A stretch of DNA of 64,000 nucleotides from Sphingobium sp. Ant17 (GTDB lineage Bacteria; Pseudomonadota; Alphaproteobacteria; Sphingomonadales; Sphingomonadaceae): positions 1 to 64,000 of the forward strand of contig NZ_JEMV01000017.1 of the NCBI RefSeq assembly GCF_000588875.1, in the 5' to 3' direction. A program made the position numbers and the translations under genes. Below are positions 1-64,000 of the stretch, one piece after another. The notes below the pieces were generated by a model, which saw only the letters and a program-made list of their open reading frames with translations, ran no database searches and was not told the DNA's origin. The number at the start of each line of letters is the position of its first letter. Within the stretch, counting starts at the first letter, position 1.

Positions 1-2
1 CT

Positions 3-380
3 GCGGGCGGCGGAGCCAAAGGCGCGATGGCTGGACTGGGCAGTGTCGCCAAGGGCGGCGCACAGGCCGCTGGCCAGCGCGCCGGTGCAGGCATCAAAGC
101 GGCGGCAGCCAAGGCGGCCGCGCCATTCAAAGCAGGCTGGCAAGGCTCCGGCACCGATGGTGGTTCAGGCGGTGGCGCTGCCAGTTCCGGGCAGGCCACC
201 GCAGGCGATGCCGCTGGCGACACGGCCAACGCGCAGAAGCAGGAAAAACCGGGCTGGGCCAAGCGCCTGCAACGCCGCCAACGACTCACCCAGGCCACCA
301 CCACGGCCGCGCACACGCTGCGCGGTGGCGACGGCGGCGGTTCGGGCCAAGGCCCGAGTCTGCGAGATTCCGATAGCTGA
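3..380 (+). CDS. trbL: TrbL/VirB6-like conjugal transfer protein, C-terminal part (5' end outside window)
   Basis: Only the tail of this gene is present; the open frame runs in from the left edge. The visible 126 or so codons are low-complexity Ala/Gly/Gln-rich sequence with a basic patch (AKRLQRRQRL) near the end, which is typical of the hydrophilic C-terminal tail of TrbL, the polytopic inner-membrane channel component of P-type mating-pair systems. The identification rests mainly on position: trbF, trbG and trbI follow in the canonical trbL-F-G-I order, with trbF starting 17 bases later behind an AAGGAG ribosome site. The membrane-spanning part cannot be judged. Confidence 0.8.
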   Translation, partial: AGGGAKGAMAGLGSVAKGGAQAAGQRAGAGIKAAAAKAAAPFKAGWQGSGTDGGSGGGAASSGQATAGDAAGDTANAQKQEKPGWAKRLQRRQRLTQATTTAAHTLRGGDGGGSGQGPSLRDSDS

Positions 381-397
381 CTTTCAAGGAGAACGCC

Positions 398-1102
398 ATG
401 CGATTCAAACGACCGCAGGTGCGCTATGCCGATACGCCGCAGCCTGCCACCCCGTATCAAGCCGCTGCCCAGGTGTGGGACGAGCGCATCGGCTCGGCCC
501 GCGTGCAGGCCAAGAACTGGCGATTGATGGCCTTCGGCTGCCTGGTGCTCGCGCTGCTGATGGCCGGTGGCCTGGTGTGGCGCTCGGCCCAATCCATCGT
601 CACGCCCTATGTCATCGAAGTCGATCAGTCCGGCCAGGTGCGCACCGTGGGCGAAGCGGCCACGCCGTACCGGCCCACCGATGCGCAGACGGCACACCAT
701 ATCGCGCGGTTCGTGACGCTGGTGCGCTCACTGTCCATCGACCCCATCGTCGTGCGCCAGAACTGGCTCGATGCCTACGACTACACCACCGACCGAGGCG
801 CGGCGGTGCTTAACGACTATGCGCGGGTGAATGACCCGTTCGCCCGCATCGGCAAAGAGTCGGTAACGGTACAGATCACCAGCGTGGTTCGCGCCAGCGA
901 TGCGTCGTTCAACGTGCGCTGGATGGAACGCCGCTACGTCAATGGCGCGGCGGCCGGGCTGGAGCGATGGACGGCGGTGGTGTCCATCGTGCAGCAGACC
1001 CCGCGCACCGAAGAACGCCTGCGCCGCAACCCGCTGGGCATCTACGTCAATGGCCTGTCGTGGAGCCGTGAACTGGATTCTTCTGACGGAGCCAAGCCAT
1101 GA
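398..1102 (+). CDS. trbF: Conjugal transfer protein TrbF (VirB8-like)
   Basis: This is a 234-residue bitopic inner-membrane protein of the conjugative type IV secretion system. A short cytoplasmic N-terminus is followed by one membrane segment at about residues 41-62 (LMAFGCLVLALLMAGGLVW) and a periplasmic VirB8-like domain that scaffolds the channel. Length and order match TrbF of Tn4371-like elements and IncP plasmids. An AAGGAG ribosome site precedes the ATG. Its stop overlaps the trbG start by four bases (ATGA), so the two are translationally coupled. Confidence 0.93.
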   Translation: MRFKRPQVRYADTPQPATPYQAAAQVWDERIGSARVQAKNWRLMAFGCLVLALLMAGGLVWRSAQSIVTPYVIEVDQSGQVRTVGEAATPYRPTDAQTAHHIARFVTLVRSLSIDPIVVRQNWLDAYDYTTDRGAAVLNDYARVNDPFARIGKESVTVQITSVVRASDASFNVRWMERRYVNGAAAGLERWTAVVSIVQQTPRTEERLRRNPLGIYVNGLSWSRELDSSDGAKP

Positions 1103-2103
1103 ATGCACGTTTCCGTAAAAACGCATTGCCGCTGATCCTGCTGGCATCGACTGTTCTGTTTGCGGGCTGCGCCACGCAGGGCAAACCGCCGCCGGTCATT
1201 TCGCTCGATGAGCCGGTGCAGGCGCAGCCATTGCCCGAGCCGCCCAAGCCCATCGAAGTCGTGGCTGTGCCCGAGCCGTTGGCATTGCCAGCGCAGTTGA
1301 AGCCGCTGCCGGACGTTGATGTGGCCCCGGCGGCACCAGAGCCTGCCGACGAGAAGGTGCGCGTCTCCCGCGCCAACGCGGAGGCGCGCATCGCACCGAC
1401 CCGCGAGGGCTACGTCAATGCGATCCAGGTCTGGCCCTTCACCGACGGCGCGCTGTACCAGGTCTATGCGTCGGTGGGCCGCGTGACGGTGATCGCGCTC
1501 CAGCCCGGCGAAGAACTGGTGACGGTCGCTGCGGGCGATACCGTGCGCTGGATCGTGGGCGACACCTCCAGCGGCAGCGGGGCCGATCTGCGCGTCAATG
1601 TGCTGGTCAAACCTATCCGTTCCAGCTTGAAGACCAATCTGGTCATCACCACCAGCCGCAGGACGTACTTGCTGGAACTGACTTCGACCGACAAGGCATG
1701 GATGGCGTCGGTGTCCTGGGACTACCCTAAGGATCGGATGCTGGCCTTGCAGCGTCAGGCACATGCTGCCAGCGCTGCCGCGCCGGTCGATGCAGGCTTG
1801 TCGCTGGAGAACATCCGCTTTCGCTATGCAATCAGCGGCAGCAATCCGCCGTGGAAGCCGCTGCGTGCCTTCGATGATGGCGAGAAGGTTTATATCCAGT
1901 TCCCGGCAGGCATCGCCCAGGGCGAGCTGCCGCCGCTGTTCGTCATCGGCACTCAGGGCGACGGGCAACTGGTGAACTATCGCTTCCGCTCGCCGTACTA
2001 CATCGTGGATCGCCTGTTCGGTGCGGCAGAACTGCGCCTGGGGGCCGACAAGGGCGATGTGGTGCGCATCGAGCGCACGGATGGCATCGCCGGGAGGAAC
2101 TGA
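1099..2103 (+). CDS. trbG: Conjugal transfer protein TrbG (VirB9-like)
   Basis: This 334-residue protein corresponds to VirB9, which with TrbI and a small lipoprotein forms the outer-membrane core of the mating channel. The N-terminus is a lipoprotein signal with a lipobox LFAGC (Cys about 24), followed by a Pro-rich linker to about residue 90. The rest is the TrbG/VirB9 beta-domain, including IQVWPFTDGALYQVYAS and the closing stretch FRSPYYIVDRLFGAAELRLG. Its start overlaps trbF and its stop is two bases before trbI, so it is an internal cistron of the trb operon. Confidence 0.94.
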   Translation: MNARFRKNALPLILLASTVLFAGCATQGKPPPVISLDEPVQAQPLPEPPKPIEVVAVPEPLALPAQLKPLPDVDVAPAAPEPADEKVRVSRANAEARIAPTREGYVNAIQVWPFTDGALYQVYASVGRVTVIALQPGEELVTVAAGDTVRWIVGDTSSGSGADLRVNVLVKPIRSSLKTNLVITTSRRTYLLELTSTDKAWMASVSWDYPKDRMLALQRQAHAASAAAPVDAGLSLENIRFRYAISGSNPPWKPLRAFDDGEKVYIQFPAGIAQGELPPLFVIGTQGDGQLVNYRFRSPYYIVDRLFGAAELRLGADKGDVVRIERTDGIAGRN

Positions 2104-2105
2104 GC

Positions 2106-3383
2106 ATGAGCCAGGACGACATTCCCGACCTTGCCACGCAGCAGGCGGACAAGGTGGCACCCGAGGCGGTGGCGCTGCGCGCTCAACCGCGCCCGGTCAC
2201 GCGCCTGAACCGGCGCACGCTGGCGATCCTCGCCGGCGGCCTGTCGGTTGGCGTGATGGGCGCGCTGATCTGGTCACTGCAACCGCAGCAACGCGGCGCG
2301 GGCGAATCCACGGAGCTGTACAACGTGGATCGCGTCTCGCGCTCCGGAGGACTGGATGCGTTGCCAACGGATTATTCCAAGCTGCCAGCGCTGCCGCCCG
2401 ACGTGCCGGAGCTGGGGCCTCCTTTACCCGGCGACCTGGGGCCAGCCATCGTCAATTCGCAGCAGCCGGTCGCCGCCACCTATGCCGCGTCGGGCTACGA
2501 CCCCAACGATGCGCTGCGCAAGGAGGCAGAAGCGGCTGCGGCTTCATCGGTGTTCTTCCGCACTGGTTCCCCGCAAGCAGCGCCTGTGGCGCAGTCGCAG
2601 GTCGCTGCCGCACCAGGCTTCGCTGCCAATGCCGCTTTCGACCCGCTGGCCGCTGGCCCGGCCTCGACGGCGGCCCAGCCTGCTGATCCGACTGCCGTGC
2701 AGAACCGGCAAGACCAGAAAGAGACGTTCCTAAAAGGTGGTTCCACGGAAACCCGTAATTCCGGCAATCTGACCCTGCCGGCTTCGCAGTATCAGGTCAT
2801 GGCCGGAACGGTGGTCGCTGGGGCGCTGGTGACGGGCATCAAGTCGGACTTGCCGGGCGACGTGATCGCCACGGTGACGGAGCCGATCTACGACACGGCC
2901 ACCGGCAAGTTCCTGCTGATCCCACAGGGTTCGCGCATCCTGGGCAAGTACAACAGCCAAGTCAGCTACGGCCAGAGTCGCGTGCAGGTGGTGTGGAACC
3001 GCATCATCCTGCCGGACACGTCTTCGCTCACGCTCGACAACCTGATCGGCACCGACCCGGCAGGCTATGCCGGTCTGGAGGACGACGTGGACTGGCATTG
3101 GGATCGGATCTTTGCAGGTGCCGTGCTGACCACGCTGCTGGGTGTCGGTGCCGAACTGGCTGCACCTGAGAACCGCCAGGACGGCGATCGCGTCATCATC
3201 GCCGGGCGCGACAGCCTGCAGGACACCGTGAACCAGGTCGGCCAGGAAGTGACCCGGCGCAATCTCAACATCCAACCCACGCTGACCAGCCGCCCCGGCT
3301 TGCCGGTGCGCATCATCGTCAACCGCGATCTGGTGCTACGGCCTTATCAGCCGCTGTTCTTCAACAAGGGGACTTCTCGATGA
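2106..3383 (+). CDS. trbI: Conjugal transfer protein TrbI (VirB10-like)
   Basis: This is a 425-residue VirB10/TrbI protein that spans the envelope and links inner-membrane energy to the outer-membrane pore. It has a cytoplasmic N-terminus, one membrane helix at about residues 38-58 (LAILAGGLSVGVMGALIW), a Pro/Ala-rich periplasmic linker, and a conserved C-terminal beta-barrel domain beginning near QYQVMAGTVVAGALVTGIKS and containing IPQGSRILGKYNSQVSYGQSR. Length is normal. It overlaps the following DUF2274 gene by four bases. Confidence 0.95.
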   Translation: MSQDDIPDLATQQADKVAPEAVALRAQPRPVTRLNRRTLAILAGGLSVGVMGALIWSLQPQQRGAGESTELYNVDRVSRSGGLDALPTDYSKLPALPPDVPELGPPLPGDLGPAIVNSQQPVAATYAASGYDPNDALRKEAEAAAASSVFFRTGSPQAAPVAQSQVAAAPGFAANAAFDPLAAGPASTAAQPADPTAVQNRQDQKETFLKGGSTETRNSGNLTLPASQYQVMAGTVVAGALVTGIKSDLPGDVIATVTEPIYDTATGKFLLIPQGSRILGKYNSQVSYGQSRVQVVWNRIILPDTSSLTLDNLIGTDPAGYAGLEDDVDWHWDRIFAGAVLTTLLGVGAELAAPENRQDGDRVIIAGRDSLQDTVNQVGQEVTRRNLNIQPTLTSRPGLPVRIIVNRDLVLRPYQPLFFNKGTSR

Positions 3384-3625
3384 GCACGACCAAGAAACTG
3401 CGGCTGGGGCCGCTACCCAAGACCGAAAGCGTCAAGCTGACCTTCGCTTGCCCGGCCAGCTTGAAAGCCGATCTCGACCGCTATGCCGCGCTGCATGCGC
3501 AGGCGTATGGCGAGGCGGTCGATGCCTCGATGCTGATCCCGCACATGCTGGAGGCGTTCATGGCGGGGGATCGGGGATTCAGGAAAGGAAACGGCAGCAA
3601 GGCCGTGCCACCGAAGCCAAGCTGA
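3380..3625 (+). CDS. DUF2274 domain-containing protein of the trb operon
   Basis: This is an 81-residue protein of the DUF2274 family, which is regularly found as the last gene after trbI in Tn4371-like integrative elements. It begins MSTTKKLRLGPLPK, then SVKLTFACPASLKADLDRYA, which resembles a ribbon-helix-helix-like or accessory small protein; its biochemical role is unknown. The four-base overlap with trbI shows it is co-translated with the transfer genes. The basic C-terminus (RKGNGSKAVPPKPS) is typical. A strong hairpin lies about 30 bases after the stop, so this is the last gene of the operon. Confidence 0.85.
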   Translation: MSTTKKLRLGPLPKTESVKLTFACPASLKADLDRYAALHAQAYGEAVDASMLIPHMLEAFMAGDRGFRKGNGSKAVPPKPS

Positions 3626-3656
3626 AGATGCACTGGAACCAGACTGACCATCCCTC

Positions 3657-3683
3657 GAACGCGCAGCCCAACGCTGCGCGTTC
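3657..3683 (+). terminator. Rho-independent terminator of the trb operon
   Basis: A perfect 10-bp stem, GAACGCGCAG paired with CTGCGCGTTC around the loop CCCAACG, lies 31 bases after the DUF2274 stop and is followed by a T-containing tract (TTCGTTCTGG). It would end the trb transcript. Confidence 0.7.
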
Positions 3684-3915
3684 TTCGTTCTGGATAGGCT
3701 GCGAGGGAATCGGCTAAGATGACTGAACAAGCCTGCCAGCCATTGGCAATCTCCATCGCTGCAACGCGACTCGACTCTCTTTCTCCAGGCTCTTATGTGG
3801 CTCCCAGCCCACAATGCCGCATCCTCTGCGAACGGCATGAAACAGAGCTAACCTATTGCCCCGTATATGGTTTCAAGCTTCGCGTGATTTCAACACAATG
3901 CTTGACGCCAGCCAT

Positions 3916-3922
3916 TTTTTAT
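3916..3922. other. Candidate right attachment site (TTTTTAT)
   Basis: The heptamer TTTTTAT fits, as I recall it, the TTTTYRT target consensus reported for Tn4371-family elements. It lies in the gene-poor interval between the last trb gene and the first chromosomal gene, where the right end of such an element is expected. The matching left end and integrase are outside the window, so this remains inference. Confidence 0.3.
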
Positions 3923-4003
3923 GTCGGCACCCGCCAACTGATTTCGATCAATGCACCGGCATGAAGTTCTGCTAGTGTAACGATATGGATATCGGAAAAT
4001 GGC

Positions 4004-5023
4004 ATGCAGCGTAGCAACGCGCGGTTCGTCGAACGGCTACCGCTCGTTCTTAACCGACCGGTCTATGCTTATGCATTGACGCTGTCTTTCTGTGGACTGG
4101 CGCTGCTGTTGCGCTTCGCGTCCGAACCGCTGTTGCCCGTTGGCTATCCGTTCGTGACATTCTTTCCCGCCGTCATCCTCGCCTCTTTCCTGTTCGGGGT
4201 CCGGCCGGGGTTTTTCGCCGCCATCCTTTGCGCCGCCGCATCCTGGTATTTCTTCATCGCCCCCCGCAACAGTTTCGTCCTCAATCCGGGCGTGGCGGCA
4301 GCGATGATCTTTTACACAGGCGTCGTGGTTGTCGATATCGTGCTGATCCATTTCATGCAGCGCGCCAATTTCCATTTGGCGATCGAGCGCGAACGCAGCG
4401 CCGCGCTGGCGGACAATCGCGAATTGCTGTTCCACGAATTGCAGCATCGCGTGTCCAACAATCTGCAGGTCGTGGCCGCGATGCTCGCGCTTCAGCGCCG
4501 CCACGTCGATCATGATATCGCGCGCCGCGCACTGGATGACGCGTCCGAACGTCTGGCGCTGATCGGCCGCATCAGCCGCGCGCTCTATGATCCGTCGGGC
4601 GCGGGGCAGGGGGTGCGTGCCTTCCTCACGACGCTGACCGCCGACGTGATCGAAGCGAGCGGTCGCACCGACATCGCCGCCAGCGTCGACGCGCCGGAGG
4701 GATTGCAACTCGACCCCGCCATCACCGTGCCGCTGGCGCTGGTGGTCGCCGAAGCGGTCAGCAACGCCATCGAACATGGTTTGCCCGACCGCGCGGGCCA
4801 GATCATCGTGGTGCTGGACCAGGGCGCAGGTGGCCTGTGCCTACGGGTGTCCGATGACGGCGGCGGCGTCTCGCCCGATTTCACCCTGGATCAGAGCAAA
4901 TCCCTTGGCCTGCGCATCGCCAACACGCTGGCGGCGCAGATGGGCGGGTGTTTCACCCTGTCGCCCGGCCCGCAAGGTGGCGCCATGGCGCAACTTATCC
5001 TCCCACCACGGGCAGCCTGTTGA
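4004..5023 (+). CDS. Membrane sensor histidine kinase (DUF4118 + HisKA_2 + HATPase)
   Basis: This is a 339-residue kinase. The N-terminus has four membrane segments (about residues 20-117) of the KdpD-like DUF4118 type, with no obvious periplasmic sensor. A HisKA_2 dimerisation domain carries the phospho-acceptor motif FHELQHRVSNNLQ (His about 148). The ATPase domain has the N-box EAVSNAIEHGL, the G1-like DDGGGVSP and SLGLRIANTLAAQMGG. This HisKA_2 class is common in alphaproteobacteria and is often tied to general-stress or light signalling, but no response regulator is adjacent, so the output is unknown. It is the first chromosomal gene after the conjugative element. Confidence 0.88.
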   Translation: MQRSNARFVERLPLVLNRPVYAYALTLSFCGLALLLRFASEPLLPVGYPFVTFFPAVILASFLFGVRPGFFAAILCAAASWYFFIAPRNSFVLNPGVAAAMIFYTGVVVVDIVLIHFMQRANFHLAIERERSAALADNRELLFHELQHRVSNNLQVVAAMLALQRRHVDHDIARRALDDASERLALIGRISRALYDPSGAGQGVRAFLTTLTADVIEASGRTDIAASVDAPEGLQLDPAITVPLALVVAEAVSNAIEHGLPDRAGQIIVVLDQGAGGLCLRVSDDGGGVSPDFTLDQSKSLGLRIANTLAAQMGGCFTLSPGPQGGAMAQLILPPRAAC

Positions 5024-5067
5024 TCGTAAGGCAATTCTGCCGCTTGGCGGCAGCGATCCGCTCGGCT

Positions 5068-5867
5068 ATGACCCGCTCCATGCTGACGAAAACCCTGACG
5101 CGCATCGGCGCGGCCACCACCCCGGTCCTGCTCGCTGCCGTTCTGCTTACGGGCTGCTCGACATCGAAGAACAAGGCCGACACGCAATATGTCGCCCGCG
5201 ACGTATCGACGCTGTACAATAGCGGCAAGGACCGGCTCGATCGCGGCCAGTATAAGCTCGCCGCCGCGTTGTTCGATGAGGTCGAGCGCCAGCATCCCTA
5301 TTCCCCCTGGGCGCGCCGGGCGCAGCTCATGTCGCGTTCAGCTATTATATGAACACCGATTATGCCGAATCCATCTCCGCTTCGCAGCGCTTCCTGGCGA
5401 TCCACACCGGCAATAAAGACGCCCCTTACGCTTATTATCTGATCGCGCTTTGCTATTATGAGCAGATTGCCGACGTCACCCGCGACCAGAAGATCACGCA
5501 GCAGGCGTTGGCGTCGCTCGGCGAACTGATCCGCCGCTATCCCGACACCCGCTACGCCGCCGATGCGCGGTTGAAGGTCGATCTGGTGAACGACCATCTG
5601 GCGGGCAAGGAAATGGAAGTCGGCCGCTTCTATCAGCGCCGTGGCCAATGGATCGCCGCCACGCTGCGCTTCCGCACCGTGGTCGACAAATATCAGACCA
5701 CCACGCACACGCCCGAAGCGCTGGAGCGGCTGGTCGAATCCTATCTCTCGCTGGGCGTCCCCGCCGAAGCGCAAAAGGCCGCCGCCGTGCTGGGTGCCAA
5801 CTATCCCGGTTCCGAATGGTATGAACGGTCCTACAAGCTGATGCGGGAACATGGCGGCAAGGCGTAA
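5068..5867 (+). pseudogene. bamD: Outer membrane assembly lipoprotein BamD, broken by a one-base deletion
   Basis: BamD is the essential lipoprotein partner of BamA in outer-membrane protein insertion. The N-terminal part (from ATG 5068 or 5080) has a lipoprotein signal with lipobox LLTGC followed by TPR sequence up to SPWARRAQLMS. The frame then shifts, and the rest of the protein (MNTDYAESISASQRF to the C-terminus) continues in the -1 frame. Adding one base near 5333, for example restoring tcGGcg, gives QLMSAFSYYMNTDY and an intact protein of about 266 residues, a normal BamD length. Because the gene is essential, a sequencing deletion is more likely than a true pseudogene. recN follows, as in many proteobacteria. 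Confidence 0.9.
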
Positions 5868-5876
5868 GAATTAAGC

Positions 5877-5998
5877 CCCTCCCTTCCAAGGGAGGGTTGG
5901 GGTGGGTCGCGACCCGCAGGGGCGCGTCGAACCTCGCCGTTGCAGGCGCCGCTGGCGCGGCGCACCCACCCCTGACCCCTCCCTTGAAAGGAGGGGGG
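5877..5998. repeat. Palindromic extragenic repeat pair (CTCCC...GGGAG type)
   Basis: Two arms face each other: one beginning CCCCTCCCTTCCAAGGGAGG and running on to GGGGTGGGT (5877-5909), the other its near reverse complement (5966-5998). Each arm is itself a hairpin. Copies of the same family occur at 47443-47525 and 56331-56365. The element fills the bamD-recN gap and probably also acts as a terminator or mRNA stabiliser. Confidence 0.75.
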
Positions 5999-6008
5999 AG
6001 TAATCGCG

Positions 6009-7673
6009 CTGCTAACCGCCCTATCCATTCGCAATGTCGTGCTGATCGAAGCGCTGGACCTGGAGTTCGGCGCTGGCCTGTCCGTGCTGACCGGCGAAAC
6101 CGGTGCGGGCAAATCGATCCTGCTCGATTCGCTGGGGCTGGCGCTGGGCGCGCGCGCCGATAGCGGCCTTGTCCGCAATGGCGAAGCGCAGGCCAGCGTC
6201 ATCGCGACCTTCGATCCGCCGACCGGCGACCATCGCGCCGCCGCGCTGCTGGTCGACAATGGCGTGGAGATGGAACCGGGCGAACCGCTCATCATCCGCC
6301 GCATGGTCAAGGCCGATGGCGGCAGCCGCGCTTTCGTCAACGACCAGCCCTGCTCGGCGGCGTTGCTGCGCGAACTGGGCGGATCGCTGGTCGAAATTCA
6401 CGGCCAGCATGATGATCGCGGCTTGCTCAACGCGCGCGGCCATCGCGCCTTGCTCGACGCCTATGGCCGCTGCGATACCGGCGCGGTCGGCACGGCGCAC
6501 AGCGCTTGGCGCAAGGCCGCTGCGGCGCTTGCCGAGGCCCGTGCCACGGTCGACACCGCCGCGCGCGACCGCGACTATCTGACCCATGCCGTCGAAGAAT
6601 TGCGCAACTTCGCCCCCGAACCCGGCGAGGAGGCGACGCTCGCCGAAGAACGCGCGACGATGCAGAAGGGCGCGCGCCTGACCGACGATCTGTCCACCAT
6701 CAGCGATTGCCTGACCGGCTCCGACGGCGGCCTCGCGCAATTGCGCCAAGCCGCCCGGCGGCTCGACCGGATCGCGGGCGAGGAACCGCTGCTGACCGCC
6801 GTACTCGAAGCGCTCGACCGCGCCGTGGTGGAAGCGGGCGAGGCGGAGGATCGCTTAGCCGAAGCCGCCGAAGCGCTCAGCTTCGATCCGGCCCGGCTCG
6901 ACAGCATCGAAACCCGCCTGTTCGACCTGCGCGGCCTCGCCCGCAAGCATCAGGTGCAGCCCGATGACCTGGCCGGCCTATGCGAAGAAATGGCGGCAAG
7001 GCTGGCCGCGATCGAAGGCGGCGAAGAGCATATCGCGGCGCTGGAAGCGGAAGTCGCGACCAAGGCCGCTGCCTATCGGGCGTCAGCGCAGGCACTGTCG
7101 GGCGAGCGCCAACTGGCTGCCGGTCGCCTTGATGCAGCGGTGGCAGGCGAACTTGCGCCGTTGAAACTTGACGCCGCCCGCTTCCGCACCGTGGTCGCGC
7201 CACTGGACGAAGGGCAATGGACCGCGCAGGGCATGGACCGGGTCGAGTTCGAGATTTCGACCAACCCCGGCGCGCCCTTCGCCCCGCTGACCAAGATCGC
7301 CTCGGGTGGCGAACTCTCCCGTTTCATCCTCGCGCTCAAGGTCGCTCTGGCGGAGCAGGGCGGGGCGGATACGCTGATCTTCGACGAAATCGACCGGGGC
7401 GTCGGCGGCGCGGTGGCATCGGCGATCGGCGAACGGCTCGCGCGTCTGGCGCACAGCAACCAGATCCTGGTCGTCACCCACAGCCCGCAGGTCGCGGCGC
7501 GCGGGGCGGATCATATGCTGATCGCCAAATCCAGCGACGGCACCGTCACCCGCACCGGTGTCCACGCGCTGGACGACCAGGAACGCCGCGAAGAAATCGC
7601 CCGGATGCTCTCCGGCGCAGAAATCACCGCCGAAGCCCGCGCCCAGGCGGATAGGCTGCTCGAAACGCTGTAG
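6009..7673 (+). CDS. recN: DNA repair protein RecN
   Basis: RecN is an SMC-like ATPase that acts in double-strand-break repair. Walker A is GETGAGKS near the N-terminus, a coiled-coil middle follows, and the C-terminal half has the ABC signature LTKIASGGELSRF and Walker B DTLIFDEIDRGVGG. The conserved first beta-strand (LTALSIRNVVLIEALDLEF) lies upstream of the GTG at 6039, and the only plausible initiator before it is CTG at 6009, eight bases after GGAG. I therefore choose the unusual CTG start (554 residues); the GTG at 6039 would give 544 residues and lose that strand. Its ribosome site sits in the edge of the upstream repeat. Confidence 0.9.
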   Translation: MLTALSIRNVVLIEALDLEFGAGLSVLTGETGAGKSILLDSLGLALGARADSGLVRNGEAQASVIATFDPPTGDHRAAALLVDNGVEMEPGEPLIIRRMVKADGGSRAFVNDQPCSAALLRELGGSLVEIHGQHDDRGLLNARGHRALLDAYGRCDTGAVGTAHSAWRKAAAALAEARATVDTAARDRDYLTHAVEELRNFAPEPGEEATLAEERATMQKGARLTDDLSTISDCLTGSDGGLAQLRQAARRLDRIAGEEPLLTAVLEALDRAVVEAGEAEDRLAEAAEALSFDPARLDSIETRLFDLRGLARKHQVQPDDLAGLCEEMAARLAAIEGGEEHIAALEAEVATKAAAYRASAQALSGERQLAAGRLDAAVAGELAPLKLDAARFRTVVAPLDEGQWTAQGMDRVEFEISTNPGAPFAPLTKIASGGELSRFILALKVALAEQGGADTLIFDEIDRGVGGAVASAIGERLARLAHSNQILVVTHSPQVAARGADHMLIAKSSDGTVTRTGVHALDDQERREEIARMLSGAEITAEARAQADRLLETL

Positions 7674-7680
7674 GAGCAGA

Positions 7681-8361
7681 TTAAAGCCGCGCGCCCCGAT
7701 GGAAATGGCCGTCACGCAGGAAATGCACGACTTGATCAACCACCGGACGGGTGTAGATCATCGCCGTATGCGCGACGGGCAAGATCAAGTGATCAGCCTG
7801 TCCAGCCAGATGGGTGGCGGCGACGCTGACCTTGCCATCATTGGCTGCGCGGAACACAAGGCCGGGAAGCCAGGCCTGCATCGGCCTGTCACCGGCAATG
7901 ATACCCAAAGGATAATCGACCGTGCCAAAGGCCTGTTCGACGGCGGCCTGCCGCCGGGTGCGCAGCGCCTCTCCTGCGCGGTGGAGGATCGGACCATGAA
8001 GGCGCAGGCGATAGAGGAGATCGGCCATTTCGCTGCCGCCATTGGGTGTCCCTAACATCACGACGCGACCAAGATTGGGCGGGCGATGGCGCGCCAGATA
8101 AGCGCGTAGGACAAGGCCGCCCATCGAGTGGCCGACGCAATGGATCGGGCCAGCTTGCGCCTTGGCGAAGGGCGCAATCCTCGCATGGATATGCTCAACG
8201 ATGCGATCGATCGGCCAACGCCACGAGGGATAGCCGATATTGCACACGACAAAACCAGCGCCACGGAGACGACGTGCCAGCAGTGCAGTCTGGACCGGAT
8301 GGCCACCAAAGCCGTGCAGCAATATGATCGCTTCAGGCGGGGACGCGGCAGGCTGATTCAT
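7681..8361 (-). CDS. Alpha/beta hydrolase, lipase/PGAP1-like
   Basis: This is a 226-residue serine hydrolase. The oxyanion region is IILLHGFGGHP, the nucleophile elbow GHSMGG, and the sequence MLGTPNGGSEMADLL after it resembles triacylglycerol lipase and PGAP1-like esterases that act on hydrophobic substrates. A C-terminal His is likely in LPVAHTAMIY. There is no signal peptide, so it is cytosolic. It is convergent with recN (seven bases between stops) and lies downstream of clpA on the same strand, but a terminator separates the two. The substrate cannot be told from sequence. Confidence 0.8.
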   Translation of the reverse strand: MNQPAASPPEAIILLHGFGGHPVQTALLARRLRGAGFVVCNIGYPSWRWPIDRIVEHIHARIAPFAKAQAGPIHCVGHSMGGLVLRAYLARHRPPNLGRVVMLGTPNGGSEMADLLYRLRLHGPILHRAGEALRTRRQAAVEQAFGTVDYPLGIIAGDRPMQAWLPGLVFRAANDGKVSVAATHLAGQADHLILPVAHTAMIYTRPVVDQVVHFLRDGHFHRGARL

Positions 8362-8414
8362 AGGAGGCCGATCATGATGGTGAAACCCGGCTATTGCCGG
8401 TGGCGGACGGCGTA

Positions 8415-8447
8415 AGAAAAAGGGCGACCCTCGCAGGCCGCCCTTTC
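8415..8447 (-). terminator. Rho-independent terminator of clpA
   Basis: On the minus strand a GC-rich stem (AAGGGCGGCC pairing with GGTCGCCCTT) about 25 bases after the clpA stop is followed by TTTTTCTT. This would end the clpA transcript before the lipase-like gene. Confidence 0.65.
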
Positions 8448-8467
8448 CGTCGCACAGCTAAGCGCCG

Positions 8468-10786
<2,319 letters not shown>

Positions 10787-10942
10787 GTTTACTCTACTCC
10801 TGACCCCGATAAGGGGTGATGGTGAACCCTATGTCGGCATTGCTCGACGGCGGATCAAGGCACAGCGCCCGATCGCCGGAATTGCCAGACTGCCCATGCC
10901 CGAATTTGCCCTTGATCGGGGCGCTTGGGGCTGGACGGGGGG

Positions 10943-11140
10943 TCATCGTCTGAATAGCGCCTCGGCACTTGCCTTATGGTTAACGGCGCTTTGCATTTTC
11001 GACCGGGTGCGCGCGATTTCCGTTTCGAGGGCGGCTATGCGGGCTTCCAGTTCGGCCACGGACAAGGGCGCCAGATCCTGTTGGATAAGCCGGGCCAGAA
11101 GATCATCGCCCTTGCGGGGGAGGTCGTCGTCCATGTCCAT
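10943..11140 (-). CDS. DUF1192 family small protein
   Basis: This is a 65-residue acidic protein that begins MDMDDDLPRKGDDLLARL and continues with a helical stretch LSVAELEARIAALETEIAR typical of DUF1192, a small alphaproteobacterial family of unknown function. A longer frame extends upstream, but the 45 extra residues are Pro/Arg/Cys-rich and non-conserved; ATG 11140 or 11134 fits the family start. It is divergent from the quinone oxidoreductase gene, with a palindromic double promoter between them. Confidence 0.8.
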   Translation of the reverse strand: MDMDDDLPRKGDDLLARLIQQDLAPLSVAELEARIAALETEIARTRSKMQSAVNHKASAEALFRR

Positions 11141-11147
11141 GCAGGCC

Positions 11148-11180
11148 AATGTTGACCCTGTTGGCCACTGTGTCAATAAG
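11148..11180. promoter_or_regulatory. Overlapping divergent promoters within an imperfect palindrome
   Basis: On the plus strand TTGACC (11152-11157) is followed after 17 bases by AATAAG (11175-11180). On the minus strand TTGACA (11176-11171) is followed after 17 bases by AACATT (11153-11148). The two -35 boxes form the ends of an imperfect 25-bp palindrome (11152-11176), so a dimeric regulator bound there would cover both promoters. The genes served would be the quinone oxidoreductase and the DUF1192 gene, the latter nearly leaderless. Confidence 0.4.
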
Positions 11181-11241
11181 GGCCTATGCGGGATTGCGCG
11201 ATTTTGGCGCATCGCAGCATAGTCGGGTTTTGGGGGAATGC

Positions 11242-12261
11242 ATGGCGGACGTTGAGACATTGCCCAAGGGCACATTGCCCAGGGAGATGATGGCGATCGG
11301 CATAGCCGCGCCGGGTGGTCCCGATGCCCTGGTGGCCCAGCGCCGCCCCATGCCCGTGCCTGGCGATGAGGATGTGTTGATCCAGGTTGCGGCGGCAGGC
11401 GTCAACCGCCCCGACGTGCTGCAACGGCAGGGCAAATATCCACCGCCACCGGGCGCGTCGGACATTCCGGGGCTCGAAGTGTCCGGCACGATCGTCGCTG
11501 CCGGGCGCGGGTCGGACCTGCTGGTCGGGCAACGCGTCTGCGCGCTGTTGACGGGCGGCGGCTATGCCGAATATGCGGTCGCGCCGGCGGGCCAATGCCT
11601 GCCGGTTCCGGCGGACTATGACATGGTGGAGGCGGCGGCGCTGCCCGAAACGCTCTTTACCGTCTGGACCAACCTGTTCGAGCGCGCCTATGCCGTCGGC
11701 GGCGACACGGTGCTGGTCCATGGCGGCACCAGCGGGATCGGCACGATGGCGATCCGCCTGTGCAACCTGTTCGACGTCAAGATCATCGTGACCTGCGGAT
11801 CGGACGAGAAATGCGCTCAGGCCAAGGGCTGGGGCGCGGATCATGCGATCAACTACCGCACTCAGGATTATGTCGAAGAGGTCAAGCGCATCACCGGCGG
11901 GCAGGGGTGCCAGGCGGTGCTGGACATGGTCGGCGGCGACTATGTGCCGCGCAACCTCGAATGCCTGGCCGAAGATGGGCGCCATGTCTCGATCGCCGTG
12001 CTGGGCGGCGCGAAGGCGAGCATCTTCATCCCCTCGATCATGCAAAAGCGCCTGACCCTCACCGGCTCGACGCTGCGGGCGCGATCGGTGGGCTTCAAAA
12101 GCCTCGTCGCCGACGAACTGGTCCGCAACGTCTGGCCCTTCGTCGACGAAGGCAAGCTGCGTCCGGCCATGGACCAACGCTTCGCCCTGGCGGACGCCGC
12201 CAAAGCCCATGCGCGGATGGATGCAGGCGACCATTTCGGAAAGATCGTGCTGGTGGTGTGA
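11242..12261 (+). CDS. NAD(P)H-quinone oxidoreductase, PIG3-type medium-chain reductase
   Basis: This is a zinc-free medium-chain dehydrogenase/reductase of about 339 residues that reduces quinones with NAD(P)H. The GroES-like half contains VNRPDVLQRQGKYPPPPGAS, characteristic of the PIG3/TP53I3 subfamily, and the nucleotide-binding half has VLVHGGTSGIGTMA. It lacks the zinc-ligand set of alcohol dehydrogenases. The start at 11242 (MADVETLPKG) has a GGGGG tract before it; upstream codons in the frame are not conserved. An orphan AT-richer gene begins 11 bases after its stop. Confidence 0.9.
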   Translation: MADVETLPKGTLPREMMAIGIAAPGGPDALVAQRRPMPVPGDEDVLIQVAAAGVNRPDVLQRQGKYPPPPGASDIPGLEVSGTIVAAGRGSDLLVGQRVCALLTGGGYAEYAVAPAGQCLPVPADYDMVEAAALPETLFTVWTNLFERAYAVGGDTVLVHGGTSGIGTMAIRLCNLFDVKIIVTCGSDEKCAQAKGWGADHAINYRTQDYVEEVKRITGGQGCQAVLDMVGGDYVPRNLECLAEDGRHVSIAVLGGAKASIFIPSIMQKRLTLTGSTLRARSVGFKSLVADELVRNVWPFVDEGKLRPAMDQRFALADAAKAHARMDAGDHFGKIVLVV

Positions 12262-12272
12262 GGGGCTGAACG

Positions 12273-13007
12273 ATGCAAAACCGTTATGCCGCAGACATCG
12301 GTGACTTCGTAAAACTTTCAATATTGAGGCATTTGGCCCCTAGTTGTCGCTTGGGTGTGTTGTGGTGGCTCTATCCCGATGAAGCGCACAATGCTGACGG
12401 CAAGCATGTGACATATCTGGATAGGCCGCATTTATGGCGATCTCTCGACCCAATCCTTTTTGATCATTTACGGTCAATCGTGGAAAGCGGAAATCGGAAC
12501 GTTGAATCGCTGGAGCAATCGGGCCTATTTGAAGACGCCGTTTATTTTAACGATGTCATTCCAATAGAGGGCAGCACCTCTGATCGCCGTGCTTCTCGAT
12601 CGGCTTGGTTCGATAAAGCCCTTAACGCAGTGCGTGATTGCGATTTGCTTTTTCTCGATCCTGACAATGGATTGGAAACTGCGAACTACAGCGCTGGTGC
12701 AAGAAAAGCAGGCAAAAGTGTTGCACTTAGCGAGTTGAAGTCACTGCAACGTGAAGGCCGTACTATCATCGTTTATCATCATCATACGCGCATGGCTGGC
12801 GGCAACATCTTAGAGCTGGCTCACTGGGGCACTCGTCTCGCAGAGTTAGGTTTTCGCGTGGATGCTCTGAGGGCAGCAGTCGGAACGGCGCGTGCTTTCT
12901 TCCTATTGAATGCGACGTCCGAAATGCGAAGTCATGCGGCAGATTTCGCTCGGCGTTGGGGTAGCAAAGTTACCTGGCATCCCGCGCTGGATACCCGCAA
13001 ACCGTAG
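12273..13007 (+). CDS. Conserved hypothetical protein with DPDNGLE motif, atypical composition
   Basis: This is a 244-residue soluble protein that I do not recognise by function. It starts MQNRYAADIGDFVKLSILRHL and contains a Rossmann-like hydrophobic strand ending LLFLDPDNGLE, then a GKSVALSELKSL segment and IIVYHHHTRMAGG. The strand-DPDNG pattern recalls the catalytic strand of class I methyltransferases, but no SAM-binding glycine loop is visible, so I do not assign that activity. Base composition is clearly more AT-rich than its neighbours (for example tattttaacgatg), suggesting acquisition by transfer. Related proteins occur sporadically in bacteria. Confidence 0.6.
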   Translation: MQNRYAADIGDFVKLSILRHLAPSCRLGVLWWLYPDEAHNADGKHVTYLDRPHLWRSLDPILFDHLRSIVESGNRNVESLEQSGLFEDAVYFNDVIPIEGSTSDRRASRSAWFDKALNAVRDCDLLFLDPDNGLETANYSAGARKAGKSVALSELKSLQREGRTIIVYHHHTRMAGGNILELAHWGTRLAELGFRVDALRAAVGTARAFFLLNATSEMRSHAADFARRWGSKVTWHPALDTRKP

Positions 13008-13092
13008 CATTTCCGTCATATTCGGTGCGGACTTGTAACAATGGCGCGCTAAGGACTCGGTCCCAAGGATACACGTCTTTGGGGATCGTATC

Positions 13093-13968
13093 ATGAACGC
13101 CATTACGCGCTTGCCCTTTCTGGGTGAGATGGAACAGGGTTCCGACACCCCGTTCCACATCCCGGAGCGGGAAGGGCAGCGTCGCCGCTTTCGCACCATC
13201 TGGATTTCCGACATTCACTTGGGCACGCGCGGCTGCAACGCCAAGATGCTGATCGATTTCCTCGACAGCGTCGACAGCGACACCATCTATCTGGTCGGCG
13301 ACATCATCGATGGCTGGCGGCTGAAGCGCCGCTTCTACTGGCCCCAGACCCACAATGACGTGGTGTGGCGGCTGATGAAGCGCGCCAAGCGCGGCACGCG
13401 GGTGGTGTACATCCCCGGCAATCACGACGAAATGTTCCGCCAGTTCACCGGCATGAACTTTGGCGGCGTGGAAATCCGGCGCAAGGCGATCCACACGACC
13501 GCCGACGGACGCAAGCTGCTGGTGCTGCATGGCGACGAGTTCGACACGATCATGCTGGCGCATCGCTGGCTCGCCTTCGTCGGCGACGCGGCCTATACGA
13601 CATTGATGCGCCTCAATGTCGTCGTGAACGCGGTGCGCCAGCGTATGGGCCTGCCCTATTGGTCGCTCAGCAAAATGGCCAAGCACAAGGTCAAGAATGC
13701 CGTGTCCTTCATCTCCCGCTTCGAAGAAGTGGTGGCGCATGAAGCTGGGACGCGCGACGTCGACGGGGTGGTGTGCGGCCATATCCACAATGCCGAAATG
13801 CGCGAAATCGACGGCATTGAATATTATAATGACGGCGACTGGGTGGAAGGCTGTACCGCGCTGGTCGAACATGATGACGGGCGGATGCAGGTGCTGCATT
13901 GGGCCGATGAGATCGCCGCCCGCACCGCCGCCGAACCCGCGAAACAATCGTCGCGGATGGCGGCATAA
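13093..13968 (+). CDS. Metallophosphoesterase, UDP-2,3-diacylglucosamine diphosphatase (LpxH)-like
   Basis: This is a 291-residue calcineurin-like phosphoesterase. All metal-binding motifs are present in order: WISDIHLG, LVGDIIDGW, IPGNHDE, LHGDEFD and CGHIHNA. The family includes LpxH, which cleaves UDP-diacylglucosamine in lipid A synthesis, but sphingomonads are known for glycosphingolipids in place of lipopolysaccharide. The true substrate may therefore be another nucleotide- or phospho-lipid. It is followed 12 bases later by a GT4 glycosyltransferase, so the pair probably acts on one lipid or glycan. Confidence 0.85.
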   Translation: MNAITRLPFLGEMEQGSDTPFHIPEREGQRRRFRTIWISDIHLGTRGCNAKMLIDFLDSVDSDTIYLVGDIIDGWRLKRRFYWPQTHNDVVWRLMKRAKRGTRVVYIPGNHDEMFRQFTGMNFGGVEIRRKAIHTTADGRKLLVLHGDEFDTIMLAHRWLAFVGDAAYTTLMRLNVVVNAVRQRMGLPYWSLSKMAKHKVKNAVSFISRFEEVVAHEAGTRDVDGVVCGHIHNAEMREIDGIEYYNDGDWVEGCTALVEHDDGRMQVLHWADEIAARTAAEPAKQSSRMAA

Positions 13969-13980
13969 GGGACCAGCGCC

Positions 13981-15009
13981 ATGCGGATAGCGATCGTCAC
14001 CGATGCCTGGTCGCCGCAGGTCAATGGCGTCGTCCGCACGCTTCAGACGATCCAGAACCAGTTGGAACGGATGGGGCATGAGATCAAGGTGATCTCGCCC
14101 GATCTCTACGGGTCCATTCCCTGTCCCACCTATCCCGAAATCCGGCTGGCGCTGGTCCGCCCGGCCGTGGTGGGGCAGGCGATCGCCACCTTCCGGCCCG
14201 ACGCGGTCCATCTGGCGACCGAAGGGCCGCTCTGTGTCGCGGCGCGGCGTTGGTGCCTGCGCAGCGGCGTACCGTTCACCACCGCCTATCACACCCATTT
14301 TCCCGATTATGTCGCCCAGCGCACCGGCCTGCCGGCGGCCTGGTTCTGGCGCTATATCCGGTGGTTTCATGGCCCGGCCCAGGCAGTGCTGGTCTCGACT
14401 AAGTCGGTGCGCGATCAACTGCGCACCCATGGTGTCGCCAATGTGCGTCCTTGGGGTCGGGGCGTGGACCTGACCGCCTTCACGCCCGACGCGCCGCCGC
14501 CCGCCGCGTTCGCGGACCTGGCCCGTCCGATCCAGCTCTATGTCGGCCGGGTCGCGGTGGAAAAGAATATCGAGGCCTTTCTGGCGACCGATCACCCCGG
14601 CACGAAGGTCGTCGTCGGCGACGGTCCCACCCGCGCGGCCCTGGAACGCGCCTATCCGCAGGCGCGTTTCCTCGGCACCCTGTTCGGCGCAGACCTCGCC
14701 GGGGCCTATGCGGGGGCCGATGTGTTCGTCTTTCCCAGCCGCACCGACACTTTCGGGCTGGTGATGATCGAGGCGATGGCCTGCGGCACCCCGGTCGCGG
14801 GCTATCCCGTCACCGGGCCGATCGACATCATCACCCCCGAAACCGGCGCGCTGTCGGAGGATCTGGACACCGCCATCGCGCAGGCCCTGTTGTGCGATCG
14901 CGCCGCCTGCGCCGCCTATGGCCGCAGTTTCAGCTGGGAACGCAGCGCGCAGGAATTCCTGTCCGGCCTGCACGCCATCGACCCGATGCTGATCGACAGC
15001 GCCGCCTGA
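13981..15009 (+). CDS. Glycosyltransferase family 4, alpha-mannosyltransferase-like
   Basis: This is a 342-residue GT-B retaining glycosyltransferase. The N-terminal domain starts MRIAIVTDAWSPQVNGVVRTL, typical of MgtA/PimB-like GDP-mannose-dependent enzymes. The C-terminal domain has YVGRVAVEKNIEAFL and the donor-binding E-x7-E region in TDTFGLVMIEAMACGTPV. There is no membrane segment. It lies 12 bases downstream of the LpxH-like gene and is closed by a hairpin terminator, so the two form a bicistronic unit probably acting on a membrane lipid acceptor. The sugar donor is inferred from family only. Confidence 0.88.
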   Translation: MRIAIVTDAWSPQVNGVVRTLQTIQNQLERMGHEIKVISPDLYGSIPCPTYPEIRLALVRPAVVGQAIATFRPDAVHLATEGPLCVAARRWCLRSGVPFTTAYHTHFPDYVAQRTGLPAAWFWRYIRWFHGPAQAVLVSTKSVRDQLRTHGVANVRPWGRGVDLTAFTPDAPPPAAFADLARPIQLYVGRVAVEKNIEAFLATDHPGTKVVVGDGPTRAALERAYPQARFLGTLFGADLAGAYAGADVFVFPSRTDTFGLVMIEAMACGTPVAGYPVTGPIDIITPETGALSEDLDTAIAQALLCDRAACAAYGRSFSWERSAQEFLSGLHAIDPMLIDSAA

Positions 15010-15058
15010 CGCTTTTCCTTGCCGAACGGGGCGGGATGGACTATCTGCCAACGGTCGC

Positions 15059-15091
15059 GGCCGCCCTGCTTGGGCGGCCCTTATCGTTTTT
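15059..15091 (+). terminator. Rho-independent terminator after the glycosyltransferase gene
   Basis: A perfect 8-bp stem GGCCGCCC/GGGCGGCC with a TGCTT loop is followed by CTTATCGTTTTT. It ends only about 20 bases before the trcR start codon, so it might also influence trcR leader structure. Confidence 0.75.
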
Positions 15092-15109
15092 ACGTGCCGG
15101 AGAAGCCCC

Positions 15110-15808
15110 GTGTCCCAGCCTCTTATGCCCCACGCGACCGCCAGTTGGCTGATCGACAATAGCGCTCTGAGCTTCGACCAGATCGCCGAATTTTGCGGGC
15201 TGCACATCCTCGAAGTGCAGGCGATCGCCGATGACACGGCCAGCATCAAATATACCGGCCGTGATCCCGTTCGCGCCCATGAAATCACGATGGACGAAAT
15301 CCACAAGGGCGAGCAGAACCCCGACTATCGCTTGAAGATGCTCAAGGGGCCTGAGCCGGTGCGCCGGACCAAGGGGCCACGCTACACCCCGGTCAGCAAG
15401 CGCCAGGACAAGCCCGATGGCATTGCCTGGATCCTGCGCAACCACCCCGAAATCTCGGACGGCGCGATCGGCAAGCTGATCGGCACGACGCGCACCACCA
15501 TCGCCGCGATCCGCGATCGCACCCATTGGAACATCTCCAACATCACGCCCAAGGATCCAGTGACGCTGGGCCTGTGTTCGCAGCGCGAACTCGATGCTCT
15601 GGTGGCCAAGGCCGCCAAGAAGCTGGGCATCGAAGCACCGACCGATTCGCGCCTGGATGGCGACCGCGAAGCCCTGATCGAGGAGCTGCGGCGTGAGCGG
15701 CAGGACGCCTTGCAGCGCGCCGAAGACGCGCTCAAGAGCGAGACGGACCTGATTTCGAGCGTTGCGACGATCATCGATCCGTTCAGCAACAACAAGGGCG
15801 AGGTGTGA
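15110..15808 (+). CDS. trcR: Cell cycle transcriptional regulator TrcR (DUF1013)
   Basis: This is a 232-residue DUF1013 protein. In Caulobacter the family member TrcR travels with RNA polymerase and influences cell-cycle transcription. Visible features are the conserved opening MPHATASWLIDNSALSFDQIAEFCGLH (a helix-turn-helix-like region), LMKMLKGP-type linker (LKMLKGPEPV), a second helical domain ISDGAIGKLIGTTRTTI, and a Cys in LGLCSQREL. The C-terminal 50 residues are charged coiled coil. I use the GTG at 15110 behind CCGGAGAAG; ATG 15125 is an alternative. A strong terminator follows. Confidence 0.9.
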   Translation: MSQPLMPHATASWLIDNSALSFDQIAEFCGLHILEVQAIADDTASIKYTGRDPVRAHEITMDEIHKGEQNPDYRLKMLKGPEPVRRTKGPRYTPVSKRQDKPDGIAWILRNHPEISDGAIGKLIGTTRTTIAAIRDRTHWNISNITPKDPVTLGLCSQRELDALVAKAAKKLGIEAPTDSRLDGDREALIEELRRERQDALQRAEDALKSETDLISSVATIIDPFSNNKGEV

Positions 15809-15862
15809 TGCCGTAGCGTCACGCGGCGACCCTCGCAGGTCGTTGCAATGCAGCATGTTTCA

Positions 15863-15895
15863 GGGCCGCGCCGGGCTTTCGGCGCGGCCCTTTTT
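15863..15895 (+). terminator. Rho-independent terminator of trcR
   Basis: An 11-bp GC stem GGGCCGCGCCG/CGGCGCGGCCC with a GGCTTT loop is followed by TTTTT. It lies 55 bases after the trcR stop. Confidence 0.85.
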
Positions 15896-15945
15896 GCTGT
15901 GCTTGACGCTTGCGTAAAGCGGCCGATGGCCATACACTTTGGGGC

Positions 15946-17646
15946 ATGGAGAATATAGAAAAGCTCTGGAGAGAGAATTACCGCCACCCCGCTTTGTGGG
16001 ACCAGACCTTCCCGCCATTATCGATGGGAGAGATGATCACCACCAGCGCGCTGGCCCACCCCGATGCGGTCATGATCGATTTCATGGCGCGCAAATTCAC
16101 CTATGGTGAGATATTCGGCCAGATCAAACGCATCGCCTGCGGCCTGCAGGCGATGGGGGTGAAGAAGGGCGATCGGGTCGGCCTCTATCTGCCCAACACC
16201 CCCCATTATGTCGCGGCCTATTATGGCGCGCTGATGGCCGGGGCCATCGTCGTCAACTTCTCCCCGCTCTACACCGCCGCAGAACTGGAACATCAGGTCG
16301 AAGATAGCGGCACCAAGATCCTCTTCACCTTGTCGGCCAAGGCATTGCTGCCGACCGCGCTCAACGTGCTGGACCATAGCAGCTTGGAAAAGCTGGTGGT
16401 CGGTTCGGTCGCCGAAATGCTCTCGCCGGTCAAATCGCTGCTGTTCCGCTGGTTCAAGGCGGCGGAAACCGCCGCGCTGCCCGACGATCCGCGCGTGCTG
16501 CGCTACGACCGGCTGATCGCCAATCCGGGGACCTGCGTGGTCGCGGATATCGATCCTGTGCAGGATGTCGCGCTGCTGCAATATACCGGCGGCACCACCG
16601 GCACGCCCAAGGGCGCGATGCTGACTCATCAGAATCTGACCGCCAATGCGCGACAGGCGCAGGTGATCGATCCGCATGCCAACGAGCCGGATCGCATCAT
16701 CGCGGTGCTGCCCTTCTTCCACGTGTTCGCCAATACCTGTACACTGAACCGTACAGTGCTGAACGGCGGCGAAATGGTGATGCTGCCGCGCTTCGACGCG
16801 GCGCAGGTGCTGGCTGCCGTACAAAGGGTCAAGGCGACCTCGCTGCCCGGCGTGCCGACCATGTTCCAGGCGCTGCTCGATCATCCGGCAATCCGCAACA
16901 TCGACTTTTCCTCTCTGCGCGCCTGCATTTCGGGCGGCGCGCCGCTGCCGCTGGAAGTGCGGCAACGGTTCGAGGAGGCAACCGGGGCCAAGCTGATCGA
17001 AGGCTATGGCCTGACCGAAACCAGCCCGATCGTCTGCACCAACCCCTATGAGGGGCTGAACAAGACCGGCACGGTCGGCCAGCCGGTGCCCGGCACGCGA
17101 GTCAAGATCGTGGATCGCGAAGACCCGACCAAACCGCCGCCGCCGGGCGAGCCGGGCGAATTGCTATTCGCCGGACCACAGGTGATGAAGGGCTATTGGA
17201 ACCGCCCCGATGCCGACGCCGAAGTGTTCATGGGCGACTTCATCCGCACCGGCGATGTCGGCGAGATTGACGAAGATGGCTATGTCCGCATCGTTGACCG
17301 GTTAAAGGACATGATCTCGGTCGGCGGGTTCAAGGTCTTCCCCAGCCAGGTGGAATCGGTCCTCTACCACCATCCCGCGGTCAAGGAGGCGCTGGTGATC
17401 GGCGTGCCAGACCATTATCGCGGCGAACAGCCCAAGGCCTTCGTCACCCTCAATGACGGGTTCGATATCGATGATGACGGGCTCAAGGCTTGGCTCAACC
17501 CGCAATTGGGCAAGCATGAACGGGTAAAGGCGGTCGAGGTGCGGTTGACCCTGCCCAAGACGCTGGTGGGCAAATTGTCGCGCAAGGAACTGGTCGCCGA
17601 AGAACGGGCGCGGGCGGCGGAACTGGCGACTGGAAGCCTGGCCTGA
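15946..17646 (+). CDS. Long-chain acyl-CoA ligase (FadD-like)
   Basis: This is a 566-residue member of the ANL adenylate-forming family that activates fatty acids to acyl-CoA. Core motifs are present: AMP-binding YTGGTTGTPKGAMLTH, A5-type GYGLTETSP, A7/A8 RTGDVGEIDEDGYVRIVDRLKDMI, and the C-terminal lysine in LPKTLVGKLSRKEL. Length matches FadD. The start MENIEKLW at 15946 is the family start. A TTGCGT/17-base spacer/TACACT promoter-like pair (15910-15938) lies so close that the transcript could be almost leaderless. msrA follows 41 bases later. Confidence 0.92.
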   Translation: MENIEKLWRENYRHPALWDQTFPPLSMGEMITTSALAHPDAVMIDFMARKFTYGEIFGQIKRIACGLQAMGVKKGDRVGLYLPNTPHYVAAYYGALMAGAIVVNFSPLYTAAELEHQVEDSGTKILFTLSAKALLPTALNVLDHSSLEKLVVGSVAEMLSPVKSLLFRWFKAAETAALPDDPRVLRYDRLIANPGTCVVADIDPVQDVALLQYTGGTTGTPKGAMLTHQNLTANARQAQVIDPHANEPDRIIAVLPFFHVFANTCTLNRTVLNGGEMVMLPRFDAAQVLAAVQRVKATSLPGVPTMFQALLDHPAIRNIDFSSLRACISGGAPLPLEVRQRFEEATGAKLIEGYGLTETSPIVCTNPYEGLNKTGTVGQPVPGTRVKIVDREDPTKPPPPGEPGELLFAGPQVMKGYWNRPDADAEVFMGDFIRTGDVGEIDEDGYVRIVDRLKDMISVGGFKVFPSQVESVLYHHPAVKEALVIGVPDHYRGEQPKAFVTLNDGFDIDDDGLKAWLNPQLGKHERVKAVEVRLTLPKTLVGKLSRKELVAEERARAAELATGSLA

Positions 17647-17687
17647 CCCTTCCTATCTATGCATCGAACATGGATAGGAATGATGAT

Positions 17688-18221
17688 ATGACGCAGGAAA
17701 TTGCAACGCTGGCCGGTGGATGCTTCTGGTGTACCGAGGCGGTGTATCAGAACCTCAAGGGCGTCAGCAGCGTCGAGAGTGGCTATATCGGCGGCGCGCC
17801 CGCTTATCCGACCTACGAACAGGTTTGTTCGGGCTCGACGGGTCATGCCGAAGCGATCCGCATCAGCTTCGACCCCTCTGTCATCAGCTATGCCGACCTG
17901 CTGGACATCTTCTTTGCGACGCATAATCCGACGACGCTGAACCGGCAGGGCAATGATGTCGGCACCCAATATCGCTCCGCCATCTTCCCCCATTCGCCGG
18001 AGCAGACGGAACAGGCGCGCGCCGCGATCGAACGGGCGCAGGGAGACCAGACCGACCCGATCGTCACCACGATCGAAGAGGATGGCCCCTGGTATCCGGC
18101 GGAGGATTATCACCAGAAATATTGGGAGCGGGTCGGTGAGAGCAATCCCTATTGCGTGGCGGTGATCCCGCCCAAGCTCGCCAAATTGCGCAAGGGCTTT
18201 GCCGCGCGCATCGACGCCTGA
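17688..18221 (+). CDS. msrA: Peptide methionine sulfoxide reductase MsrA
   Basis: This 177-residue enzyme repairs methionine-S-sulfoxide in proteins. The catalytic motif GGCFWCTEAVY is at residues about 10-20, with SGYIGG and EDYHQKYWE later. The start at 17688 is favoured by AGGAA seven bases upstream; an in-frame ATG at 17670 would add six residues with no ribosome site. The usual recycling Cys residues near the C-terminus are reduced to one (NPYCVAV). Confidence 0.95.
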   Translation: MTQEIATLAGGCFWCTEAVYQNLKGVSSVESGYIGGAPAYPTYEQVCSGSTGHAEAIRISFDPSVISYADLLDIFFATHNPTTLNRQGNDVGTQYRSAIFPHSPEQTEQARAAIERAQGDQTDPIVTTIEEDGPWYPAEDYHQKYWERVGESNPYCVAVIPPKLAKLRKGFAARIDA

Positions 18222-18318
18222 TCGGCCCGCGACGGTTCATCGCCCTTTGCTTCGTCCCTGGCTTGGCGCTACTGTCCGCCACGCCATATCGGCGGTGAAC
18301 CAAATCGGGGGCTGAAAG

Positions 18319-18585
18319 ATGACGAAGCTAATAGGGATCGCCGCACCGCTGATGCTGGTCATGCTTCCTGGCTGTGTGGCGAAGGCCGCTCTGGATGTCG
18401 TGACCCTGCCCGTGCGCGCTGGCGCGCAAGCCGCGGACTGGGCAACCACGAGCCAGGACGAGTCGGATCGCAACTACGGCCGCAAGATGCGCGAACAGGA
18501 AGCGCGCGAGGGCAAGGCGCGCAAGAAGGCCGACAAGGAACGGCGCAAGCAATGCCGCGAGGCAGGATACGATAATTGCGGCTAA
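18319..18585 (+). CDS. Small putative lipoprotein
   Basis: This is an 88-residue predicted lipoprotein: a hydrophobic signal with lipobox LPGC (Cys about 19), then a short Ala/Val-rich region (ALDVVTLPVRAGAQAADWAT) seen in similar small sphingomonad lipoproteins, and a highly charged C-terminal helix (REQEAREGKARKKADKERRK). No function is known. It is convergent with the threonylcarbamoyl-AMP synthase gene (20 bases between stops). Confidence 0.7.
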   Translation: MTKLIGIAAPLMLVMLPGCVAKAALDVVTLPVRAGAQAADWATTSQDESDRNYGRKMREQEAREGKARKKADKERRKQCREAGYDNCG

Positions 18586-18605
18586 CAGGCTGATCTTGCG
18601 GTGGC

Positions 18606-19562
18606 TCAAGCCGCCGCGCGTTTCAACCTGTCGTTGATCGCCGCGCCGATGCCCTCCATCGGGATGGGCGCGACCGCGATCTTCCCCGCCGCAGCAGCGT
18701 CGGCGATGTGCAGCGCCGCGAACAGGCTCGCGGCGGCCTCCCGCACATTGGCGTCGGGGCTCAGGTTGATGTGGCAGGGCATCAGGCCGAAGCCGATCAG
18801 ATATTCATCCTTTTCGGCCCGCATCGCATTGAGCCGCACCGGCTTGGACGGCGCATAATGGCTCTCCAGCTGGCCGGGCGCTTCGATCTTGTGCGCGCCA
18901 TCGCCGATGACAACGGGAAGCCCGCTTGCCTCTTCCAGCATCTTGGCCGTCACCGGGCCGGGCCGCAGCAGACGCACCTGGTCGATATCCGGCGCGGCGA
19001 TGGTCGATTCCACGCCTTCGCTGGTCGGCCCTTCGTCCAATATCATCCGCACCTTGCCATTCAGGCTGGCCAGCACATGTTCGGCGCGCGTTGGGCTGAT
19101 CGATCCGCTGCGATTGGCCGAGGGCGCCGCGAGCGGCCGCCCGCTTTCGCGGATCAGCGCGCGCATCGCGGGATGCGCGGGCAGGCGCAGCGCGACGGTG
19201 GGCAGGCCCGCCATCACCAGCGGCGACAGCCCGCTATCCGCGCGTACCGGCAACACCAAAGTCAAAGGCCCAGGCCAGAAGCGATCGGCAAGGCGCATGG
19301 CGACCGGGGAGAAGTCCGCCAGCCGCTCGGCCATCACACGGTCGGAAACATGGACGATCAAGGGGTTGAAGCTAGGTCGGCCCTTGGCGCTGTAGATCGC
19401 CGCGACGGCATTGCTGTCGGTGGCATCGGCGGCCAGGCCATAGACCGTCTCGGTGGGGACCGCCACGGGTTCCCCCGCACGGATCAATAGCGCCGCCTCG
19501 CGCAGCGCCTCGGCGCCATAGCGGCAGGATTTGGTCGAATAGGCTGGATTGGCGATGGTCAC
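18606..19562 (-). CDS. L-threonylcarbamoyladenylate synthase (Sua5/TsaC family)
   Basis: The enzyme makes threonylcarbamoyl-AMP for the t6A modification of ANN-decoding tRNAs. The YrdC domain is clear: VAVPTETVYGLAADAT, IYSAKGRPSFNPLIVHV and LAAPSANRSGSISPT. A C-terminal Sua5 domain of about 110 residues follows, linked by PGQLESHYAPSKP, so it is the long Sua5 form. I place the start at GTG 19562 (about 318 residues), since family N-termini are short; the frame is open to 19625. Confidence 0.93.
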   Translation of the reverse strand: MTIANPAYSTKSCRYGAEALREAALLIRAGEPVAVPTETVYGLAADATDSNAVAAIYSAKGRPSFNPLIVHVSDRVMAERLADFSPVAMRLADRFWPGPLTLVLPVRADSGLSPLVMAGLPTVALRLPAHPAMRALIRESGRPLAAPSANRSGSISPTRAEHVLASLNGKVRMILDEGPTSEGVESTIAAPDIDQVRLLRPGPVTAKMLEEASGLPVVIGDGAHKIEAPGQLESHYAPSKPVRLNAMRAEKDEYLIGFGLMPCHINLSPDANVREAAASLFAALHIADAAAAGKIAVAPIPMEGIGAAINDRLKRAAA

Positions 19563-19672
19563 GGTCCCCGCGATATAGACCCATGACACTCCGGGTAAAA
19601 GTCCATTGCGACAGGAGAATGACATTGGCGTGCGCGCTTGCCGTGCCGACGATCGCTGATTAAGCCCGCGAC

Positions 19673-20487
19673 ATGAATGATGCTCTCCTGACCCGCATTG
19701 CCGACGCGCTCGACCGGCTTGCGCCGCCCGCCAGGCGTCCGCTGATCTCTCCGCATATCCGGCCTATATGTGGGACGGCCATGCCATCCAGGCGGTTGAG
19801 GCCTTCGCCCCGGTCGATTATGCCCTGCTGACCGGCATCGACGCGCAAAAAAGCGCCTTGCTGGAAAATAGCCGCCGCCTGGCGGCTGGCCATGCCGCGC
19901 ATGACGCCCTGCTCTGGGGCGCACGGGGCACGGGCAAGTCGGCCGTGGTGGCGTCGGTCGTGGGCGAACTGCAAAAAGAAGGGCAGGGCATCGCCCTGCT
20001 GCAATGCGCGACCGATGCGCTGGCCACGCTTCCTGCGCTCTTTTCACGGCTGCGTGAGACCGACCGGCCCTTCATCCTGTTCCTCGATGATCTCGGCTTC
20101 GACGAGGGCGTGGGTGATGCCCGGACCCTGCGTTCGCTTCTTCAAGGCGGCACGGCGGCGCGGCCTGCCCATGTCCGCCTCTATGTCACCTCCAACCGCC
20201 GCCACATCGTCCCCCGGCACCTGTCGGAACAGGATGACCCGATCAATCCGCGCGACGTGGTGGACGACCGGATGGCGCTGTCCGACCGTTTCGGGCTCAG
20301 CCTTGGCTTCCACGCGCTCGACCAGGATGCCTATGTCGCGATCGTGCGCGGTTATGCGGCCAAGCTGGGCGTGGCCTTCGACCCGCTGGAAGCGATCCAA
20401 TGGTCGACCCAGCGCGGCAGCCGGTCAGGCCGCGTCGCCTGGCAATATGTGGTCGAACTGGCGGGGCGGCACGGGCTGACGGTCTGA
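19673..20487 (+). pseudogene. DUF815 family ATPase, frameshifted near its N-terminus
   Basis: This is an AAA-like ATPase of the DUF815 family (about 271 residues once repaired). The first 20 codons from ATG 19673 (MNDALLTRIADALDRLAPPA) match the family N-terminus, but the rest lies in the -1 frame from ASADLSAYPAYMWDG onward. Adding one base near 19730-19733, for instance a C in CCgCC to give GCCCAG, joins them. Walker A is LLWGARGTGKSAVV and Walker B FILFLDDLGFDEG; TSNRRHIVPRHL is a further signature. A start at the internal ATG 19768 would give 239 residues but loses conserved sequence. It is convergent with a sugar dehydrogenase gene. Confidence 0.8.
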
Positions 20488-20492
20488 AGGCG

Positions 20493-21818
20493 TCAGTTCG
20501 CCTTCACCACTCGCCACACCACGCCGCCGACATCGTCGCTGACCAGCAGCGCGCCCTTGGCGTCCGCAGTCACATCGACCGGGCGGCCGCGCGCATTGCC
20601 ATCGGCGTCGAGAAAGCCCGTCAACACATCGACCGGCTTGGCCTTGCCGGCCTCGCCATCGGCAAAGCCCACGAACACGACCTTATAGCCTGCCGCCGGC
20701 TTGCGGTTCCAACTGCCGTGCAGGCCAACGAACGCGCCATCGGTGTAGGGCGCGCCCAGCGTTACCGTGTCGGCGAAGGTCAGCCCCAGCGGCGCAACAT
20801 GATTGCCCAGCGCATAATCGGGACGCTTGGTATATTCGCGCAGCTCCGGCCGCTGCGGCTGGACCCGGCGATCCTCATAACCGCCCCAATAATTCCACGG
20901 CCAGCCATAAAAGCCGCCAAATTCCACCCGCGTCAGATAGTCGGGGACGAGATCGGCGCCCAGCATGTCGCGCTCATTGACCACGCCCCACAGCGCGCCG
21001 CTGGTGGGCTCGAAGGCGAGGCCCACGGGATTGCGCAGGCCCGACGCGAAGATGCGATAGCTGCCATCCTTGGGATTGACCTCCAGCACGGACGCGCGGT
21101 TGGTCTCGGTCTCCATCCCGTTTTCGCCGATATTGCTGTTGGACCCGACACCGACATACAGCAGCCCATCGGGGCCAGCCGCCAGGCTGCGGGTCCAATG
21201 CATATTGGGGGCCTGGGCGGGCAGGTTCAGGATCTTGCGCCCCGCCACGCTGATTTTCAGGTCGCCCGGCTTATAGGGAAAGGCCATCAGCGCGTCGGTG
21301 TTGGCGACGTAGAGCGTGTCGCCGACCAGCGCCATGCCATAGGGCGAATTGAGACCGCTGAGAAACGGCGTCTTCGTTTCGGCGCGGCCATCGCCATCGG
21401 CATCGCGCAGCAGGGTGATGCGATTGGCCGATGGATCGCCCGCGCCAGCCTTCGCCATCAGATAGTTCATCACGCGCTGGACGATCCCGTCCTTGGGCCG
21501 GGGCGGGCTGTTGGTTTCCGCCACCAATATGTCGCCATTGGGCAGGCGCAGCATGGCGCGGGGATGGGCGAGACCATCGGCAAAGCGCGCCACGCTTAGA
21601 CCCTGTGCCGCAACTGGCTGTTCCCCGCCGGTCCATGGCTTGACCTCGGCGATATTGATCGTCGGGATCATCTCGCTGCGTGGCCTGGTGATGGTCGGTT
21701 CGCGCCCCGTATCCGCGCCAGGCGGCAATTGCGACGTGTCCCCCTGCGCGAGATACAGGAACGCGCCGCCGGTGACGGCCACGGCGATGAGGGGGAGGGC
21801 GATCAGATGCTTGTTCAT
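20493..21818 (-). CDS. PQQ-dependent sugar (sorbosone-type) dehydrogenase, beta-propeller
   Basis: This is a 441-residue exported or membrane-anchored beta-propeller of the soluble glucose/sorbosone dehydrogenase family. An N-terminal hydrophobic segment (LIALPLIAVAVTGGAFLYLA) acts as signal or anchor. Typical motifs include FADGLAHPRAMLRLPNGDILVAET, RNPVGLAFEP and FVGLHGSWNRKP. The start at ATG 21818 (MNKHLIALP) fits a signal. Cofactor dependence is assumed from the family, and PQQ genes are not in the window. Confidence 0.85.
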   Translation of the reverse strand: MNKHLIALPLIAVAVTGGAFLYLAQGDTSQLPPGADTGREPTITRPRSEMIPTINIAEVKPWTGGEQPVAAQGLSVARFADGLAHPRAMLRLPNGDILVAETNSPPRPKDGIVQRVMNYLMAKAGAGDPSANRITLLRDADGDGRAETKTPFLSGLNSPYGMALVGDTLYVANTDALMAFPYKPGDLKISVAGRKILNLPAQAPNMHWTRSLAAGPDGLLYVGVGSNSNIGENGMETETNRASVLEVNPKDGSYRIFASGLRNPVGLAFEPTSGALWGVVNERDMLGADLVPDYLTRVEFGGFYGWPWNYWGGYEDRRVQPQRPELREYTKRPDYALGNHVAPLGLTFADTVTLGAPYTDGAFVGLHGSWNRKPAAGYKVVFVGFADGEAGKAKPVDVLTGFLDADGNARGRPVDVTADAKGALLVSDDVGGVVWRVVKAN

Positions 21819-21869
21819 GCCATCCCATTTATGTCGCCGCGCCGCGCCGGGCAAGGCGGACGGGCGGGC

Positions 21870-22043
21870 TTATTTGTCGCGTTCACGCAGCCATAGCAGC
21901 ACGGCGATCAGGATACCGAGCGCCAGCCCAGACAGCAGGCCGATGCTGGGCTGTCCCATCAATCCGCCCGTGATCGCGCCGCCCAGGATCAGGAAGGCGA
22001 TGATGGCGCCCGCGCCGGTGGGGTCTTTCTTGCGGTTCGTCAT
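21870..22043 (-). CDS. Small two-helix membrane protein
   Basis: This is a 57-residue protein with a charged N-terminus (MTNRKKDPTG) and two hydrophobic segments (AIIAFLILGGAITGGLMG and GLLSGLALGILIAVLLWL) ending RERDK. The ATG at 22043 has AGGG seven bases upstream; the longer upstream frame is not hydrophobic and unlikely. Function unknown; it looks like many small alphaproteobacterial inner-membrane proteins. It lies 51 bases upstream of the sugar dehydrogenase and may be co-transcribed. Confidence 0.65.
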   Translation of the reverse strand: MTNRKKDPTGAGAIIAFLILGGAITGGLMGQPSIGLLSGLALGILIAVLLWLRERDK

Positions 22044-22213
22044 GGATTGCCCTTGCCACGGCGCAGCGGCCAATGCCAGCGGCTTTGATCGACGATCGTA
22101 AGGGCGTCGTTTCGGGACAGGCGGTGCCATTGCAGGACGCACTGTCCCGCAATGGGACTTGGCTAACGCCCCGTTCACGATGTTGGCCCGCCATCAGAGC
22201 CAAAGCGAGGAAA

Positions 22214-22229
22214 TGGCACGGCAATTGAA
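22214..22229 (+). promoter_or_regulatory. Candidate sigma-54 promoter
   Basis: TGGCACGGCAATTGAA matches the -24/-12 consensus TGGCACRNNNNTTGCW with one mismatch. It lies 44 bases before the ATG of the small gene at 22273, with an AT-rich leader between them. No enhancer-binding regulator is nearby. Confidence 0.35.
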
Positions 22230-22272
22230 AGACTTGCCCCAATATCCTATTACAATAATATCGGGGGTCCCA

Positions 22273-22482
22273 ATGCAGCTACCATATCTTTCGGGTCGAA
22301 AGAGCTATGAGGATGCGACCGAGCTGATGGCGATATTCGGTGCCGATGCGGGCTATGAAGCCGCCGCCCGTGCCGACCGCAGCCTCGACCTTGGCAATCA
22401 TATCCATTTTTGCCACTGGCGTCAGATCGAGCGGTTGATCGTCCTGCTGGCCCATGACCGGCCGCTCGGCACCATTCATTGA
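22273..22482 (+). CDS. Small conserved hypothetical protein
   Basis: This is a 69-residue soluble protein: MQLPYLSGRKSYEDATELM, then an acidic-basic helix (GYEAAARADRSLDLGNHIHF) and RQIERLIVLLAHDRPLGTIH. I believe similar short proteins exist in sphingomonads but no function is known. The ATG at 22273 follows a GGGGG tract; the open frame extends upstream to 22159, but that part is unlike protein. It is convergent with argC, ten bases from its stop. Confidence 0.65.
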   Translation: MQLPYLSGRKSYEDATELMAIFGADAGYEAAARADRSLDLGNHIHFCHWRQIERLIVLLAHDRPLGTIH

Positions 22483-22491
22483 CCGGCGGCC

Positions 22492-23436
22492 TTAGAGCCG
22501 CAAGCCCGCCGTTTCGGGCAGGCCCGCTAGAATGTTGAGATTTTGCACCGCCGCCCCGGCCGCGCCCTTGCCCAGATTGTCGAGCGCCGCCACCAGCCGC
22601 GCCTGACCGCTGTCGGCATGGCCGAACACGAACAGCGCCAACCGGTCGGTCGCGCCGACATGTTCCAGTTCGACCTGTCCCATCGCGGCGCTTTCGCTCA
22701 AGGGCGCGACGCTGACCAGCGGCGACCCGGCATAGGCGTCCGCCAGAGCCGCATGCACGTCCTCCAGCGACGGCGCACCCGGCATGGCGCGTAGTTGCAG
22801 CGGCACTTCCACCACCATGCCGCGATAGCCGTTGGCGACGGCCGGTGCGAACAGGGGGGGATGGACCAGCCCGGAATAGCGGGTCATTTCGGGCACATGT
22901 TTGTGACCAAGGCCAAGCCCATAGGCGCGGAACGCCGTCGGTGCGCCCTCTGCCCCTTCATATTCGGCGATCATCGCCTTGCCGCCGCCCGAATAGCCCG
23001 ATGCGCCCGACACGGTCACTGGCCAGTCGGCAGGCACCAGTCCCGCAAGCGTCAGCGGCCGAATGAGCGCCAGAAAGCCGGTCGGCCAGCAGCCGGGGTT
23101 GGCCACGAAGCGCGAAGCCGCGAGCTTTTCGCGATGGCCCGGCTCCAGTTCGGGGAAACCATAGGTCCACCCATCCGCCACGCGATGCGCCGTCGATGCG
23201 TCGATCACCCGCGTATGATCATTGTCGATCAAGGCTACGGCCTCGCGCGCCGCATCGTCGGGCAGGCACAGGATCACGATATCGGCCGCGTTCAGCGCAT
23301 CGCGCCGCGCCGCCGCATCCTTGCGGTCCTTCTCATCCAGCGTGATGAGCGACAATTCGGGGCGGCCCGCCAGCCGGTCGCCGATTTCGATGCCGGTCGT
23401 GCCGACGCCGCCGTCGATAAAGATAGTATGGCTCAT
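22492..23436 (-). CDS. argC: N-acetyl-gamma-glutamyl-phosphate reductase (short type)
   Basis: This enzyme reduces N-acetylglutamyl phosphate in arginine synthesis. It is the short AGPR form (314 residues). The Rossmann start is IFIDGGVGTTGIEIGDRL and the catalytic Cys is in ANPGCWPTGF; SGASGYSGGGK and LGHKHVPEM are also conserved. The start at ATG 23436 has GGAGG upstream and overlaps the end of the NlpC/P60 gene by four bases, so the pair is translationally coupled. The open frame upstream is a shadow of the peptidase gene. Confidence 0.93.
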   Translation of the reverse strand: MSHTIFIDGGVGTTGIEIGDRLAGRPELSLITLDEKDRKDAAARRDALNAADIVILCLPDDAAREAVALIDNDHTRVIDASTAHRVADGWTYGFPELEPGHREKLAASRFVANPGCWPTGFLALIRPLTLAGLVPADWPVTVSGASGYSGGGKAMIAEYEGAEGAPTAFRAYGLGLGHKHVPEMTRYSGLVHPPLFAPAVANGYRGMVVEVPLQLRAMPGAPSLEDVHAALADAYAGSPLVSVAPLSESAAMGQVELEHVGATDRLALFVFGHADSGQARLVAALDNLGKGAAGAAVQNLNILAGLPETAGLRL

Positions 23437-24341
23437 GCGCCGATCCTCCGCCGTGCGATGATGGGTTGGGCATGGTCGTCGGCCAGACGCGCGACGACAT
23501 CGGCCAGCGGCTCCTTGACCACCGCCATCCAATGCGCGTTGGCGTGCAGCAACGTCTTGCCATCGGTCATGATGCCGACATGGCCCGGAAAGAAAATCAG
23601 GTCGCCTCGGCGCAGCGCCGCGTCGCTCTCGATCGGCAGGCCGATGCCTTCGCATTGCAGGTCGGTGTCGCGCGGCACCGCCATGCCGCACTGGCCAAGC
23701 GCGACCTGCACCAGGCCCGAACAGTCGATCCCGCGATGCCCGCGCCCGCCCCACACATAGGGCTGGCCCAGGTAGCGTTCGGCGATCGCAACCCAATCGG
23801 TGGCCGGGTCGCTGATCGGTGCGGCGTGGCGGACGTGGATATAGCCTTCGGCGCAGCTGAGAAACGCGCCCTCGACCTCCCCGGTAAACAGCGCGCCCAT
23901 GGGCCAATAGTCCAACACTTGCGACTTGATATCGGGCTTGCGAAACAGGGGCGCTGTCTGCGCCACGATGCGGTGGCTCGCCGTTTCGGCGACGTCCAGC
24001 GCCTCGCGGCGGATATAGCCGACATAGCCGTCATGGCCGCAAAAGCCCCAGGCCCAGTCCGTCATCACGTCAAGCGCATGGAAGGTTTCGCCACGCAAAA
24101 GTTCGGTGACGGCTTCGGCACCGGGGGAGGGAGCCGACAGGATCGGCGTGCCAGGCATGACGCAAGTCAAGGGGACCGCGCGCGCATAATGGGCGGAAAA
24201 CAAAATGCCCGCCAGCGCCAGGTCGGCCAGGTCGCCCCGGGCGGCATGAATACGGCGGTCAAGCGCGACCGAACGGCCGTCCAGCTTGAACCGGCTTCTT
24301 TCAGGCGGTGCGTTCCGCTTTGCTGTTGTCGTGCCTATCAT
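23433..24341 (-). CDS. NlpC/P60 family cell-wall peptidase with SH3-like domains
   Basis: This is a cytosolic-looking endopeptidase of about 302 residues that cleaves peptidoglycan stem peptides. The N-terminal half has two bacterial SH3-like segments (FHALDVMTDWAWGFCGHDGYVGYI and SQVLDYWPMGALF). The C-terminal NlpC/P60 domain has the catalytic Cys in HRGIDCSGLVQVAL and His in FFPGHVGIMTDG, followed by LLHANAH. This arrangement is that of muropeptide-recycling NlpC/P60 enzymes. The start at ATG 24341 overlaps the marR gene by 41 bases; a later start is possible. Confidence 0.88.
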   Translation of the reverse strand: MIGTTTAKRNAPPERSRFKLDGRSVALDRRIHAARGDLADLALAGILFSAHYARAVPLTCVMPGTPILSAPSPGAEAVTELLRGETFHALDVMTDWAWGFCGHDGYVGYIRREALDVAETASHRIVAQTAPLFRKPDIKSQVLDYWPMGALFTGEVEGAFLSCAEGYIHVRHAAPISDPATDWVAIAERYLGQPYVWGGRGHRGIDCSGLVQVALGQCGMAVPRDTDLQCEGIGLPIESDAALRRGDLIFFPGHVGIMTDGKTLLHANAHWMAVVKEPLADVVARLADDHAQPIIARRRIGA

Positions 24342-24708
24342 CGCGCGCGGTTCCTGCGATGAAATGATGAAAGGCGTCAAGGAATTCCGCCCCTTTGGGG
24401 GTCCGGGTGATGAAAATATTGCGCCGATCGGCCACATCGCGCTCGCGACGGAGATAACCCAGCGCCGATAATTTGTTCAGTGCGCGGGTAATGACGGGCT
24501 TGGACACGTGCAGCGCTTCCGCAAGACCGCGCACCGTATGCGGCCCGGCCCCGATATAGACGGTCATCATCAACGCCATCTGACGGTTGGTGAGGTCGGG
24601 TTTCCCCGACCGGACATAATCCACCAGCGTCCGCATCCAGTGGCGAAGCGGCTGAACCCCGGGGCGTTCAATGGCGGCAACCTGATCTTGTGCTGTGAGG
24701 ACGTTCAT
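24301..24708 (-). CDS. MarR family transcriptional regulator
   Basis: This is a 135-residue winged-helix regulator. The recognition region is HTVRGLAEALHVSKPVITRALNKL and the wing YLRRERDVADRRNIFITRTPKG. Helical dimerisation segments flank it. It is the first gene of a minus-strand run (marR, NlpC/P60, argC) with overlapping ends, so it may control this run or act elsewhere. No ligand can be inferred. Confidence 0.88.
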   Translation of the reverse strand: MNVLTAQDQVAAIERPGVQPLRHWMRTLVDYVRSGKPDLTNRQMALMMTVYIGAGPHTVRGLAEALHVSKPVITRALNKLSALGYLRRERDVADRRNIFITRTPKGAEFLDAFHHFIAGTARDDRHDNSKAERTA

Positions 24709-24767
24709 GCGGGCTTAACGCATGATGCCCAATCCGGTTGCGTAACGTCCAGGCGGAATGTGACGCT

Positions 24768-26164
24768 TTACGTATCCGGCCAGTAACGCTGCTGCAGCAG
24801 GCGGAACACCGCGCGCATCCCCAGCGCTTCGCCGCCTTTCGGGCGGCCGGGCTTGGCCGATGGCCGCCAGGCGAAGGTATCGAGATGCAGCCATGGCGTA
24901 TCGTCGGGCACGAAACGCTGCAGGAACAAAGCAGCGGTGATCGCGCCGGCAAATCCGCCTTCGCCCGCATTGTTGATGTCGGCGATGTCGGACTTGAGCA
25001 TATCGGCATAGCCTCCCACAAAGGCAGCCGCCAGGTCGGATCGTCCACATCCGTCCCGGCCTGGGCCAGATCGGTCGCCAGTCCGTCGTCATTGGCGAAC
25101 AGGGCAGGCAGGTCCGGCCCGACCGCGACTCGCGCCGCGCCGGTCAGCGTCGCGAAATCGACGATCAGTTCCGGCTTCTCCTCCGCCGCGCGGGCCAGCG
25201 CGTCGCCCAGCACCAGCCGCCCTTCGGCATCGGTATTGCCGATCTCGACCGTCAGCCCCTTGCGGCTGCGCAATATGTCGCCGGGGCGGAAGGCGTTGCC
25301 GCTGATCGCATTTTCTGCCGCCGGGATCAGCAGGTGCAGCCGCACCGGCAGCCGCGCCGCCATGATAAGCTGCGCCAGCGCCAGCGCATGCGCCGCGCCG
25401 CCCATATCCTTCTTCATCAGGCGCATGCCCGACGACGGCTTGATGTCCAGCCCACCGCTGTCGAAGCTGATGCCCTTGCCGACGATGGCGATGCGCGGCG
25501 CAGCCGGATCGCCCCAGTTGAGTTCGATGAGGCGCGGGGCGAAGTGCCGGTCGGCGGCCCGCCCGACCGCGTGGATCATCGGATAGCCCTGCGCCAGAGC
25601 ATCGCCGCGCGTGACCACGACCGTCGCGCCAAAGGGTTTGGCGACGGTTTCGGTTGCCGCTTCCAGTTCGGCCGGCCCCATATCGGCGGCGGGCGTGTTC
25701 ACCAGATCCCGCACCAGCGCGACCGCCCGCGCCAGATCGATCGCCGGCGCGATCCGCGCGACGTCGCTGGTCAGCAACTGGCGCGACCCCACCACATTAT
25801 CCTCGCGGCGGTAGCGGTCGAACCGATGCTGCGCCAGCAGCCAGCCTAGCATCGCCGCACCGGGCGATCCCTCGGCCAGGCGATAGCGCCCTTCGGGCAG
25901 CGTCTCGGCCAGGCGCGCCAGGCACCAGGGGCCAAGCGCCCCCTTATCCGCTACCCCGGCAACGACCATCCAGTCGCCCTCGCGCTCGGCTGGCAGGATC
26001 GCCGTCTCATGCGGCTTGGCCCGGAATTTCTGTGCCGCCAGCAGCGCGCGGGTCTGGTCCGGGCGGGTCGCGAGCCAAGCGTCCAGCGCCTTGGCCTCGA
26101 CCAGGTGGATGATATGGGCAGGCTGGCCAGTGTCGGCTTTGATGCAATCGGCAAAATCGGTCAT
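24768..26164 (-). pseudogene. Leucyl aminopeptidase (M17), broken by a one-base deletion
   Basis: This M17 metallo-aminopeptidase removes N-terminal residues from peptides. The catalytic region is intact: IAIVGKGISFDSGGLDIKPS, MKKDMGGAAHAL, GNTDAEGRLVLGDAL. The frame breaks at about 25012 after RLPLWE, where GAGGCT should read GAGGGCT; adding one G gives LWEGYADMLKSDIADINNAG and a normal C-terminus ending LLQQRYWPDT, about 465 residues. Start is ATG 26164 or 26173. The missing base lies in a G run, so it is probably a sequencing deletion. Confidence 0.9.
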
Positions 26165-26308
26165 GGCAGGCATGTAAGGGAAAGGCGCGCGTCAAGGGAA
26201 GGCGAAACATTCATCGCCCGCCCCGCACGTCCGGCCCTTTCTTCCTTTGCACTATCGCGCGCGTGGGCCTAGCCTTTGGCGCATAACCATAGCCAAAGGA
26301 GAGTGACG

Positions 26309-26509
26309 ATGCTTCATGCAGACGACCGCGGCCTTCAGGCCCTTCGCGCGCGCGCCTATACGCTCGCGGAAACCGGGAAATTCGACACCATTCGCGCCGT
26401 CGAACAGGCGCTGATCGCGGAAGGCTGGCCGAACGCCGCGCAGGCGCTCGATAGCGAATATGCGCGCAAGGCGGTCGGCGAACGATGCCGCATGGCGCAG
26501 GCGCATTGA
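26309..26509 (+). CDS. Small conserved hypothetical protein
   Basis: This is a 66-residue helical protein (LHADDRGLQALRARAYTLAE, FDTIRAVEQALIAEGWPNAA). An AAAGGAG ribosome site supports the ATG at 26309. Function unknown. The stop codon overlaps the start of the next gene (TGATG), so the two are coupled. Confidence 0.7.
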   Translation: MLHADDRGLQALRARAYTLAETGKFDTIRAVEQALIAEGWPNAAQALDSEYARKAVGERCRMAQAH

Positions 26510-27336
26510 TGCGGCAGGCCTATGCGATAGGCGGCCTGGCCGCTGCGCTGCTGGTCGCAGCCTGTGCCCCGTCATCCGACACGGTCGAGGGCAATGCGGC
26601 CGAAAATGAAGCCGCCGCCCGCTATGCCGATCGCATGGCGGGCACACCGCCGCCCGCGCCGCCCTCCAAGCCCTTTGCGGTCAAGGAAACGGCGGGCGGC
26701 CTCGAATTCGCCTACGCTTATCCGGCGGAGGCCGCCGCCGTCCCCGCGTTGGTCGACAAGTTCGCGCGTGAGATGGCCGCGACCAAGGCCGATGCGCTGA
26801 AAATGGCGAAGGAAGACAGCGCCAGCGCGAAACAGTCCGGCTATCCCTTCCGCCCGCACAGCCTGGAAACAAGTTGGAGCGTTACGGCCGACACGCCCCG
26901 CTTCCTCGCGCTCCAGTCGCAAACCTATGTCTATACAGGCGGCGCGCATGGCATGAGCGCCTATGACGTGGTGCTATGGGACAAGGCGCGCAGCCGCGAA
27001 ACCAGCGTCAAGGCGCTGATGACGGCACCCGCTGCCTTCTCCACCGCGATCCGCGACCGTTTCTGCGCCATACTCGACCAGCAACGCGCCGAAAAACGGG
27101 GCGAACCTGTCGTGCGCGGTGACGATGACTTCACCCAATGTATCGACCCGATGGAACAGGTGCTGGTGCCGACATCGAAGGATGGGAAACTGATCGACGG
27201 TCTGACCGTGGTCGTCGGCCCCTATAGCGCCGGACCCTATGCCGAGGGCAGCTATGAAGTCGCGCTGCCGGTGGACGCGGCGATGCGCGATGCGATCAAA
27301 CCCGACTATCGCGATGCGTTCGTGGCGGTAGAGTAA
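26509..27336 (+). CDS. Lipoprotein with DUF4163/DUF3298 (RsiV-like) domain
   Basis: This is a 275-residue predicted lipoprotein: signal with lipobox LVAAC (Cys about 19), a Pro/Ala linker, then a domain starting FAYAYPAEAAAVPAL. It contains QTYVYTGGAHGMSAYDVVLWDKA, which is the hallmark DUF3298 motif (Y-x-GGAHG). The family includes the B. subtilis anti-sigma factor RsiV and peptidoglycan deacetylase PdaC, but here it stands alone and its role is unknown. Start ATG 26509 overlaps the stop of the preceding small gene. Confidence 0.82.
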   Translation: MRQAYAIGGLAAALLVAACAPSSDTVEGNAAENEAAARYADRMAGTPPPAPPSKPFAVKETAGGLEFAYAYPAEAAAVPALVDKFAREMAATKADALKMAKEDSASAKQSGYPFRPHSLETSWSVTADTPRFLALQSQTYVYTGGAHGMSAYDVVLWDKARSRETSVKALMTAPAAFSTAIRDRFCAILDQQRAEKRGEPVVRGDDDFTQCIDPMEQVLVPTSKDGKLIDGLTVVVGPYSAGPYAEGSYEVALPVDAAMRDAIKPDYRDAFVAVE

Positions 27337-27340
27337 ACCC

Positions 27341-27426
27341 CGTCATCCCAGCGAAAGCTGGGATCTCCCTATCTTTTTTCTAGCACCATAAAAGAAGCGG
27401 GATCCCGGCTTTCGCCGGGATGACGG
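27341..27426. repeat. Inverted pair of CGTCATCCC-type palindromic repeats
   Basis: One arm CGTCATCCCAGCGAAAGCTG (continuing GGATC) and a facing arm GGGATCCCGGCTTTCGCCGG (continuing GATGACGG) enclose an AT-rich centre. The pair lies between convergent genes and could terminate both. The same family recurs at 46585-46618 and 63578-63666. Confidence 0.8.
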
Positions 27427-27437
27427 GCATTCCTGAA

Positions 27438-28804
27438 CTAAACCGGCACGCCATAAAGATCATGCTCATCGGCATCCTCGATCAGCACGCCGAAAATATC
27501 GCCCGCCTTCCGCCCTTCGCCGACATCGCGCAAAAACACATTGCCGTCGATTTCCGGCGCATCGGCCTGTGACCGCGCGGTGGCACCGATGCTGCCATCC
27601 TCCTCGTCCGGCTCGCCGACTTCGTCAATTATCACCGGCAGCACGCGCCCGACCTTCGCCGCCAGCTTGGCGGCGCTGATCGCGGCGGTCTTTGCATGAT
27701 CCGCTGATAGCGTTCTTCCTTGACCGCTTCGGGCACCGCGCCGGGCAGGGCGTTGGCCGCAGCCCCTTCGACCGGTTCGAAGCGGAACGCGCCGACACGG
27801 TCCAGCTGCGCCTCATCAAGCCAGTCGAGCAGATATTGGAAATCCGCCTCCGTCTCGCCGGGGAAGCCCACGACGAAGCTCGACCGGATCGTGATGTCGG
27901 GGCAGATCGCGCGCCATTTATGGATGCGATCCAGCACCTTGGCTTCATTGGCGGGGCGCTTCATCGCTTTCAGCACCGACGGCGATGCATGCTGGAACGG
28001 GATATCGAGATAAGGCGTCAGCAGCCCTTGCGCCATCAGCGGAATGACCTGATCGACATGGGGATAGGGATAGACATAGTGCAGCCGCACCCAGGGGGCG
28101 TTGCCGTCCGCGTCCCGCAACTGGCCGAGTTCGCGCGCCATGTCGGTCATGTGTGCGCGCACCTCGCGGCCCTTCCACTGGCGCGGCTCATGCCTTGTAT
28201 CGACGCCATAGGCCGACGTATCCTGGCTGATGACCAGCAATTCCTTCGTCCCCGCCGACACCAGCTTTTCCGCCTCGCGCAGCACCGCGTCGATGCGCCG
28301 CGATACCAGATCGCCCCGGATCGAGGGGATGATGCAGAAGGAGCAGCGATGGTTGCAGCCTTCGGAAATCTTCAAATAGCTGTAATGGCGCGGCGTCAGT
28401 TTGAGGCCACCTTCGGGGACCAGGTCGACAAAGGCGTTGGGGATCGGCGGCGATGCATCATGCACCGCATTGACCACCTGCTCATATTGATGCGCGCCGG
28501 TGACGGCCAGCACTTGCGGGAATTTCGCGCGGATCAAGTCCGCTTCGTCGCCCATGCATCCCGTGACGATGACGCGGCCATTTTCGGCCATCGCCTCGCC
28601 GATCGCCTCCAGCGATTCTTCCTTCGCCGAATCGAGAAAGCCGCAGGTGTTGACCAGCACGACGTCGGCCCCGGCATAATCGGCGGACATCTGATAGCCG
28701 TCCGACCGCAGCTTGGTGAGGATGCGTTCGGAGTCCACCAGGTTTTTGGGACAGCCGAGCGAAACCATGCCGATCTTCGGCGCGTCAGGAAATTTGGTTG
28801 CCAT
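27438..28804 (-). pseudogene. rimO: Ribosomal protein S12 methylthiotransferase RimO, broken by a one-base deletion
   Basis: RimO is a radical-SAM enzyme that methylthiolates Asp-88 of ribosomal protein S12. The N-terminal UPF0004 domain starts [19 protein letters not shown] with Cys residues at VNTCGF and VTGCMG. The radical-SAM cluster motif is [16 protein letters not shown]. The frame breaks at about 27692 (CAAAGACC should be CAAAAGACC); adding one A restores [23 protein letters not shown] and the TRAM domain to the stop, total about 455 residues, normal for RimO. The loss is in an A run. Start chosen at ATG 28804. Confidence 0.92.
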
Positions 28805-28865
28805 GATGGTCGCGCACATAGGGATTTGTGCGCGCAATGTCACGCGCCGCCGTCAGCGTGCCGGG

Positions 28866-29912
28866 TTACGACCGGTCCTGGCCATCGCCCTCGGCGATTT
28901 CGATAATGGTATCGCCGGTCTGAAGCGCCTGCGCGCCTGCTTCCCAAAAGCCGATCGGCCGCTCGTCGCGATAGACACGCACGCCAAGGCCGGTGGTGAC
29001 GGCGGAGAGCGGCTTGCCGATTTCATCGGGCAGAACCAACCGCTCGTTCAGCCGCACGCGCCCGCCCGATGCCGCCAGATCGGCCATATAATCGGCAATA
29101 TGCTTCCCGCTGGTGCTGCCCGCCATCAACAGTCCGGCAAAGCTGACCGGGTTGATGACAGTGGTCGCGCCGGCTTGCCGCGCGGGCAATTCATTATCTT
29201 CGTTGCGCACCACGATGCTGATCGGAATGCGCGGGGCCAGATGCCGCGCGGTCAGCGTGATGAGGATCGAGGTATCGTCGCGCCCGGCCGACACGATCAT
29301 GCTGCGCGCCCGGTGGATCGCCACATCCTTCAACACGCTGTCGCGGGTCGAATCGCCGCACAACACATTGCAGCCTTTCGACTCGGCCAGTTCCAGCGCC
29401 TTGTCGCTGCCATCGATCACCACGATCTCGCGCGGGTTGGTGCCGCGCGCCAGCAATTCGCGCACCGCTTCCTGGCCACTGGTGCCAAAACCGGTAACGA
29501 CGATATGATTGTGCAGATCGGCCTGAATACGTGCCATGCGCCACCTGTAGAGGATATTGCGGAGGAAGAGATTATAGGCCGTGCCCAGAAAGATGAGCCA
29601 GACGAACAGTCGGATCGGTGTAACGAACAAGGCTTCGAACAGCCGCGCTTCGGGCGTGACCGGGACGATGTCGCCATAGCCCACGGTCGTCACGGTGACA
29701 GTCGTGAAATACAGCACGTCGATGAAGCTGATATGATCGTCGAGATTGTCCTTCAACCCATCGCGGCCGATCCAGTGCAGCCCCAGCACCAGCGTGATGA
29801 GCCCGAACACCAGCCCGACGCGCCAGGTGATGTCGACCCACATCGGCATCGACGAACGCCGACGCAGGAACCCCTCGGTGCTGGGGGAGGTGGCGCGTGG
29901 CTTGACGTTCAT
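28866..29912 (-). CDS. Potassium channel protein with TrkA-N (RCK) domain
   Basis: This is a 348-residue two-helix K+ channel. The first membrane segment is at about residues 28-46, the pore loop has the selectivity filter TTVGYGD, and the second helix is LFVWLIFLGTAYNLFL. A cytosolic RCK domain follows (HIVVTGFGTSGQEAVREL) and then a TrkA-C-like tail (IGKPLSAVTTGLGV). The architecture matches MthK/Kch-like channels. Its start overlaps the stop of the M23 peptidase gene by four bases. Confidence 0.92.
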   Translation of the reverse strand: MNVKPRATSPSTEGFLRRRSSMPMWVDITWRVGLVFGLITLVLGLHWIGRDGLKDNLDDHISFIDVLYFTTVTVTTVGYGDIVPVTPEARLFEALFVTPIRLFVWLIFLGTAYNLFLRNILYRWRMARIQADLHNHIVVTGFGTSGQEAVRELLARGTNPREIVVIDGSDKALELAESKGCNVLCGDSTRDSVLKDVAIHRARSMIVSAGRDDTSILITLTARHLAPRIPISIVVRNEDNELPARQAGATTVINPVSFAGLLMAGSTSGKHIADYMADLAASGGRVRLNERLVLPDEIGKPLSAVTTGLGVRVYRDERPIGFWEAGAQALQTGDTIIEIAEGDGQDRS

Positions 29913-30952
29913 AGCGGCGGCAACTGGGTGACGGGGTTGACCGGCACCCGGTCCTTGCGCAGTTCGAAATGCAGCTTGGGCTGGCTGGCATAGCCGGTGT
30001 CGCCGGTCAGGCCGATGACCTGGCCCCGCGTCACCTTCTGCCCGCGCACCACATCGACGCGGCTGGCATGGCCATAGGCACTGACCCAGCTGCTGCCATG
30101 GTTGATCAGCACCAGCCCGCCGAACACCGCCACCTTGTCCCCGGCATAGGCGATCACGCCATCGGCGCTCGCCTTGATCGGGGTGCCTTCGGACACGCCG
30201 ATGTCGATGCCATTATTCTTGGCGCCACTGGCACCAGGGCCGAAGCGCGAGACGATGCTGCCCTTGACCGGCCAGGCGAAATTGCCGGTCAGGCGGCTCG
30301 GCTGGGCGATCGGCACATTGCTCGGCAGCGGCCGGGGCGCGGCGGACGCCACCGCCACCGGCGCATTCTCCGCCGCCGCAGGCTGGCCGCCGGTCAGCAC
30401 ATCATCGATGTCGATGCGAAAGGCGGCGGCGCGCTGTTCCAGGTCGGGCGCGCGCACCGGCGTATTGCCGGGCAGCAGCAGACGGCGTCCGCGCCGCAGC
30501 GTATAGGGTTCCTCCAGCCGGTTCACCGTCACGATCTCACTCCAGGGCACGCCATAGGCGGCGGCGATCGCGATCCCGGTCTCGCCCTCGGCCACCTGAT
30601 GATAGCGGCCGCCGGGGATGGACAAGGCTTGCCCGGCGCGCAGCAGGAAGGGTGGGGCAAGGCCATTGGCCAGCGCGATCATGTCCGATCCTACGCCGGT
30701 GCGGTTGCCGATGCCCAGCAGCGTATCGCCCGGCTGCACGACATAGCGCGATGCCGCGACCGTCTGCGCATCGGCCACCACTTGCTGCGCGGTCCATACC
30801 GGTTCCTGTTCGACCAATTCCACGGTCGACGCATCGGCGTCCAAACGCGGCGGCGGCGTGTCGCCGCGCGTGCGGGCGCTCTCGGTCGGGATGCACCCGC
30901 TGAGCAGCAGCGTGCCAAGAACAAGGCCAAGCGGGAGGTGCGGACGCAACAT
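29909..30952 (-). CDS. LysM/M23 peptidase-like lipoprotein (NlpD-like)
   Basis: This is a lipoprotein of about 347 residues with lipobox LLSGC (Cys about 20), two LysM domains (YVVQPGDTLLGIGNRTGVGS and YHQVAEGETGIAIAAAYGV) and a C-terminal M23 domain (NNGIDIGVSEGTPIKASADG, INHGSSWVSAYGH, LHFELRKDRVPVNP). The first zinc His of active LytM enzymes (HxGxD) is replaced by N-x-G-x-D here, so it may be a catalytically dead amidase activator like NlpD. It follows surE in a serS-surE-nlpD series, a proteobacterial arrangement. Confidence 0.9.
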   Translation of the reverse strand: MLRPHLPLGLVLGTLLLSGCIPTESARTRGDTPPPRLDADASTVELVEQEPVWTAQQVVADAQTVAASRYVVQPGDTLLGIGNRTGVGSDMIALANGLAPPFLLRAGQALSIPGGRYHQVAEGETGIAIAAAYGVPWSEIVTVNRLEEPYTLRRGRRLLLPGNTPVRAPDLEQRAAAFRIDIDDVLTGGQPAAAENAPVAVASAAPRPLPSNVPIAQPSRLTGNFAWPVKGSIVSRFGPGASGAKNNGIDIGVSEGTPIKASADGVIAYAGDKVAVFGGLVLINHGSSWVSAYGHASRVDVVRGQKVTRGQVIGLTGDTGYASQPKLHFELRKDRVPVNPVTQLPPL

Positions 30953-30999
30953 CAGCGCCTGTCTATCGCATTGCCGCCGACTTGCCACCCCCTGTCTGG

Positions 31000-31754
31000 T
31001 CAGGCGGGGAACGCTGCTGCCGTTACCGCCATGGCGCTGTCCTGCGTCAGGTCATAGTGCAACGGCGTGACCGTGATATAGCCCTCCGCTATCGCCGCCA
31101 GGTCGCTGCCTTCGGGCACCGCATCGCTGCTGCCCAGCGAGAACCAGTAGTAGCGATAGCCGCGCGGGTCGGTGCCCTCGACGATCTTGGTGCGATCGAC
31201 ATCATGAAAGCCCTGCCGCACCACGCGAATGCCCTTGACCGCGTCGGGGTCAAATTGACGTTGAACAACATGCGCGGCGTCACGGGCAGCGCGATCAGCG
31301 GGCGCAGCACCTTCTCGCCCCAGGCTTCCGCCGCGGCGAAGGGCACATCGTCGCCCATCCCCGATCGGGCATAGACCTGGCTCAGCGCGATGGACCTTAT
31401 GCCCGAAATCGTCCCCTCCATCGCGGCGGCGACCGTGCCCGAATAGGTCACGTCCTCGGCCAGATTGGCCCCGCGATTGACGCCCGACAGGATCAGGTCC
31501 GGCTTGGCGTCCTTCATCAGATGCCCCACCGCCATCATCACCGCATCGGTCGGGGTGCCGGTGACGCTATAATGCTGTTCGCCATGTTTGCGGATGCGCA
31601 GCGGCCGGGTCAGCGTCAGGCTATGCCCCGCACCCGACTGCTCCTCGCTCGGCGCGACGATCCAGATATCGTCGGACAATGTCCGCGCGATCGCCTCCAA
31701 CACCTTGAGGCCCGGGGCATGCACGCCATCATCATTGGTCAACAGGATACGCAT
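31000..31754 (-). pseudogene. surE: 5'/3'-nucleotidase SurE, broken by a one-base deletion
   Basis: SurE is a metal-dependent nucleotidase that acts on nucleoside monophosphates. The N-terminus MRILLTNDDGVHAPGLKVL and SGVNRGANLAEDVTYSGTV are diagnostic. The frame breaks at about 31252, where AATTTGACC should contain one more T; repair joins LFNVNFDPDAVKGIRVVRQG with the C-terminal part (HDVDRTKIVEGTDPRGYRYY). The restored protein is about 251 residues, normal for SurE. The start is ATG 31754. The missing base is in a T run. Confidence 0.92.
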
Positions 31755-31766
31755 AGCCAAAAAACT

Positions 31767-31843
31767 CCGTTCGCCCTGAGCCTGTCGAAGGGCATTCCTT
31801 CTTGAAGAAAAGAACGGGGCTTCGACAGGTTCAGCCCGAACGG
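31767..31843. repeat. Inverted repeat with TTCGACAGG core
   Basis: Left arm CCGTTCGCCCTGAGCCTGTC (continuing GAAGGGC) and right arm GGCTTCGACAGGTTCAGCCC (continuing GAACGG) are near reverse complements. They fill the serS-surE gap. A partial copy of the core lies at 46712-46730. The pair may act as a processing or partial termination signal within the operon. Confidence 0.7.
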
Positions 31844-31847
31844 AATC

Positions 31848-33125
31848 TTATTTCGGGGTAAGCACCGTCACCCCACCCATATATGGCAACAGCACCTCCG
31901 GCACGATCACGCTGCCATCGGCCTGCTGATAATTTTCCAGCACCGCCACCAGCGTCCGCCCGACCGCCAGTCCCGATCCGTTCAGCGTATGCAGGAAGCG
32001 CGTCTGCTTCTCGCCTTCGGGCTTGTAGCGCGCGTTCATCCGCCGCGCCTGAAAGTCGCCGCAGTTGGAGACGGAGCTGATCTCGCGATAGGTCGCCTGG
32101 CTCGGCAGCCAGACTTCCAGATCCCATGTCTTGCGCGCGCCAAAGCCCATGTCGCCGGTGCAGAGCAGCATCTTGCGATAGGGCAGGGCAAGCGCCTGGA
32201 GGATGCCCTCCGCCGCCGCGCACATGCGGTCATGCTCGGCCTCGGACTCTTCGGGCGCACAGATGGTGACCAGTTCGACCTTCTCGAACTGATGCTGGCG
32301 AATGAACCCGCGCGTATCGCGCCCGGCCGACCCGGCTTCGGACCGGAAACAGGGGGTCAGCGCGGTCAGCCGCACCGGCAGCTCGGCCAGCGGCACGATC
32401 TGGTCGGCCACCAGATTGGTGAGCGACACTTCGGCGGTGGGGATCAGCCAGCGGCCATCCGTCGTGCGGAACAGGTCTTCGGCAAATTTCGGCAATTGCC
32501 CGGTGCCGAACAGCGCCTCGTCGCGCACCAGCAATGGCGGGTTGGTTTCTTCATAGCCGTTCACGCCGGTCTGCGTGTCCAGCATAAACTGCGCCAACGC
32601 CCGATGCAGCCGCGCCATCTGGCCCCGCAACGCGGTAAAGCGCGCGCCCGACAGCTTCGCGCCGCCCTCAAAATCCAGCCCCAGCGCCGGGCCGAAATCG
32701 GCATGGTCCTGCGGCGCGAACTCGAACGCGCGCGGCGTGCCCCAGCGGCTCACCTCGACATTGGCCGCCTCGTCCGCGCCCTCGGGCACATCATCGGCAG
32801 GCAGGTTGGGGATCGCCGCCAGCATCGCCGTCAGCGCGTCGCCCAACTCGCGCTCCTGCGCTTCCAGCGCAGGCGTACCGTCCTTGAGCGCCGCCACTTC
32901 GGCTTTCAGCGCCTCGGCTTTGTCCTTGTCGCCAGCCGCCATCGCCTGGCCGATCAGCTTGCTCGCCTCGTTGCGGTGGGCCTGACCGACCTGCAACTGG
33001 GTCTTGATTGCCCGGCTCTGCTCGTCCAGCGCCAATATATCGGCGGACAGGGGCGCCAGCCCGCGCCGGGCCAGGCCAGCGTCGAAAGCAGCGGGATTTT
33101 CGCGGATGAAACGGATGTCGTGCAT
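31848..33125 (-). CDS. serS: Seryl-tRNA synthetase
   Basis: This is a 425-residue class II synthetase. The N-terminal tRNA-binding coiled coil starts [19 protein letters not shown] and spans about residues 25-105. Motif 2 is in [28 protein letters not shown] and motif 3 in [19 protein letters not shown]. Length is normal. The gene heads the serS-surE-nlpD-like run on the minus strand. Confidence 0.98.
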
Positions 33126-33220
33126 GGGCCAGCCCTATGCCGCCCTGCGACCAGCCACGCAACCCTGTGCGCCGTCATCCGTTAGGCACATATCCCTTAA
33201 AAAGAGAGAAGGAAGAGGCG

Positions 33221-33661
33221 ATGCAAATAGACCATGATGCGCTCGTGCTGGTAGCCGACGGCCGCAAGATGTTGTTTTTCCGAAACAAGGGCGACGCCGC
33301 GATCTTGAACCTTGAAACCGAGCAGGTCGAAAAGCAGGATAATCCGGCGGACCGCGATCAGGGGACGGACACGCCCGGCCGCGCTTTCAATTCGGTCGGT
33401 GGCCATCGCAGCGCCATGTCGGAAACCAATTTCCACGATCTGGAGGAAGACCGGTTCGCCGCACAGGTCGCCGACATCCTCAAGCATCGCGCCTTTGCCA
33501 ACGATTTTGAAAAGCTGATCATCGTTGCGCCCCCCGGCACGCTGGGCGAAATGCGCAAACATTATCACAAGGAAGTGCAGGACCGTCTGGCCGGCGAAAT
33601 CGCCAAGGATCTGGTCAACCACCCGATCGCCGACATCGAAAAGATCATCGCGGACAATTGA
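33221..33661 (+). CDS. Host attachment family protein
   Basis: This is a 146-residue protein of the Host_attach family (proteins once linked to attachment of Agrobacterium to plant cells). Typical features are DALVLVADGRKMLFFRNKGD near the start, a central FHDLEEDRFAAQVADIL and the basic KLIIVAPPGTLGEMRKHYHK. The family is related to eRF1-like folds and its biochemical role is unknown. The ATG at 33221 follows GGAAGAGG. A strong terminator shared with the convergent gene follows. Confidence 0.88.
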   Translation: MQIDHDALVLVADGRKMLFFRNKGDAAILNLETEQVEKQDNPADRDQGTDTPGRAFNSVGGHRSAMSETNFHDLEEDRFAAQVADILKHRAFANDFEKLIIVAPPGTLGEMRKHYHKEVQDRLAGEIAKDLVNHPIADIEKIIADN

Positions 33662-33685
33662 TCCGACGCTGATCCGACCCCAACG

Positions 33686-33725
33686 AAAAAGGGCGGCTCC
33701 CGATATCGGAAGCCGCCCTTTTTGA
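33686..33725. terminator. Bidirectional terminator
   Basis: AAAAAGGGCGGCT and AGCCGCCCTTTTT flank a CCCGATATCGGA centre, giving a long A/T-flanked hairpin that can stop transcription from both sides. It lies between the host-attachment gene and the convergent Ser-rich gene. Confidence 0.85.
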
Positions 33726-33743
33726 TATATTGAAAAGCCTCGC

Positions 33744-34790
33744 TCAGGCCGCCTTTTGCGCCTTGCGATCGGCAAAGCGGCGACGCGCGACCAGCGCCAC
33801 GGCGGCCGCACCGAATAGCAGGACCATCGGCGGCGCGGGCACATCGGTGCCGCCCGTGCTGCTCGAACCGCCGCTCGATGACGAACTGCTCGACGACGCG
33901 CTGCTGGACGATGTCGAGGAGGACGAACTGCCGGTGCTGCCGAAGCTGGACGACCCACCCGAGGACGAAGAGCTGCCCGACGAGGAGCTGCTCGAAGAGC
34001 CGCTGCTGCCGCCGGTCGAACTGGGATCACCCGGCTTGTCGGGCTTGCCGCCGCTCGAACTGGACGAGGAACTGGAGGACGAGGAAGAGGATGAGCTGGA
34101 ACTGGACGAGGACGAGCTGCTGCTGACGCCCGACGAGGTCGAGACATTCCCGCTGGATGTCGAGACATTGCCGCTCGACGTGGACACGTTGCCGCTGGAT
34201 GTCGACACGCCGCCGGTCGACGTCGATACGCCACCCGTCGAGGTCGATACCCCACCCGTCGAGGTCGACACACCACCGGTGGAGGTCGAGGTGGATACCC
34301 CGCCTGTGGACGTCGACACGCCGCCAGTGGTCGAACTGGTCGAACTGCTGATGCCGCCGGTCGAACTGCTGGTCGAGGAGATCACGACCGATCCCCCGCC
34401 GCTGCCGCCGCCACCACCGCCGAAAAAGCCGCCAACGAACCCGCCGCCGCCAAATCCGCCGCTGCCGCCCATCACGACCGGCACGGCGCCGCCGCCGCCC
34501 GACATCATCGGCATTTGCGCCGGTGCCATCGGAATGGGGGCGGGCAGGGGAATGGGGGCCTGCTGGCTGGTAACGGTCACCGTCTGGGGCGCGCACGTCA
34601 TGGCGGTCTTCACCACCTTGCGCTTCACCGTCCGCACGGCGTAGCGTTTCTTGGGCGCGGCCTTGGTGCTCTTGGAGCTATGCACCACTGCGGGACGTGC
34701 GCTCTCGGCCACATGGACGGCACCGCCGCCAATGATCGCGCCGCCGCACGTGCAGGCGCATAATTTAGCCAATGCCATCCGTACCGACAT
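33744..34790 (-). CDS. Ser/Gly-rich repeat protein with PEP-CTERM-like sorting signal
   Basis: This is a 348-residue exported low-complexity protein. It has a basic region around residues 40-62 (KKRYAVRTVKRKVVK), a Gly-rich block (about 98-134), tandem GGVSTST and GNVSTSS heptapeptides (about 155-220), a poly-Ser run of over 20 residues and further Ser/Gly sequence. The C-terminus is VPAPPMVLLFGAAAVALVARRR, a PEP-CTERM-type signal that exosortase would cleave. Such proteins are expected at the surface or in matrix, and Ser-rich tracts are often glycosylated. No function is known. The heptapeptides are coded by 21-bp DNA repeats, so copy number may vary between strains. Confidence 0.8.
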   Translation of the reverse strand: MSVRMALAKLCACTCGGAIIGGGAVHVAESARPAVVHSSKSTKAAPKKRYAVRTVKRKVVKTAMTCAPQTVTVTSQQAPIPLPAPIPMAPAQMPMMSGGGGAVPVVMGGSGGFGGGGFVGGFFGGGGGGSGGGSVVISSTSSSTGGISSSTSSTTGGVSTSTGGVSTSTSTGGVSTSTGGVSTSTGGVSTSTGGVSTSSGNVSTSSGNVSTSSGNVSTSSGVSSSSSSSSSSSSSSSSSSSSSSSSGGKPDKPGDPSSTGGSSGSSSSSSSGSSSSSGGSSSFGSTGSSSSSTSSSSASSSSSSSSGGSSSTGGTDVPAPPMVLLFGAAAVALVARRRFADRKAQKAA

Positions 34791-35197
34791 AGGTTCAATC
34801 TTCTTTTATGTTACCTTGCCCACCTGTGACCGGCAAATCCAGAAAACAGGCTGGCGGGTATTCCCTATCTGCAACAACGCAAAATAAAGCGTTAACTGCA
34901 ACGCCGTTAACCCTCAATAGCAGTTGCGGGAAGGGCGGTAATTCATTCTTTTGCGAAGCGATATGGTTAACGTCCCACTATGGAACGGCGGCTGGCGGCT
35001 AAGTAAAGACGGGGCGCTGCCCGCAAACCGCCCGCCAGGGTGCTGCCGCCCCTCCGCAAGAAATCCGCCCGATCGCGCGCAAGTCGCCAGAATGGCCGCT
35101 TGTGTCGCTGCCAGCCGATGGCTATGAGCGCCATCAATGCAGTGTAAAGGGCGACCGGTGGGTTCAAACGCCGGGGCCACGCGAGTCGGAGAGCCAC
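34791..35197. promoter_or_regulatory. 407-bp divergent regulatory region with TTAA motifs
   Basis: This gap separates the Ser-rich gene (minus) and dksA (plus). The centre is AT-rich. It holds TTAACCCT at 34907-34914, GTTAAC at 34891-34896 and the minus-strand octamer TTAACCAT at 34970-34963, which resemble CtrA half-sites. The stretch nearest dksA is GC-rich without a gene. No RNA gene was recognised. Confidence 0.35.
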
Positions 35198-35662
35198 ATG
35201 GCATCGGTCCTAAATTCCGATAAAGACGGTGAAAAACCGCCCAAATCGAATGTAACGCTTCCCGCCGACTATCGTCCTTCCCCCGACGAAGAGTTTATGA
35301 ATCCGGTGCAGGTGGAATATTTCCGCCAGCGGCTGTGGTCGTGGAAGAAGCAGATTTTAACCGAGTCCGAAGGCACGCTCGCGGTTCTTCAGAACGAACC
35401 GCTGCGCGAACCGGACCTCAACGATCGCGCATCGAGCGAGACCGACTGGTCGATCGAATTGCGCACCCGCGACCGCCAGCGCAAGCTGATTTCCAAGATT
35501 GACGCGGCGCTGCGCCGCATCGATGATGGCGAATATGGCTATTGCGAAGTGACCGGCGAACCGATTTCGCTCGGGCGTCTGGAAGCGCGGCCGATCGCGA
35601 CGATGACGGTCGAAGCGCAGGAACGGCATGAGCGCCAGGAAAAGATTTCGCGTGATGATTAA
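35198..35662 (+). CDS. dksA: RNA polymerase-binding protein DksA (Cys-poor alphaproteobacterial form)
   Basis: This is a 154-residue DksA/TraR protein that enters the RNA polymerase secondary channel and works with ppGpp. The coiled coil spans about residues 45-100 (VEYFRQRLWSWKKQIL), ending in the family stretch LRTRDRQRKLISKIDAALRRI. The C-terminal globular part is DDGEYGYCEVTGEPISLGRL. Only one Cys of the usual four-Cys zinc finger is present, as is common in alphaproteobacteria. The start at ATG 35198 follows GGAGAG. Confidence 0.93.
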   Translation: MASVLNSDKDGEKPPKSNVTLPADYRPSPDEEFMNPVQVEYFRQRLWSWKKQILTESEGTLAVLQNEPLREPDLNDRASSETDWSIELRTRDRQRKLISKIDAALRRIDDGEYGYCEVTGEPISLGRLEARPIATMTVEAQERHERQEKISRDD

Positions 35663-35725
35663 CGGTTTTTCCATTCCTCGCGCCTAGTCTTTCTGCATTC
35701 TACTGACATTTTACGCGCAGGTTGG

Positions 35726-36094
35726 ATGATGGACGACGAACGGAACATGGCTGATCGGGGACCGGCGCGCACCGCGCCGCGCGATAGCCTGTTCCTGCTC
35801 ACCAGCTTCGCCACGCCCGAAGGCGCACCGCTGGGCAAGGCCCGCGTCCGCAACCTGTCGGCCACTGGGCTGATGGCCGATTGCGAACGCGCCGTGCCCG
35901 CCGGGGCCAGGATCGAATTCGACCTGCGCGGTGTTGGCAAGGTGAGCGGCGTCGTTGCCTGGTCGCGGGGCGAAAAAATCGGCATCGCGTTCGACACACC
36001 GATCGATCCGCAACTGGCGCGCAAGCCGGTGTCGACCAGCAACCAACAGGGCTTGCCCGATTATCTTCGGACCTACCCCTCGCTCCGCCGCTGA
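35726..36094 (+). CDS. PilZ domain protein (c-di-GMP binding)
   Basis: This is a 122-residue single-domain PilZ protein. The second PilZ motif (D/NxSxxG) is NLSATGLM and the strand KVSGVVAWSRGEKIGIAFDTP closes the barrel. The N-terminal RxxxR motif is weak (ARTAPRDSLF), so binding of c-di-GMP is plausible but not certain. It stands alone after dksA. Confidence 0.78.
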   Translation: MMDDERNMADRGPARTAPRDSLFLLTSFATPEGAPLGKARVRNLSATGLMADCERAVPAGARIEFDLRGVGKVSGVVAWSRGEKIGIAFDTPIDPQLARKPVSTSNQQGLPDYLRTYPSLRR

Positions 36095-36254
36095 AAGCGC
36101 GCGGCCGACTTTCCTATTGGTCTTAAATCTGATGCGACAAGCCTTCGGCTCTTAAAGCACGCGGAACGACTCATCCACTTGTCGCGCCAGGACAAGGCCG
36201 GATCGACGGTCTGTGCCGCCGGATGCCGACCTCCTCCCTGGTGCAAGATGCGGC

Positions 36255-36413
36255 TCAATGCTTGGCCGACATCTCCTCTTTCAGCCGCAATTTCTGCTTT
36301 TTGAGCGAAGCCACCAGCGTGGCGTCGGGCATGGGCCGACTTGTTTCGGCCTTGATTCGGGCATCAAGACCGGCATGCTTTGCCGAAAGAGCGGAAATAT
36401 GGCTGTTCTCCAT
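36255..36413 (-). CDS. DUF465 (YdcH-like) small coiled-coil protein
   Basis: This is a 52-residue YdcH/SlyX-like protein: MENSHISALSAKHAGLDARI then SLKKQKLRLKEEMSAK. Function unknown. The start at ATG 36413 fits the family; the longer upstream frame does not. It is divergent from a second DUF465 gene 168 bases away. Confidence 0.82.
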   Translation of the reverse strand: MENSHISALSAKHAGLDARIKAETSRPMPDATLVASLKKQKLRLKEEMSAKH

Positions 36414-36581
36414 GACATTCTCCTTACGAGGGTGATGGACGTAGAAGTAAATCATGATTCGCCCGCCTTGTCTCGCGTCGATTGGGGCTTTGCGACGGTC
36501 GCCCGAAAATTTGCGATGGCCCGTATGGCGTCCCGTCGCTATCAGTTGGCCATCTGCCATGGATGAACGTAAAGGAGCGCT

Positions 36582-36779
36582 GTGAGCCGGGAAGACATCA
36601 TGCGCCGACTGGAGCTGTTGCGGGTCGAGCATCGCGATCTCGACACGGCTATCGCTGCGCTGGTCGATAGCGGCGGCGGCGACCAGATGCAGATCGCCCG
36701 GCTGAAAAAGCGCAAATTGCGGCTGCGCGACGAAATCGCTCAGTTGGAAGACGAACTGGTGCCCGACATCATCGCCTGA
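36582..36779 (+). CDS. DUF465 (YdcH-like) small coiled-coil protein
   Basis: This is a 65-residue paralogue of the divergent gene: RRLELLRVEHRDLDTAIAAL then IARLKKRKLRLRDEIAQLE. The GTG at 36582 is preceded by AAAGGAG, favouring it over ATG 36600. Function unknown. DUF465 genes often sit next to DUF1465 in sphingomonads, as here. Confidence 0.82.
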   Translation: MSREDIMRRLELLRVEHRDLDTAIAALVDSGGGDQMQIARLKKRKLRLRDEIAQLEDELVPDIIA

Positions 36780-36889
36780 CCGACCAATTTTGGGTCATCT
36801 GCGCCAAATCGATCACAAATGGGACACTATGCCGACCCAGGCATGATGTCGGACCTGACAAGATGGTAAATTCATGCCATTGTCCACGC

Positions 36890-37368
36890 ATGCCCAGTGC
36901 AATCTCTCTTGATCGCGGCCTGCATCGGGGTCTGGTGGACGGCCTCTATCTCGAAGCCATGCTGATGGCTGACGAGGCACGAACCTATTTCGATGGTGAC
37001 GGCGTCAAGGAAGACGGGTTGGACGATCCGCTTCGCCGGGTCGCCTTCGCTTGCGAATCGCTCAAGGTCACGACGCGGCTGATGCACGTCATCGCCTGGC
37101 TGCTCAGCCAGCGCGCATGGCAGCGGGGCGAGATTGGCGATGTCGATCTGTCGGATGAGAAATATCGGCTGGGCCACGCCAGTCAGAGCGATCCCTTGCT
37201 CATCGCCGGCTTCCCCTTCGCCGCACGCGCGCTGATCGACGCCAGCCATGAACTTTATGACCGGGTGGCCCGATTGCAGGATCGGCTGGATCGGATGACC
37301 ATCTCCCTCGCCATGCCGGTGGCAAACCCGCGCGCGCCTTGCAGGATCGGCTCCACACCGCCTTTTGA
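36890..37368 (+). pseudogene. DUF1465 family protein, apparently frameshifted near its C-terminus
   Basis: This is an alphaproteobacterial DUF1465 protein of unknown function: LVDGLYLEAMLMADEARTYFD, ACESLKVTTRLMHVIAWLLSQRA, and HELYDRVARLQDRLDR. After this the read frame runs 65 codons through Pro/Arg-rich sequence into the tamA start. Adding one G at about 37293-37295 (CGGAT to CGGGAT) instead gives a short tail ending ARALQDRLHTAF with a stop at 37366, 159 residues in all, which is more natural. Hence I read a one-base deletion in a G run. The unrepaired stop is at 37495. Confidence 0.65.
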
Positions 37369-37491
37369 AGCATCGGCATCGCGCCCACCCGGCCGCTGCC
37401 CGGCGCAATTCGCAGCAAATCGCGACGAGCCCCCGATTTATCGCCGCTATGGGACTGGCGCTGATGCCCGCATCTGGTCTAGACCCGCGCG

Positions 37492-39558
37492 ATGACCCAT
37501 GGTTTGCGGACCCGACGCCGCCTTGCCGGCCGCCCGCAAGCCGCCCGGCTCCTTCTTGCGCCACTGCTGCTCGCCGCCCCGTGCGCCGCGTGGGCGCAGG
37601 ACGTGTCGCCACCGCCTACCGCCTCTGAGGGCGCGACGGTCGATGTCGACACCCAACTCGACGCCATGCCCGACATCGGCCTTGACTGGCCCGACCTTGG
37701 CCAGGCCGATAGCGTGACGCCACTGCCCGCAGACCCCGCCGATGTGCAGACGGCCGCGCCCGAAACGCCCGGCACGATCATCGCCCCCGACGCGGAACCG
37801 GTCGAAGCCGTCGCGGCCTTTACCGAAATCGGCGAGGAGCGGCGCTATACCGTGGCGCTGGATGGCATCGACGCCATCACCGACGCCCAGTTCAAGCTGC
37901 GCTTCGATGAACTGTCGGTCCTGCGGCAGGGGGAGAATAAGGCCGCCAACCTCGCCCAGATCAACCGCCGCATCAAGGAGGACAGCGATCTGCTGGATCG
38001 GCTGCTGCGTGCCAAGGGCTATTATGCCGCGCGCATCCGCGGCGCTGTTTCCGCCCCGCCCGCGGGCAGCGACCGGCTCGCCGTGCGGTTCGCCATCACG
38101 CCCGGCACGCAATATCTGCTCGCCTCGGTGGATGTGGCCGGCCTGACGGAGACCGGCACCCGCGAACCGACGTTGCGCGCGGCTTTCCCGCCCAAGGTCG
38201 GCGATCCGGTCGATGCCGACAAGATCCTCGAAGCGCGCGACGCGCTCGCCACCGCCCTGTCCGAAAGCGGTTATCCCTTCGCCAGGGTGGACGAACCCGA
38301 AGTGCGGATCGACCATGAGGAACGGCAGGGCGATCTCGACCTCATCGTCACGCCCGGCGGCTACCGCACCTTCGGCGCGATCCGCCTGAGCAATGCGGAG
38401 CTGTTCAGCGCGCGCCATGTCCAGAATATCGCCCGCTTTGATCCCGGCGACCCCTATATGGCCTCCGATGTCGAGGATCTGCGCCGCGCCATCGTCGCGA
38501 CCGGCCTTGTGTCATCGGTGACGTTGACGCCGACCGATGCGGGCGATGGTGACCATGTCGATCTCGCGCTCGATGTCCGGCCAGCGCCGCTGCGCACCAT
38601 CGCGGGGGAACTGGGCTATGGCACGGGCGAGGGCTATCGCGCCGAGGTCAGCTGGCAGCATCGCAACTTCTTCCCGCCCGAAGGCGCGGTCACGGTGCGC
38701 GGCGTCATCGGTACGCAGGAACAGACCGCCTCCTTCACCTATCGCCGCAATAATTTCCGCCGCCGCGACAATGTGCTGACCGGCCTGTTGTCGGTCAGCA
38801 ATATCCGGCGCGACGCCTATGACGCCCGCACCGTCACGTTGGCGGGCGCGCTGGAACGGACGACCAACATCCTGTTCCAGAAAAATTGGGTGTGGCGGGT
38901 CGGCGCGGAATTGATCGCGTCGGACGAAGCGGATGCCTTTTCCGGCGGCGCGCGCCGCACCTTCCTGATCGGCGCAGTGCCGCTCAGCCTCACCTATGAC
39001 GGCAGCGACGACCTGCTCAACCCGACCAGGGGCTTTCGCCTCGGCGGGCGGCTCAGCCCCGAACTCTCCTTCCAGAACGAGACCTTCGGCTATGCCAAGG
39101 TGCAGCTCGACGGCAGCCTCTATCAGCCGATGGGCGACAAGCTGGTGGTCGCCGCCCGCGCCCGCTTCGGCAGCATCCTTGGTTCGACGGTCGAACAGAT
39201 CGCGCCGTCGCGCCGCTTCTACGCGGGCGGCGGCGCATCGGTGCGCGGCTATGGCTATCAGGCGATCGGCCCGCGCTTTGGCGAGGATGACAACCCCGTG
39301 GGCGGCAAGAGCCTGGCGGAATTTTCGCTGGAGGCGCGGGTGCGCTTCGGGAATTTCGGCGTCGTGCCGTTCATCGACGCGGGCAATATCTCAACGAGCT
39401 TCCTGCCGCGCTTCCGCGACCTGCGCATCGGCACCGGGCTTGGTTTGCGCTATTACAGCAATTTTGGCCCGATCCGCGTCGATGTCGGCACGCCCATCAA
39501 CCCGCAATCGGGTGATCCCAAGATCGCCGTCTATGTCTCGCTGGGCCAGGCCTTCTGA
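37492..39558 (+). CDS. tamA: Translocation and assembly module protein TamA (Omp85 family)
   Basis: This is a 688-residue outer-membrane protein that with TamB helps insert some outer-membrane proteins and move phospholipids. A signal peptide ends near CAAWAQ. A Pro/Asp-rich linker leads to POTRA domains (about residues 110-360, including RYTVALDGIDAITDAQFKLRF). A bacterial surface-antigen barrel fills the C-terminal half, with the conserved VRGYGYQ (the VRGF/Y lid motif) and the ending KIAVYVSLGQAF with terminal Phe. The stop overlaps the tamB start by one base. Confidence 0.93.
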   Translation: MTHGLRTRRRLAGRPQAARLLLAPLLLAAPCAAWAQDVSPPPTASEGATVDVDTQLDAMPDIGLDWPDLGQADSVTPLPADPADVQTAAPETPGTIIAPDAEPVEAVAAFTEIGEERRYTVALDGIDAITDAQFKLRFDELSVLRQGENKAANLAQINRRIKEDSDLLDRLLRAKGYYAARIRGAVSAPPAGSDRLAVRFAITPGTQYLLASVDVAGLTETGTREPTLRAAFPPKVGDPVDADKILEARDALATALSESGYPFARVDEPEVRIDHEERQGDLDLIVTPGGYRTFGAIRLSNAELFSARHVQNIARFDPGDPYMASDVEDLRRAIVATGLVSSVTLTPTDAGDGDHVDLALDVRPAPLRTIAGELGYGTGEGYRAEVSWQHRNFFPPEGAVTVRGVIGTQEQTASFTYRRNNFRRRDNVLTGLLSVSNIRRDAYDARTVTLAGALERTTNILFQKNWVWRVGAELIASDEADAFSGGARRTFLIGAVPLSLTYDGSDDLLNPTRGFRLGGRLSPELSFQNETFGYAKVQLDGSLYQPMGDKLVVAARARFGSILGSTVEQIAPSRRFYAGGGASVRGYGYQAIGPRFGEDDNPVGGKSLAEFSLEARVRFGNFGVVPFIDAGNISTSFLPRFRDLRIGTGLGLRYYSNFGPIRVDVGTPINPQSGDPKIAVYVSLGQAF

Positions 39559-42500
39559 TGACCGACGAAACCCCCGCCGCCCCGACGATCCGTCGCCGCG
39601 CCTGGGACGGGCGCTGGCAACGCTGGGTCGCGGGTTTGCTGGCGGCGGCGCTGCTGATCGTGGCCGGGTCGGTCGCCTGGCTCGACACCGGGGCTGGGCA
39701 TCGCTTCCTCGTGTCCCGCATCGCCACCATCAAATCCCGGTCGGGCCTGCAGATCAGCGTCGACCGGATCGATGGCAGCATCTATCGCAAGGCGGTCCTG
39801 CATAATCTCGTTCTGTCGGACCCCAATGGCCGCTTTTTCGACGCGCCCAGGGTCGAACTGGAATGGTGGCCCTTGGCCTGGCTGTCCAACCGGCTCGACA
39901 TCGACCGGCTGGTGATCCCGCGCGCGACGCTGCACAAATTGCCCAAACTCAATCCGACCCAGCGGCAGGGACCGATCTTGCCCGCATTCGATATTCGTCT
40001 GATGCAATTTTCGGTCGGGCAGCTTGCGATCGCGCCGGGCGTCACCGGCCGTGCCCAGACCGCGACCATCGCGGGCGACGCCGATATTCGCGGCGGCCGC
40101 GCGGTCATCGATCTCGCGGCGCGTACCCTCGATGGCCGCGACGCGCTCAGCATCGCGCTCGACAGCCGCCCGGACGATGATCGCTTCCGCCTCGACGTCA
40201 CCGTCAACGCGCCCCAGGGCGGCGTGCTCGCAACGATGGCGGGCCTCACGCAGGACGGCACGTTGCGCATCGGCGGCAAGGGCAGTTGGACCCAGTGGGA
40301 CGGTCGCCTGGCCGCCACGCTGGATGCTGCGCCCGCCGCCGACTTCGTTCTTGCGGCGCGTAGCGGGGCCTATTCGGCGCGCGGCACGGTCGAGGGGTCG
40401 GCCATCGCCGGGGGCAGCTTGATCCAGCGCCTGTCATCCCCCCGCCTGACCGTGCGCGCCAATGGCACCTTGGTCGATCGGGTGATCGACGGCACGGCAT
40501 CGCTGCGCTCCGCCGCGATCGACCTCAGCGCTGACGGTGCGATCGACCTGCGCAACAATGCGCTCGACAATATGCGGCTCGACCTCACACTCGCCCGGCC
40601 CGAAGCGTTGCTGAAGACCATGCGCGGGCGCGATGTCGTCGCCAAGATCCGCCTCGATGGCCCGCTGTCGCAGCTTGGCTATGAATATCTGCTCACCGCG
40701 CGCGAACTGACGTTCGACAAGGCCCGCATCAGCGATGTGCGCGCTGAGGGGAAGGGCCGCACCGCTGGGTCCGGCCCGACTTTGATCCCTTTGCGCCTGC
40801 GCGCGGGCCGCCTGGACGGGCAGGGCGATCTGGTGGAGGGCATCGTGCGCAATTTCGCGCTCGATGGCGTGTTGCAGCTCAACGGGCAGCAGATCGTCAG
40901 CAACCCGATGGACCTGCGTTCCGACAAGCTGCGCGGCAAGCTGACCGTCCTCGCTGATCTCAAGACCGGCCGCTATGATATGGGCCTGGATGGCCAGATT
41001 GTGGGCCTCGCGATCCGGGGCTTCGGGGTGGTCGATGTCACCTCCAAACTGCGCGCCATGCCGCGCGCCGATGGCGGCTTTGGCCTCAGCGGCAGCGCGG
41101 CGGCGCGGGTGCGGCGGCTCGACAATGATTTCCTGCGCACATTGGGCGGCGGTCTGCCCACAGCGCGCAGCGACCTGGCATTGCGGCCCGACGGCACGCT
41201 GGCGCTCACCAACATGCGCCTGGCCGCGCCGCTGCTGACGCTCGCGGGCAATGGGGTGCGCTTTCGCGACGGCACCCTCCATCTGGAGGGCAAGGGGCAG
41301 CATGATCAATATGGTCCGCTCACCCTGACGCTCGACGGCAATATCGAACGGCCGACGATCGACCTGATGCTCGCCCGGCCCATGGATGCGCTTGGCCTGC
41401 GTGATGTCCACGCGCACCTCATCCCCGACGCCAATGGCTATAGCTACACGGCGGAAGGCGGATCGACGCTCGGCCCATTCACCGGGCGCGGCGTCATCCT
41501 GCTGCCCCAGGGCGGGCAGGCGGTCGTGCGGGTCGCCAATCTCGCCGTGTCGGGCGTCACCGCCAGCGGCGACATTCGCCCGGTCACCGGCGGTCTCGAT
41601 GGCCAGCTGGCGGTCAGCGGTCCCGTCACCGGCTATGTCGGCTTCAAGCCAGTGGACGACATCCAGCAAGTCCAGCTCAAGCTGACCGCGAACGGCGCCA
41701 GTTTCGACGGGCCGACGATCATCACGGTGCGGCGCGGCACGCTCGATGCGACCATCCTGCTCGATCCGTCGGGCACCACGCTCAAGGCGACGGCCCAGGC
41801 GCGCGGGCTGCGCGTCGGCGGCGTGCTGGTCGGCCGTTTCGCCGCCAATGCCGATCTGGTCGATGGGCGTGGCACCATCCGGGGCAGCCTGTCGGGCCAG
41901 CGCGGCCGCCTGTTCGAACTGCAGGGGGAGGCGCAGGTCGATGCCGATCGTATCCGCATCACCGCTGGCGGCACGATCGACAAACGCCCGATCCGCCTGA
42001 CCCGCGCGGCGCTGCTGACCCGCACCGACGATGGCTGGCGCCTGTCCCCTGCGACGATCAGCTATGCGGGCGGATCGCTGCAACTGGGCGGGGAACTGGG
42101 GGCGACGTCCAACCATGTCGAGGCGCGCATGGACAAGCTGCCGTTGGGGCTGCTCGACATCGCCTATGACAATCTGGGGCTGGGCGGTATCGCCACCGGC
42201 TCGCTCAGCTATGCGCAACCACGCGGCGGCCTGCCCACCGGCACGGCGGAACTGCGCGTGCGTGGCCTGTCGCGCTCCGGCCTGTCGCTCAGTTCGCGTC
42301 CGGTTGACGTCGGCGTCAATGCGACGCTGGGGGCCGACCGGCTCGCCACCCGCATGGTGTTCGTCGCCGATGGCAAGACGATCGGCCGGGGCCAGGCCTT
42401 GCTCAGCCCGCTCGGCCGCACCGGCGGCCTTGTCGAACGGCTGAACGCCGCGCCGCTGTTCGCGCAGCTTCGCTATGCCGGCGCGGCCGACACGCTGTGG

Positions 42501-43733
42501 CGGCTGACCGGGGTGGAGATTGTCGACATGGGTGGGCCGGTCAATGTGTCGGCGGACATGCGTGGCACGCTCGGCGATCCCCGCATCACCGGCACTTTCG
42601 CTACCGATAACAGCACGATCAACAGCCCGGTCACCGGCATGCGGCTGGCCAATGTCAAGGCGCGCGGGCGCTTCTCCGGCGCGCAACTCGTCATTTCCAG
42701 CTTCACCGGCGCGTCGCAAAATGGCGGCTCGGTCACCGGTACCGGCCGCTTCACCTTCAACGGCATAGCGGGCGTCGGCATGGACCTGGCGATGCAGGCG
42801 GACAATGCCGCGCTGCTGGAACGCGACGATATCGCCGCGACCGTCACCGGTCCCATCACCCTGCGATCCGACGGCACGGGCGGGACGATCGGCGGCGATG
42901 TCATCCTCAACAAAAGCCGCTTCACGCTGGGCCGTGCCGCCGCCGTCGCTGCCATCCCCGAATTGCGCGTCGTTGAAATCAACCGGCGCGGGGAAGAGAT
43001 CGACACGCCGCGCACCAACGTCCCCTGGGCGCTGGCGATCAAGGCGCGCGCGCGCAACCGCCTGACCGTCACCGGCCTTGGCCTCGACAGCGAATGGCGC
43101 GCCGATCTCGACCTTGGCGGCACCGTCACCAATCCCGCCATCGCCGGGCGCGCCGAATTGGTGCGCGGGAATTATGAATTTGCCGGCCGCCGTTTTGAAC
43201 TGCGCGAAGGCCGCATCCAGTTCGATGGCAAGACGCCCATCAACCCGACACTCGACATTGATGCCGTCGCCGATGTCAGCGACCTGACCGCCACCATCCA
43301 TGTCGGCGGCACCGGCCTCAAGCCCGACATCAGCTTCAACAGCATTCCCGCGCTGCCGCAGGACGAACTGCTTTCGCGCATCCTGTTCGGCACATCGATC
43401 ACCAACCTGTCCGCGCCCGAAGCGCTGCAACTCGCCTCGGCGGTCGGCTCGCTGCAGGGCGGTGGCGGGCTCGACCCGATCAACGCCGTGCGCAAGGCGG
43501 CGGGGCTGGACCGGCTGCGCATCATCGCCGCCGATCCGACCCAGGGGCAGGGGACGTCGATCGCGGCGGGCAAATATCTCACCCGCAAAACCTATGTCGA
43601 GTTGATCACCGACGGGCAGGGCTATTCCGCCACCCGTATCGAATATCAGGTCACGCGCTGGCTCTCGCTATTGGGGGCCATCTCGACGCTCGGCCGCCAG
43701 AGCGCCAACGTCCGCGTGTCGCGGGATTACTAA
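39558..43733 (+). CDS. tamB: Translocation and assembly module protein TamB
   Basis: This is a 1391-residue AsmA-like protein with one N-terminal membrane helix (WVAGLLAAALLIVAGSVAWL, residues about 23-42). A long beta-rich periplasmic groove follows, and a C-terminal DUF490/TamB domain begins near residue 1050 with AIKARARNRLTVTGLGLDSEW and IPALPQDELLSRILFG. It spans the periplasm to TamA and is thought to carry phospholipids or client barrels. Length is normal. It is directly coupled to tamA and followed three bases later by sdaA. Confidence 0.93.
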   Translation: MTDETPAAPTIRRRAWDGRWQRWVAGLLAAALLIVAGSVAWLDTGAGHRFLVSRIATIKSRSGLQISVDRIDGSIYRKAVLHNLVLSDPNGRFFDAPRVELEWWPLAWLSNRLDIDRLVIPRATLHKLPKLNPTQRQGPILPAFDIRLMQFSVGQLAIAPGVTGRAQTATIAGDADIRGGRAVIDLAARTLDGRDALSIALDSRPDDDRFRLDVTVNAPQGGVLATMAGLTQDGTLRIGGKGSWTQWDGRLAATLDAAPAADFVLAARSGAYSARGTVEGSAIAGGSLIQRLSSPRLTVRANGTLVDRVIDGTASLRSAAIDLSADGAIDLRNNALDNMRLDLTLARPEALLKTMRGRDVVAKIRLDGPLSQLGYEYLLTARELTFDKARISDVRAEGKGRTAGSGPTLIPLRLRAGRLDGQGDLVEGIVRNFALDGVLQLNGQQIVSNPMDLRSDKLRGKLTVLADLKTGRYDMGLDGQIVGLAIRGFGVVDVTSKLRAMPRADGGFGLSGSAAARVRRLDNDFLRTLGGGLPTARSDLALRPDGTLALTNMRLAAPLLTLAGNGVRFRDGTLHLEGKGQHDQYGPLTLTLDGNIERPTIDLMLARPMDALGLRDVHAHLIPDANGYSYTAEGGSTLGPFTGRGVILLPQGGQAVVRVANLAVSGVTASGDIRPVTGGLDGQLAVSGPVTGYVGFKPVDDIQQVQLKLTANGASFDGPTIITVRRGTLDATILLDPSGTTLKATAQARGLRVGGVLVGRFAANADLVDGRGTIRGSLSGQRGRLFELQGEAQVDADRIRITAGGTIDKRPIRLTRAALLTRTDDGWRLSPATISYAGGSLQLGGELGATSNHVEARMDKLPLGLLDIAYDNLGLGGIATGSLSYAQPRGGLPTGTAELRVRGLSRSGLSLSSRPVDVGVNATLGADRLATRMVFVADGKTIGRGQALLSPLGRTGGLVERLNAAPLFAQLRYAGAADTLWRLTGVEIVDMGGPVNVSADMRGTLGDPRITGTFATDNSTINSPVTGMRLANVKARGRFSGAQLVISSFTGASQNGGSVTGTGRFTFNGIAGVGMDLAMQADNAALLERDDIAATVTGPITLRSDGTGGTIGGDVILNKSRFTLGRAAAVAAIPELRVVEINRRGEEIDTPRTNVPWALAIKARARNRLTVTGLGLDSEWRADLDLGGTVTNPAIAGRAELVRGNYEFAGRRFELREGRIQFDGKTPINPTLDIDAVADVSDLTATIHVGGTGLKPDISFNSIPALPQDELLSRILFGTSITNLSAPEALQLASAVGSLQGGGGLDPINAVRKAAGLDRLRIIAADPTQGQGTSIAAGKYLTRKTYVELITDGQGYSATRIEYQVTRWLSLLGAISTLGRQSANVRVSRDY

Positions 43734-43736
43734 GCC

Positions 43737-45128
43737 ATGACCAAGTCCCGCATCGACGCCGCCGCTGCGATCAGCGTGATGGACCTGTTCACCATCGGCA
43801 TCGGTCCATCCAGCTCGCACACCGTCGGCCCGATGCGCGCCGCGCTCTTGTTCATGGACTCTCTCCCCGCGCAGCCAGTACGGGTGTCGTGCGATCTCTA
43901 TGGCTCGCTCGCGCTGACCGGCCGGGGCCATGCCACCGACACGGCGATCCTGCTCGGCCTGTCGGGCTATAGCCCCGAAGGCACCGACCCCGACACCATC
44001 CCCGCCATCCTCGCCGCTATCCGCACCGATGGCCGCATCCGCGCGGGCAGCGCCCACGACCAATGGATCGCGTTCGAGGAAGCGCGCGACCTCATCTTCC
44101 ACATGGGCGACTTTCTCGAAGCGCATAGCAATGGCATGCGCTTCACCGCCTGGCTCGACGGCCACAGCGAACCGCTGGTGCGCGACTATTATTCGATCGG
44201 CGGCGGCGCGGTGCTGCCCGGCGATCGCGTCACCGACGACGCCGCGCTCGGCCATAATGTCGTCCAGCCCTATCCCTTCTCGTCGGGCGCGGAGATTCTG
44301 GCGCAGGGCGAGGCGACCGGCCTCTCCATCGCCACCCTCGTCCTGCGCAACGAAGGCGCGTGGCGCACCCAGGCGGAAACCGACGCCTTCCTCGACAGCG
44401 TGATCGACGCCATGAGCGCCTCGATCGACCGCGGCCTCCAGCAGGAGGGGCTACTCCCCGGCGGCCTCAAGGTCCGCCGCCGCGCCCGCGCCATTCATCA
44501 GCGGCTGCGCCTGCAACAGGATGCGCTTGGCCCGGCACAGATTTTCGAATGGGTCAGCCTGTTCGCGCTGGCGGTGAATGAGGAAAATGCCGCCGGTGGC
44601 CGCGTCGTCACCGCGCCCACCAATGGCGCGGCGGGTGTCATCCCGGCGGTGCTGCATTATTATCGCCGCTTCGTCCCCGGCGCGGATCGTGATGGCGAGC
44701 GCCGCTTCCTGCTCACCGCCGCCGCCATCGGCTTCCTCTACAAGAAGCGCGCCTCCATCTCCGCCGCCGAAATGGGGTGCCAGGGCGAAGTCGGCGTCGC
44801 CTGCTCCATGGCCGCCGCTGGCCTTGCCGCCGTCTTGGGCGGCACCAACGGCCAGGTCGAAAATGCCGCCGAAATCGGCATGGAACATAATCTCGGCCTC
44901 ACCTGCGATCCGATCGGCGGCCTCGTCCAGATCCCCTGCATCGAACGCAACACCATGGGCGCGGTCAAGGCGATCAACGCCGCCTATCTCGCGCTGCAGG
45001 GCGATGGCCATCATATCGTCAGCCTCGATGCCGTCATCGAAACGATGCGCCAGACCGGCGAAGATATGGCCAGCCGCTACAAGGAAACCTCGCTTGGCGG
45101 GTTGGCCGTCAACGTCGTGGAGTGCTGA
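43737..45128 (+). CDS. sdaA: L-serine ammonia-lyase (iron-sulfur type)
   Basis: This is a 463-residue single-chain serine deaminase converting L-serine to pyruvate and ammonia. The N-terminal beta domain starts [21 protein letters not shown] and the alpha domain has [15 protein letters not shown]. Cys residues that fit 4Fe-4S ligands occur in [23 protein letters not shown] and IPCIERN. Length is normal. The gene starts three bases after tamB but shares no evident function with it. Confidence 0.95.
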
Positions 45129-45298
45129 AGCGGTTCCCTTCCACTCGTCGCTTTGCGCCGTCAAATCTGCGATGAAACGACAGTATTTGTGTCATATCTG
45201 CAACATAAGTCCTTGTTTATCTTAGGTTCATGAAACTTACGGCTCTTCGCGGCTTTCAGCGTCTCTCCCCTACAGGGGATGACAATGGAGTTTAGAAT

Positions 45299-45952
45299 AT
45301 GCGTAAGTTGATGGTCGCAACCCTTCTCGGCAGCGCCGCAGTCGCCGCCCCCGCCATGGCCCAGAATGTCGGCCCGACCTTTACCGGTCCCCGCGTCGAA
45401 GCGATCCTGGGCTATGATCATGTCGGTGCCGGCAGCGATGTGGACAATAACAATGACAGCGACGACCAGTCGATCGACGGTCTGCTTTACGGCATCGGCG
45501 CAGGCTATGACGTGAACCTCGGCAGCGCCGTCGTCGGCGTCGAAGGCGAATGGACCGATTCGACCGCCAAGTCCGATCGTCGCGATCCCACCGACCAGTT
45601 CGGTTTCGGCCGCGTCAGCCAGGGCCGTGACCTCTATGTCGGCGCGCGCGCGGGTATCCTCGCCAATCCCTCGACGCTCGTTTACGTGAAGGGCGGCTAT
45701 ACCAACAGCAAGCTCAACGTGCTGGCGGGCAACACCAACGAAACCACCGACACCGCGTTCAAGTTGGACGGCTGGCGCATTGGTGGCGGCGTGGAACGCG
45801 CGATCAACACCAACACCTTCGCAAAGGTGGAATATCGCTATTCCAAATATAGCGACGCCAATATCGAGTTCGCCAATGGCGCGACCACCGAAGATTTCGG
45901 CATCGACACCGACCGGCATCAGGTCGTCGCCAGCGTCGGCTGGCGCTTCTAA
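45299..45952 (+). CDS. Outer membrane beta-barrel protein (OmpA/Omp25-like)
   Basis: This is a 217-residue porin-like protein: signal peptide cleaved near AAPAMAQ, then alternating barrel strands (FTGPRVEAILGYDHV, YGIGAGYDVNLG, LYVGARAGILA) and the C-terminal VVASVGWRF with terminal Phe that BamA recognises. It resembles Omp25/Omp31-like small barrels. A GGAG ribosome site precedes the ATG. It has a clear terminator and its own promoter region of about 170 bases. Confidence 0.87.
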   Translation: MRKLMVATLLGSAAVAAPAMAQNVGPTFTGPRVEAILGYDHVGAGSDVDNNNDSDDQSIDGLLYGIGAGYDVNLGSAVVGVEGEWTDSTAKSDRRDPTDQFGFGRVSQGRDLYVGARAGILANPSTLVYVKGGYTNSKLNVLAGNTNETTDTAFKLDGWRIGGGVERAINTNTFAKVEYRYSKYSDANIEFANGATTEDFGIDTDRHQVVASVGWRF

Positions 45953-45970
45953 TCTGCTGGTAATCTGCGG

Positions 45971-46006
45971 GGAGGGGCCGGTCCACCGACCGGCCCCTCC
46001 TATTTT
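45971..46006 (+). terminator. Rho-independent terminator of the outer membrane protein gene
   Basis: A 12-bp stem GGAGGGGCCGGT/ACCGGCCCCTCC around CCACCG is followed by TATTTT. Confidence 0.88.
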
Positions 46007-46080
46007 GGGGCTTATCGACTTTCCATTTTCCGCGCGAACAGGCGCGCAATCAGCCAAAAGCCCCTATCGGAATGGCCGCG

Positions 46081-46102
46081 ACAATGATATTGACATCATT
46101 GT
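46081..46102. promoter_or_regulatory. Perfect 8-bp inverted repeat overlapping the thioesterase start
   Basis: ACAATGAT and ATCATTGT are separated by ATTGAC; the right arm covers the GTG start codon at 46101. This could be an operator or an RNA hairpin that limits translation. Confidence 0.3.
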
Positions 46103-46517
46103 GAGTAACGCGATTCCCCATCAATATCCCATCGGCATCGATGCCGCCGACATCGACTTCATGGGTCATGTCAACAATGCCAGCTACCTCAAATGGGTGC
46201 AGGAAGCGGTGCTGGACCATTGGCGCGCCCTGGCCCCGTCGGAGGCTGTTGCCGGGCACCTGTGGGTCGCGCTCAAGCATGAAATCACCTATCGCAAGCC
46301 CACCTTCCTCGACGACGACGTGATCGCCACCGTCCTGCTGGAAAAGGTGCAGGGCGCGCGCGCCTTCTACGAAACCATCATCCGTCGCGGTGAAGAGGTG
46401 CTGGCCGAAGTCAAATCCAGCTGGTGCTGCATAGACGCCAGCAGCCTGCGCCCCGCGCGACTGACCCGCGACGTCATCGACCACTTCTTCGCCCCCGACG
46501 AAAAAGCCACGCAATAG
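46101..46517 (+). CDS. Acyl-CoA thioesterase, hotdog fold (YbgC/FadM-like)
   Basis: This is a 138-residue hotdog thioesterase. The active-site segment is ADIDFMGHVNNASYLKWVQEA (Asp and the GHVNN turn), followed by KHEITYRKPTFLDDDVIATV. It hydrolyses acyl-CoA to free acid. The GTG at 46101 is the best start in the frame; upstream codons overlap the OMP terminator. The start lies in a perfect inverted repeat. Confidence 0.88.
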   Translation: MSNAIPHQYPIGIDAADIDFMGHVNNASYLKWVQEAVLDHWRALAPSEAVAGHLWVALKHEITYRKPTFLDDDVIATVLLEKVQGARAFYETIIRRGEEVLAEVKSSWCCIDASSLRPARLTRDVIDHFFAPDEKATQ

Positions 46518-46584
46518 GCGCGGGTGTCGGGGGAAAGCGAAACGGCGGCGATCCACTCCCCTCCGTCATTCCCCACACTCCCCC

Positions 46585-46820
46585 CCGTCATTCCCGCGAA
46601 AGCGGGAACCCATCTCCCAACATCGCCCCTACGCGACGCAGCGATGATGTTCCCTATACGACGATGAGGATGGGTAAACGACGGCCCCCAACAAAGACCG
46701 TCACCCCGGACCCTTCGACAGGCTCAGGACGGGCTTGATCCGGGGTCCATGAGCCTCAACCTCTCAATAGCACCATACCGTCGAGCCAATAGATGCCGGG
46801 TCAAGCCCGGCATGACGGCA
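46585..46820. repeat. Cluster of palindromic extragenic repeats
   Basis: The 394-base gap 46518-46911 contains three different palindromes and no gene. They are CGTCATTCCCGCGAAAGCGG at 46586-46605, a CCGGACC...GATCCGGGGTCC pair with a TTCGACAGG core at 46699-46752, and GCCGGGTCAAGCCCGGCATG at 46795-46814. They are members of the families seen elsewhere in the window. Confidence 0.75.
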
Positions 46821-46911
46821 AGGGGTGGATACTCGACAGCCGATTAGCGTCGCACTTGTGGCAAGCCAGACATTGATTGACGGATTTATTTAGAACAAGC
46901 AGGTTCTCCCC

Positions 46912-47400
46912 ATGATAGACACCGCGCTCGGTTCTGCTCCTCTGCTTGATTTTCTTCCTCGGGCGACGTTGCCCGACGAAACGCTGCTCGAATTGACGGG
47001 CGACAAGTCGAAACTGCGGGCCTTATCGCGCGAGTCTTCAGGGCTTGAAGATAGGGTGGCAGTCGCGTGGGAACAGCCACTCAAAACACTATCCTGCGGA
47101 CAATGTCGTATGCTCGTCGGACAGCGTCTTGGATTACGGTGGCTTGCCGCGCCTATAGCTGAATTCGTGGCACTTTATCCTTCCGCTGAATGCGACCTTT
47201 ATCCGGGCGATCTAGCGGTGAATGCTCTAATCGCCGGAAAAGACATTCTTGAGTATGCGCCTAATGAGGCAGCTGCAATGTTCGCTGCGGACTTTTCATG
47301 GCTCGACAATGAGATCGCAGATGCCCCCTCAGACGACCTGCTCCGCCGAGCAAGGGATAGACTTATCGAAGGTCGCAAGAGCGTCCGCCTTTCTGGCTGA
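46912..47400 (+). CDS. Orphan contact-dependent growth inhibition immunity-like protein
   Basis: This is a 162-residue soluble protein. The segment WEQPLKTLSCGQCRMLVGQR followed by LGLRWLAAPIAEFVALYPSA and DLYPGDLAVNAL matches what I recall of the CdiI_2-type immunity family (typically LRxKPLxxLTxEDLRLLIGQ then LYPGDLL). No toxin (CdiA) or transporter (CdiB) gene is beside it, so it would be an orphan antidote. The composition is more AT-rich than its surroundings, and it lies in an island of repeats, both signs of transfer. Confident about the gene, less so about the family. Confidence 0.6.
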   Translation: MIDTALGSAPLLDFLPRATLPDETLLELTGDKSKLRALSRESSGLEDRVAVAWEQPLKTLSCGQCRMLVGQRLGLRWLAAPIAEFVALYPSAECDLYPGDLAVNALIAGKDILEYAPNEAAAMFAADFSWLDNEIADAPSDDLLRRARDRLIEGRKSVRLSG

Positions 47401-47442
47401 CCTTACAACGAATGAACAGCCGAGAATGGCCGCTTTAGTCAT

Positions 47443-47525
47443 CCTCCCCTGGCAGGGGAGGTGGCAGGGCGAAGCCCTGACGGAGGGGTGTCCCGCTCTC
47501 GATAGGGTGACACCCCTCCACCACT
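47443..47525. repeat. Palindromic extragenic repeat (CTCCCC...GGGGAG type)
   Basis: CCTCCCCTGGCAGGGGAGGT starts a composite of hairpins that ends GACACCCCTCCACCAC. It is related to the repeats at 5877 and 56331 and lies between convergent genes. Confidence 0.7.
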
Positions 47526-47566
47526 TAGCGGTCCCCTTCAACAGAGCCACGTGCCTCTGTTGAACC

Positions 47567-48240
47567 CTACAGTGTCGCTTCGATCGCGCGCGCCGCCATA
47601 TCGGGGTCTTCGGCCAGGCTGATCGGCCGCCCCACCACCAATATGGACGCGCCGCGATCCAACGCCTGACGCGGGGTCACGGCGCGTTTCTGGTCGCCCA
47701 TCGCGCCGCCAGCGGGCCGCACGCCCGGCACCACGAAAAAGCGTCGCGCCACGCGGCCTTGGCCATCGCGACTTCCTCGCCCGAACAGACGATGCCGTCC
47801 AGCCCGGCGCTCTGCGCCAGATCGGCGAGCCGCCGCACCTGATCCTCGGCCTTCCCGCCGACACCGATATCGAGCAGGTCGCCATCGTCCAGGCTGGTCA
47901 GCACGGTCACCGCCACCACCTTGGTATTGACGCCCGCCGCCGCCTTGGCGTCCTCCAGCATCGCACGGCCCCCCGCCGCATGGACGGTCAGGATCGCCGG
48001 TTCCAGCAGGTGCAGCGCCTGCACCGCCTTGGCGACCGTATTGGGAATGTCGTGCAGCTTGAGGTCGAGGAAGATCGGCAGGTCGAACTTCATCATTTCC
48101 AGCACGCCATGATGGCCATGGGCGCAGAAAAATTCGAGGCCCAGTTTCAGCCCGCCGACATGATGGCGCACCTGCCCGGCCAGATGCTGCGCTTTGGCGA
48201 GATCGGGCGTGTCGATGGCGACATAGATGGGGCTGCTCAT
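47567..48240 (-). pseudogene. pyrF: Orotidine 5'-phosphate decarboxylase PyrF, broken by a one-base deletion
   Basis: PyrF makes UMP in the last step of pyrimidine synthesis. The N-terminal part is intact with [14 protein letters not shown] and the catalytic [13 protein letters not shown]. The frame breaks at about 47742 (GACGCTTTTT, one base short); repair joins AKAAWRDGF to [18 protein letters not shown] and [10 protein letters not shown], giving about 224 residues, normal. As the enzyme is needed for growth without uracil, a sequencing deletion is likely. It overlaps the lapA stop by four bases. Confidence 0.92.
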
Positions 48241-48629
48241 GCTGGTCCTGCGGGGGAAAGAGGAGAGGGCGGGGGAGCGACCGGGTCCGCCGCTTGGGCC
48301 ACGGGTGGCGTCGAGGACATGGGCGAGTGCGCGAGGGGCGTCGGTGCGACGGTGACGGCCGAAGCTGGGGGGGCAGGCGGGGTGGTGACCGCGGCCAGCG
48401 CCCGTTCGGTGCTGTCCAACCGTCGCCGCAAGCGCCAGCGGGTCGCGCGCGCCATGATCCAGAAGGGCAGCGCCCCCAGCAAAAACGCGCCGATCAGCAG
48501 GACCGGCAGTTTGGTTTCCATCACCAAATCGCCCCACAGGCGCACCGTCACGGGGACATAGTTCGCCATGCAGAAGAAGGCGAGGGCGACGGCGATGACG
48601 ACCCAGAAGGCAGTCCGCAAAAATTGCAT
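48237..48629 (-). CDS. LapA-like membrane protein (DUF1049)
   Basis: This is a 130-residue protein with two membrane helices ([19 protein letters not shown] and [17 protein letters not shown]), a VTVRLWGD loop and a Pro/Ala-rich cytosolic tail. LapA (YciS) with LapB regulates lipopolysaccharide synthesis in E. coli; in a sphingomonad lacking typical lipid A the role is uncertain. The start codon of pyrF overlaps its stop (ATGA), a common pairing in alphaproteobacteria. Confidence 0.82.
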
Positions 48630-48662
48630 CGGCTTTACCTCATGCTGCTGTTGCGATGCAGC

Positions 48663-49535
48663 TTAGGCGATCCTGGCGGATTTCGGAAGCGCCTGATCGC
48701 TTTTGTCGATTTCGATCCGCATCGAAAGGCTGTGCGTCGCGCCCGGCGCCACTATCGCCAAGCCATCGGCCCGGTTCAGGGCGTCGGGCATATGGCTGAC
48801 CGGCTCCAGGCAAAAGGCGTCGATATCGGGCGGCCGATAGACATGCAGCCAATCCGCGCCCGTCGCCGTCAGCGTCAGGCGCAACCCATCGCCGCGCACG
48901 ACGGTCGCCATACCGTCCCAGCCGCCATAGACATTGTCGATCAGGCTCTCGCCCCGCACCGACGCCAATTGCGACCAGTCGCCGAGGCTATCGGCAGGCA
49001 CCGACCGCTCCGGCAGCATGTCGGGGGTGGACAGCCACAGGCTGTGCGCCGCGAACTGCAGGCGCGTATCGGCATCGGCGGGAAAATAGGGGTGGAAGCC
49101 CAGCCCGACCGGCGCATCGTCCGCGGCATCGTTGGTCAGCGCCAGCGTCAGGGCAATCGCATCCGCGCTGAGCGCAATATGCTGCCGCGCCGTGAACGCC
49201 CATGGCCAGCGCGCATCGGCCGCATGCACCAACGTCAACTGCGCGGCATCTTCGGCCTGGTCCGTCACCGCCCATTCGCTCTGCCAGCCATGGCCGTGCA
49301 GGCTGTGCGGATGATCGCCGAAGTTAAGAGGCAGCTGATAGCCCTGCCCGTCAAAGCGGAACCGGCCATCCGCGATGCGATTGGCATAGGGCACCAGCGG
49401 AAAGCTCGCCATCATCAGCGGCTCCCGGCTCTCCTCCGGCGCGCGCCGCAGAACATCGACGCCATCGAGCGCCAGCCAGCGCAGCGCCCCACCGACAGCG
49501 GGCGAGAGCGCTGCCTCCAGCCCTCCCGCCCGCAA
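48663..49535 (-). CDS. Aldose 1-epimerase
   Basis: This is a mutarotase-like enzyme of about 290 residues that interconverts alpha and beta sugars. The catalytic His is in GLGFHPYFPAD and the catalytic Glu in DAFCLEPVSHMPDALN; NRIADGRFRFDGQGY and GDHPHSLHGHGW are family motifs. The TTG at 49535 gives MRAGGLEAAL; a first strand (STETILLRAGG) lies just upstream and could be reached from CTG 49556, which overlaps the transporter stop. It is the last gene of the xylose operon and would speed supply of the anomer used by the dehydrogenase. Confidence 0.87.
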   Translation of the reverse strand: MRAGGLEAALSPAVGGALRWLALDGVDVLRRAPEESREPLMMASFPLVPYANRIADGRFRFDGQGYQLPLNFGDHPHSLHGHGWQSEWAVTDQAEDAAQLTLVHAADARWPWAFTARQHIALSADAIALTLALTNDAADDAPVGLGFHPYFPADADTRLQFAAHSLWLSTPDMLPERSVPADSLGDWSQLASVRGESLIDNVYGGWDGMATVVRGDGLRLTLTATGADWLHVYRPPDIDAFCLEPVSHMPDALNRADGLAIVAPGATHSLSMRIEIDKSDQALPKSARIA

Positions 49536-49552
49536 CAGGATCGTCTCGGTGC

Positions 49553-50965
49553 TCAGCCGACCATATCCTCTAGCTCGCGACCCTTGGTCTCATGCACCAT
49601 CTTGCGCACGAAGAAGAAGGAGATCGCCGCGAACAGGGCATAGCCCATATAGGTCCACACCAACCCCGGCGAGACGGCCAGCGAGGGGAAGCTGACCGAA
49701 ATCGCCGCATTGGCGATCCACTGGGCAAAGCCCGCAATGGCTAGGCCCGATCCGCGAATCTGGTTCGGGAACATCTCGCCCAGCATCACCCACATGATCG
49801 GACCCCAGCTGAGGTTGAAGAAGATCACATAAAGGTTCGCCGCGATCAGCGCCATCAACCCGTTATGGCCGGGCAGGGACACCGCGCCATCCGCGCCGGT
49901 GACGGCGGTGGAGAAGGCATAGGCCACGACAGACAGCGTCACCGCCATGCCCGCAGAGCCGATCAGCAGCAACGGCTTGCGGCCGATCCTGTCCACCAGC
50001 GCGATCGCGCCAAGGCACGCGGCAATCGACAACACGCCCGACAGGATGTTGATCTGCAGCGCATTATCTTCGGAGAACCCAACCGCTTCCCACAAAGTCG
50101 CGCCATAATAGAAGACGACGTTGATGCCGACCAGCTGCTGGAACACTGCCAGGCCAATGCCCGTCCACACGATCGGGCGAATCTTGCCGCTGGTCTTTTC
50201 GATGAGGTCGGACAATTTGGGCCGGTGATGATCGGCGGCCAGGCTGGCGCGGATTTCGGCGACCTTGCGCGCCGCTTCCAGCGGGCCGAACAGCCGCGTC
50301 AGCACCACCTCCGCATCCGCATCCCGGCCGCGCGCGACCAGATAGCGGGGGCTTTCAGGAATGAAGAGCAAAGCGACGAGATAGATGGCGGCCGGAATCG
50401 CCTGCAACCAGAACATCCAGCGCCATGCCGGGAAGTCGAGCCACAAGGGCGCGGTCGATCCGCCCGCATAGCGGGCCAGCACGAAATTGGCGATGAACGC
50501 GCCGGTCAGGCCGGAGATGATCATGACCTGCTGAATGCTCGACAGCCGCCCGCGCACCGCCGCTGGCGTGACTTCGGAAATATAGACCGGCGAAATGACG
50601 CTCGCCGCGCCGACGCCCAGCCCGCCGATGATGCGCGCGAAGATGAAGAGGACCGAGGAACTTGCCGCACCGGCCAGCAGGGCGCTGACCAGGAACAGCA
50701 CCGCCGCCAGCATCATGACGCCGCGCCGCCCGATCAGGTCGGCCATGCGCCCGGCCATGAACGCGCCGACGGACGACCCGACCAGGATCGCGCCGACATT
50801 GACGCCGATGCCCAGCTTGCCAAGGTCGAAAGCGCTTTCCAGCCCCTTTTGGGTGCCGTTGATGACACCCGAATCATAGCCGAACATGAATCCGCCGATC
50901 GTCGCCACCGCGACGATCGCTGCGATAAAGGCCATGTTGACCTTCTCGGCGCTCCCCTCATTCAT
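49553..50965 (-). CDS. Sugar porter family MFS transporter (xylose/galactose type)
   Basis: This is a 470-residue 12-helix proton-sugar symporter. Signatures are present: GGFMFGYDSGVINGT in helix 1, GRMADLIGRRGVMM after helix 2, PESPRYLVARGR at mid-loop, and VDRIGRKPLLLIG in the second half. QQLVGINVVFYYG is the classic sugar-binding helix 7. It is most similar in pattern to XylE/GalP-type porters. It lies within the xylX-xylB-xylC unit, pointing to D-xylose as substrate. Confidence 0.93.
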   Translation of the reverse strand: MNEGSAEKVNMAFIAAIVAVATIGGFMFGYDSGVINGTQKGLESAFDLGKLGIGVNVGAILVGSSVGAFMAGRMADLIGRRGVMMLAAVLFLVSALLAGAASSSVLFIFARIIGGLGVGAASVISPVYISEVTPAAVRGRLSSIQQVMIISGLTGAFIANFVLARYAGGSTAPLWLDFPAWRWMFWLQAIPAAIYLVALLFIPESPRYLVARGRDADAEVVLTRLFGPLEAARKVAEIRASLAADHHRPKLSDLIEKTSGKIRPIVWTGIGLAVFQQLVGINVVFYYGATLWEAVGFSEDNALQINILSGVLSIAACLGAIALVDRIGRKPLLLIGSAGMAVTLSVVAYAFSTAVTGADGAVSLPGHNGLMALIAANLYVIFFNLSWGPIMWVMLGEMFPNQIRGSGLAIAGFAQWIANAAISVSFPSLAVSPGLVWTYMGYALFAAISFFFVRKMVHETKGRELEDMVG

Positions 50966-50983
50966 CCGTCATTCTCCCAAATC

Positions 50984-51856
50984 TTATATCGTTGCGACAT
51001 GGCCCGGCAGTCCTGCGACGCCGGGGTCGAAGGCGAACAGATCACCCGCAAGCGGCTGCTCTGTCAACGCTGTCATGTCCAGTCCCTTGCGCGCGGTCGT
51101 CGCATAAGCGACCGACAGGTCATCCCCGCCGAACGCGATCTTGGTGATGTTGGCCACCGGAAAGCGGATTTCCCGCATCAGCGTCCCCGCCGGATCATAG
51201 CGCCGCACGGCCCAGCCGCCGAACAACCCGGTCCACACACAGCCTTCGGCATCGACCGTCGGCCCATCGGGATAGCCCGCGCCATCTTCGATCGTCGTGA
51301 ACAGGCTGGTCTCGCCGATCGCCCCGTCGGCGCTCAGCGCGGTGCGCCAGATTGTCCGGCCCAGCGTATCGGTGTGATACAGCGTCCGCCCATCGGGCGA
51401 GAGGGCAGGGCCGTTGGTGATCGACACCGGCGGCAATCCCGCATTGGCGCAAACGCCCTTGTGCAGGCGATAGAAGTGACCGCTGTCAGCCGCCTCGGCA
51501 TCGTCCATCGACCCCAGCCACAGCGCGCCGTCGGGCGCGACCGTCGCATCGTTCAATCGGTTGCCGGGCATATGCGCTTCGGGGGCGTGCAACAGCGTGA
51601 AGCTGGCGCTGGCCGGGTCGAACCGGTGTATCCCCGATTGCAAACCGACCGCGAACAGGCCGTCATCGGTCGGCACGATCCATCCGACCTGGCCCGGCGC
51701 TGTCCAGCTGCGCGCCACGGTCAGCGCCGGGTCGAACCGGTGGATGCAATGGCCCTTGATATCCACGAACCACAAGGCGGCGTCGCGCGCGACCCAGACC
51801 GGGCCTTCGCCCAGCGTCGCGCCGACGCTCAGCACGCTCTGGGGAGTCGCGTCCAT
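50984..51856 (-). CDS. xylC: Xylonolactonase (SMP-30/gluconolactonase family)
   Basis: This is a 290-residue beta-propeller lactonase that hydrolyses D-xylono-lactone to xylonate. Motifs: ATLGEGPVWVARDAALWFVDI, the metal ligands in NRLNDATVAPDGALWLGSM, ITNGPALSPDGRTLYHTDT and DGPTVDAEGCVWTGLFGGWA. Sequence pattern and gene order (after the SDR gene) agree with Caulobacter XylC. The start ATG 51856 is chosen since the upstream residues of the frame are a shadow of the SDR gene. A gap of four bases separates it from xylB. Confidence 0.9.
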   Translation of the reverse strand: MDATPQSVLSVGATLGEGPVWVARDAALWFVDIKGHCIHRFDPALTVARSWTAPGQVGWIVPTDDGLFAVGLQSGIHRFDPASASFTLLHAPEAHMPGNRLNDATVAPDGALWLGSMDDAEAADSGHFYRLHKGVCANAGLPPVSITNGPALSPDGRTLYHTDTLGRTIWRTALSADGAIGETSLFTTIEDGAGYPDGPTVDAEGCVWTGLFGGWAVRRYDPAGTLMREIRFPVANITKIAFGGDDLSVAYATTARKGLDMTALTEQPLAGDLFAFDPGVAGLPGHVATI

Positions 51857-51860
51857 CGTC

Positions 51861-52619
51861 TCAGCGCCAGCCGGCATCGATGAAATAATCATGGCCGGTG
51901 CAATAGCGCGCATCGTCCGACGCCAGGAACATCGCCAGAGCGGCGACATCGACCGGCATGATCCGCCCGTCCAGGCATTGCGCCGCCACGATCTCCGCTT
52001 CGCCTTCGGGCGTGTACCATTTGAGCTGGCGCGGCGTTTTCACATTGCCGGGAATGATGGTGTTGACGCGGATATTGTCGCGGCCAAGGTCGCGGGCCAG
52101 GCTGCGGGTCAGCCCTTCGATCGCCGCCTTGGCGGTCTGGTACAATACCAGGTCGGGCAAGGCGAGGTGCCAGCTGATCGACCCGAAATTCAGGATCACG
52201 CCGCCGCCCGCCCGCTTCATCGCCGGAACGGCGGCTTGCGCTGCGAAGAACAAATGGCGCAGGTTCACCGCCATCCGCTCGTCCCAATAGGTCGGGGTGA
52301 CGTCCTCGATGCTATGGCGGTCGTCATTGGCGGCATTGTTGATCAATATGTCGATCCCGCCCAGGTCCGCTTCGACCTGCGCCATCATCGCCTGCACGGC
52401 ATCAATGTCGCACAGATCGATCGCATGAAAGATCGGCGTGAAGGCCGCATCGCTGAGGCGCGCTACCAGCGCTTCGCTCTCGGCCACCGCAATGTCGCAA
52501 AAAGCGACATGCGCGCCCTGCGCGACAAAGCCTTCGACCAGCCCCTCGCCGATCCCGCTGCCGCCGCCACTGATGAACACCCGCTTGCCTGCGAGGCTTG
52601 GGTAGATGGCAGCGGTCAT
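51861..52619 (-). CDS. xylB: D-xylose 1-dehydrogenase (SDR family)
   Basis: This is a 252-residue NAD-dependent short-chain dehydrogenase. The cofactor motif is ISGGGSGIGEG and the catalytic set is SISWHLALPDLVLYQTAKAA. Stretches such as NDDRHSIEDVTPTYWDERMAVNLRH, NVKTPRQLKWYTPEGEAEIV and CTGHDYFIDAGWR match Caulobacter XylB closely as I recall it, so D-xylose is the most likely substrate. It overlaps xylX by four bases and precedes xylC. Confidence 0.92.
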   Translation of the reverse strand: MTAAIYPSLAGKRVFISGGGSGIGEGLVEGFVAQGAHVAFCDIAVAESEALVARLSDAAFTPIFHAIDLCDIDAVQAMMAQVEADLGGIDILINNAANDDRHSIEDVTPTYWDERMAVNLRHLFFAAQAAVPAMKRAGGGVILNFGSISWHLALPDLVLYQTAKAAIEGLTRSLARDLGRDNIRVNTIIPGNVKTPRQLKWYTPEGEAEIVAAQCLDGRIMPVDVAALAMFLASDDARYCTGHDYFIDAGWR

Positions 52620-53764
52620 GCGATGGCTTTCTCTTTGGCGCTCTGCAGCAGGCCACGTTCGGCCAGGTTGGTCATCAATGCGGTCAGGCCATAGGTCCAG
52701 GGGGCCGCATCCTTCGATGTCACGACTTCGTTCACCAGCTTGCCAAGGCGCGGGGTGGAAATGGCGACGATATCGCCGACCTTATGGGTAAAGCCCCGGC
52801 CCGGCTCGTCCCGGTCCTGCACCGGCGCGAACAAAGTGCCCAGGAACAGCACGAAACCGTCGGGATATTGATGTTCGGACATGGTCTGGCGCATCAGGTC
52901 CAGCGGATCGCGGCTGATCTGGTTCATGCTGCTGCTGCCTTCCAGGCGATAGCCTTCCGGCCCGTCGATGGTCAGCGCGACTTCGGCATTGCGGACATCG
53001 TCGATGGTGAAGCCATCGTCGAACAGGCGGATGAGCGGGCCGAGCGCGCAGGACGCATTATTGTCCTTCGCCTTGCCCAGCAACAGGGCCGATCGCCCTT
53101 CGAAATCGCGCAGATTGACGTCATTGCCCAGCGTCGCGCCAACGGCGTTGCCGGACGCGTTGCCGAGCAGCACGATTTCCGGCTCGGGATTGTTCCAGGT
53201 GGAATCGGACCGGATGCCGATCTGCGCGCCTGCACCCACGGTCGCCAGTACCGGTGCCTTGGTGAAGACCTCCGCATCCGGGCCGATCGCGACCTCCAGA
53301 TATTGCGACCACAGATCGTCCTCGATCAGCGCGGTCTTGAGCGCGGCGGCTTCGGGCGATCCCGGCACCACGGCGCGGATCGATCCGCCGACCCGTTCTT
53401 CCAGCCGTCCGCGAATGGCGGCAGCTGCGCTGGCATCACCGCGCGCCCGTTCTTCGATCACGCGCTCGATCGCCGACAGGGCAAAGGTCACGCCCGCCGC
53501 CTTGACGCATTGCAGATCGACGGGGCTGAGCAGGGGTAAGGTCAGCGCGTCGAGCGGTCCCAGGACGTCGCCGTCGCGGGCATCGACCGGCAGCATCTCG
53601 ACCAACTGGGCCACGGTCGGCGCGACCTGGCTCATGTCGTACACCACGCCTTGATCGACCAGGATGGGGCTGGGACCGGCGGCGGTCAGCACGCGACCAA
53701 GAAAGCGGCCCTCGCGCCAGTCGGCGGGCAGGGCGTCGAGCAAGGCAAAGTCCCCCGGCATCAT
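52616..53764 (-). CDS. xylX: 2-keto-3-deoxy-D-xylonate dehydratase (FAH superfamily)
   Basis: This is a 382-residue fumarylacetoacetate-hydrolase-fold enzyme that dehydrates 2-keto-3-deoxyxylonate to alpha-ketoglutarate semialdehyde. VDLQCVKAAGVTFALSAIERV, EVAIGPDAEVFTKAPVL, SDSTWNNPEPEIVL and GKAKDNNASCALGPL correspond to Caulobacter XylX. It is the first gene of the minus-strand operon and has a LacI-type operator about 25 bases upstream. The enzymes for the steps between xylonate and this substrate (XylD) and after it (KGSA dehydrogenase) are not in the window. Confidence 0.92.
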   Translation of the reverse strand: MMPGDFALLDALPADWREGRFLGRVLTAAGPSPILVDQGVVYDMSQVAPTVAQLVEMLPVDARDGDVLGPLDALTLPLLSPVDLQCVKAAGVTFALSAIERVIEERARGDASAAAAIRGRLEERVGGSIRAVVPGSPEAAALKTALIEDDLWSQYLEVAIGPDAEVFTKAPVLATVGAGAQIGIRSDSTWNNPEPEIVLLGNASGNAVGATLGNDVNLRDFEGRSALLLGKAKDNNASCALGPLIRLFDDGFTIDDVRNAEVALTIDGPEGYRLEGSSSMNQISRDPLDLMRQTMSEHQYPDGFVLFLGTLFAPVQDRDEPGRGFTHKVGDIVAISTPRLGKLVNEVVTSKDAAPWTYGLTALMTNLAERGLLQSAKEKAIA

Positions 53765-53788
53765 CTACTCCTAAACAACAACTCTTGA

Positions 53789-53804
53789 TTGATAGCGCTA
53801 CCAA
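53789..53804 (-). promoter_or_regulatory. LacI-type operator of the xylose operon
   Basis: TTGATAGCGCTACCAA is an almost perfect palindrome with a central GCGC. It lies 25 bases before the xylX start, where a bound repressor would block the promoter. Its reverse complement shares TGGTARCGCTATCA with the site at 59823-59836. It resembles the operator I recall in the Caulobacter xylX promoter. Confidence 0.7.
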
Positions 53805-53969
53805 CATAATTGCGGAGGCGAAGTCAAGGGGGCTCGTGGCGATTCTTCGGCCACCCTTGTCACCAGAGCGGGCAGTATCGGCCCTTATGCGGAAAATGCG
53901 TGGCGGGCGGCGGGTCAGCCATCTGCCATCTTCCCCTTGGTCCTGGACTTTGCCATAAACCGTCGGACT

Positions 53970-54173
53970 ATGGATAACTCAGACATGAGCGCACCCCATG
54001 ATGGTGCAGACAATCGTCCGCCGGCCGCGCCAGCGGACGATGGGCCAACGACTCTCGATATGGCGAGCGCCGCCCGCCGGTCGATGAGCAAAACGGCCTG
54101 GACCGGCGCTGCCGTCGGGATCGGCTCGGCCGCGATCGTGGCCGCATTGCTCTACACCCGAAAGCGCTCCTGA
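53970..54173 (+). CDS. Small single-helix membrane protein
   Basis: This is a 67-residue (or 62 from ATG 53985) protein with a hydrophilic Asp/Pro-rich N-terminus and one membrane helix (WTGAAVGIGSAAIVAALLYT) ending RKRS. Function unknown. It is divergent from xylX. There is no strong ribosome site, so the start is uncertain. Confidence 0.55.
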   Translation: MDNSDMSAPHDGADNRPPAAPADDGPTTLDMASAARRSMSKTAWTGAAVGIGSAAIVAALLYTRKRS

Positions 54174-54181
54174 CCGGCACA

Positions 54182-54220
54182 CAAAAAAAAATGGCGGCAT
54201 GGCCTTCGCTCCATGCCGCC
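54182..54220 (-). terminator. Rho-independent terminator for the EF-hand protein gene
   Basis: A perfect 10-bp stem GGCGGCATGG/CCATGCCGCC is flanked on the left by a run of A, which reads as a U tract on the minus strand. It lies 73 bases after the EF-hand gene stop. Confidence 0.8.
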
Positions 54221-54292
54221 GTCGGTGCGACCCGACAGATATAGTCTCCCTTCCTTCGTGACAGGTCGGGAAATTCTAGACGCTCGTCAGCT

Positions 54293-54709
54293 TCAGCCTG
54301 CGCCACCACTTAAATAGGTGACGAGTTCAGGCTTGCTGATCATCATATTCTTGTCGACATCGGCCGTCGTAAAGGCCCCATTCGCCCAGGCGGTCACTTG
54401 TTCGGCCGGCAATGTCTGCCCGGTCGCCTTGGTTTCCTGCGCCTTCAACGCCACCATCCAGCGCGAAAATTCGGTCTGGTTGAGTGCGCCATCGCTGTCG
54501 GTGTCATAGGCCGGAAATTCGGTGTCCACGATCGTCGCGACGGCCGCGCCGGGGCTCGCTGGCGTTGCGGGCTGGGGCGTCGTCGTTTCGGGCTGTACCG
54601 GCGTCATGGGCGCGGTCTGCGGCGTGGCCGCGTCCGGCGTCATCGTCTGTTGCGCCATGGCGGGCGCGGCAACGGCCAAGGCCGTGGTGAACAAAAATGT
54701 GCGGATCAT
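54293..54709 (-). CDS. Exported EF-hand protein
   Basis: This is a 138-residue protein with a signal peptide (cleavage near APAMAQ), a Pro/Thr-rich linker and two EF-hand-like loops: DTDSDGALNQTEF and DVDKNMMISKPEL. It is likely a calcium-binding periplasmic protein; partners are unknown. The first loop has good ligand positions; the second is less regular. Confidence 0.82.
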   Translation of the reverse strand: MIRTFLFTTALAVAAPAMAQQTMTPDAATPQTAPMTPVQPETTTPQPATPASPGAAVATIVDTEFPAYDTDSDGALNQTEFSRWMVALKAQETKATGQTLPAEQVTAWANGAFTTADVDKNMMISKPELVTYLSGGAG

Positions 54710-54994
54710 GACGATCTCCTATGTGCGATCCGTTTCTGCAGCCTGTGTTTGACTTCATCACTGCATGAATAGTGCTGTATCAATAGACGAACCAAGCCCG
54801 TTGTTCCTGAATATCCATTCATGTTGCCCCATTCATCTTGGAAATGGCCTCGCTTCACCTTGTTCGCGCCGGATCGGCGCTCCGCCATGCGCCGATGACG
54901 GTCGGCCGCCCGCTCTCGCCGCCCGATTTGCCCCGCGCTGCCGACGCTGCTAGGCGGCGCGGCATCCAATCTCCTCCAGTTGCAGGATTCGCTC

Positions 54995-56311
54995 ATGGTC
55001 CCTCGCTATTCCCGCCCCGCAATGACCGCCCTTTGGGAGCCGGAAGCCCGCTTCAAAATCTGGTTCGAGATTGAGGCGCATGCGACGGAGAAGCTGGGCG
55101 AACTGGGCGTCGTGCCGCCCTCGGCCGCCAAGGCCCTGTGGGACTGGTGGGCGACCAACCCCGTCATCGATGTCGCCGCGATCGACGCGATCGAGGCCGT
55201 GACCAAGCATGACGTCATCGCCTTCCTCACCTGGGTTGCCGAACAAGTGGGCGACGAAGCCCGCTTCATGCATCAGGGGATGACGTCGAGCGACGTGCTC
55301 GACACCTGCCTCGCGGTCCAGCTCGCCCGCGCGTCGGATCTGCTGATCGAGGATATCGACCAGCTGCTCGCCGTCATCAAGCGCCGCGCTTTCGAACATA
55401 AGCTGACCCCGACCATCGGCCGCAGCCATGGCATCCATGCCGAACCCGTGACCTTCGGCCTCAAAATGGCCGAAGCCTATGCCGAATTTTCCCGCTGCAA
55501 GGCGCGGCTGATCGCCGCCCGCGCCGAAGTCGCCACCTGCGCTATTTCCGGCGCTGTCGGTACTTTCGCCAATATCGATCCCGCCGTCGAAGAACATGTC
55601 GCGGAAAAGCTGGGCCTCGCGATCGAACCTGTCTCGACCCAGGTCATCCCGCGCGACCGCCACGCCATGTTCTTCGCGACGCTCGGCGTCATCGCTTCGT
55701 CCATCGAACGGCTCGCCGTCGAAGTCCGCCATCTGCAGCGGACCGAAGTGCTGGAGGCGGAGGAATATTTCTCGCCCGGCCAGAAGGGTTCGTCGGCCAT
55801 GCCGCACAAGCGCAACCCGGTGCTGACCGAAAATCTGACCGGCCTTGCCCGCGTCGTGCGCGCCGCCGTCGTGCCCGCGCTCGAAAATGTCGCCCTCTGG
55901 CACGAACGCGATATCAGCCATTCGTCGGTCGAGCGGTTCTTCGGCCCCGATGCGACCATCACGCTCGACTTCGCGCTGGGTCGCCTGACCGGGGTGATCG
56001 ACAAGCTGCTCGTCTATCCCGAACGGATGATGAAGAATCTCGACAAGATGGGCGGCCTCGTCCATTCGCAGCGTGTGCTGCTCGCGCTCACGCAAGCCGG
56101 TGTCAGCCGCGAGGACAGCTATCGCTATGTCCAGCGCAACGCGATGAAAGTGTGGGAATCGGACGGTCAGCTCTCACTGCTGGAACTGCTCAAGGCCGAC
56201 ACCGACGTCACCGCCGCGCTGCCGCCCGAACAGATCGAGGAAAAATTCAACCTCGATTATCATTTCAAGCAAGTCGACACGATCTTCCACCGCGTCTTTG
56301 GCGAGGCTTGA
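54995..56311 (+). CDS. purB: Adenylosuccinate lyase
   Basis: This is a 438-residue fumarase/aspartase-superfamily lyase that acts twice in purine synthesis (SAICAR and adenylosuccinate cleavage). The signature [16 protein letters not shown] holds the catalytic serine loop; [11 protein letters not shown] and TSSDVLDT are other active-site segments. The ATG at 54995 ([14 protein letters not shown]) is the family start; a TTG at 54980 is open but less likely. It stands alone in the carbohydrate region. Confidence 0.97.
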
Positions 56312-56330
56312 TAGCAAGCTGCCCATAAAA

Positions 56331-56365
56331 CTCCTCCCCCTTAAGGGGGAGGTTGGGGTGGGGGT
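56331..56365. repeat. Palindromic extragenic repeat (CTCCCCCTTAAGGGGGAG)
   Basis: CTCCTCCCCCTTAAGGGGGA with a GGTTGGGGTGGGGG tail lies between convergent purB and lacI. It is the same family as the repeat at 5877. Confidence 0.75.
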
Positions 56366-56460
56366 GTACTGCCGCCAGCATTGACGCGCAACTTCGCCTC
56401 TGTCTCCCGCTGGGGAGATCGTCGCACGTTGGTATAAGACTTCGCCGCAAACGCGCCTTA

Positions 56461-57530
56461 TTACCGCACACCCAACCTGGGCCGCATCCTCGGCGCGGCA
56501 TCCGACTGCCGCCGCACCAGCTTATGCGCCAGCACCAGATGCTCGGACGCATGTCCGCGCCGCGCCGCCCTTTCAGCAACCGCACCAACACCTCGACGGC
56601 CGCGCGCGACATGGCGCTGATCGGCTGGCGGATGGTGGTCAGCTCGGGCCAGATGGTGGTGGCAAGCGAGGTGTCATCGAACCCGCACACCGTCAGGTCG
56701 CCCGGCACGTCAAGGCCACTACGGTGCGCGATCGCGACGGTCGCCGCCGCCATATCGTCATTGCTGGCGAAGATGGCGGTAGGCGGATCGAGCAGCGACA
56801 ATATCTGTTCGGCCGCGTCCAGCCCCGACCGGTAGGTGAAATAGCCTTGCGCGATCAGTTCGTCCAACACCGGCAGGTTCGCTTCGCTCAGCGCGGCGAG
56901 ATAGCCTTCAAACCGCTTGCCGCTGGCGGTCTGGTTGGGGTTGCCCTTGATGAAACCGATGCGCGAATGGCCCAGCGTGATCAGGTGGCGCGTCATTTCA
57001 TAGGCTGCCTGCCAGTCATCGATGCTGACCGCCGCCAGGTCGCCGGGCGCTCGTCCCGTCGCAACCGCTACGGCCGGGATGTTGGCGGCCTGCAATGCCT
57101 CGACCATTTCCTCCAGATCGCATAGCGGCGGCGGCAGGATGACGCCGTTGATCCGCCCGCGCAGCAGATGATCGACGACCGCCTTCACCGATGTCTGTTC
57201 GTCCCATTTCTCCACGACCAGGTCGACGCCGCTGCGGCTCGCCTGGTCCAGGCTACCGACCAGAAATTCGCTCAGATAAGAGGAGGACGGGTTGCTGTAG
57301 AGCAGGCCGATCCGCAGTTCATCGCCCCCCGCCAGGCTGCGTGCGGCGGCGCTCGGCGCATAGTTAAGCGCCAGGATGGCGGCATCGACCTTAGCCTTGG
57401 TCGCGGGCCGCACCACCTGCTCGCCATTGATGACCCGCGACACCGTCATGGGCGATACCCCGGCGTGGCGCGCCACGTCGTTGATCGTGGGGGCGTTGCG
57501 CTGACGGCGGGAGGATCGGGTGTCGGTCAA
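56461..57530 (-). pseudogene. LacI family transcriptional repressor, frameshifted near its C-terminus
   Basis: The N-terminal helix-turn-helix is TINDVARHAGVSPMTVSRVI and the hinge ALNYAPSAAARSLAG. A periplasmic-binding-like sugar domain follows (VCGFDDTSLATTIWPELTTI). At about 56544 one base is missing (CGTCCGAGCAT); repair restores LVLAHKLVRRQSDAAP and a stop at 56461, giving about 356 residues. Unrepaired, the frame runs on to 56265. The start is TTG 57530. It is the best candidate repressor for the two operators at 53789 and 59823, with a xylose or xylan-derived inducer. Confidence 0.88.
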
Positions 57531-57606
57531 TGCGGGGTGCTTTCAGGGCCGGTAAGGATGTCGCCGAAGTGCTAACGACATCGCCCCGCCAGATTAAAGC
57601 GAAAAA

Positions 57607-59751
57607 TCACGGATTGCCGGGCGCATAGGGGAATTTGCGCATTTTATAGGCCTCCAGGCTCTCTGGCGGCGGCGCAGCCCCGGCGGGCAGGGGGCGCTTG
57701 GCGATCGACTGGAAATAGGCGATGCTCGCATCGCGCCACCATTGGGCCTCCTTTTGCTGGATATCGAGGAAGGTCTGCGTCTGCGCAAAGCGTTCCGCAT
57801 CGATCATCGGCCGCAGCCCCTCCCACGTCGCGCGCATCCCTGCGACATAGGCGACGCCCCGGTCATAGCGATGGACCATCCCGTCCCACAGCGTTTTGCC
57901 CGACGCCAGCCGATAGTCCCAGGGCAGATGATGGAACCACAGCAAGTCGCGCTCCGGCGTCGTGCGCGGATCGGCCAGCCGCTTGGCGATCGGCGGCGCA
58001 TATTGGGCGATGGCGTTGCTGCCGGTCTTGGTCCGGTCAAAGCCGATGCCGGTCGCATCCGCCTTGTGATAATAGACCGGGTTCCATTCGGGCCGCGCCA
58101 ATTCCGATACCCAGGGGGCAGGGCCATAATGATGACCCGTGTTCATGACATGGGCGAGGCCCAGCGGCGTCATATAGTCCACCGCCGCCTCGCGCGATCC
58201 CATCATCATCGCGACCATCGGCTCGACCACCGCCTTGTCGGGCGTGAAGGTCAGCGCCGCCCATTCGCGCGCCACCGCATCGGCTGTCAGGTCGGGGTTC
58301 CAGGCCATCCGCCCGAACGCATACCAGTCCGCCTGGTTGAAGATCGACCCGCTCCAGTCGCGATCCGTGCCGATATTGGCAACGCCCGCAATGCCCGTCA
58401 GCCTATGCCCGTCCAGCGACCCGTCGATCACCTTGGCAACCGTCGATCCCTTGCCCTTGGCGAACGTATCGCTTTTCAGCGTCTCTTCGAACAACGGACC
58501 CAAATAGGTCAGATGCGTCGATTGCCCCAGATATTCCTTGGTGATCTGGAACTCCATCATCAACGGCGTCTTGGGCATCGCCCCGAACAGCGGATGAAAG
58601 GGCTCGCGCGGCTGAAAGTCGATCGCGCCATTCTTCACCTGCACGATGACATTGTCGGCGAATTGCCCATCGAGCGGCTTGAAGTCGGCATAGGCCTGTT
58701 TGGCGCGATCGTCGGGATCGTCATGGGCATAGACGAAGGCGCGCCACATCACGATCCCGCCATGCGGCTTGATCGCAGCGGCCAGCATGTTCGCGCCATC
58801 GGCATGGGTGCGGTTATAATCCTGCGGACCCGGCTGTCCCTCGCTATTGGCCTTGACCAGGAAGCCGCCAAAATCGGGGATCGCCGCGTAAACCTCGTCG
58901 GCCTTGGCCTTCCACCAGGCGGCAACGGTCGGATCGAGCGGATCGGCGGTCTTGAGCCCATCCAACTCCATAGGCGCGGTCCATTTGACCGATAGGTAAA
59001 CCTTGATCCCATAGGGCCGAAACACATTGGCCAGCGCCGCCGCCTTGGCGATATAGGGCGCGGTCAGGCTGTCCGACTTGGCATTCACATTGTTGAGGAC
59101 GGTGCCGTTGATGCCGATCGACGCATTGGCGCGGGCATAGTCGGTATAGCGCGGCCCCTTCCAGTCGGGCAGCCGCCACCAGTCCCAGATCGACGACCCC
59201 GAATAGCCCCGTTCCACCGTGCCATCCAGATTGTCCCAATGGTTGAGCAGGCGCAGGTCGATGCGCGGCGCGCTGCGCACATTGATGGCGTCAAGCGCCG
59301 CGCCTGACTGTGCCAGCCGCAGCCAGCGGAACGCGCCATGCAGCAACCCGCTGTCGCTGTTCGCGGCGATCAGCGTGACCGGCTTGCCCTCGACCCGAAT
59401 CGATCGGATCGCATAGCCTTCGCGGCCAAGGTCATTCGTTTTGACCGGGAGGGCAGGCGCGGTCTTTGGCGTCGCCAGCCACAGGGCTCCGGGCTGGATC
59501 GTATCCGACAGGGCCGGTGAAGTCCCGGTCATGCCGCCAACGCCGCGCTGCAACTCGTCGCGTATGGCCTGCATCGTCGCGCTGTCGCCCGGCGCCATGA
59601 TCACGTTCGCATGCGCCGCAATCCGCGCCGCCGCCGCACCGTCTGCCGGCCGGTAGCGCAGCCACAGATCATAGCCATCCTCGGCCCGCGCCACAGGCGT
59701 CAGGCTCATCATGGCCATGGCCAATATCCAGCAAATCAGGCGCGCGATCAT
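57607..59751 (-). CDS. Alpha-glucuronidase, GH67
   Basis: This is a 714-residue GH67 enzyme that removes (4-O-methyl-)glucuronic acid from xylo-oligosaccharides. The N-terminus is a signal peptide (LICWILAMAMMSLTPVARA), so it acts in the periplasm or outside. GLNHWDNLDGTVERGY-like (LLNHWDNLDGTVERGYSG) and the catalytic-acid region VKANSEGQPGPQDYNRTHAD are diagnostic. Length fits the family. It is divergent from the GH3 gene, sharing the operator between them. Confidence 0.93.
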   Translation of the reverse strand: MIARLICWILAMAMMSLTPVARAEDGYDLWLRYRPADGAAAARIAAHANVIMAPGDSATMQAIRDELQRGVGGMTGTSPALSDTIQPGALWLATPKTAPALPVKTNDLGREGYAIRSIRVEGKPVTLIAANSDSGLLHGAFRWLRLAQSGAALDAINVRSAPRIDLRLLNHWDNLDGTVERGYSGSSIWDWWRLPDWKGPRYTDYARANASIGINGTVLNNVNAKSDSLTAPYIAKAAALANVFRPYGIKVYLSVKWTAPMELDGLKTADPLDPTVAAWWKAKADEVYAAIPDFGGFLVKANSEGQPGPQDYNRTHADGANMLAAAIKPHGGIVMWRAFVYAHDDPDDRAKQAYADFKPLDGQFADNVIVQVKNGAIDFQPREPFHPLFGAMPKTPLMMEFQITKEYLGQSTHLTYLGPLFEETLKSDTFAKGKGSTVAKVIDGSLDGHRLTGIAGVANIGTDRDWSGSIFNQADWYAFGRMAWNPDLTADAVAREWAALTFTPDKAVVEPMVAMMMGSREAAVDYMTPLGLAHVMNTGHHYGPAPWVSELARPEWNPVYYHKADATGIGFDRTKTGSNAIAQYAPPIAKRLADPRTTPERDLLWFHHLPWDYRLASGKTLWDGMVHRYDRGVAYVAGMRATWEGLRPMIDAERFAQTQTFLDIQQKEAQWWRDASIAYFQSIAKRPLPAGAAPPPESLEAYKMRKFPYAPGNP

Positions 59752-59822
59752 CCGTCCCTCTCCATCGCGTCGGCTTCGTCAGCCCGCTATCGGGCATTGA
59801 CAAGCGCGACTTGTCTTACCAA

Positions 59823-59836
59823 TGGTAACGCTATCA
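59823..59836 (+). promoter_or_regulatory. LacI-type operator between the glucuronidase and GH3 genes
   Basis: TGGTAACGCTATCA is an imperfect palindrome and differs by one base from the core in the xylX operator. It lies 72 bases upstream of the glucuronidase start and about 120 upstream of GH3, with a TTGACA hexamer at 59797-59802, so one repressor could control both directions. Confidence 0.65.
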
Positions 59837-59956
59837 GTTCTAATCGGGCAAGCAGAAACGTGATAGCTCGGCAAAATTGGAGAGGCACGTCATGAACCAC
59901 CCCCGTAAGATATCGATCCGGGCGGCGATTTCCATCGTCCTGATGGTGCAACAGCC

Positions 59957-62325
59957 ATGACCTTTGCTCGACGCCAGGCGCTTGGCCTGCTCGCTTCCAC
60001 CTCGCTCCTGTCGGCGACTCCGGCCATGGCCGCCACAAAGGGCGGCCCGCTCTACAAGGACGCAACCGCGCCGATCGACCTGCGCGTGCGCGACCTGCTC
60101 GGCCGCATGACGCTGGAGGAAAAAGTCGGCCAGATCATCGCGCTCTGGGCGACCAAGGCCGACATCATGGATGGCCTGACCTTCTCCCCCGCCAAGGCGA
60201 GCAAAGCCTATCCGGCGAGCTTTGGCCAGATCACCCGCCCGTCCGACAAGCGCGGCGCGCCTGATGGGTCGCAACAGGCGGGCGGCGTCGGCGCGCGCTG
60301 GCGCACCCCGGCGGACACGGTGGCCTTCATCACCGCGATCCAGAAATGGGCGATCGAGGAAACCCGACTCGGCATCCCCGTGCTGTTCCATGAGGAATCG
60401 CTGCATGGCTATATGGCGACCGAGGCCACCAGCTTCCCGATGGCGATCGGCCTGGCGGGCAGTTTCGACCGCCAGCTAATGCACGACATCCAATCCGTCA
60501 CCGCCCGCGAAGTCCGCGCCCGTGGCGTGCATCTCGCTCTGTCCCCGGTGGTCGACATCGCCCGCGATCCGCGCTGGGGCCGCATCGAGGAAACCTTTGG
60601 CGAAGATCCCTATCTGTGCGGCGAAATGGGCGTCGCCGCCGTGCTGGGCCTGCAGGGCGAAAGCAAGCAGCTTGGCCCGGACAAGGTGATGGCGACGCTC
60701 AAACATATGACCGGCCACGGCCAACCCGAAAGCGGCCAGAATATCGCGCCCGCGTCGATCTCGGAGCGCGAATTGCGCGAGAATTTCTTTCCGCCCTTCC
60801 GCGAAGTCGTCCGCCGCACCGGCATCGCCGCCGTCATGCCCAGCTATAATGAAATCGATGGCGTCCCCAGTCACCAGAGCACATGGCTGCTCGGCGACAT
60901 CTTGCGCGGCGAATGGCATTTCGACGGCGCGGTGGTCAGCGATTATGGCGCGGTCCACGAACTCGACACCATCCATCATGTTCAGCCCGACCCGGAAGCA
61001 TCGGCCCGAGCCGCGTTGCGCGCCGGGGTGGATTGCGAACTGCCCGATGGCCTGACCTATCGGACGCTGGTGAGCCAAGTGCGCGCCGGAAAGGTGCCGG
61101 TCGAAGCGGTGGATATGGCCGTGCGCCGCATGTTGACGCTCAAATTCCGCGCGGGCCTGTTCGAAAATCCCTGGCCGCGTCAGGATTATGCCACGCTGAC
61201 CGGCAACGCCGAAGCGCGCGCCCTCGCTTTGAAGGCGGCGCACAAGTCGATCGCGCTGCTCAAGAATGACGGCACGCTGCCCCTGACGGCGGGCGCGCAC
61301 AAGCGCGTCGCGGTGATCGGTCCCAATGCCGCCGTCGCGCGCCTTGGCGGCTATTCCTCTATCCCGCGTCAGGAAGTGTCGCTGCTCGAAGGCATAGAGG
61401 CCAAGCTCAAGGGCAAGGCGCAGGTGTCCATGCCCAGGGCGTCTTCATCACCCAGAGCGAGGATCGGTCGGCCGACGACGTGCTGCTCGCTGATCCCGCG
61501 AAGAACCGCGCCTTGATCGCCCAGGCGGTCGAGGTCGCGAGCAGCGCCGATATCATCCTCCTCGCGATCGGCGACACCGAACAGACCAGCCGCGAAGGCT
61601 TTGCCAAGAACCATCTGGGCGATCGCACCAGCCTCGATCTGCTGGGCGAACAGAATGACCTGTTCGTGGCGATGAAGGCGACCGGCAAGCCCGTCATCGT
61701 CTGCGCCATCAACGGTCGCCCGCCCAGCTATCCCACCGTCGTGGAGGGCGCGAACGCGCTGATCGAATGCTGGTATCCGGGGCAGGAGGGCGGCACGGCC
61801 ATGGCCGACATTCTGTTCGGCGACGTCAATCCCGGCGCAAAGCTGCCCGTCACTGTTGTGCGGAATGAAGGGCAGATCCCGCTCTTCTACAACCGCAAGC
61901 CATCCACCGGTCGCGGCTATTTGTTCGCGAAAAATACACCGCTCTTTCCGTTCGGCTTTGGGCTTAGCTACACCCGCTTCACCTTCGGCAAACCCCGCCT
62001 GTCCGCCCCGCGTATCGGCATAGGCGGACAGGTGACGGTCGAGGTCGATGTCCGCAATGTGGGCGACAGGGCCGGGGACGAAGTCGTCCAGCTCTATGTT
62101 CGCGATCAGGTCGCCAGCGTCACCCGCCCGATCAAGGAATTGAAAGGGTTCGAGCGCGTCACCCTCGCGCCGGGCGAGAGCCGGACCGTGCGCCTGACGC
62201 TTGGCCCCGACGCCTTTGCGCTGTGGAATCTCGACATGGACGAAGTGGTCGAACCCGGCCTGTTCGACATCATGGTCGGGCCGGACAGCGAAAATCTTCA
62301 GACCGTCACCCTTGAAATCCTTTGA
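59957..62325 (+). pseudogene. Exported GH3 beta-xylosidase/beta-glucosidase, broken by a one-base deletion
   Basis: The enzyme has a twin-arginine-like signal (FARRQALGLLAS, cleavage near ATPAMA). The N-terminal GH3 barrel includes FGEDPYLCGEMGVA, ATLKHMTGHGQPESG and the nucleophile Asp in AVVSDYGAVHEL. At about 61425 the frame shifts (CAGGTGTCC, one base short); repair joins KAQVVHAQGVF to ITQSEDRSADDVLLAD and restores the C-terminal domains including PFGFGLSYT and the fibronectin-like end. Total about 789 residues, typical of GH3. In this locus it probably trims xylo-oligosaccharides to xylose. Confidence 0.9.
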
Positions 62326-62339
62326 ACAGGACCGCGCAC

Positions 62340-63551
62340 ATGCCCAAAATTCTTGATGCCAAGGTCATCGTCACTTGCCCCGGCCGCAATTTCGTCACGT
62401 TGAAGATCATCACCGAAGACGGCGTCTATGGCCTTGGCGACGCGACGCTCAACGGCCGCGAACTGGCGGTGGCCAGCTATTTGCAGGACCATGTCATTCC
62501 CTGCCTGATCGGTCGCGACGCGCACCGGATCGAGGATATCTGGCAATATCTCTATAAGGGCGCCTATTGGCGCCGCGGGCCGGTCACCATGTCGGCGATC
62601 GCCGCCGTCGATACCGCGCTCTGGGATATCAAGGGCAAGTTGGCGGGCCTGCCGGTCTATCAATTGCTTGGTGGAGCCAGCCGCGAAAATGTGATGGTCT
62701 ATGGCCATGCCAACGGCACCACGATCGAGGATACGGTGCGGGTCGCGCTCGATTATCAACGGCAGGGCTATAAGGCGATCCGCATCCAGTGCGGCGTCCC
62801 CGGCATGGCGTCCACTTATGGCGTGTCCAAGGACAAATATTTCTACGAACCCGCCGACGCCGATCTGCCGACCGAAAATGTCTGGAACACCTCCAAATAT
62901 ATGCGCGTCGTGCCCGAATTGTTCAAAGCCGCGCGCGAGGCGCTGGGCTGGGACGTCCATCTGCTGCACGATATCCACCATCGCCTGACCCCGGTCGAGG
63001 CCGGGCGGCTGGGCAAGGATCTGGAACCCTATCGCCCCTTCTGGCTGGAGGATGCGACGCCCGCCGAAAACCAGGAAGCGTTCAAGCTGATCCGCCAGCA
63101 CACCACGACGCCGCTCGCCGTAGGCGAAATCTTCAACTCCATCCACGACTGCCGCGAGCTGATCGAAAACCAGCTGATCGACTATATCCGGGCCACCGTG
63201 GTCCATGCAGGCGGCATCAGCCATCTGCGCAAGATCGCGAACCTGGCCGATCTCTATCAGGTCCGCACCGGCTGCCACGGCGCGACCGACCTGTCGCCGG
63301 TCTGCATGGCCGCCGCGCTGCATTTCGACCTGTCGGTGCCGAACTTCGGCGTACAGGAATATATGCGCCACACGCCCGAAACCGACGCGGTCTTCCCCCA
63401 CGCCTACACGTTTGCGGACGGCGCGATGCATCCCGGCGAAGCACCGGGCCTTGGCGTCGACATCGACGAGGAACTGGCCGCGAAATATGAGTATAGCCGG
63501 GCCTTCCTGCCGGTAAACCGGCTGGAAGACGGCACGATGTTCAATTGGTGA
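62340..63551 (+). CDS. D-mannonate dehydratase ManD (enolase superfamily)
   Basis: This is a 403-residue enolase-superfamily acid-sugar dehydratase. It starts [21 protein letters not shown] and has metal ligands in [21 protein letters not shown] and AVGEIFNS; the end [21 protein letters not shown] followed by DGTMFNW is the ManD ending, almost as in the characterised Novosphingobium enzyme. ManD turns D-mannonate to 2-keto-3-deoxygluconate, the step after glucuronate isomerisation and reduction. It follows GH3 by 14 bases, tying glucuronic acid release to its catabolism. Confidence 0.93.
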
Positions 63552-63577
63552 TGGGGTGAATTGCCCCTAAGCAGTTT

Positions 63578-63666
63578 CGTCATTCCCGCGAAGGCGGGAA
63601 CCCATCTCCCGTCATAGCGGCGATGGACAGGGCCGGAGATGGATCCCCGCCTTCGCGGGGATGACG
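63578..63666. repeat. Inverted pair of CGTCATTCCCGCGAA repeats
   Basis: CGTCATTCCCGCGAAGGCGG (continuing to CATCTCC) at 63578-63609 faces its near-perfect reverse complement at 63635-63666. It sits inside the manD-transporter gap of a plus-strand operon and could lower expression of the transporter or stabilise upstream mRNA. Confidence 0.85.
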
Positions 63667-63684
63667 ACGTATTTGGAGAGGCCA

Positions 63685-64000
63685 ATGAGTAACCCGACCA
63701 TCCCCAAACCCTCCGGCAAAGTCCGCTGGATCGTCTGCGCTTTGCTCTTCTTCGCTGTCGTGCTCAGCTATGTCGATCGCCTCGTCCTGCCGACGCTCAA
63801 GCCCGATCTTCAGGCGCGCTATAGCTGGAGCGAGAGCGGCTATGCCGACCTCGCCATCTGGTTTCAGGCGGGCTATGGCATTTCCTACGTCTTTTTCGGC
63901 CGCCTGATCGACAAGATCGGCGCGCGGGCCGGCTATACCCTGGCGGTGTCGCTGTGGACCATCGGCCATGTCGCGCACATCTTCTTCACCTCGACCGCGG
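63685..64000 (+). CDS. MFS transporter, hexuronate-type (3' end outside window)
   Basis: The first 105 codons of an MFS permease are present. It starts MSNPTIPKPSGKVRW, helix 1 is IVCALLFFAVVLSYVDRLVL, and helix 2 with FQAGYGISYVFFGRLIDKIGAR is the anion/hexuronate (ExuT-like) pattern. GGAGAGG precedes the ATG. The position after manD suggests D-glucuronate or a related acid as substrate. The rest is not in the window. Confidence 0.82.
   Translation, partial: MSNPTIPKPSGKVRWIVCALLFFAVVLSYVDRLVLPTLKPDLQARYSWSESGYADLAIWFQAGYGISYVFFGRLIDKIGARAGYTLAVSLWTIGHVAHIFFTSTA

What the first reader, a model, noticed from the sequence alone, without database searches (positions are those of the whole stretch)
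5068..62325. Nine genes share the same defect: exactly one missing base each
bamD, DUF815, pepA, rimO, surE, DUF1465, pyrF, lacI and GH3 each read correctly in two frames offset by -1. In every case adding one base gives a normal-length family member, and the missing base mostly fits a short homopolymer (GG, GGG, AAAA, TTTT, CCC). No gene needs an insertion. Nine losses and no gains, in essential and dispensable genes alike, is the pattern of an unpolished assembly. Anyone counting pseudogenes here would be misled.
Basis: partly seen in the sequence, partly recalled or inferred. Interest (0 to 1): 0.75.

Follow-up and report, generated by a model that had tools for sequence, protein, structure and literature searches.

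The report
Ion Torrent base-dropout frameshifts
Nine genes in this stretch look broken because the draft genome, most likely an Antarctic soil Sphingobium sequenced only on an Ion Torrent machine, dropped bases; the genes are probably intact in the living bacterium, so this is ordinary sequencing error.

Summary
The breaks are in the record and almost surely not in the organism. All nine genes change frame by -1 (mod 3) against Sphingobium orthologues. "Exactly one base" is too strong: surE lacks 10 bases against 30 of 30 aligned loci, lacI nets 4, DUF815 is unresolved at base level, and DUF1465 breaks near 37,300-37,330, not 37,294.

The fault is genome-wide. In sampled contigs against sister genome G032, 32 frame switches hit 31 of 195 testable genes; 30 are -1, 2 are +1. 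Of 29 one-base losses, 22 lie in runs of two or more (43% expected, p = 0.0004). Codons after the breaks keep the third-position bias of intact genes (0.778 against 0.766), so they are not decaying. Over a shared region, 43 of 45 named loci show no switch; the window shows four in 15.9 kb.

G000 has 199 contigs and 5,236,637 bases. The draft of Sphingobium sp. Ant17 has 199 contigs and 5,238,558 bp, assembled from Ion Torrent PGM reads (PMC3983292, whole text). Verdict: base-dropout artefact, platform very probably identified. Interest is low except as a database warning.

The parts
5068..5867 (+). bamD (YfiO family lipoprotein), frame break at 5334
   Evidence: G032 orthologue 1-89 then 90-266 in another frame, net -1, 97-98% identity on both sides; family from the G032 orthologue; no second copy in G000
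19673..20487 (+). DUF815 ATPase-like gene, frame break at 19729-19738
   Evidence: G032 and G040 orthologues change frame after residue 19, net -1; 28 of 29 loci net 1
24774..26164 (-). pepA (peptidase M17), frame break at 25013
   Evidence: four of four relatives, net -1; 42 of 42 loci net 1. The 24668-26173 ORF of 501 aa is an out-of-frame tail, not an intact gene
27438..28819 (-). rimO-type radical SAM/TRAM gene, frame break at 27689-27692
   Evidence: four of four relatives, net -1; 46 of 46 loci net 1
31003..31754 (-). surE, frame break at 31251-31254 by a 10-base loss
   Evidence: d = -10 against G032, G008 and G044; 30 of 30 loci net 10
36890..37368 (+). DUF1465 gene, frame break at about 37300-37330; the true stop is bypassed and the ORF runs on to 37495
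   Evidence: C-terminal tail of G008, G044, G040 and G032 orthologues matches in another frame at 37327-37365; window piece matches PF07323
47567..48240 (-). pyrF (OMP decarboxylase), frame break at 47737-47740
   Evidence: three of three relatives tested, net -1; 3 of 3 loci net 1; no second copy in G000
56464..57533 (-). LacI-family regulator, frame break at 56541-56571
   Evidence: G008, G040 and G044, net -4; 3 of 3 loci net 4
59957..62325 (+). glycoside hydrolase family 3 gene, frame break at 61426
   Evidence: two G040 paralogues change frame there, net -1

Best explanation
Sequencing artefact. The genome is very probably the Sphingobium sp. Ant17 draft, made from Ion Torrent PGM reads alone. 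The instrument adds one nucleotide type at a time and reads run length from signal size, so it tends to call a run one base short. With no second technology to correct them, such losses stayed in the consensus at about 0.17 per kb of coding sequence (roughly 780 genome-wide by extrapolation) and each splits a gene. Shown here: the frame breaks, their sign, their spread, their link to short runs, and the lack of decay. Inferred: that G000 is Ant17, and that the bases are present in the living cell. The 10-base surE loss may be a longer Ion Torrent dropout or a true deletion.
For: 32 switches in 31 of 195 testable genes (of 316 G032 proteins), 30 of them -1 mod 3, over every contig tested against G032: window 5 in 40 genes, C1 9/58, C2 9/50, C5 4/18, C20 1/9, C66 4/20. 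Three further -1 breaks in the rest of contig C17. The reverse test gave 6 frame switches on G032; five mirror a listed G000 break and the sixth sits in the last codons of a gene that in G000 runs past its stop. 22 of 29 one-base losses in runs of two or more, 43% expected, p = 0.0004. Third-position share of substitutions 0.778 downstream, 0.718 upstream, 0.766 in intact genes. Median aa identity 94.7% broken, 95.9% intact, p = 0.24. No second bamD or pyrF copy, although bamD is essential in well-studied bacteria (recalled). Contig number equal and length within 0.04% of the Ant17 Ion Torrent draft. Deletions are 77% of Ion Torrent against Illumina allele differences in Listeria, mean deletion length 38 bp (PMC12046094, passages). 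Isolated single Ns in some contigs and contig ends in short dispersed repeats (C66, C2) suggest a short-read draft.
Against: Losses sit mostly in runs of two or three; 0 of 329 runs of five or more were hit and long runs are not clearly depleted against G032, while the Listeria study found a mean run length of 5.5, mostly adenine. A steep rise with run length is therefore not shown. Two switches are +1. surE lacks 10 bases. The Ant17 match is not exact: the total differs by 1,921 bases, the smallest contig fetched is 1,455 bases although the paper says >1,500, and 441 kb of G000 average 63.5% G+C against 62% stated. No reads were available.
Confidence: 0.96

Rival explanations
1. Real, recent pseudogenes: the strain lost function in many genes by single-base deletions, for instance as a mutator or after relaxed selection.
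For: No reads were checked. A deletion that arose very recently would leave no decay. surE, with 10 bases missing, looks least like a simple undercall.
Against: 31 of 195 genes broken, bamD and pyrF with no second copy. 30 of 32 of one sign, p = 2.5e-7. No relaxed selection after the breaks. Slippage in a mismatch-repair mutator favours long runs (recalled), yet 0 of 329 runs of five or more were hit. 43 of 45 named loci show none over the shared region.
Confidence: 0.03
2. A long-read (PacBio or Nanopore) draft that was never polished, rather than Ion Torrent.
For: Such drafts give the same excess of losses: about 240 erroneous deletions in a PacBio Clostridium autoethanogenum genome (PMC4687164, passages).
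Against: 199 contigs down to 1,455 bases, contig ends lying in repeats of about 50 bases, isolated Ns, and the match to an Ion Torrent draft. In the PacBio case over 90% of errors lay in runs longer than four, unlike here.
Confidence: 0.03
3. Programmed frameshifting or other recoding that rejoins the two frames.
For: All breaks in the window have one sign; the cell must somehow make BamD.
Against: Close relatives carry the genes in one frame. The losses share no motif beyond short runs; the GGC/GCC context is not enriched (14 of 19 against 57%, p = 0.17). About 780 sites would be needed.
Confidence: 0.003

Closest known systems
Ion Torrent homopolymer undercalls in bacterial assemblies (Listeria comparison, PMC12046094, passages read)
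   Same: Losses far outnumber gains; alleles frameshift; also multi-base losses
   Different: There the affected runs average 5.5 bases and are mostly adenine; here mostly G or C runs of two or three in a G+C-rich genome
Uncorrected PacBio draft of Clostridium autoethanogenum (PMC4687164, passages read)
   Same: Bases missing from runs make intact genes look frameshifted, some in genes the organism needs
   Different: Over 90% lay in runs longer than four; another platform
Singleton frame transitions in GeneTack surveys (PMC3711429, passages read)
   Same: Breaks confirmed by homology but lacking in relatives, which that paper expects to be mostly sequencing errors
   Different: Surveyed complete genomes, not one error-rich draft

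Membership tests
Flow-sequencing base-dropout artefact | Excess of losses over gains | tested here: met
   30 of 32 switches are -1 mod 3
Flow-sequencing base-dropout artefact | Losses concentrate in homopolymer runs | tested here: met
   22 of 29 in runs of two or more, 43% expected, p = 0.0004
Flow-sequencing base-dropout artefact | Rate rises with run length | tested here: inconclusive
   For G/C runs 0.8, 6.4, 12.3, 11.2 per 10,000 runs of length 1 to 4; no hit in 329 runs of five or more of any base
Flow-sequencing base-dropout artefact | Genome-wide, regardless of gene function | tested here: met
   All six G000 stretches with orthologues tested against G032, plus the rest of C17; two more stretches (C40, C90) were fetched but not compared, and C10 had almost no counterpart
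Flow-sequencing base-dropout artefact | Source data from a flow-based instrument | tested here: inconclusive
   Contig number and size match the Ant17 Ion Torrent draft; accession not checked
Flow-sequencing base-dropout artefact | Bases present in independent accurate reads | not testable with these tools
   No reads held
Pseudogene | Relaxed selection in or after the break | tested here: not met
   Third-position share 0.778 downstream against 0.766 in intact genes; identity not lower, p = 0.24
Pseudogene | Shared by related strains | tested here: not met
   pepA 42/42, rimO 46/46 and surE 30/30 aligned loci lack the loss
Programmed frameshift | Break conserved among relatives at a slippery motif | tested here: not met
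   Relatives read through in one frame

The most novel reading that the evidence does not exclude
The losses are real in the strain, and a cell with several hundred interrupted genes, bamD among them, lives by rejoining frames at many unrelated sites. No reads were available, so this is not strictly excluded. A milder form: most losses are errors, but the 10-base surE deletion is real.
Probability: 0.003. Interest if true: 0.95.

Novelty: not a real feature. Interest (0 to 1): 0.12.

Why it matters
Roughly one gene in six of the sampled part of this genome appears broken (31 of 195), yet it serves as the held genome of its species. Gene counts, pseudogene counts, pan-genome and core-gene sets, and claims of absent pathways from it would be wrong. 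[quoted passage not shown] split genes may contribute, which I did not test. The 6.19% contamination estimate may also be inflated if a split marker counts twice; that is inference.

Tried and rejected
GGC/GCC-specific error motif: 14 of 19 against 57% expected, p = 0.17, dropped. Depletion of long homopolymers: spectrum close to G032, dropped. Sequence overlaps between contig ends as a sign of a de Bruijn assembler: none exact among 8 sampled ends. A second intact copy: none for bamD or pyrF; the other seven genes were not searched that way. Extra window losses outside called genes (36432, 31762, 45274 against G032) were left uncounted because coding status is unclear. Alignment-paired gains and losses in divergent stretches were not counted as breaks. 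Noncoding one-base differences are even (37 losses, 38 gains), which says little because noncoding alignment is noisy. Contig C10 has almost no counterpart in four relatives. Sphingobium sp. KK22, another Ion Torrent draft, does not fit: 252 contigs, 4.92 Mb (PMC3820777, whole text).

Rows dropped before counts: seven query proteins (over-long or dubious calls, two of them pepA) were removed from the query list, leaving 46. In the frame tests, matches under 60% identity or 60% coverage were dropped (% identity used for selecting queries, 45%).

Full report
What was checked. The window is bases 1-64000 of contig C17 (84,128 bases) of a genome with 199 contigs and 5,236,637 bases, estimated 96.1% complete and 6.2% contaminated. 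Named matches to an intact window protein are almost all Sphingobium (45 loci). The nearest genome held, G032 (contig length equal to that of Sphingobium sp. D43FB), is 89-93% identical over 3.9-46.7 kb of the window. I called genes in G032, G008, G040 and G044 with a script of my own and compared their proteins with the window by tblastn, looking for changes of frame.

The nine genes. Eight of the nine breaks were found automatically and the ninth, DUF1465, by a closer look at its C-terminus. All are -1 modulo 3. No other switch appeared in 53 testable gene clusters covering 52,885 bases. The conjugation genes trbF, trbG, trbI and DUF2274 at the window start are unbroken; the partial trbL gene gave no qualifying match.

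Where the finding is off. DNA alignments to the fetched loci show that surE lacks ten bases (30 of 30), lacI nets four (3 of 3), DUF815 nets one in 28 of 29 but with ambiguous placement, and the others net one: pepA 42 of 42, rimO 46 of 46, pyrF 3 of 3, bamD 1 of 1, GH3 1 of 1. The DUF1465 window in that call was too divergent to read (24 loci, mixed); protein matches put its break near 37,300-37,330.

Genome-wide test. Stretches of five further contigs, and G032 counterparts, were fetched after DNA searches. Of 316 G032 proteins, 195 could be tested; 32 frame switches hit 31 genes; 30 are -1 modulo 3 and 2 are +1. The chance of 30 or more of 32 in one direction is 2.5e-7 two-sided. The rest of contig C17 gave three more, all -1, against G040, G008 or G044. 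In the reverse test, 209 G000 proteins on G032 DNA gave 6 switches; five mirror G000 breaks already listed, and the sixth lies at the very end of a gene whose G000 copy runs past its stop. G032 does have one break of its own in surE.

Controls. Over the window's 18.9-39.9 kb region, with 46 query proteins, the window has 4 switches in 15,928 bases; 45 named loci have 3 in 576,044 bases, 43 of them none. The exceptions are L049 (one, in surE) and L079, S. chungbukense DJ77 (two, both -1). Among the four relatives, G044 also has one break supported by three of three query genomes, and G040 one supported by one query; a few others came from over-long query proteins.

Character of the losses. Of 29 one-base losses seen in DNA, 22 lie in runs of two or more against 43% expected (p = 0.0004); for losses without a nearby substitution, 14 of 18 (p = 0.003). 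By run length, any base: one 7, two 16, three 5, four 1, five or more 0. So short runs dominate simply because they are common, and a steep rise at long runs is not shown.

No decay. Substitutions after the breaks fall on third codon positions in 0.778 of cases, before them 0.718, in intact genes 0.766; broken genes are not significantly less conserved (94.7% against 95.9% median, p = 0.24). The codons at the junction itself are misaligned and were kept apart (0.492).

Source of the data. A library search for Sphingobium drafts made on Ion Torrent returned two papers; I read both in full. Sphingobium sp. Ant17: PGM 318 chip, SeqMan NGen, 199 contigs of >1,500 bp, 5,238,558 bp, >20x, 62% G+C (PMC3983292). 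G000 has the same contig number and 1,921 fewer bases. Small mismatches: the smallest contig fetched is 1,455 bases and 441 kb of G000 average 63.5% G+C. I take this as very probably the same assembly, not as proven. A search for papers with Ant17 together with frameshift or pseudogene terms listed, among its 12 shown of 2,427, only that announcement holding the word Ant17; I saw the listing only.

Mechanism. Ion Torrent reads run length from signal size and tends to undercall; in Listeria 77% of allele differences from Illumina were deletions, with a mean length of 38 bp (PMC12046094, passages). That makes both the one-base losses and the surE loss plausible as errors. Platform undercalling is established knowledge; its action here is inferred, since no reads were available.

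Verdict. It is an artefact, not biology.

Noticed in passing
window 27-3625: Conjugation genes (trbL part, trbF, trbG, trbI, DUF2274) 82-88% identical in DNA to conjugative plasmids of Pseudomonas, Citrobacter and others, directly before the chromosomal genes upstream of bamD; perhaps the end of an integrated element.
   Followed up: partly
L079 (Sphingobium chungbukense DJ77), about 11416 and 13859: Two -1 frame switches in 15 kb, the only named control with more than one; another draft that may be error-rich.
   Followed up: no
L049 / G032 contig C315, about 42889-42943: surE of the sister genome has its own, different frame break, against G008 and G044.
   Followed up: partly
L095 13060-14130; L103: Clusters of isolated single N bases, 20 and 36 runs, absent from most other G000 stretches; perhaps collapsed repeats.
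   Followed up: no
G000 contig C10 (L098): 20 kb with almost no counterpart in four same-genus genomes; accessory element or contamination.
   Followed up: no
window 47441-47490; start of contig C66: A dispersed repeat of about 50 bases with many copies over G000 contigs.
   Followed up: no
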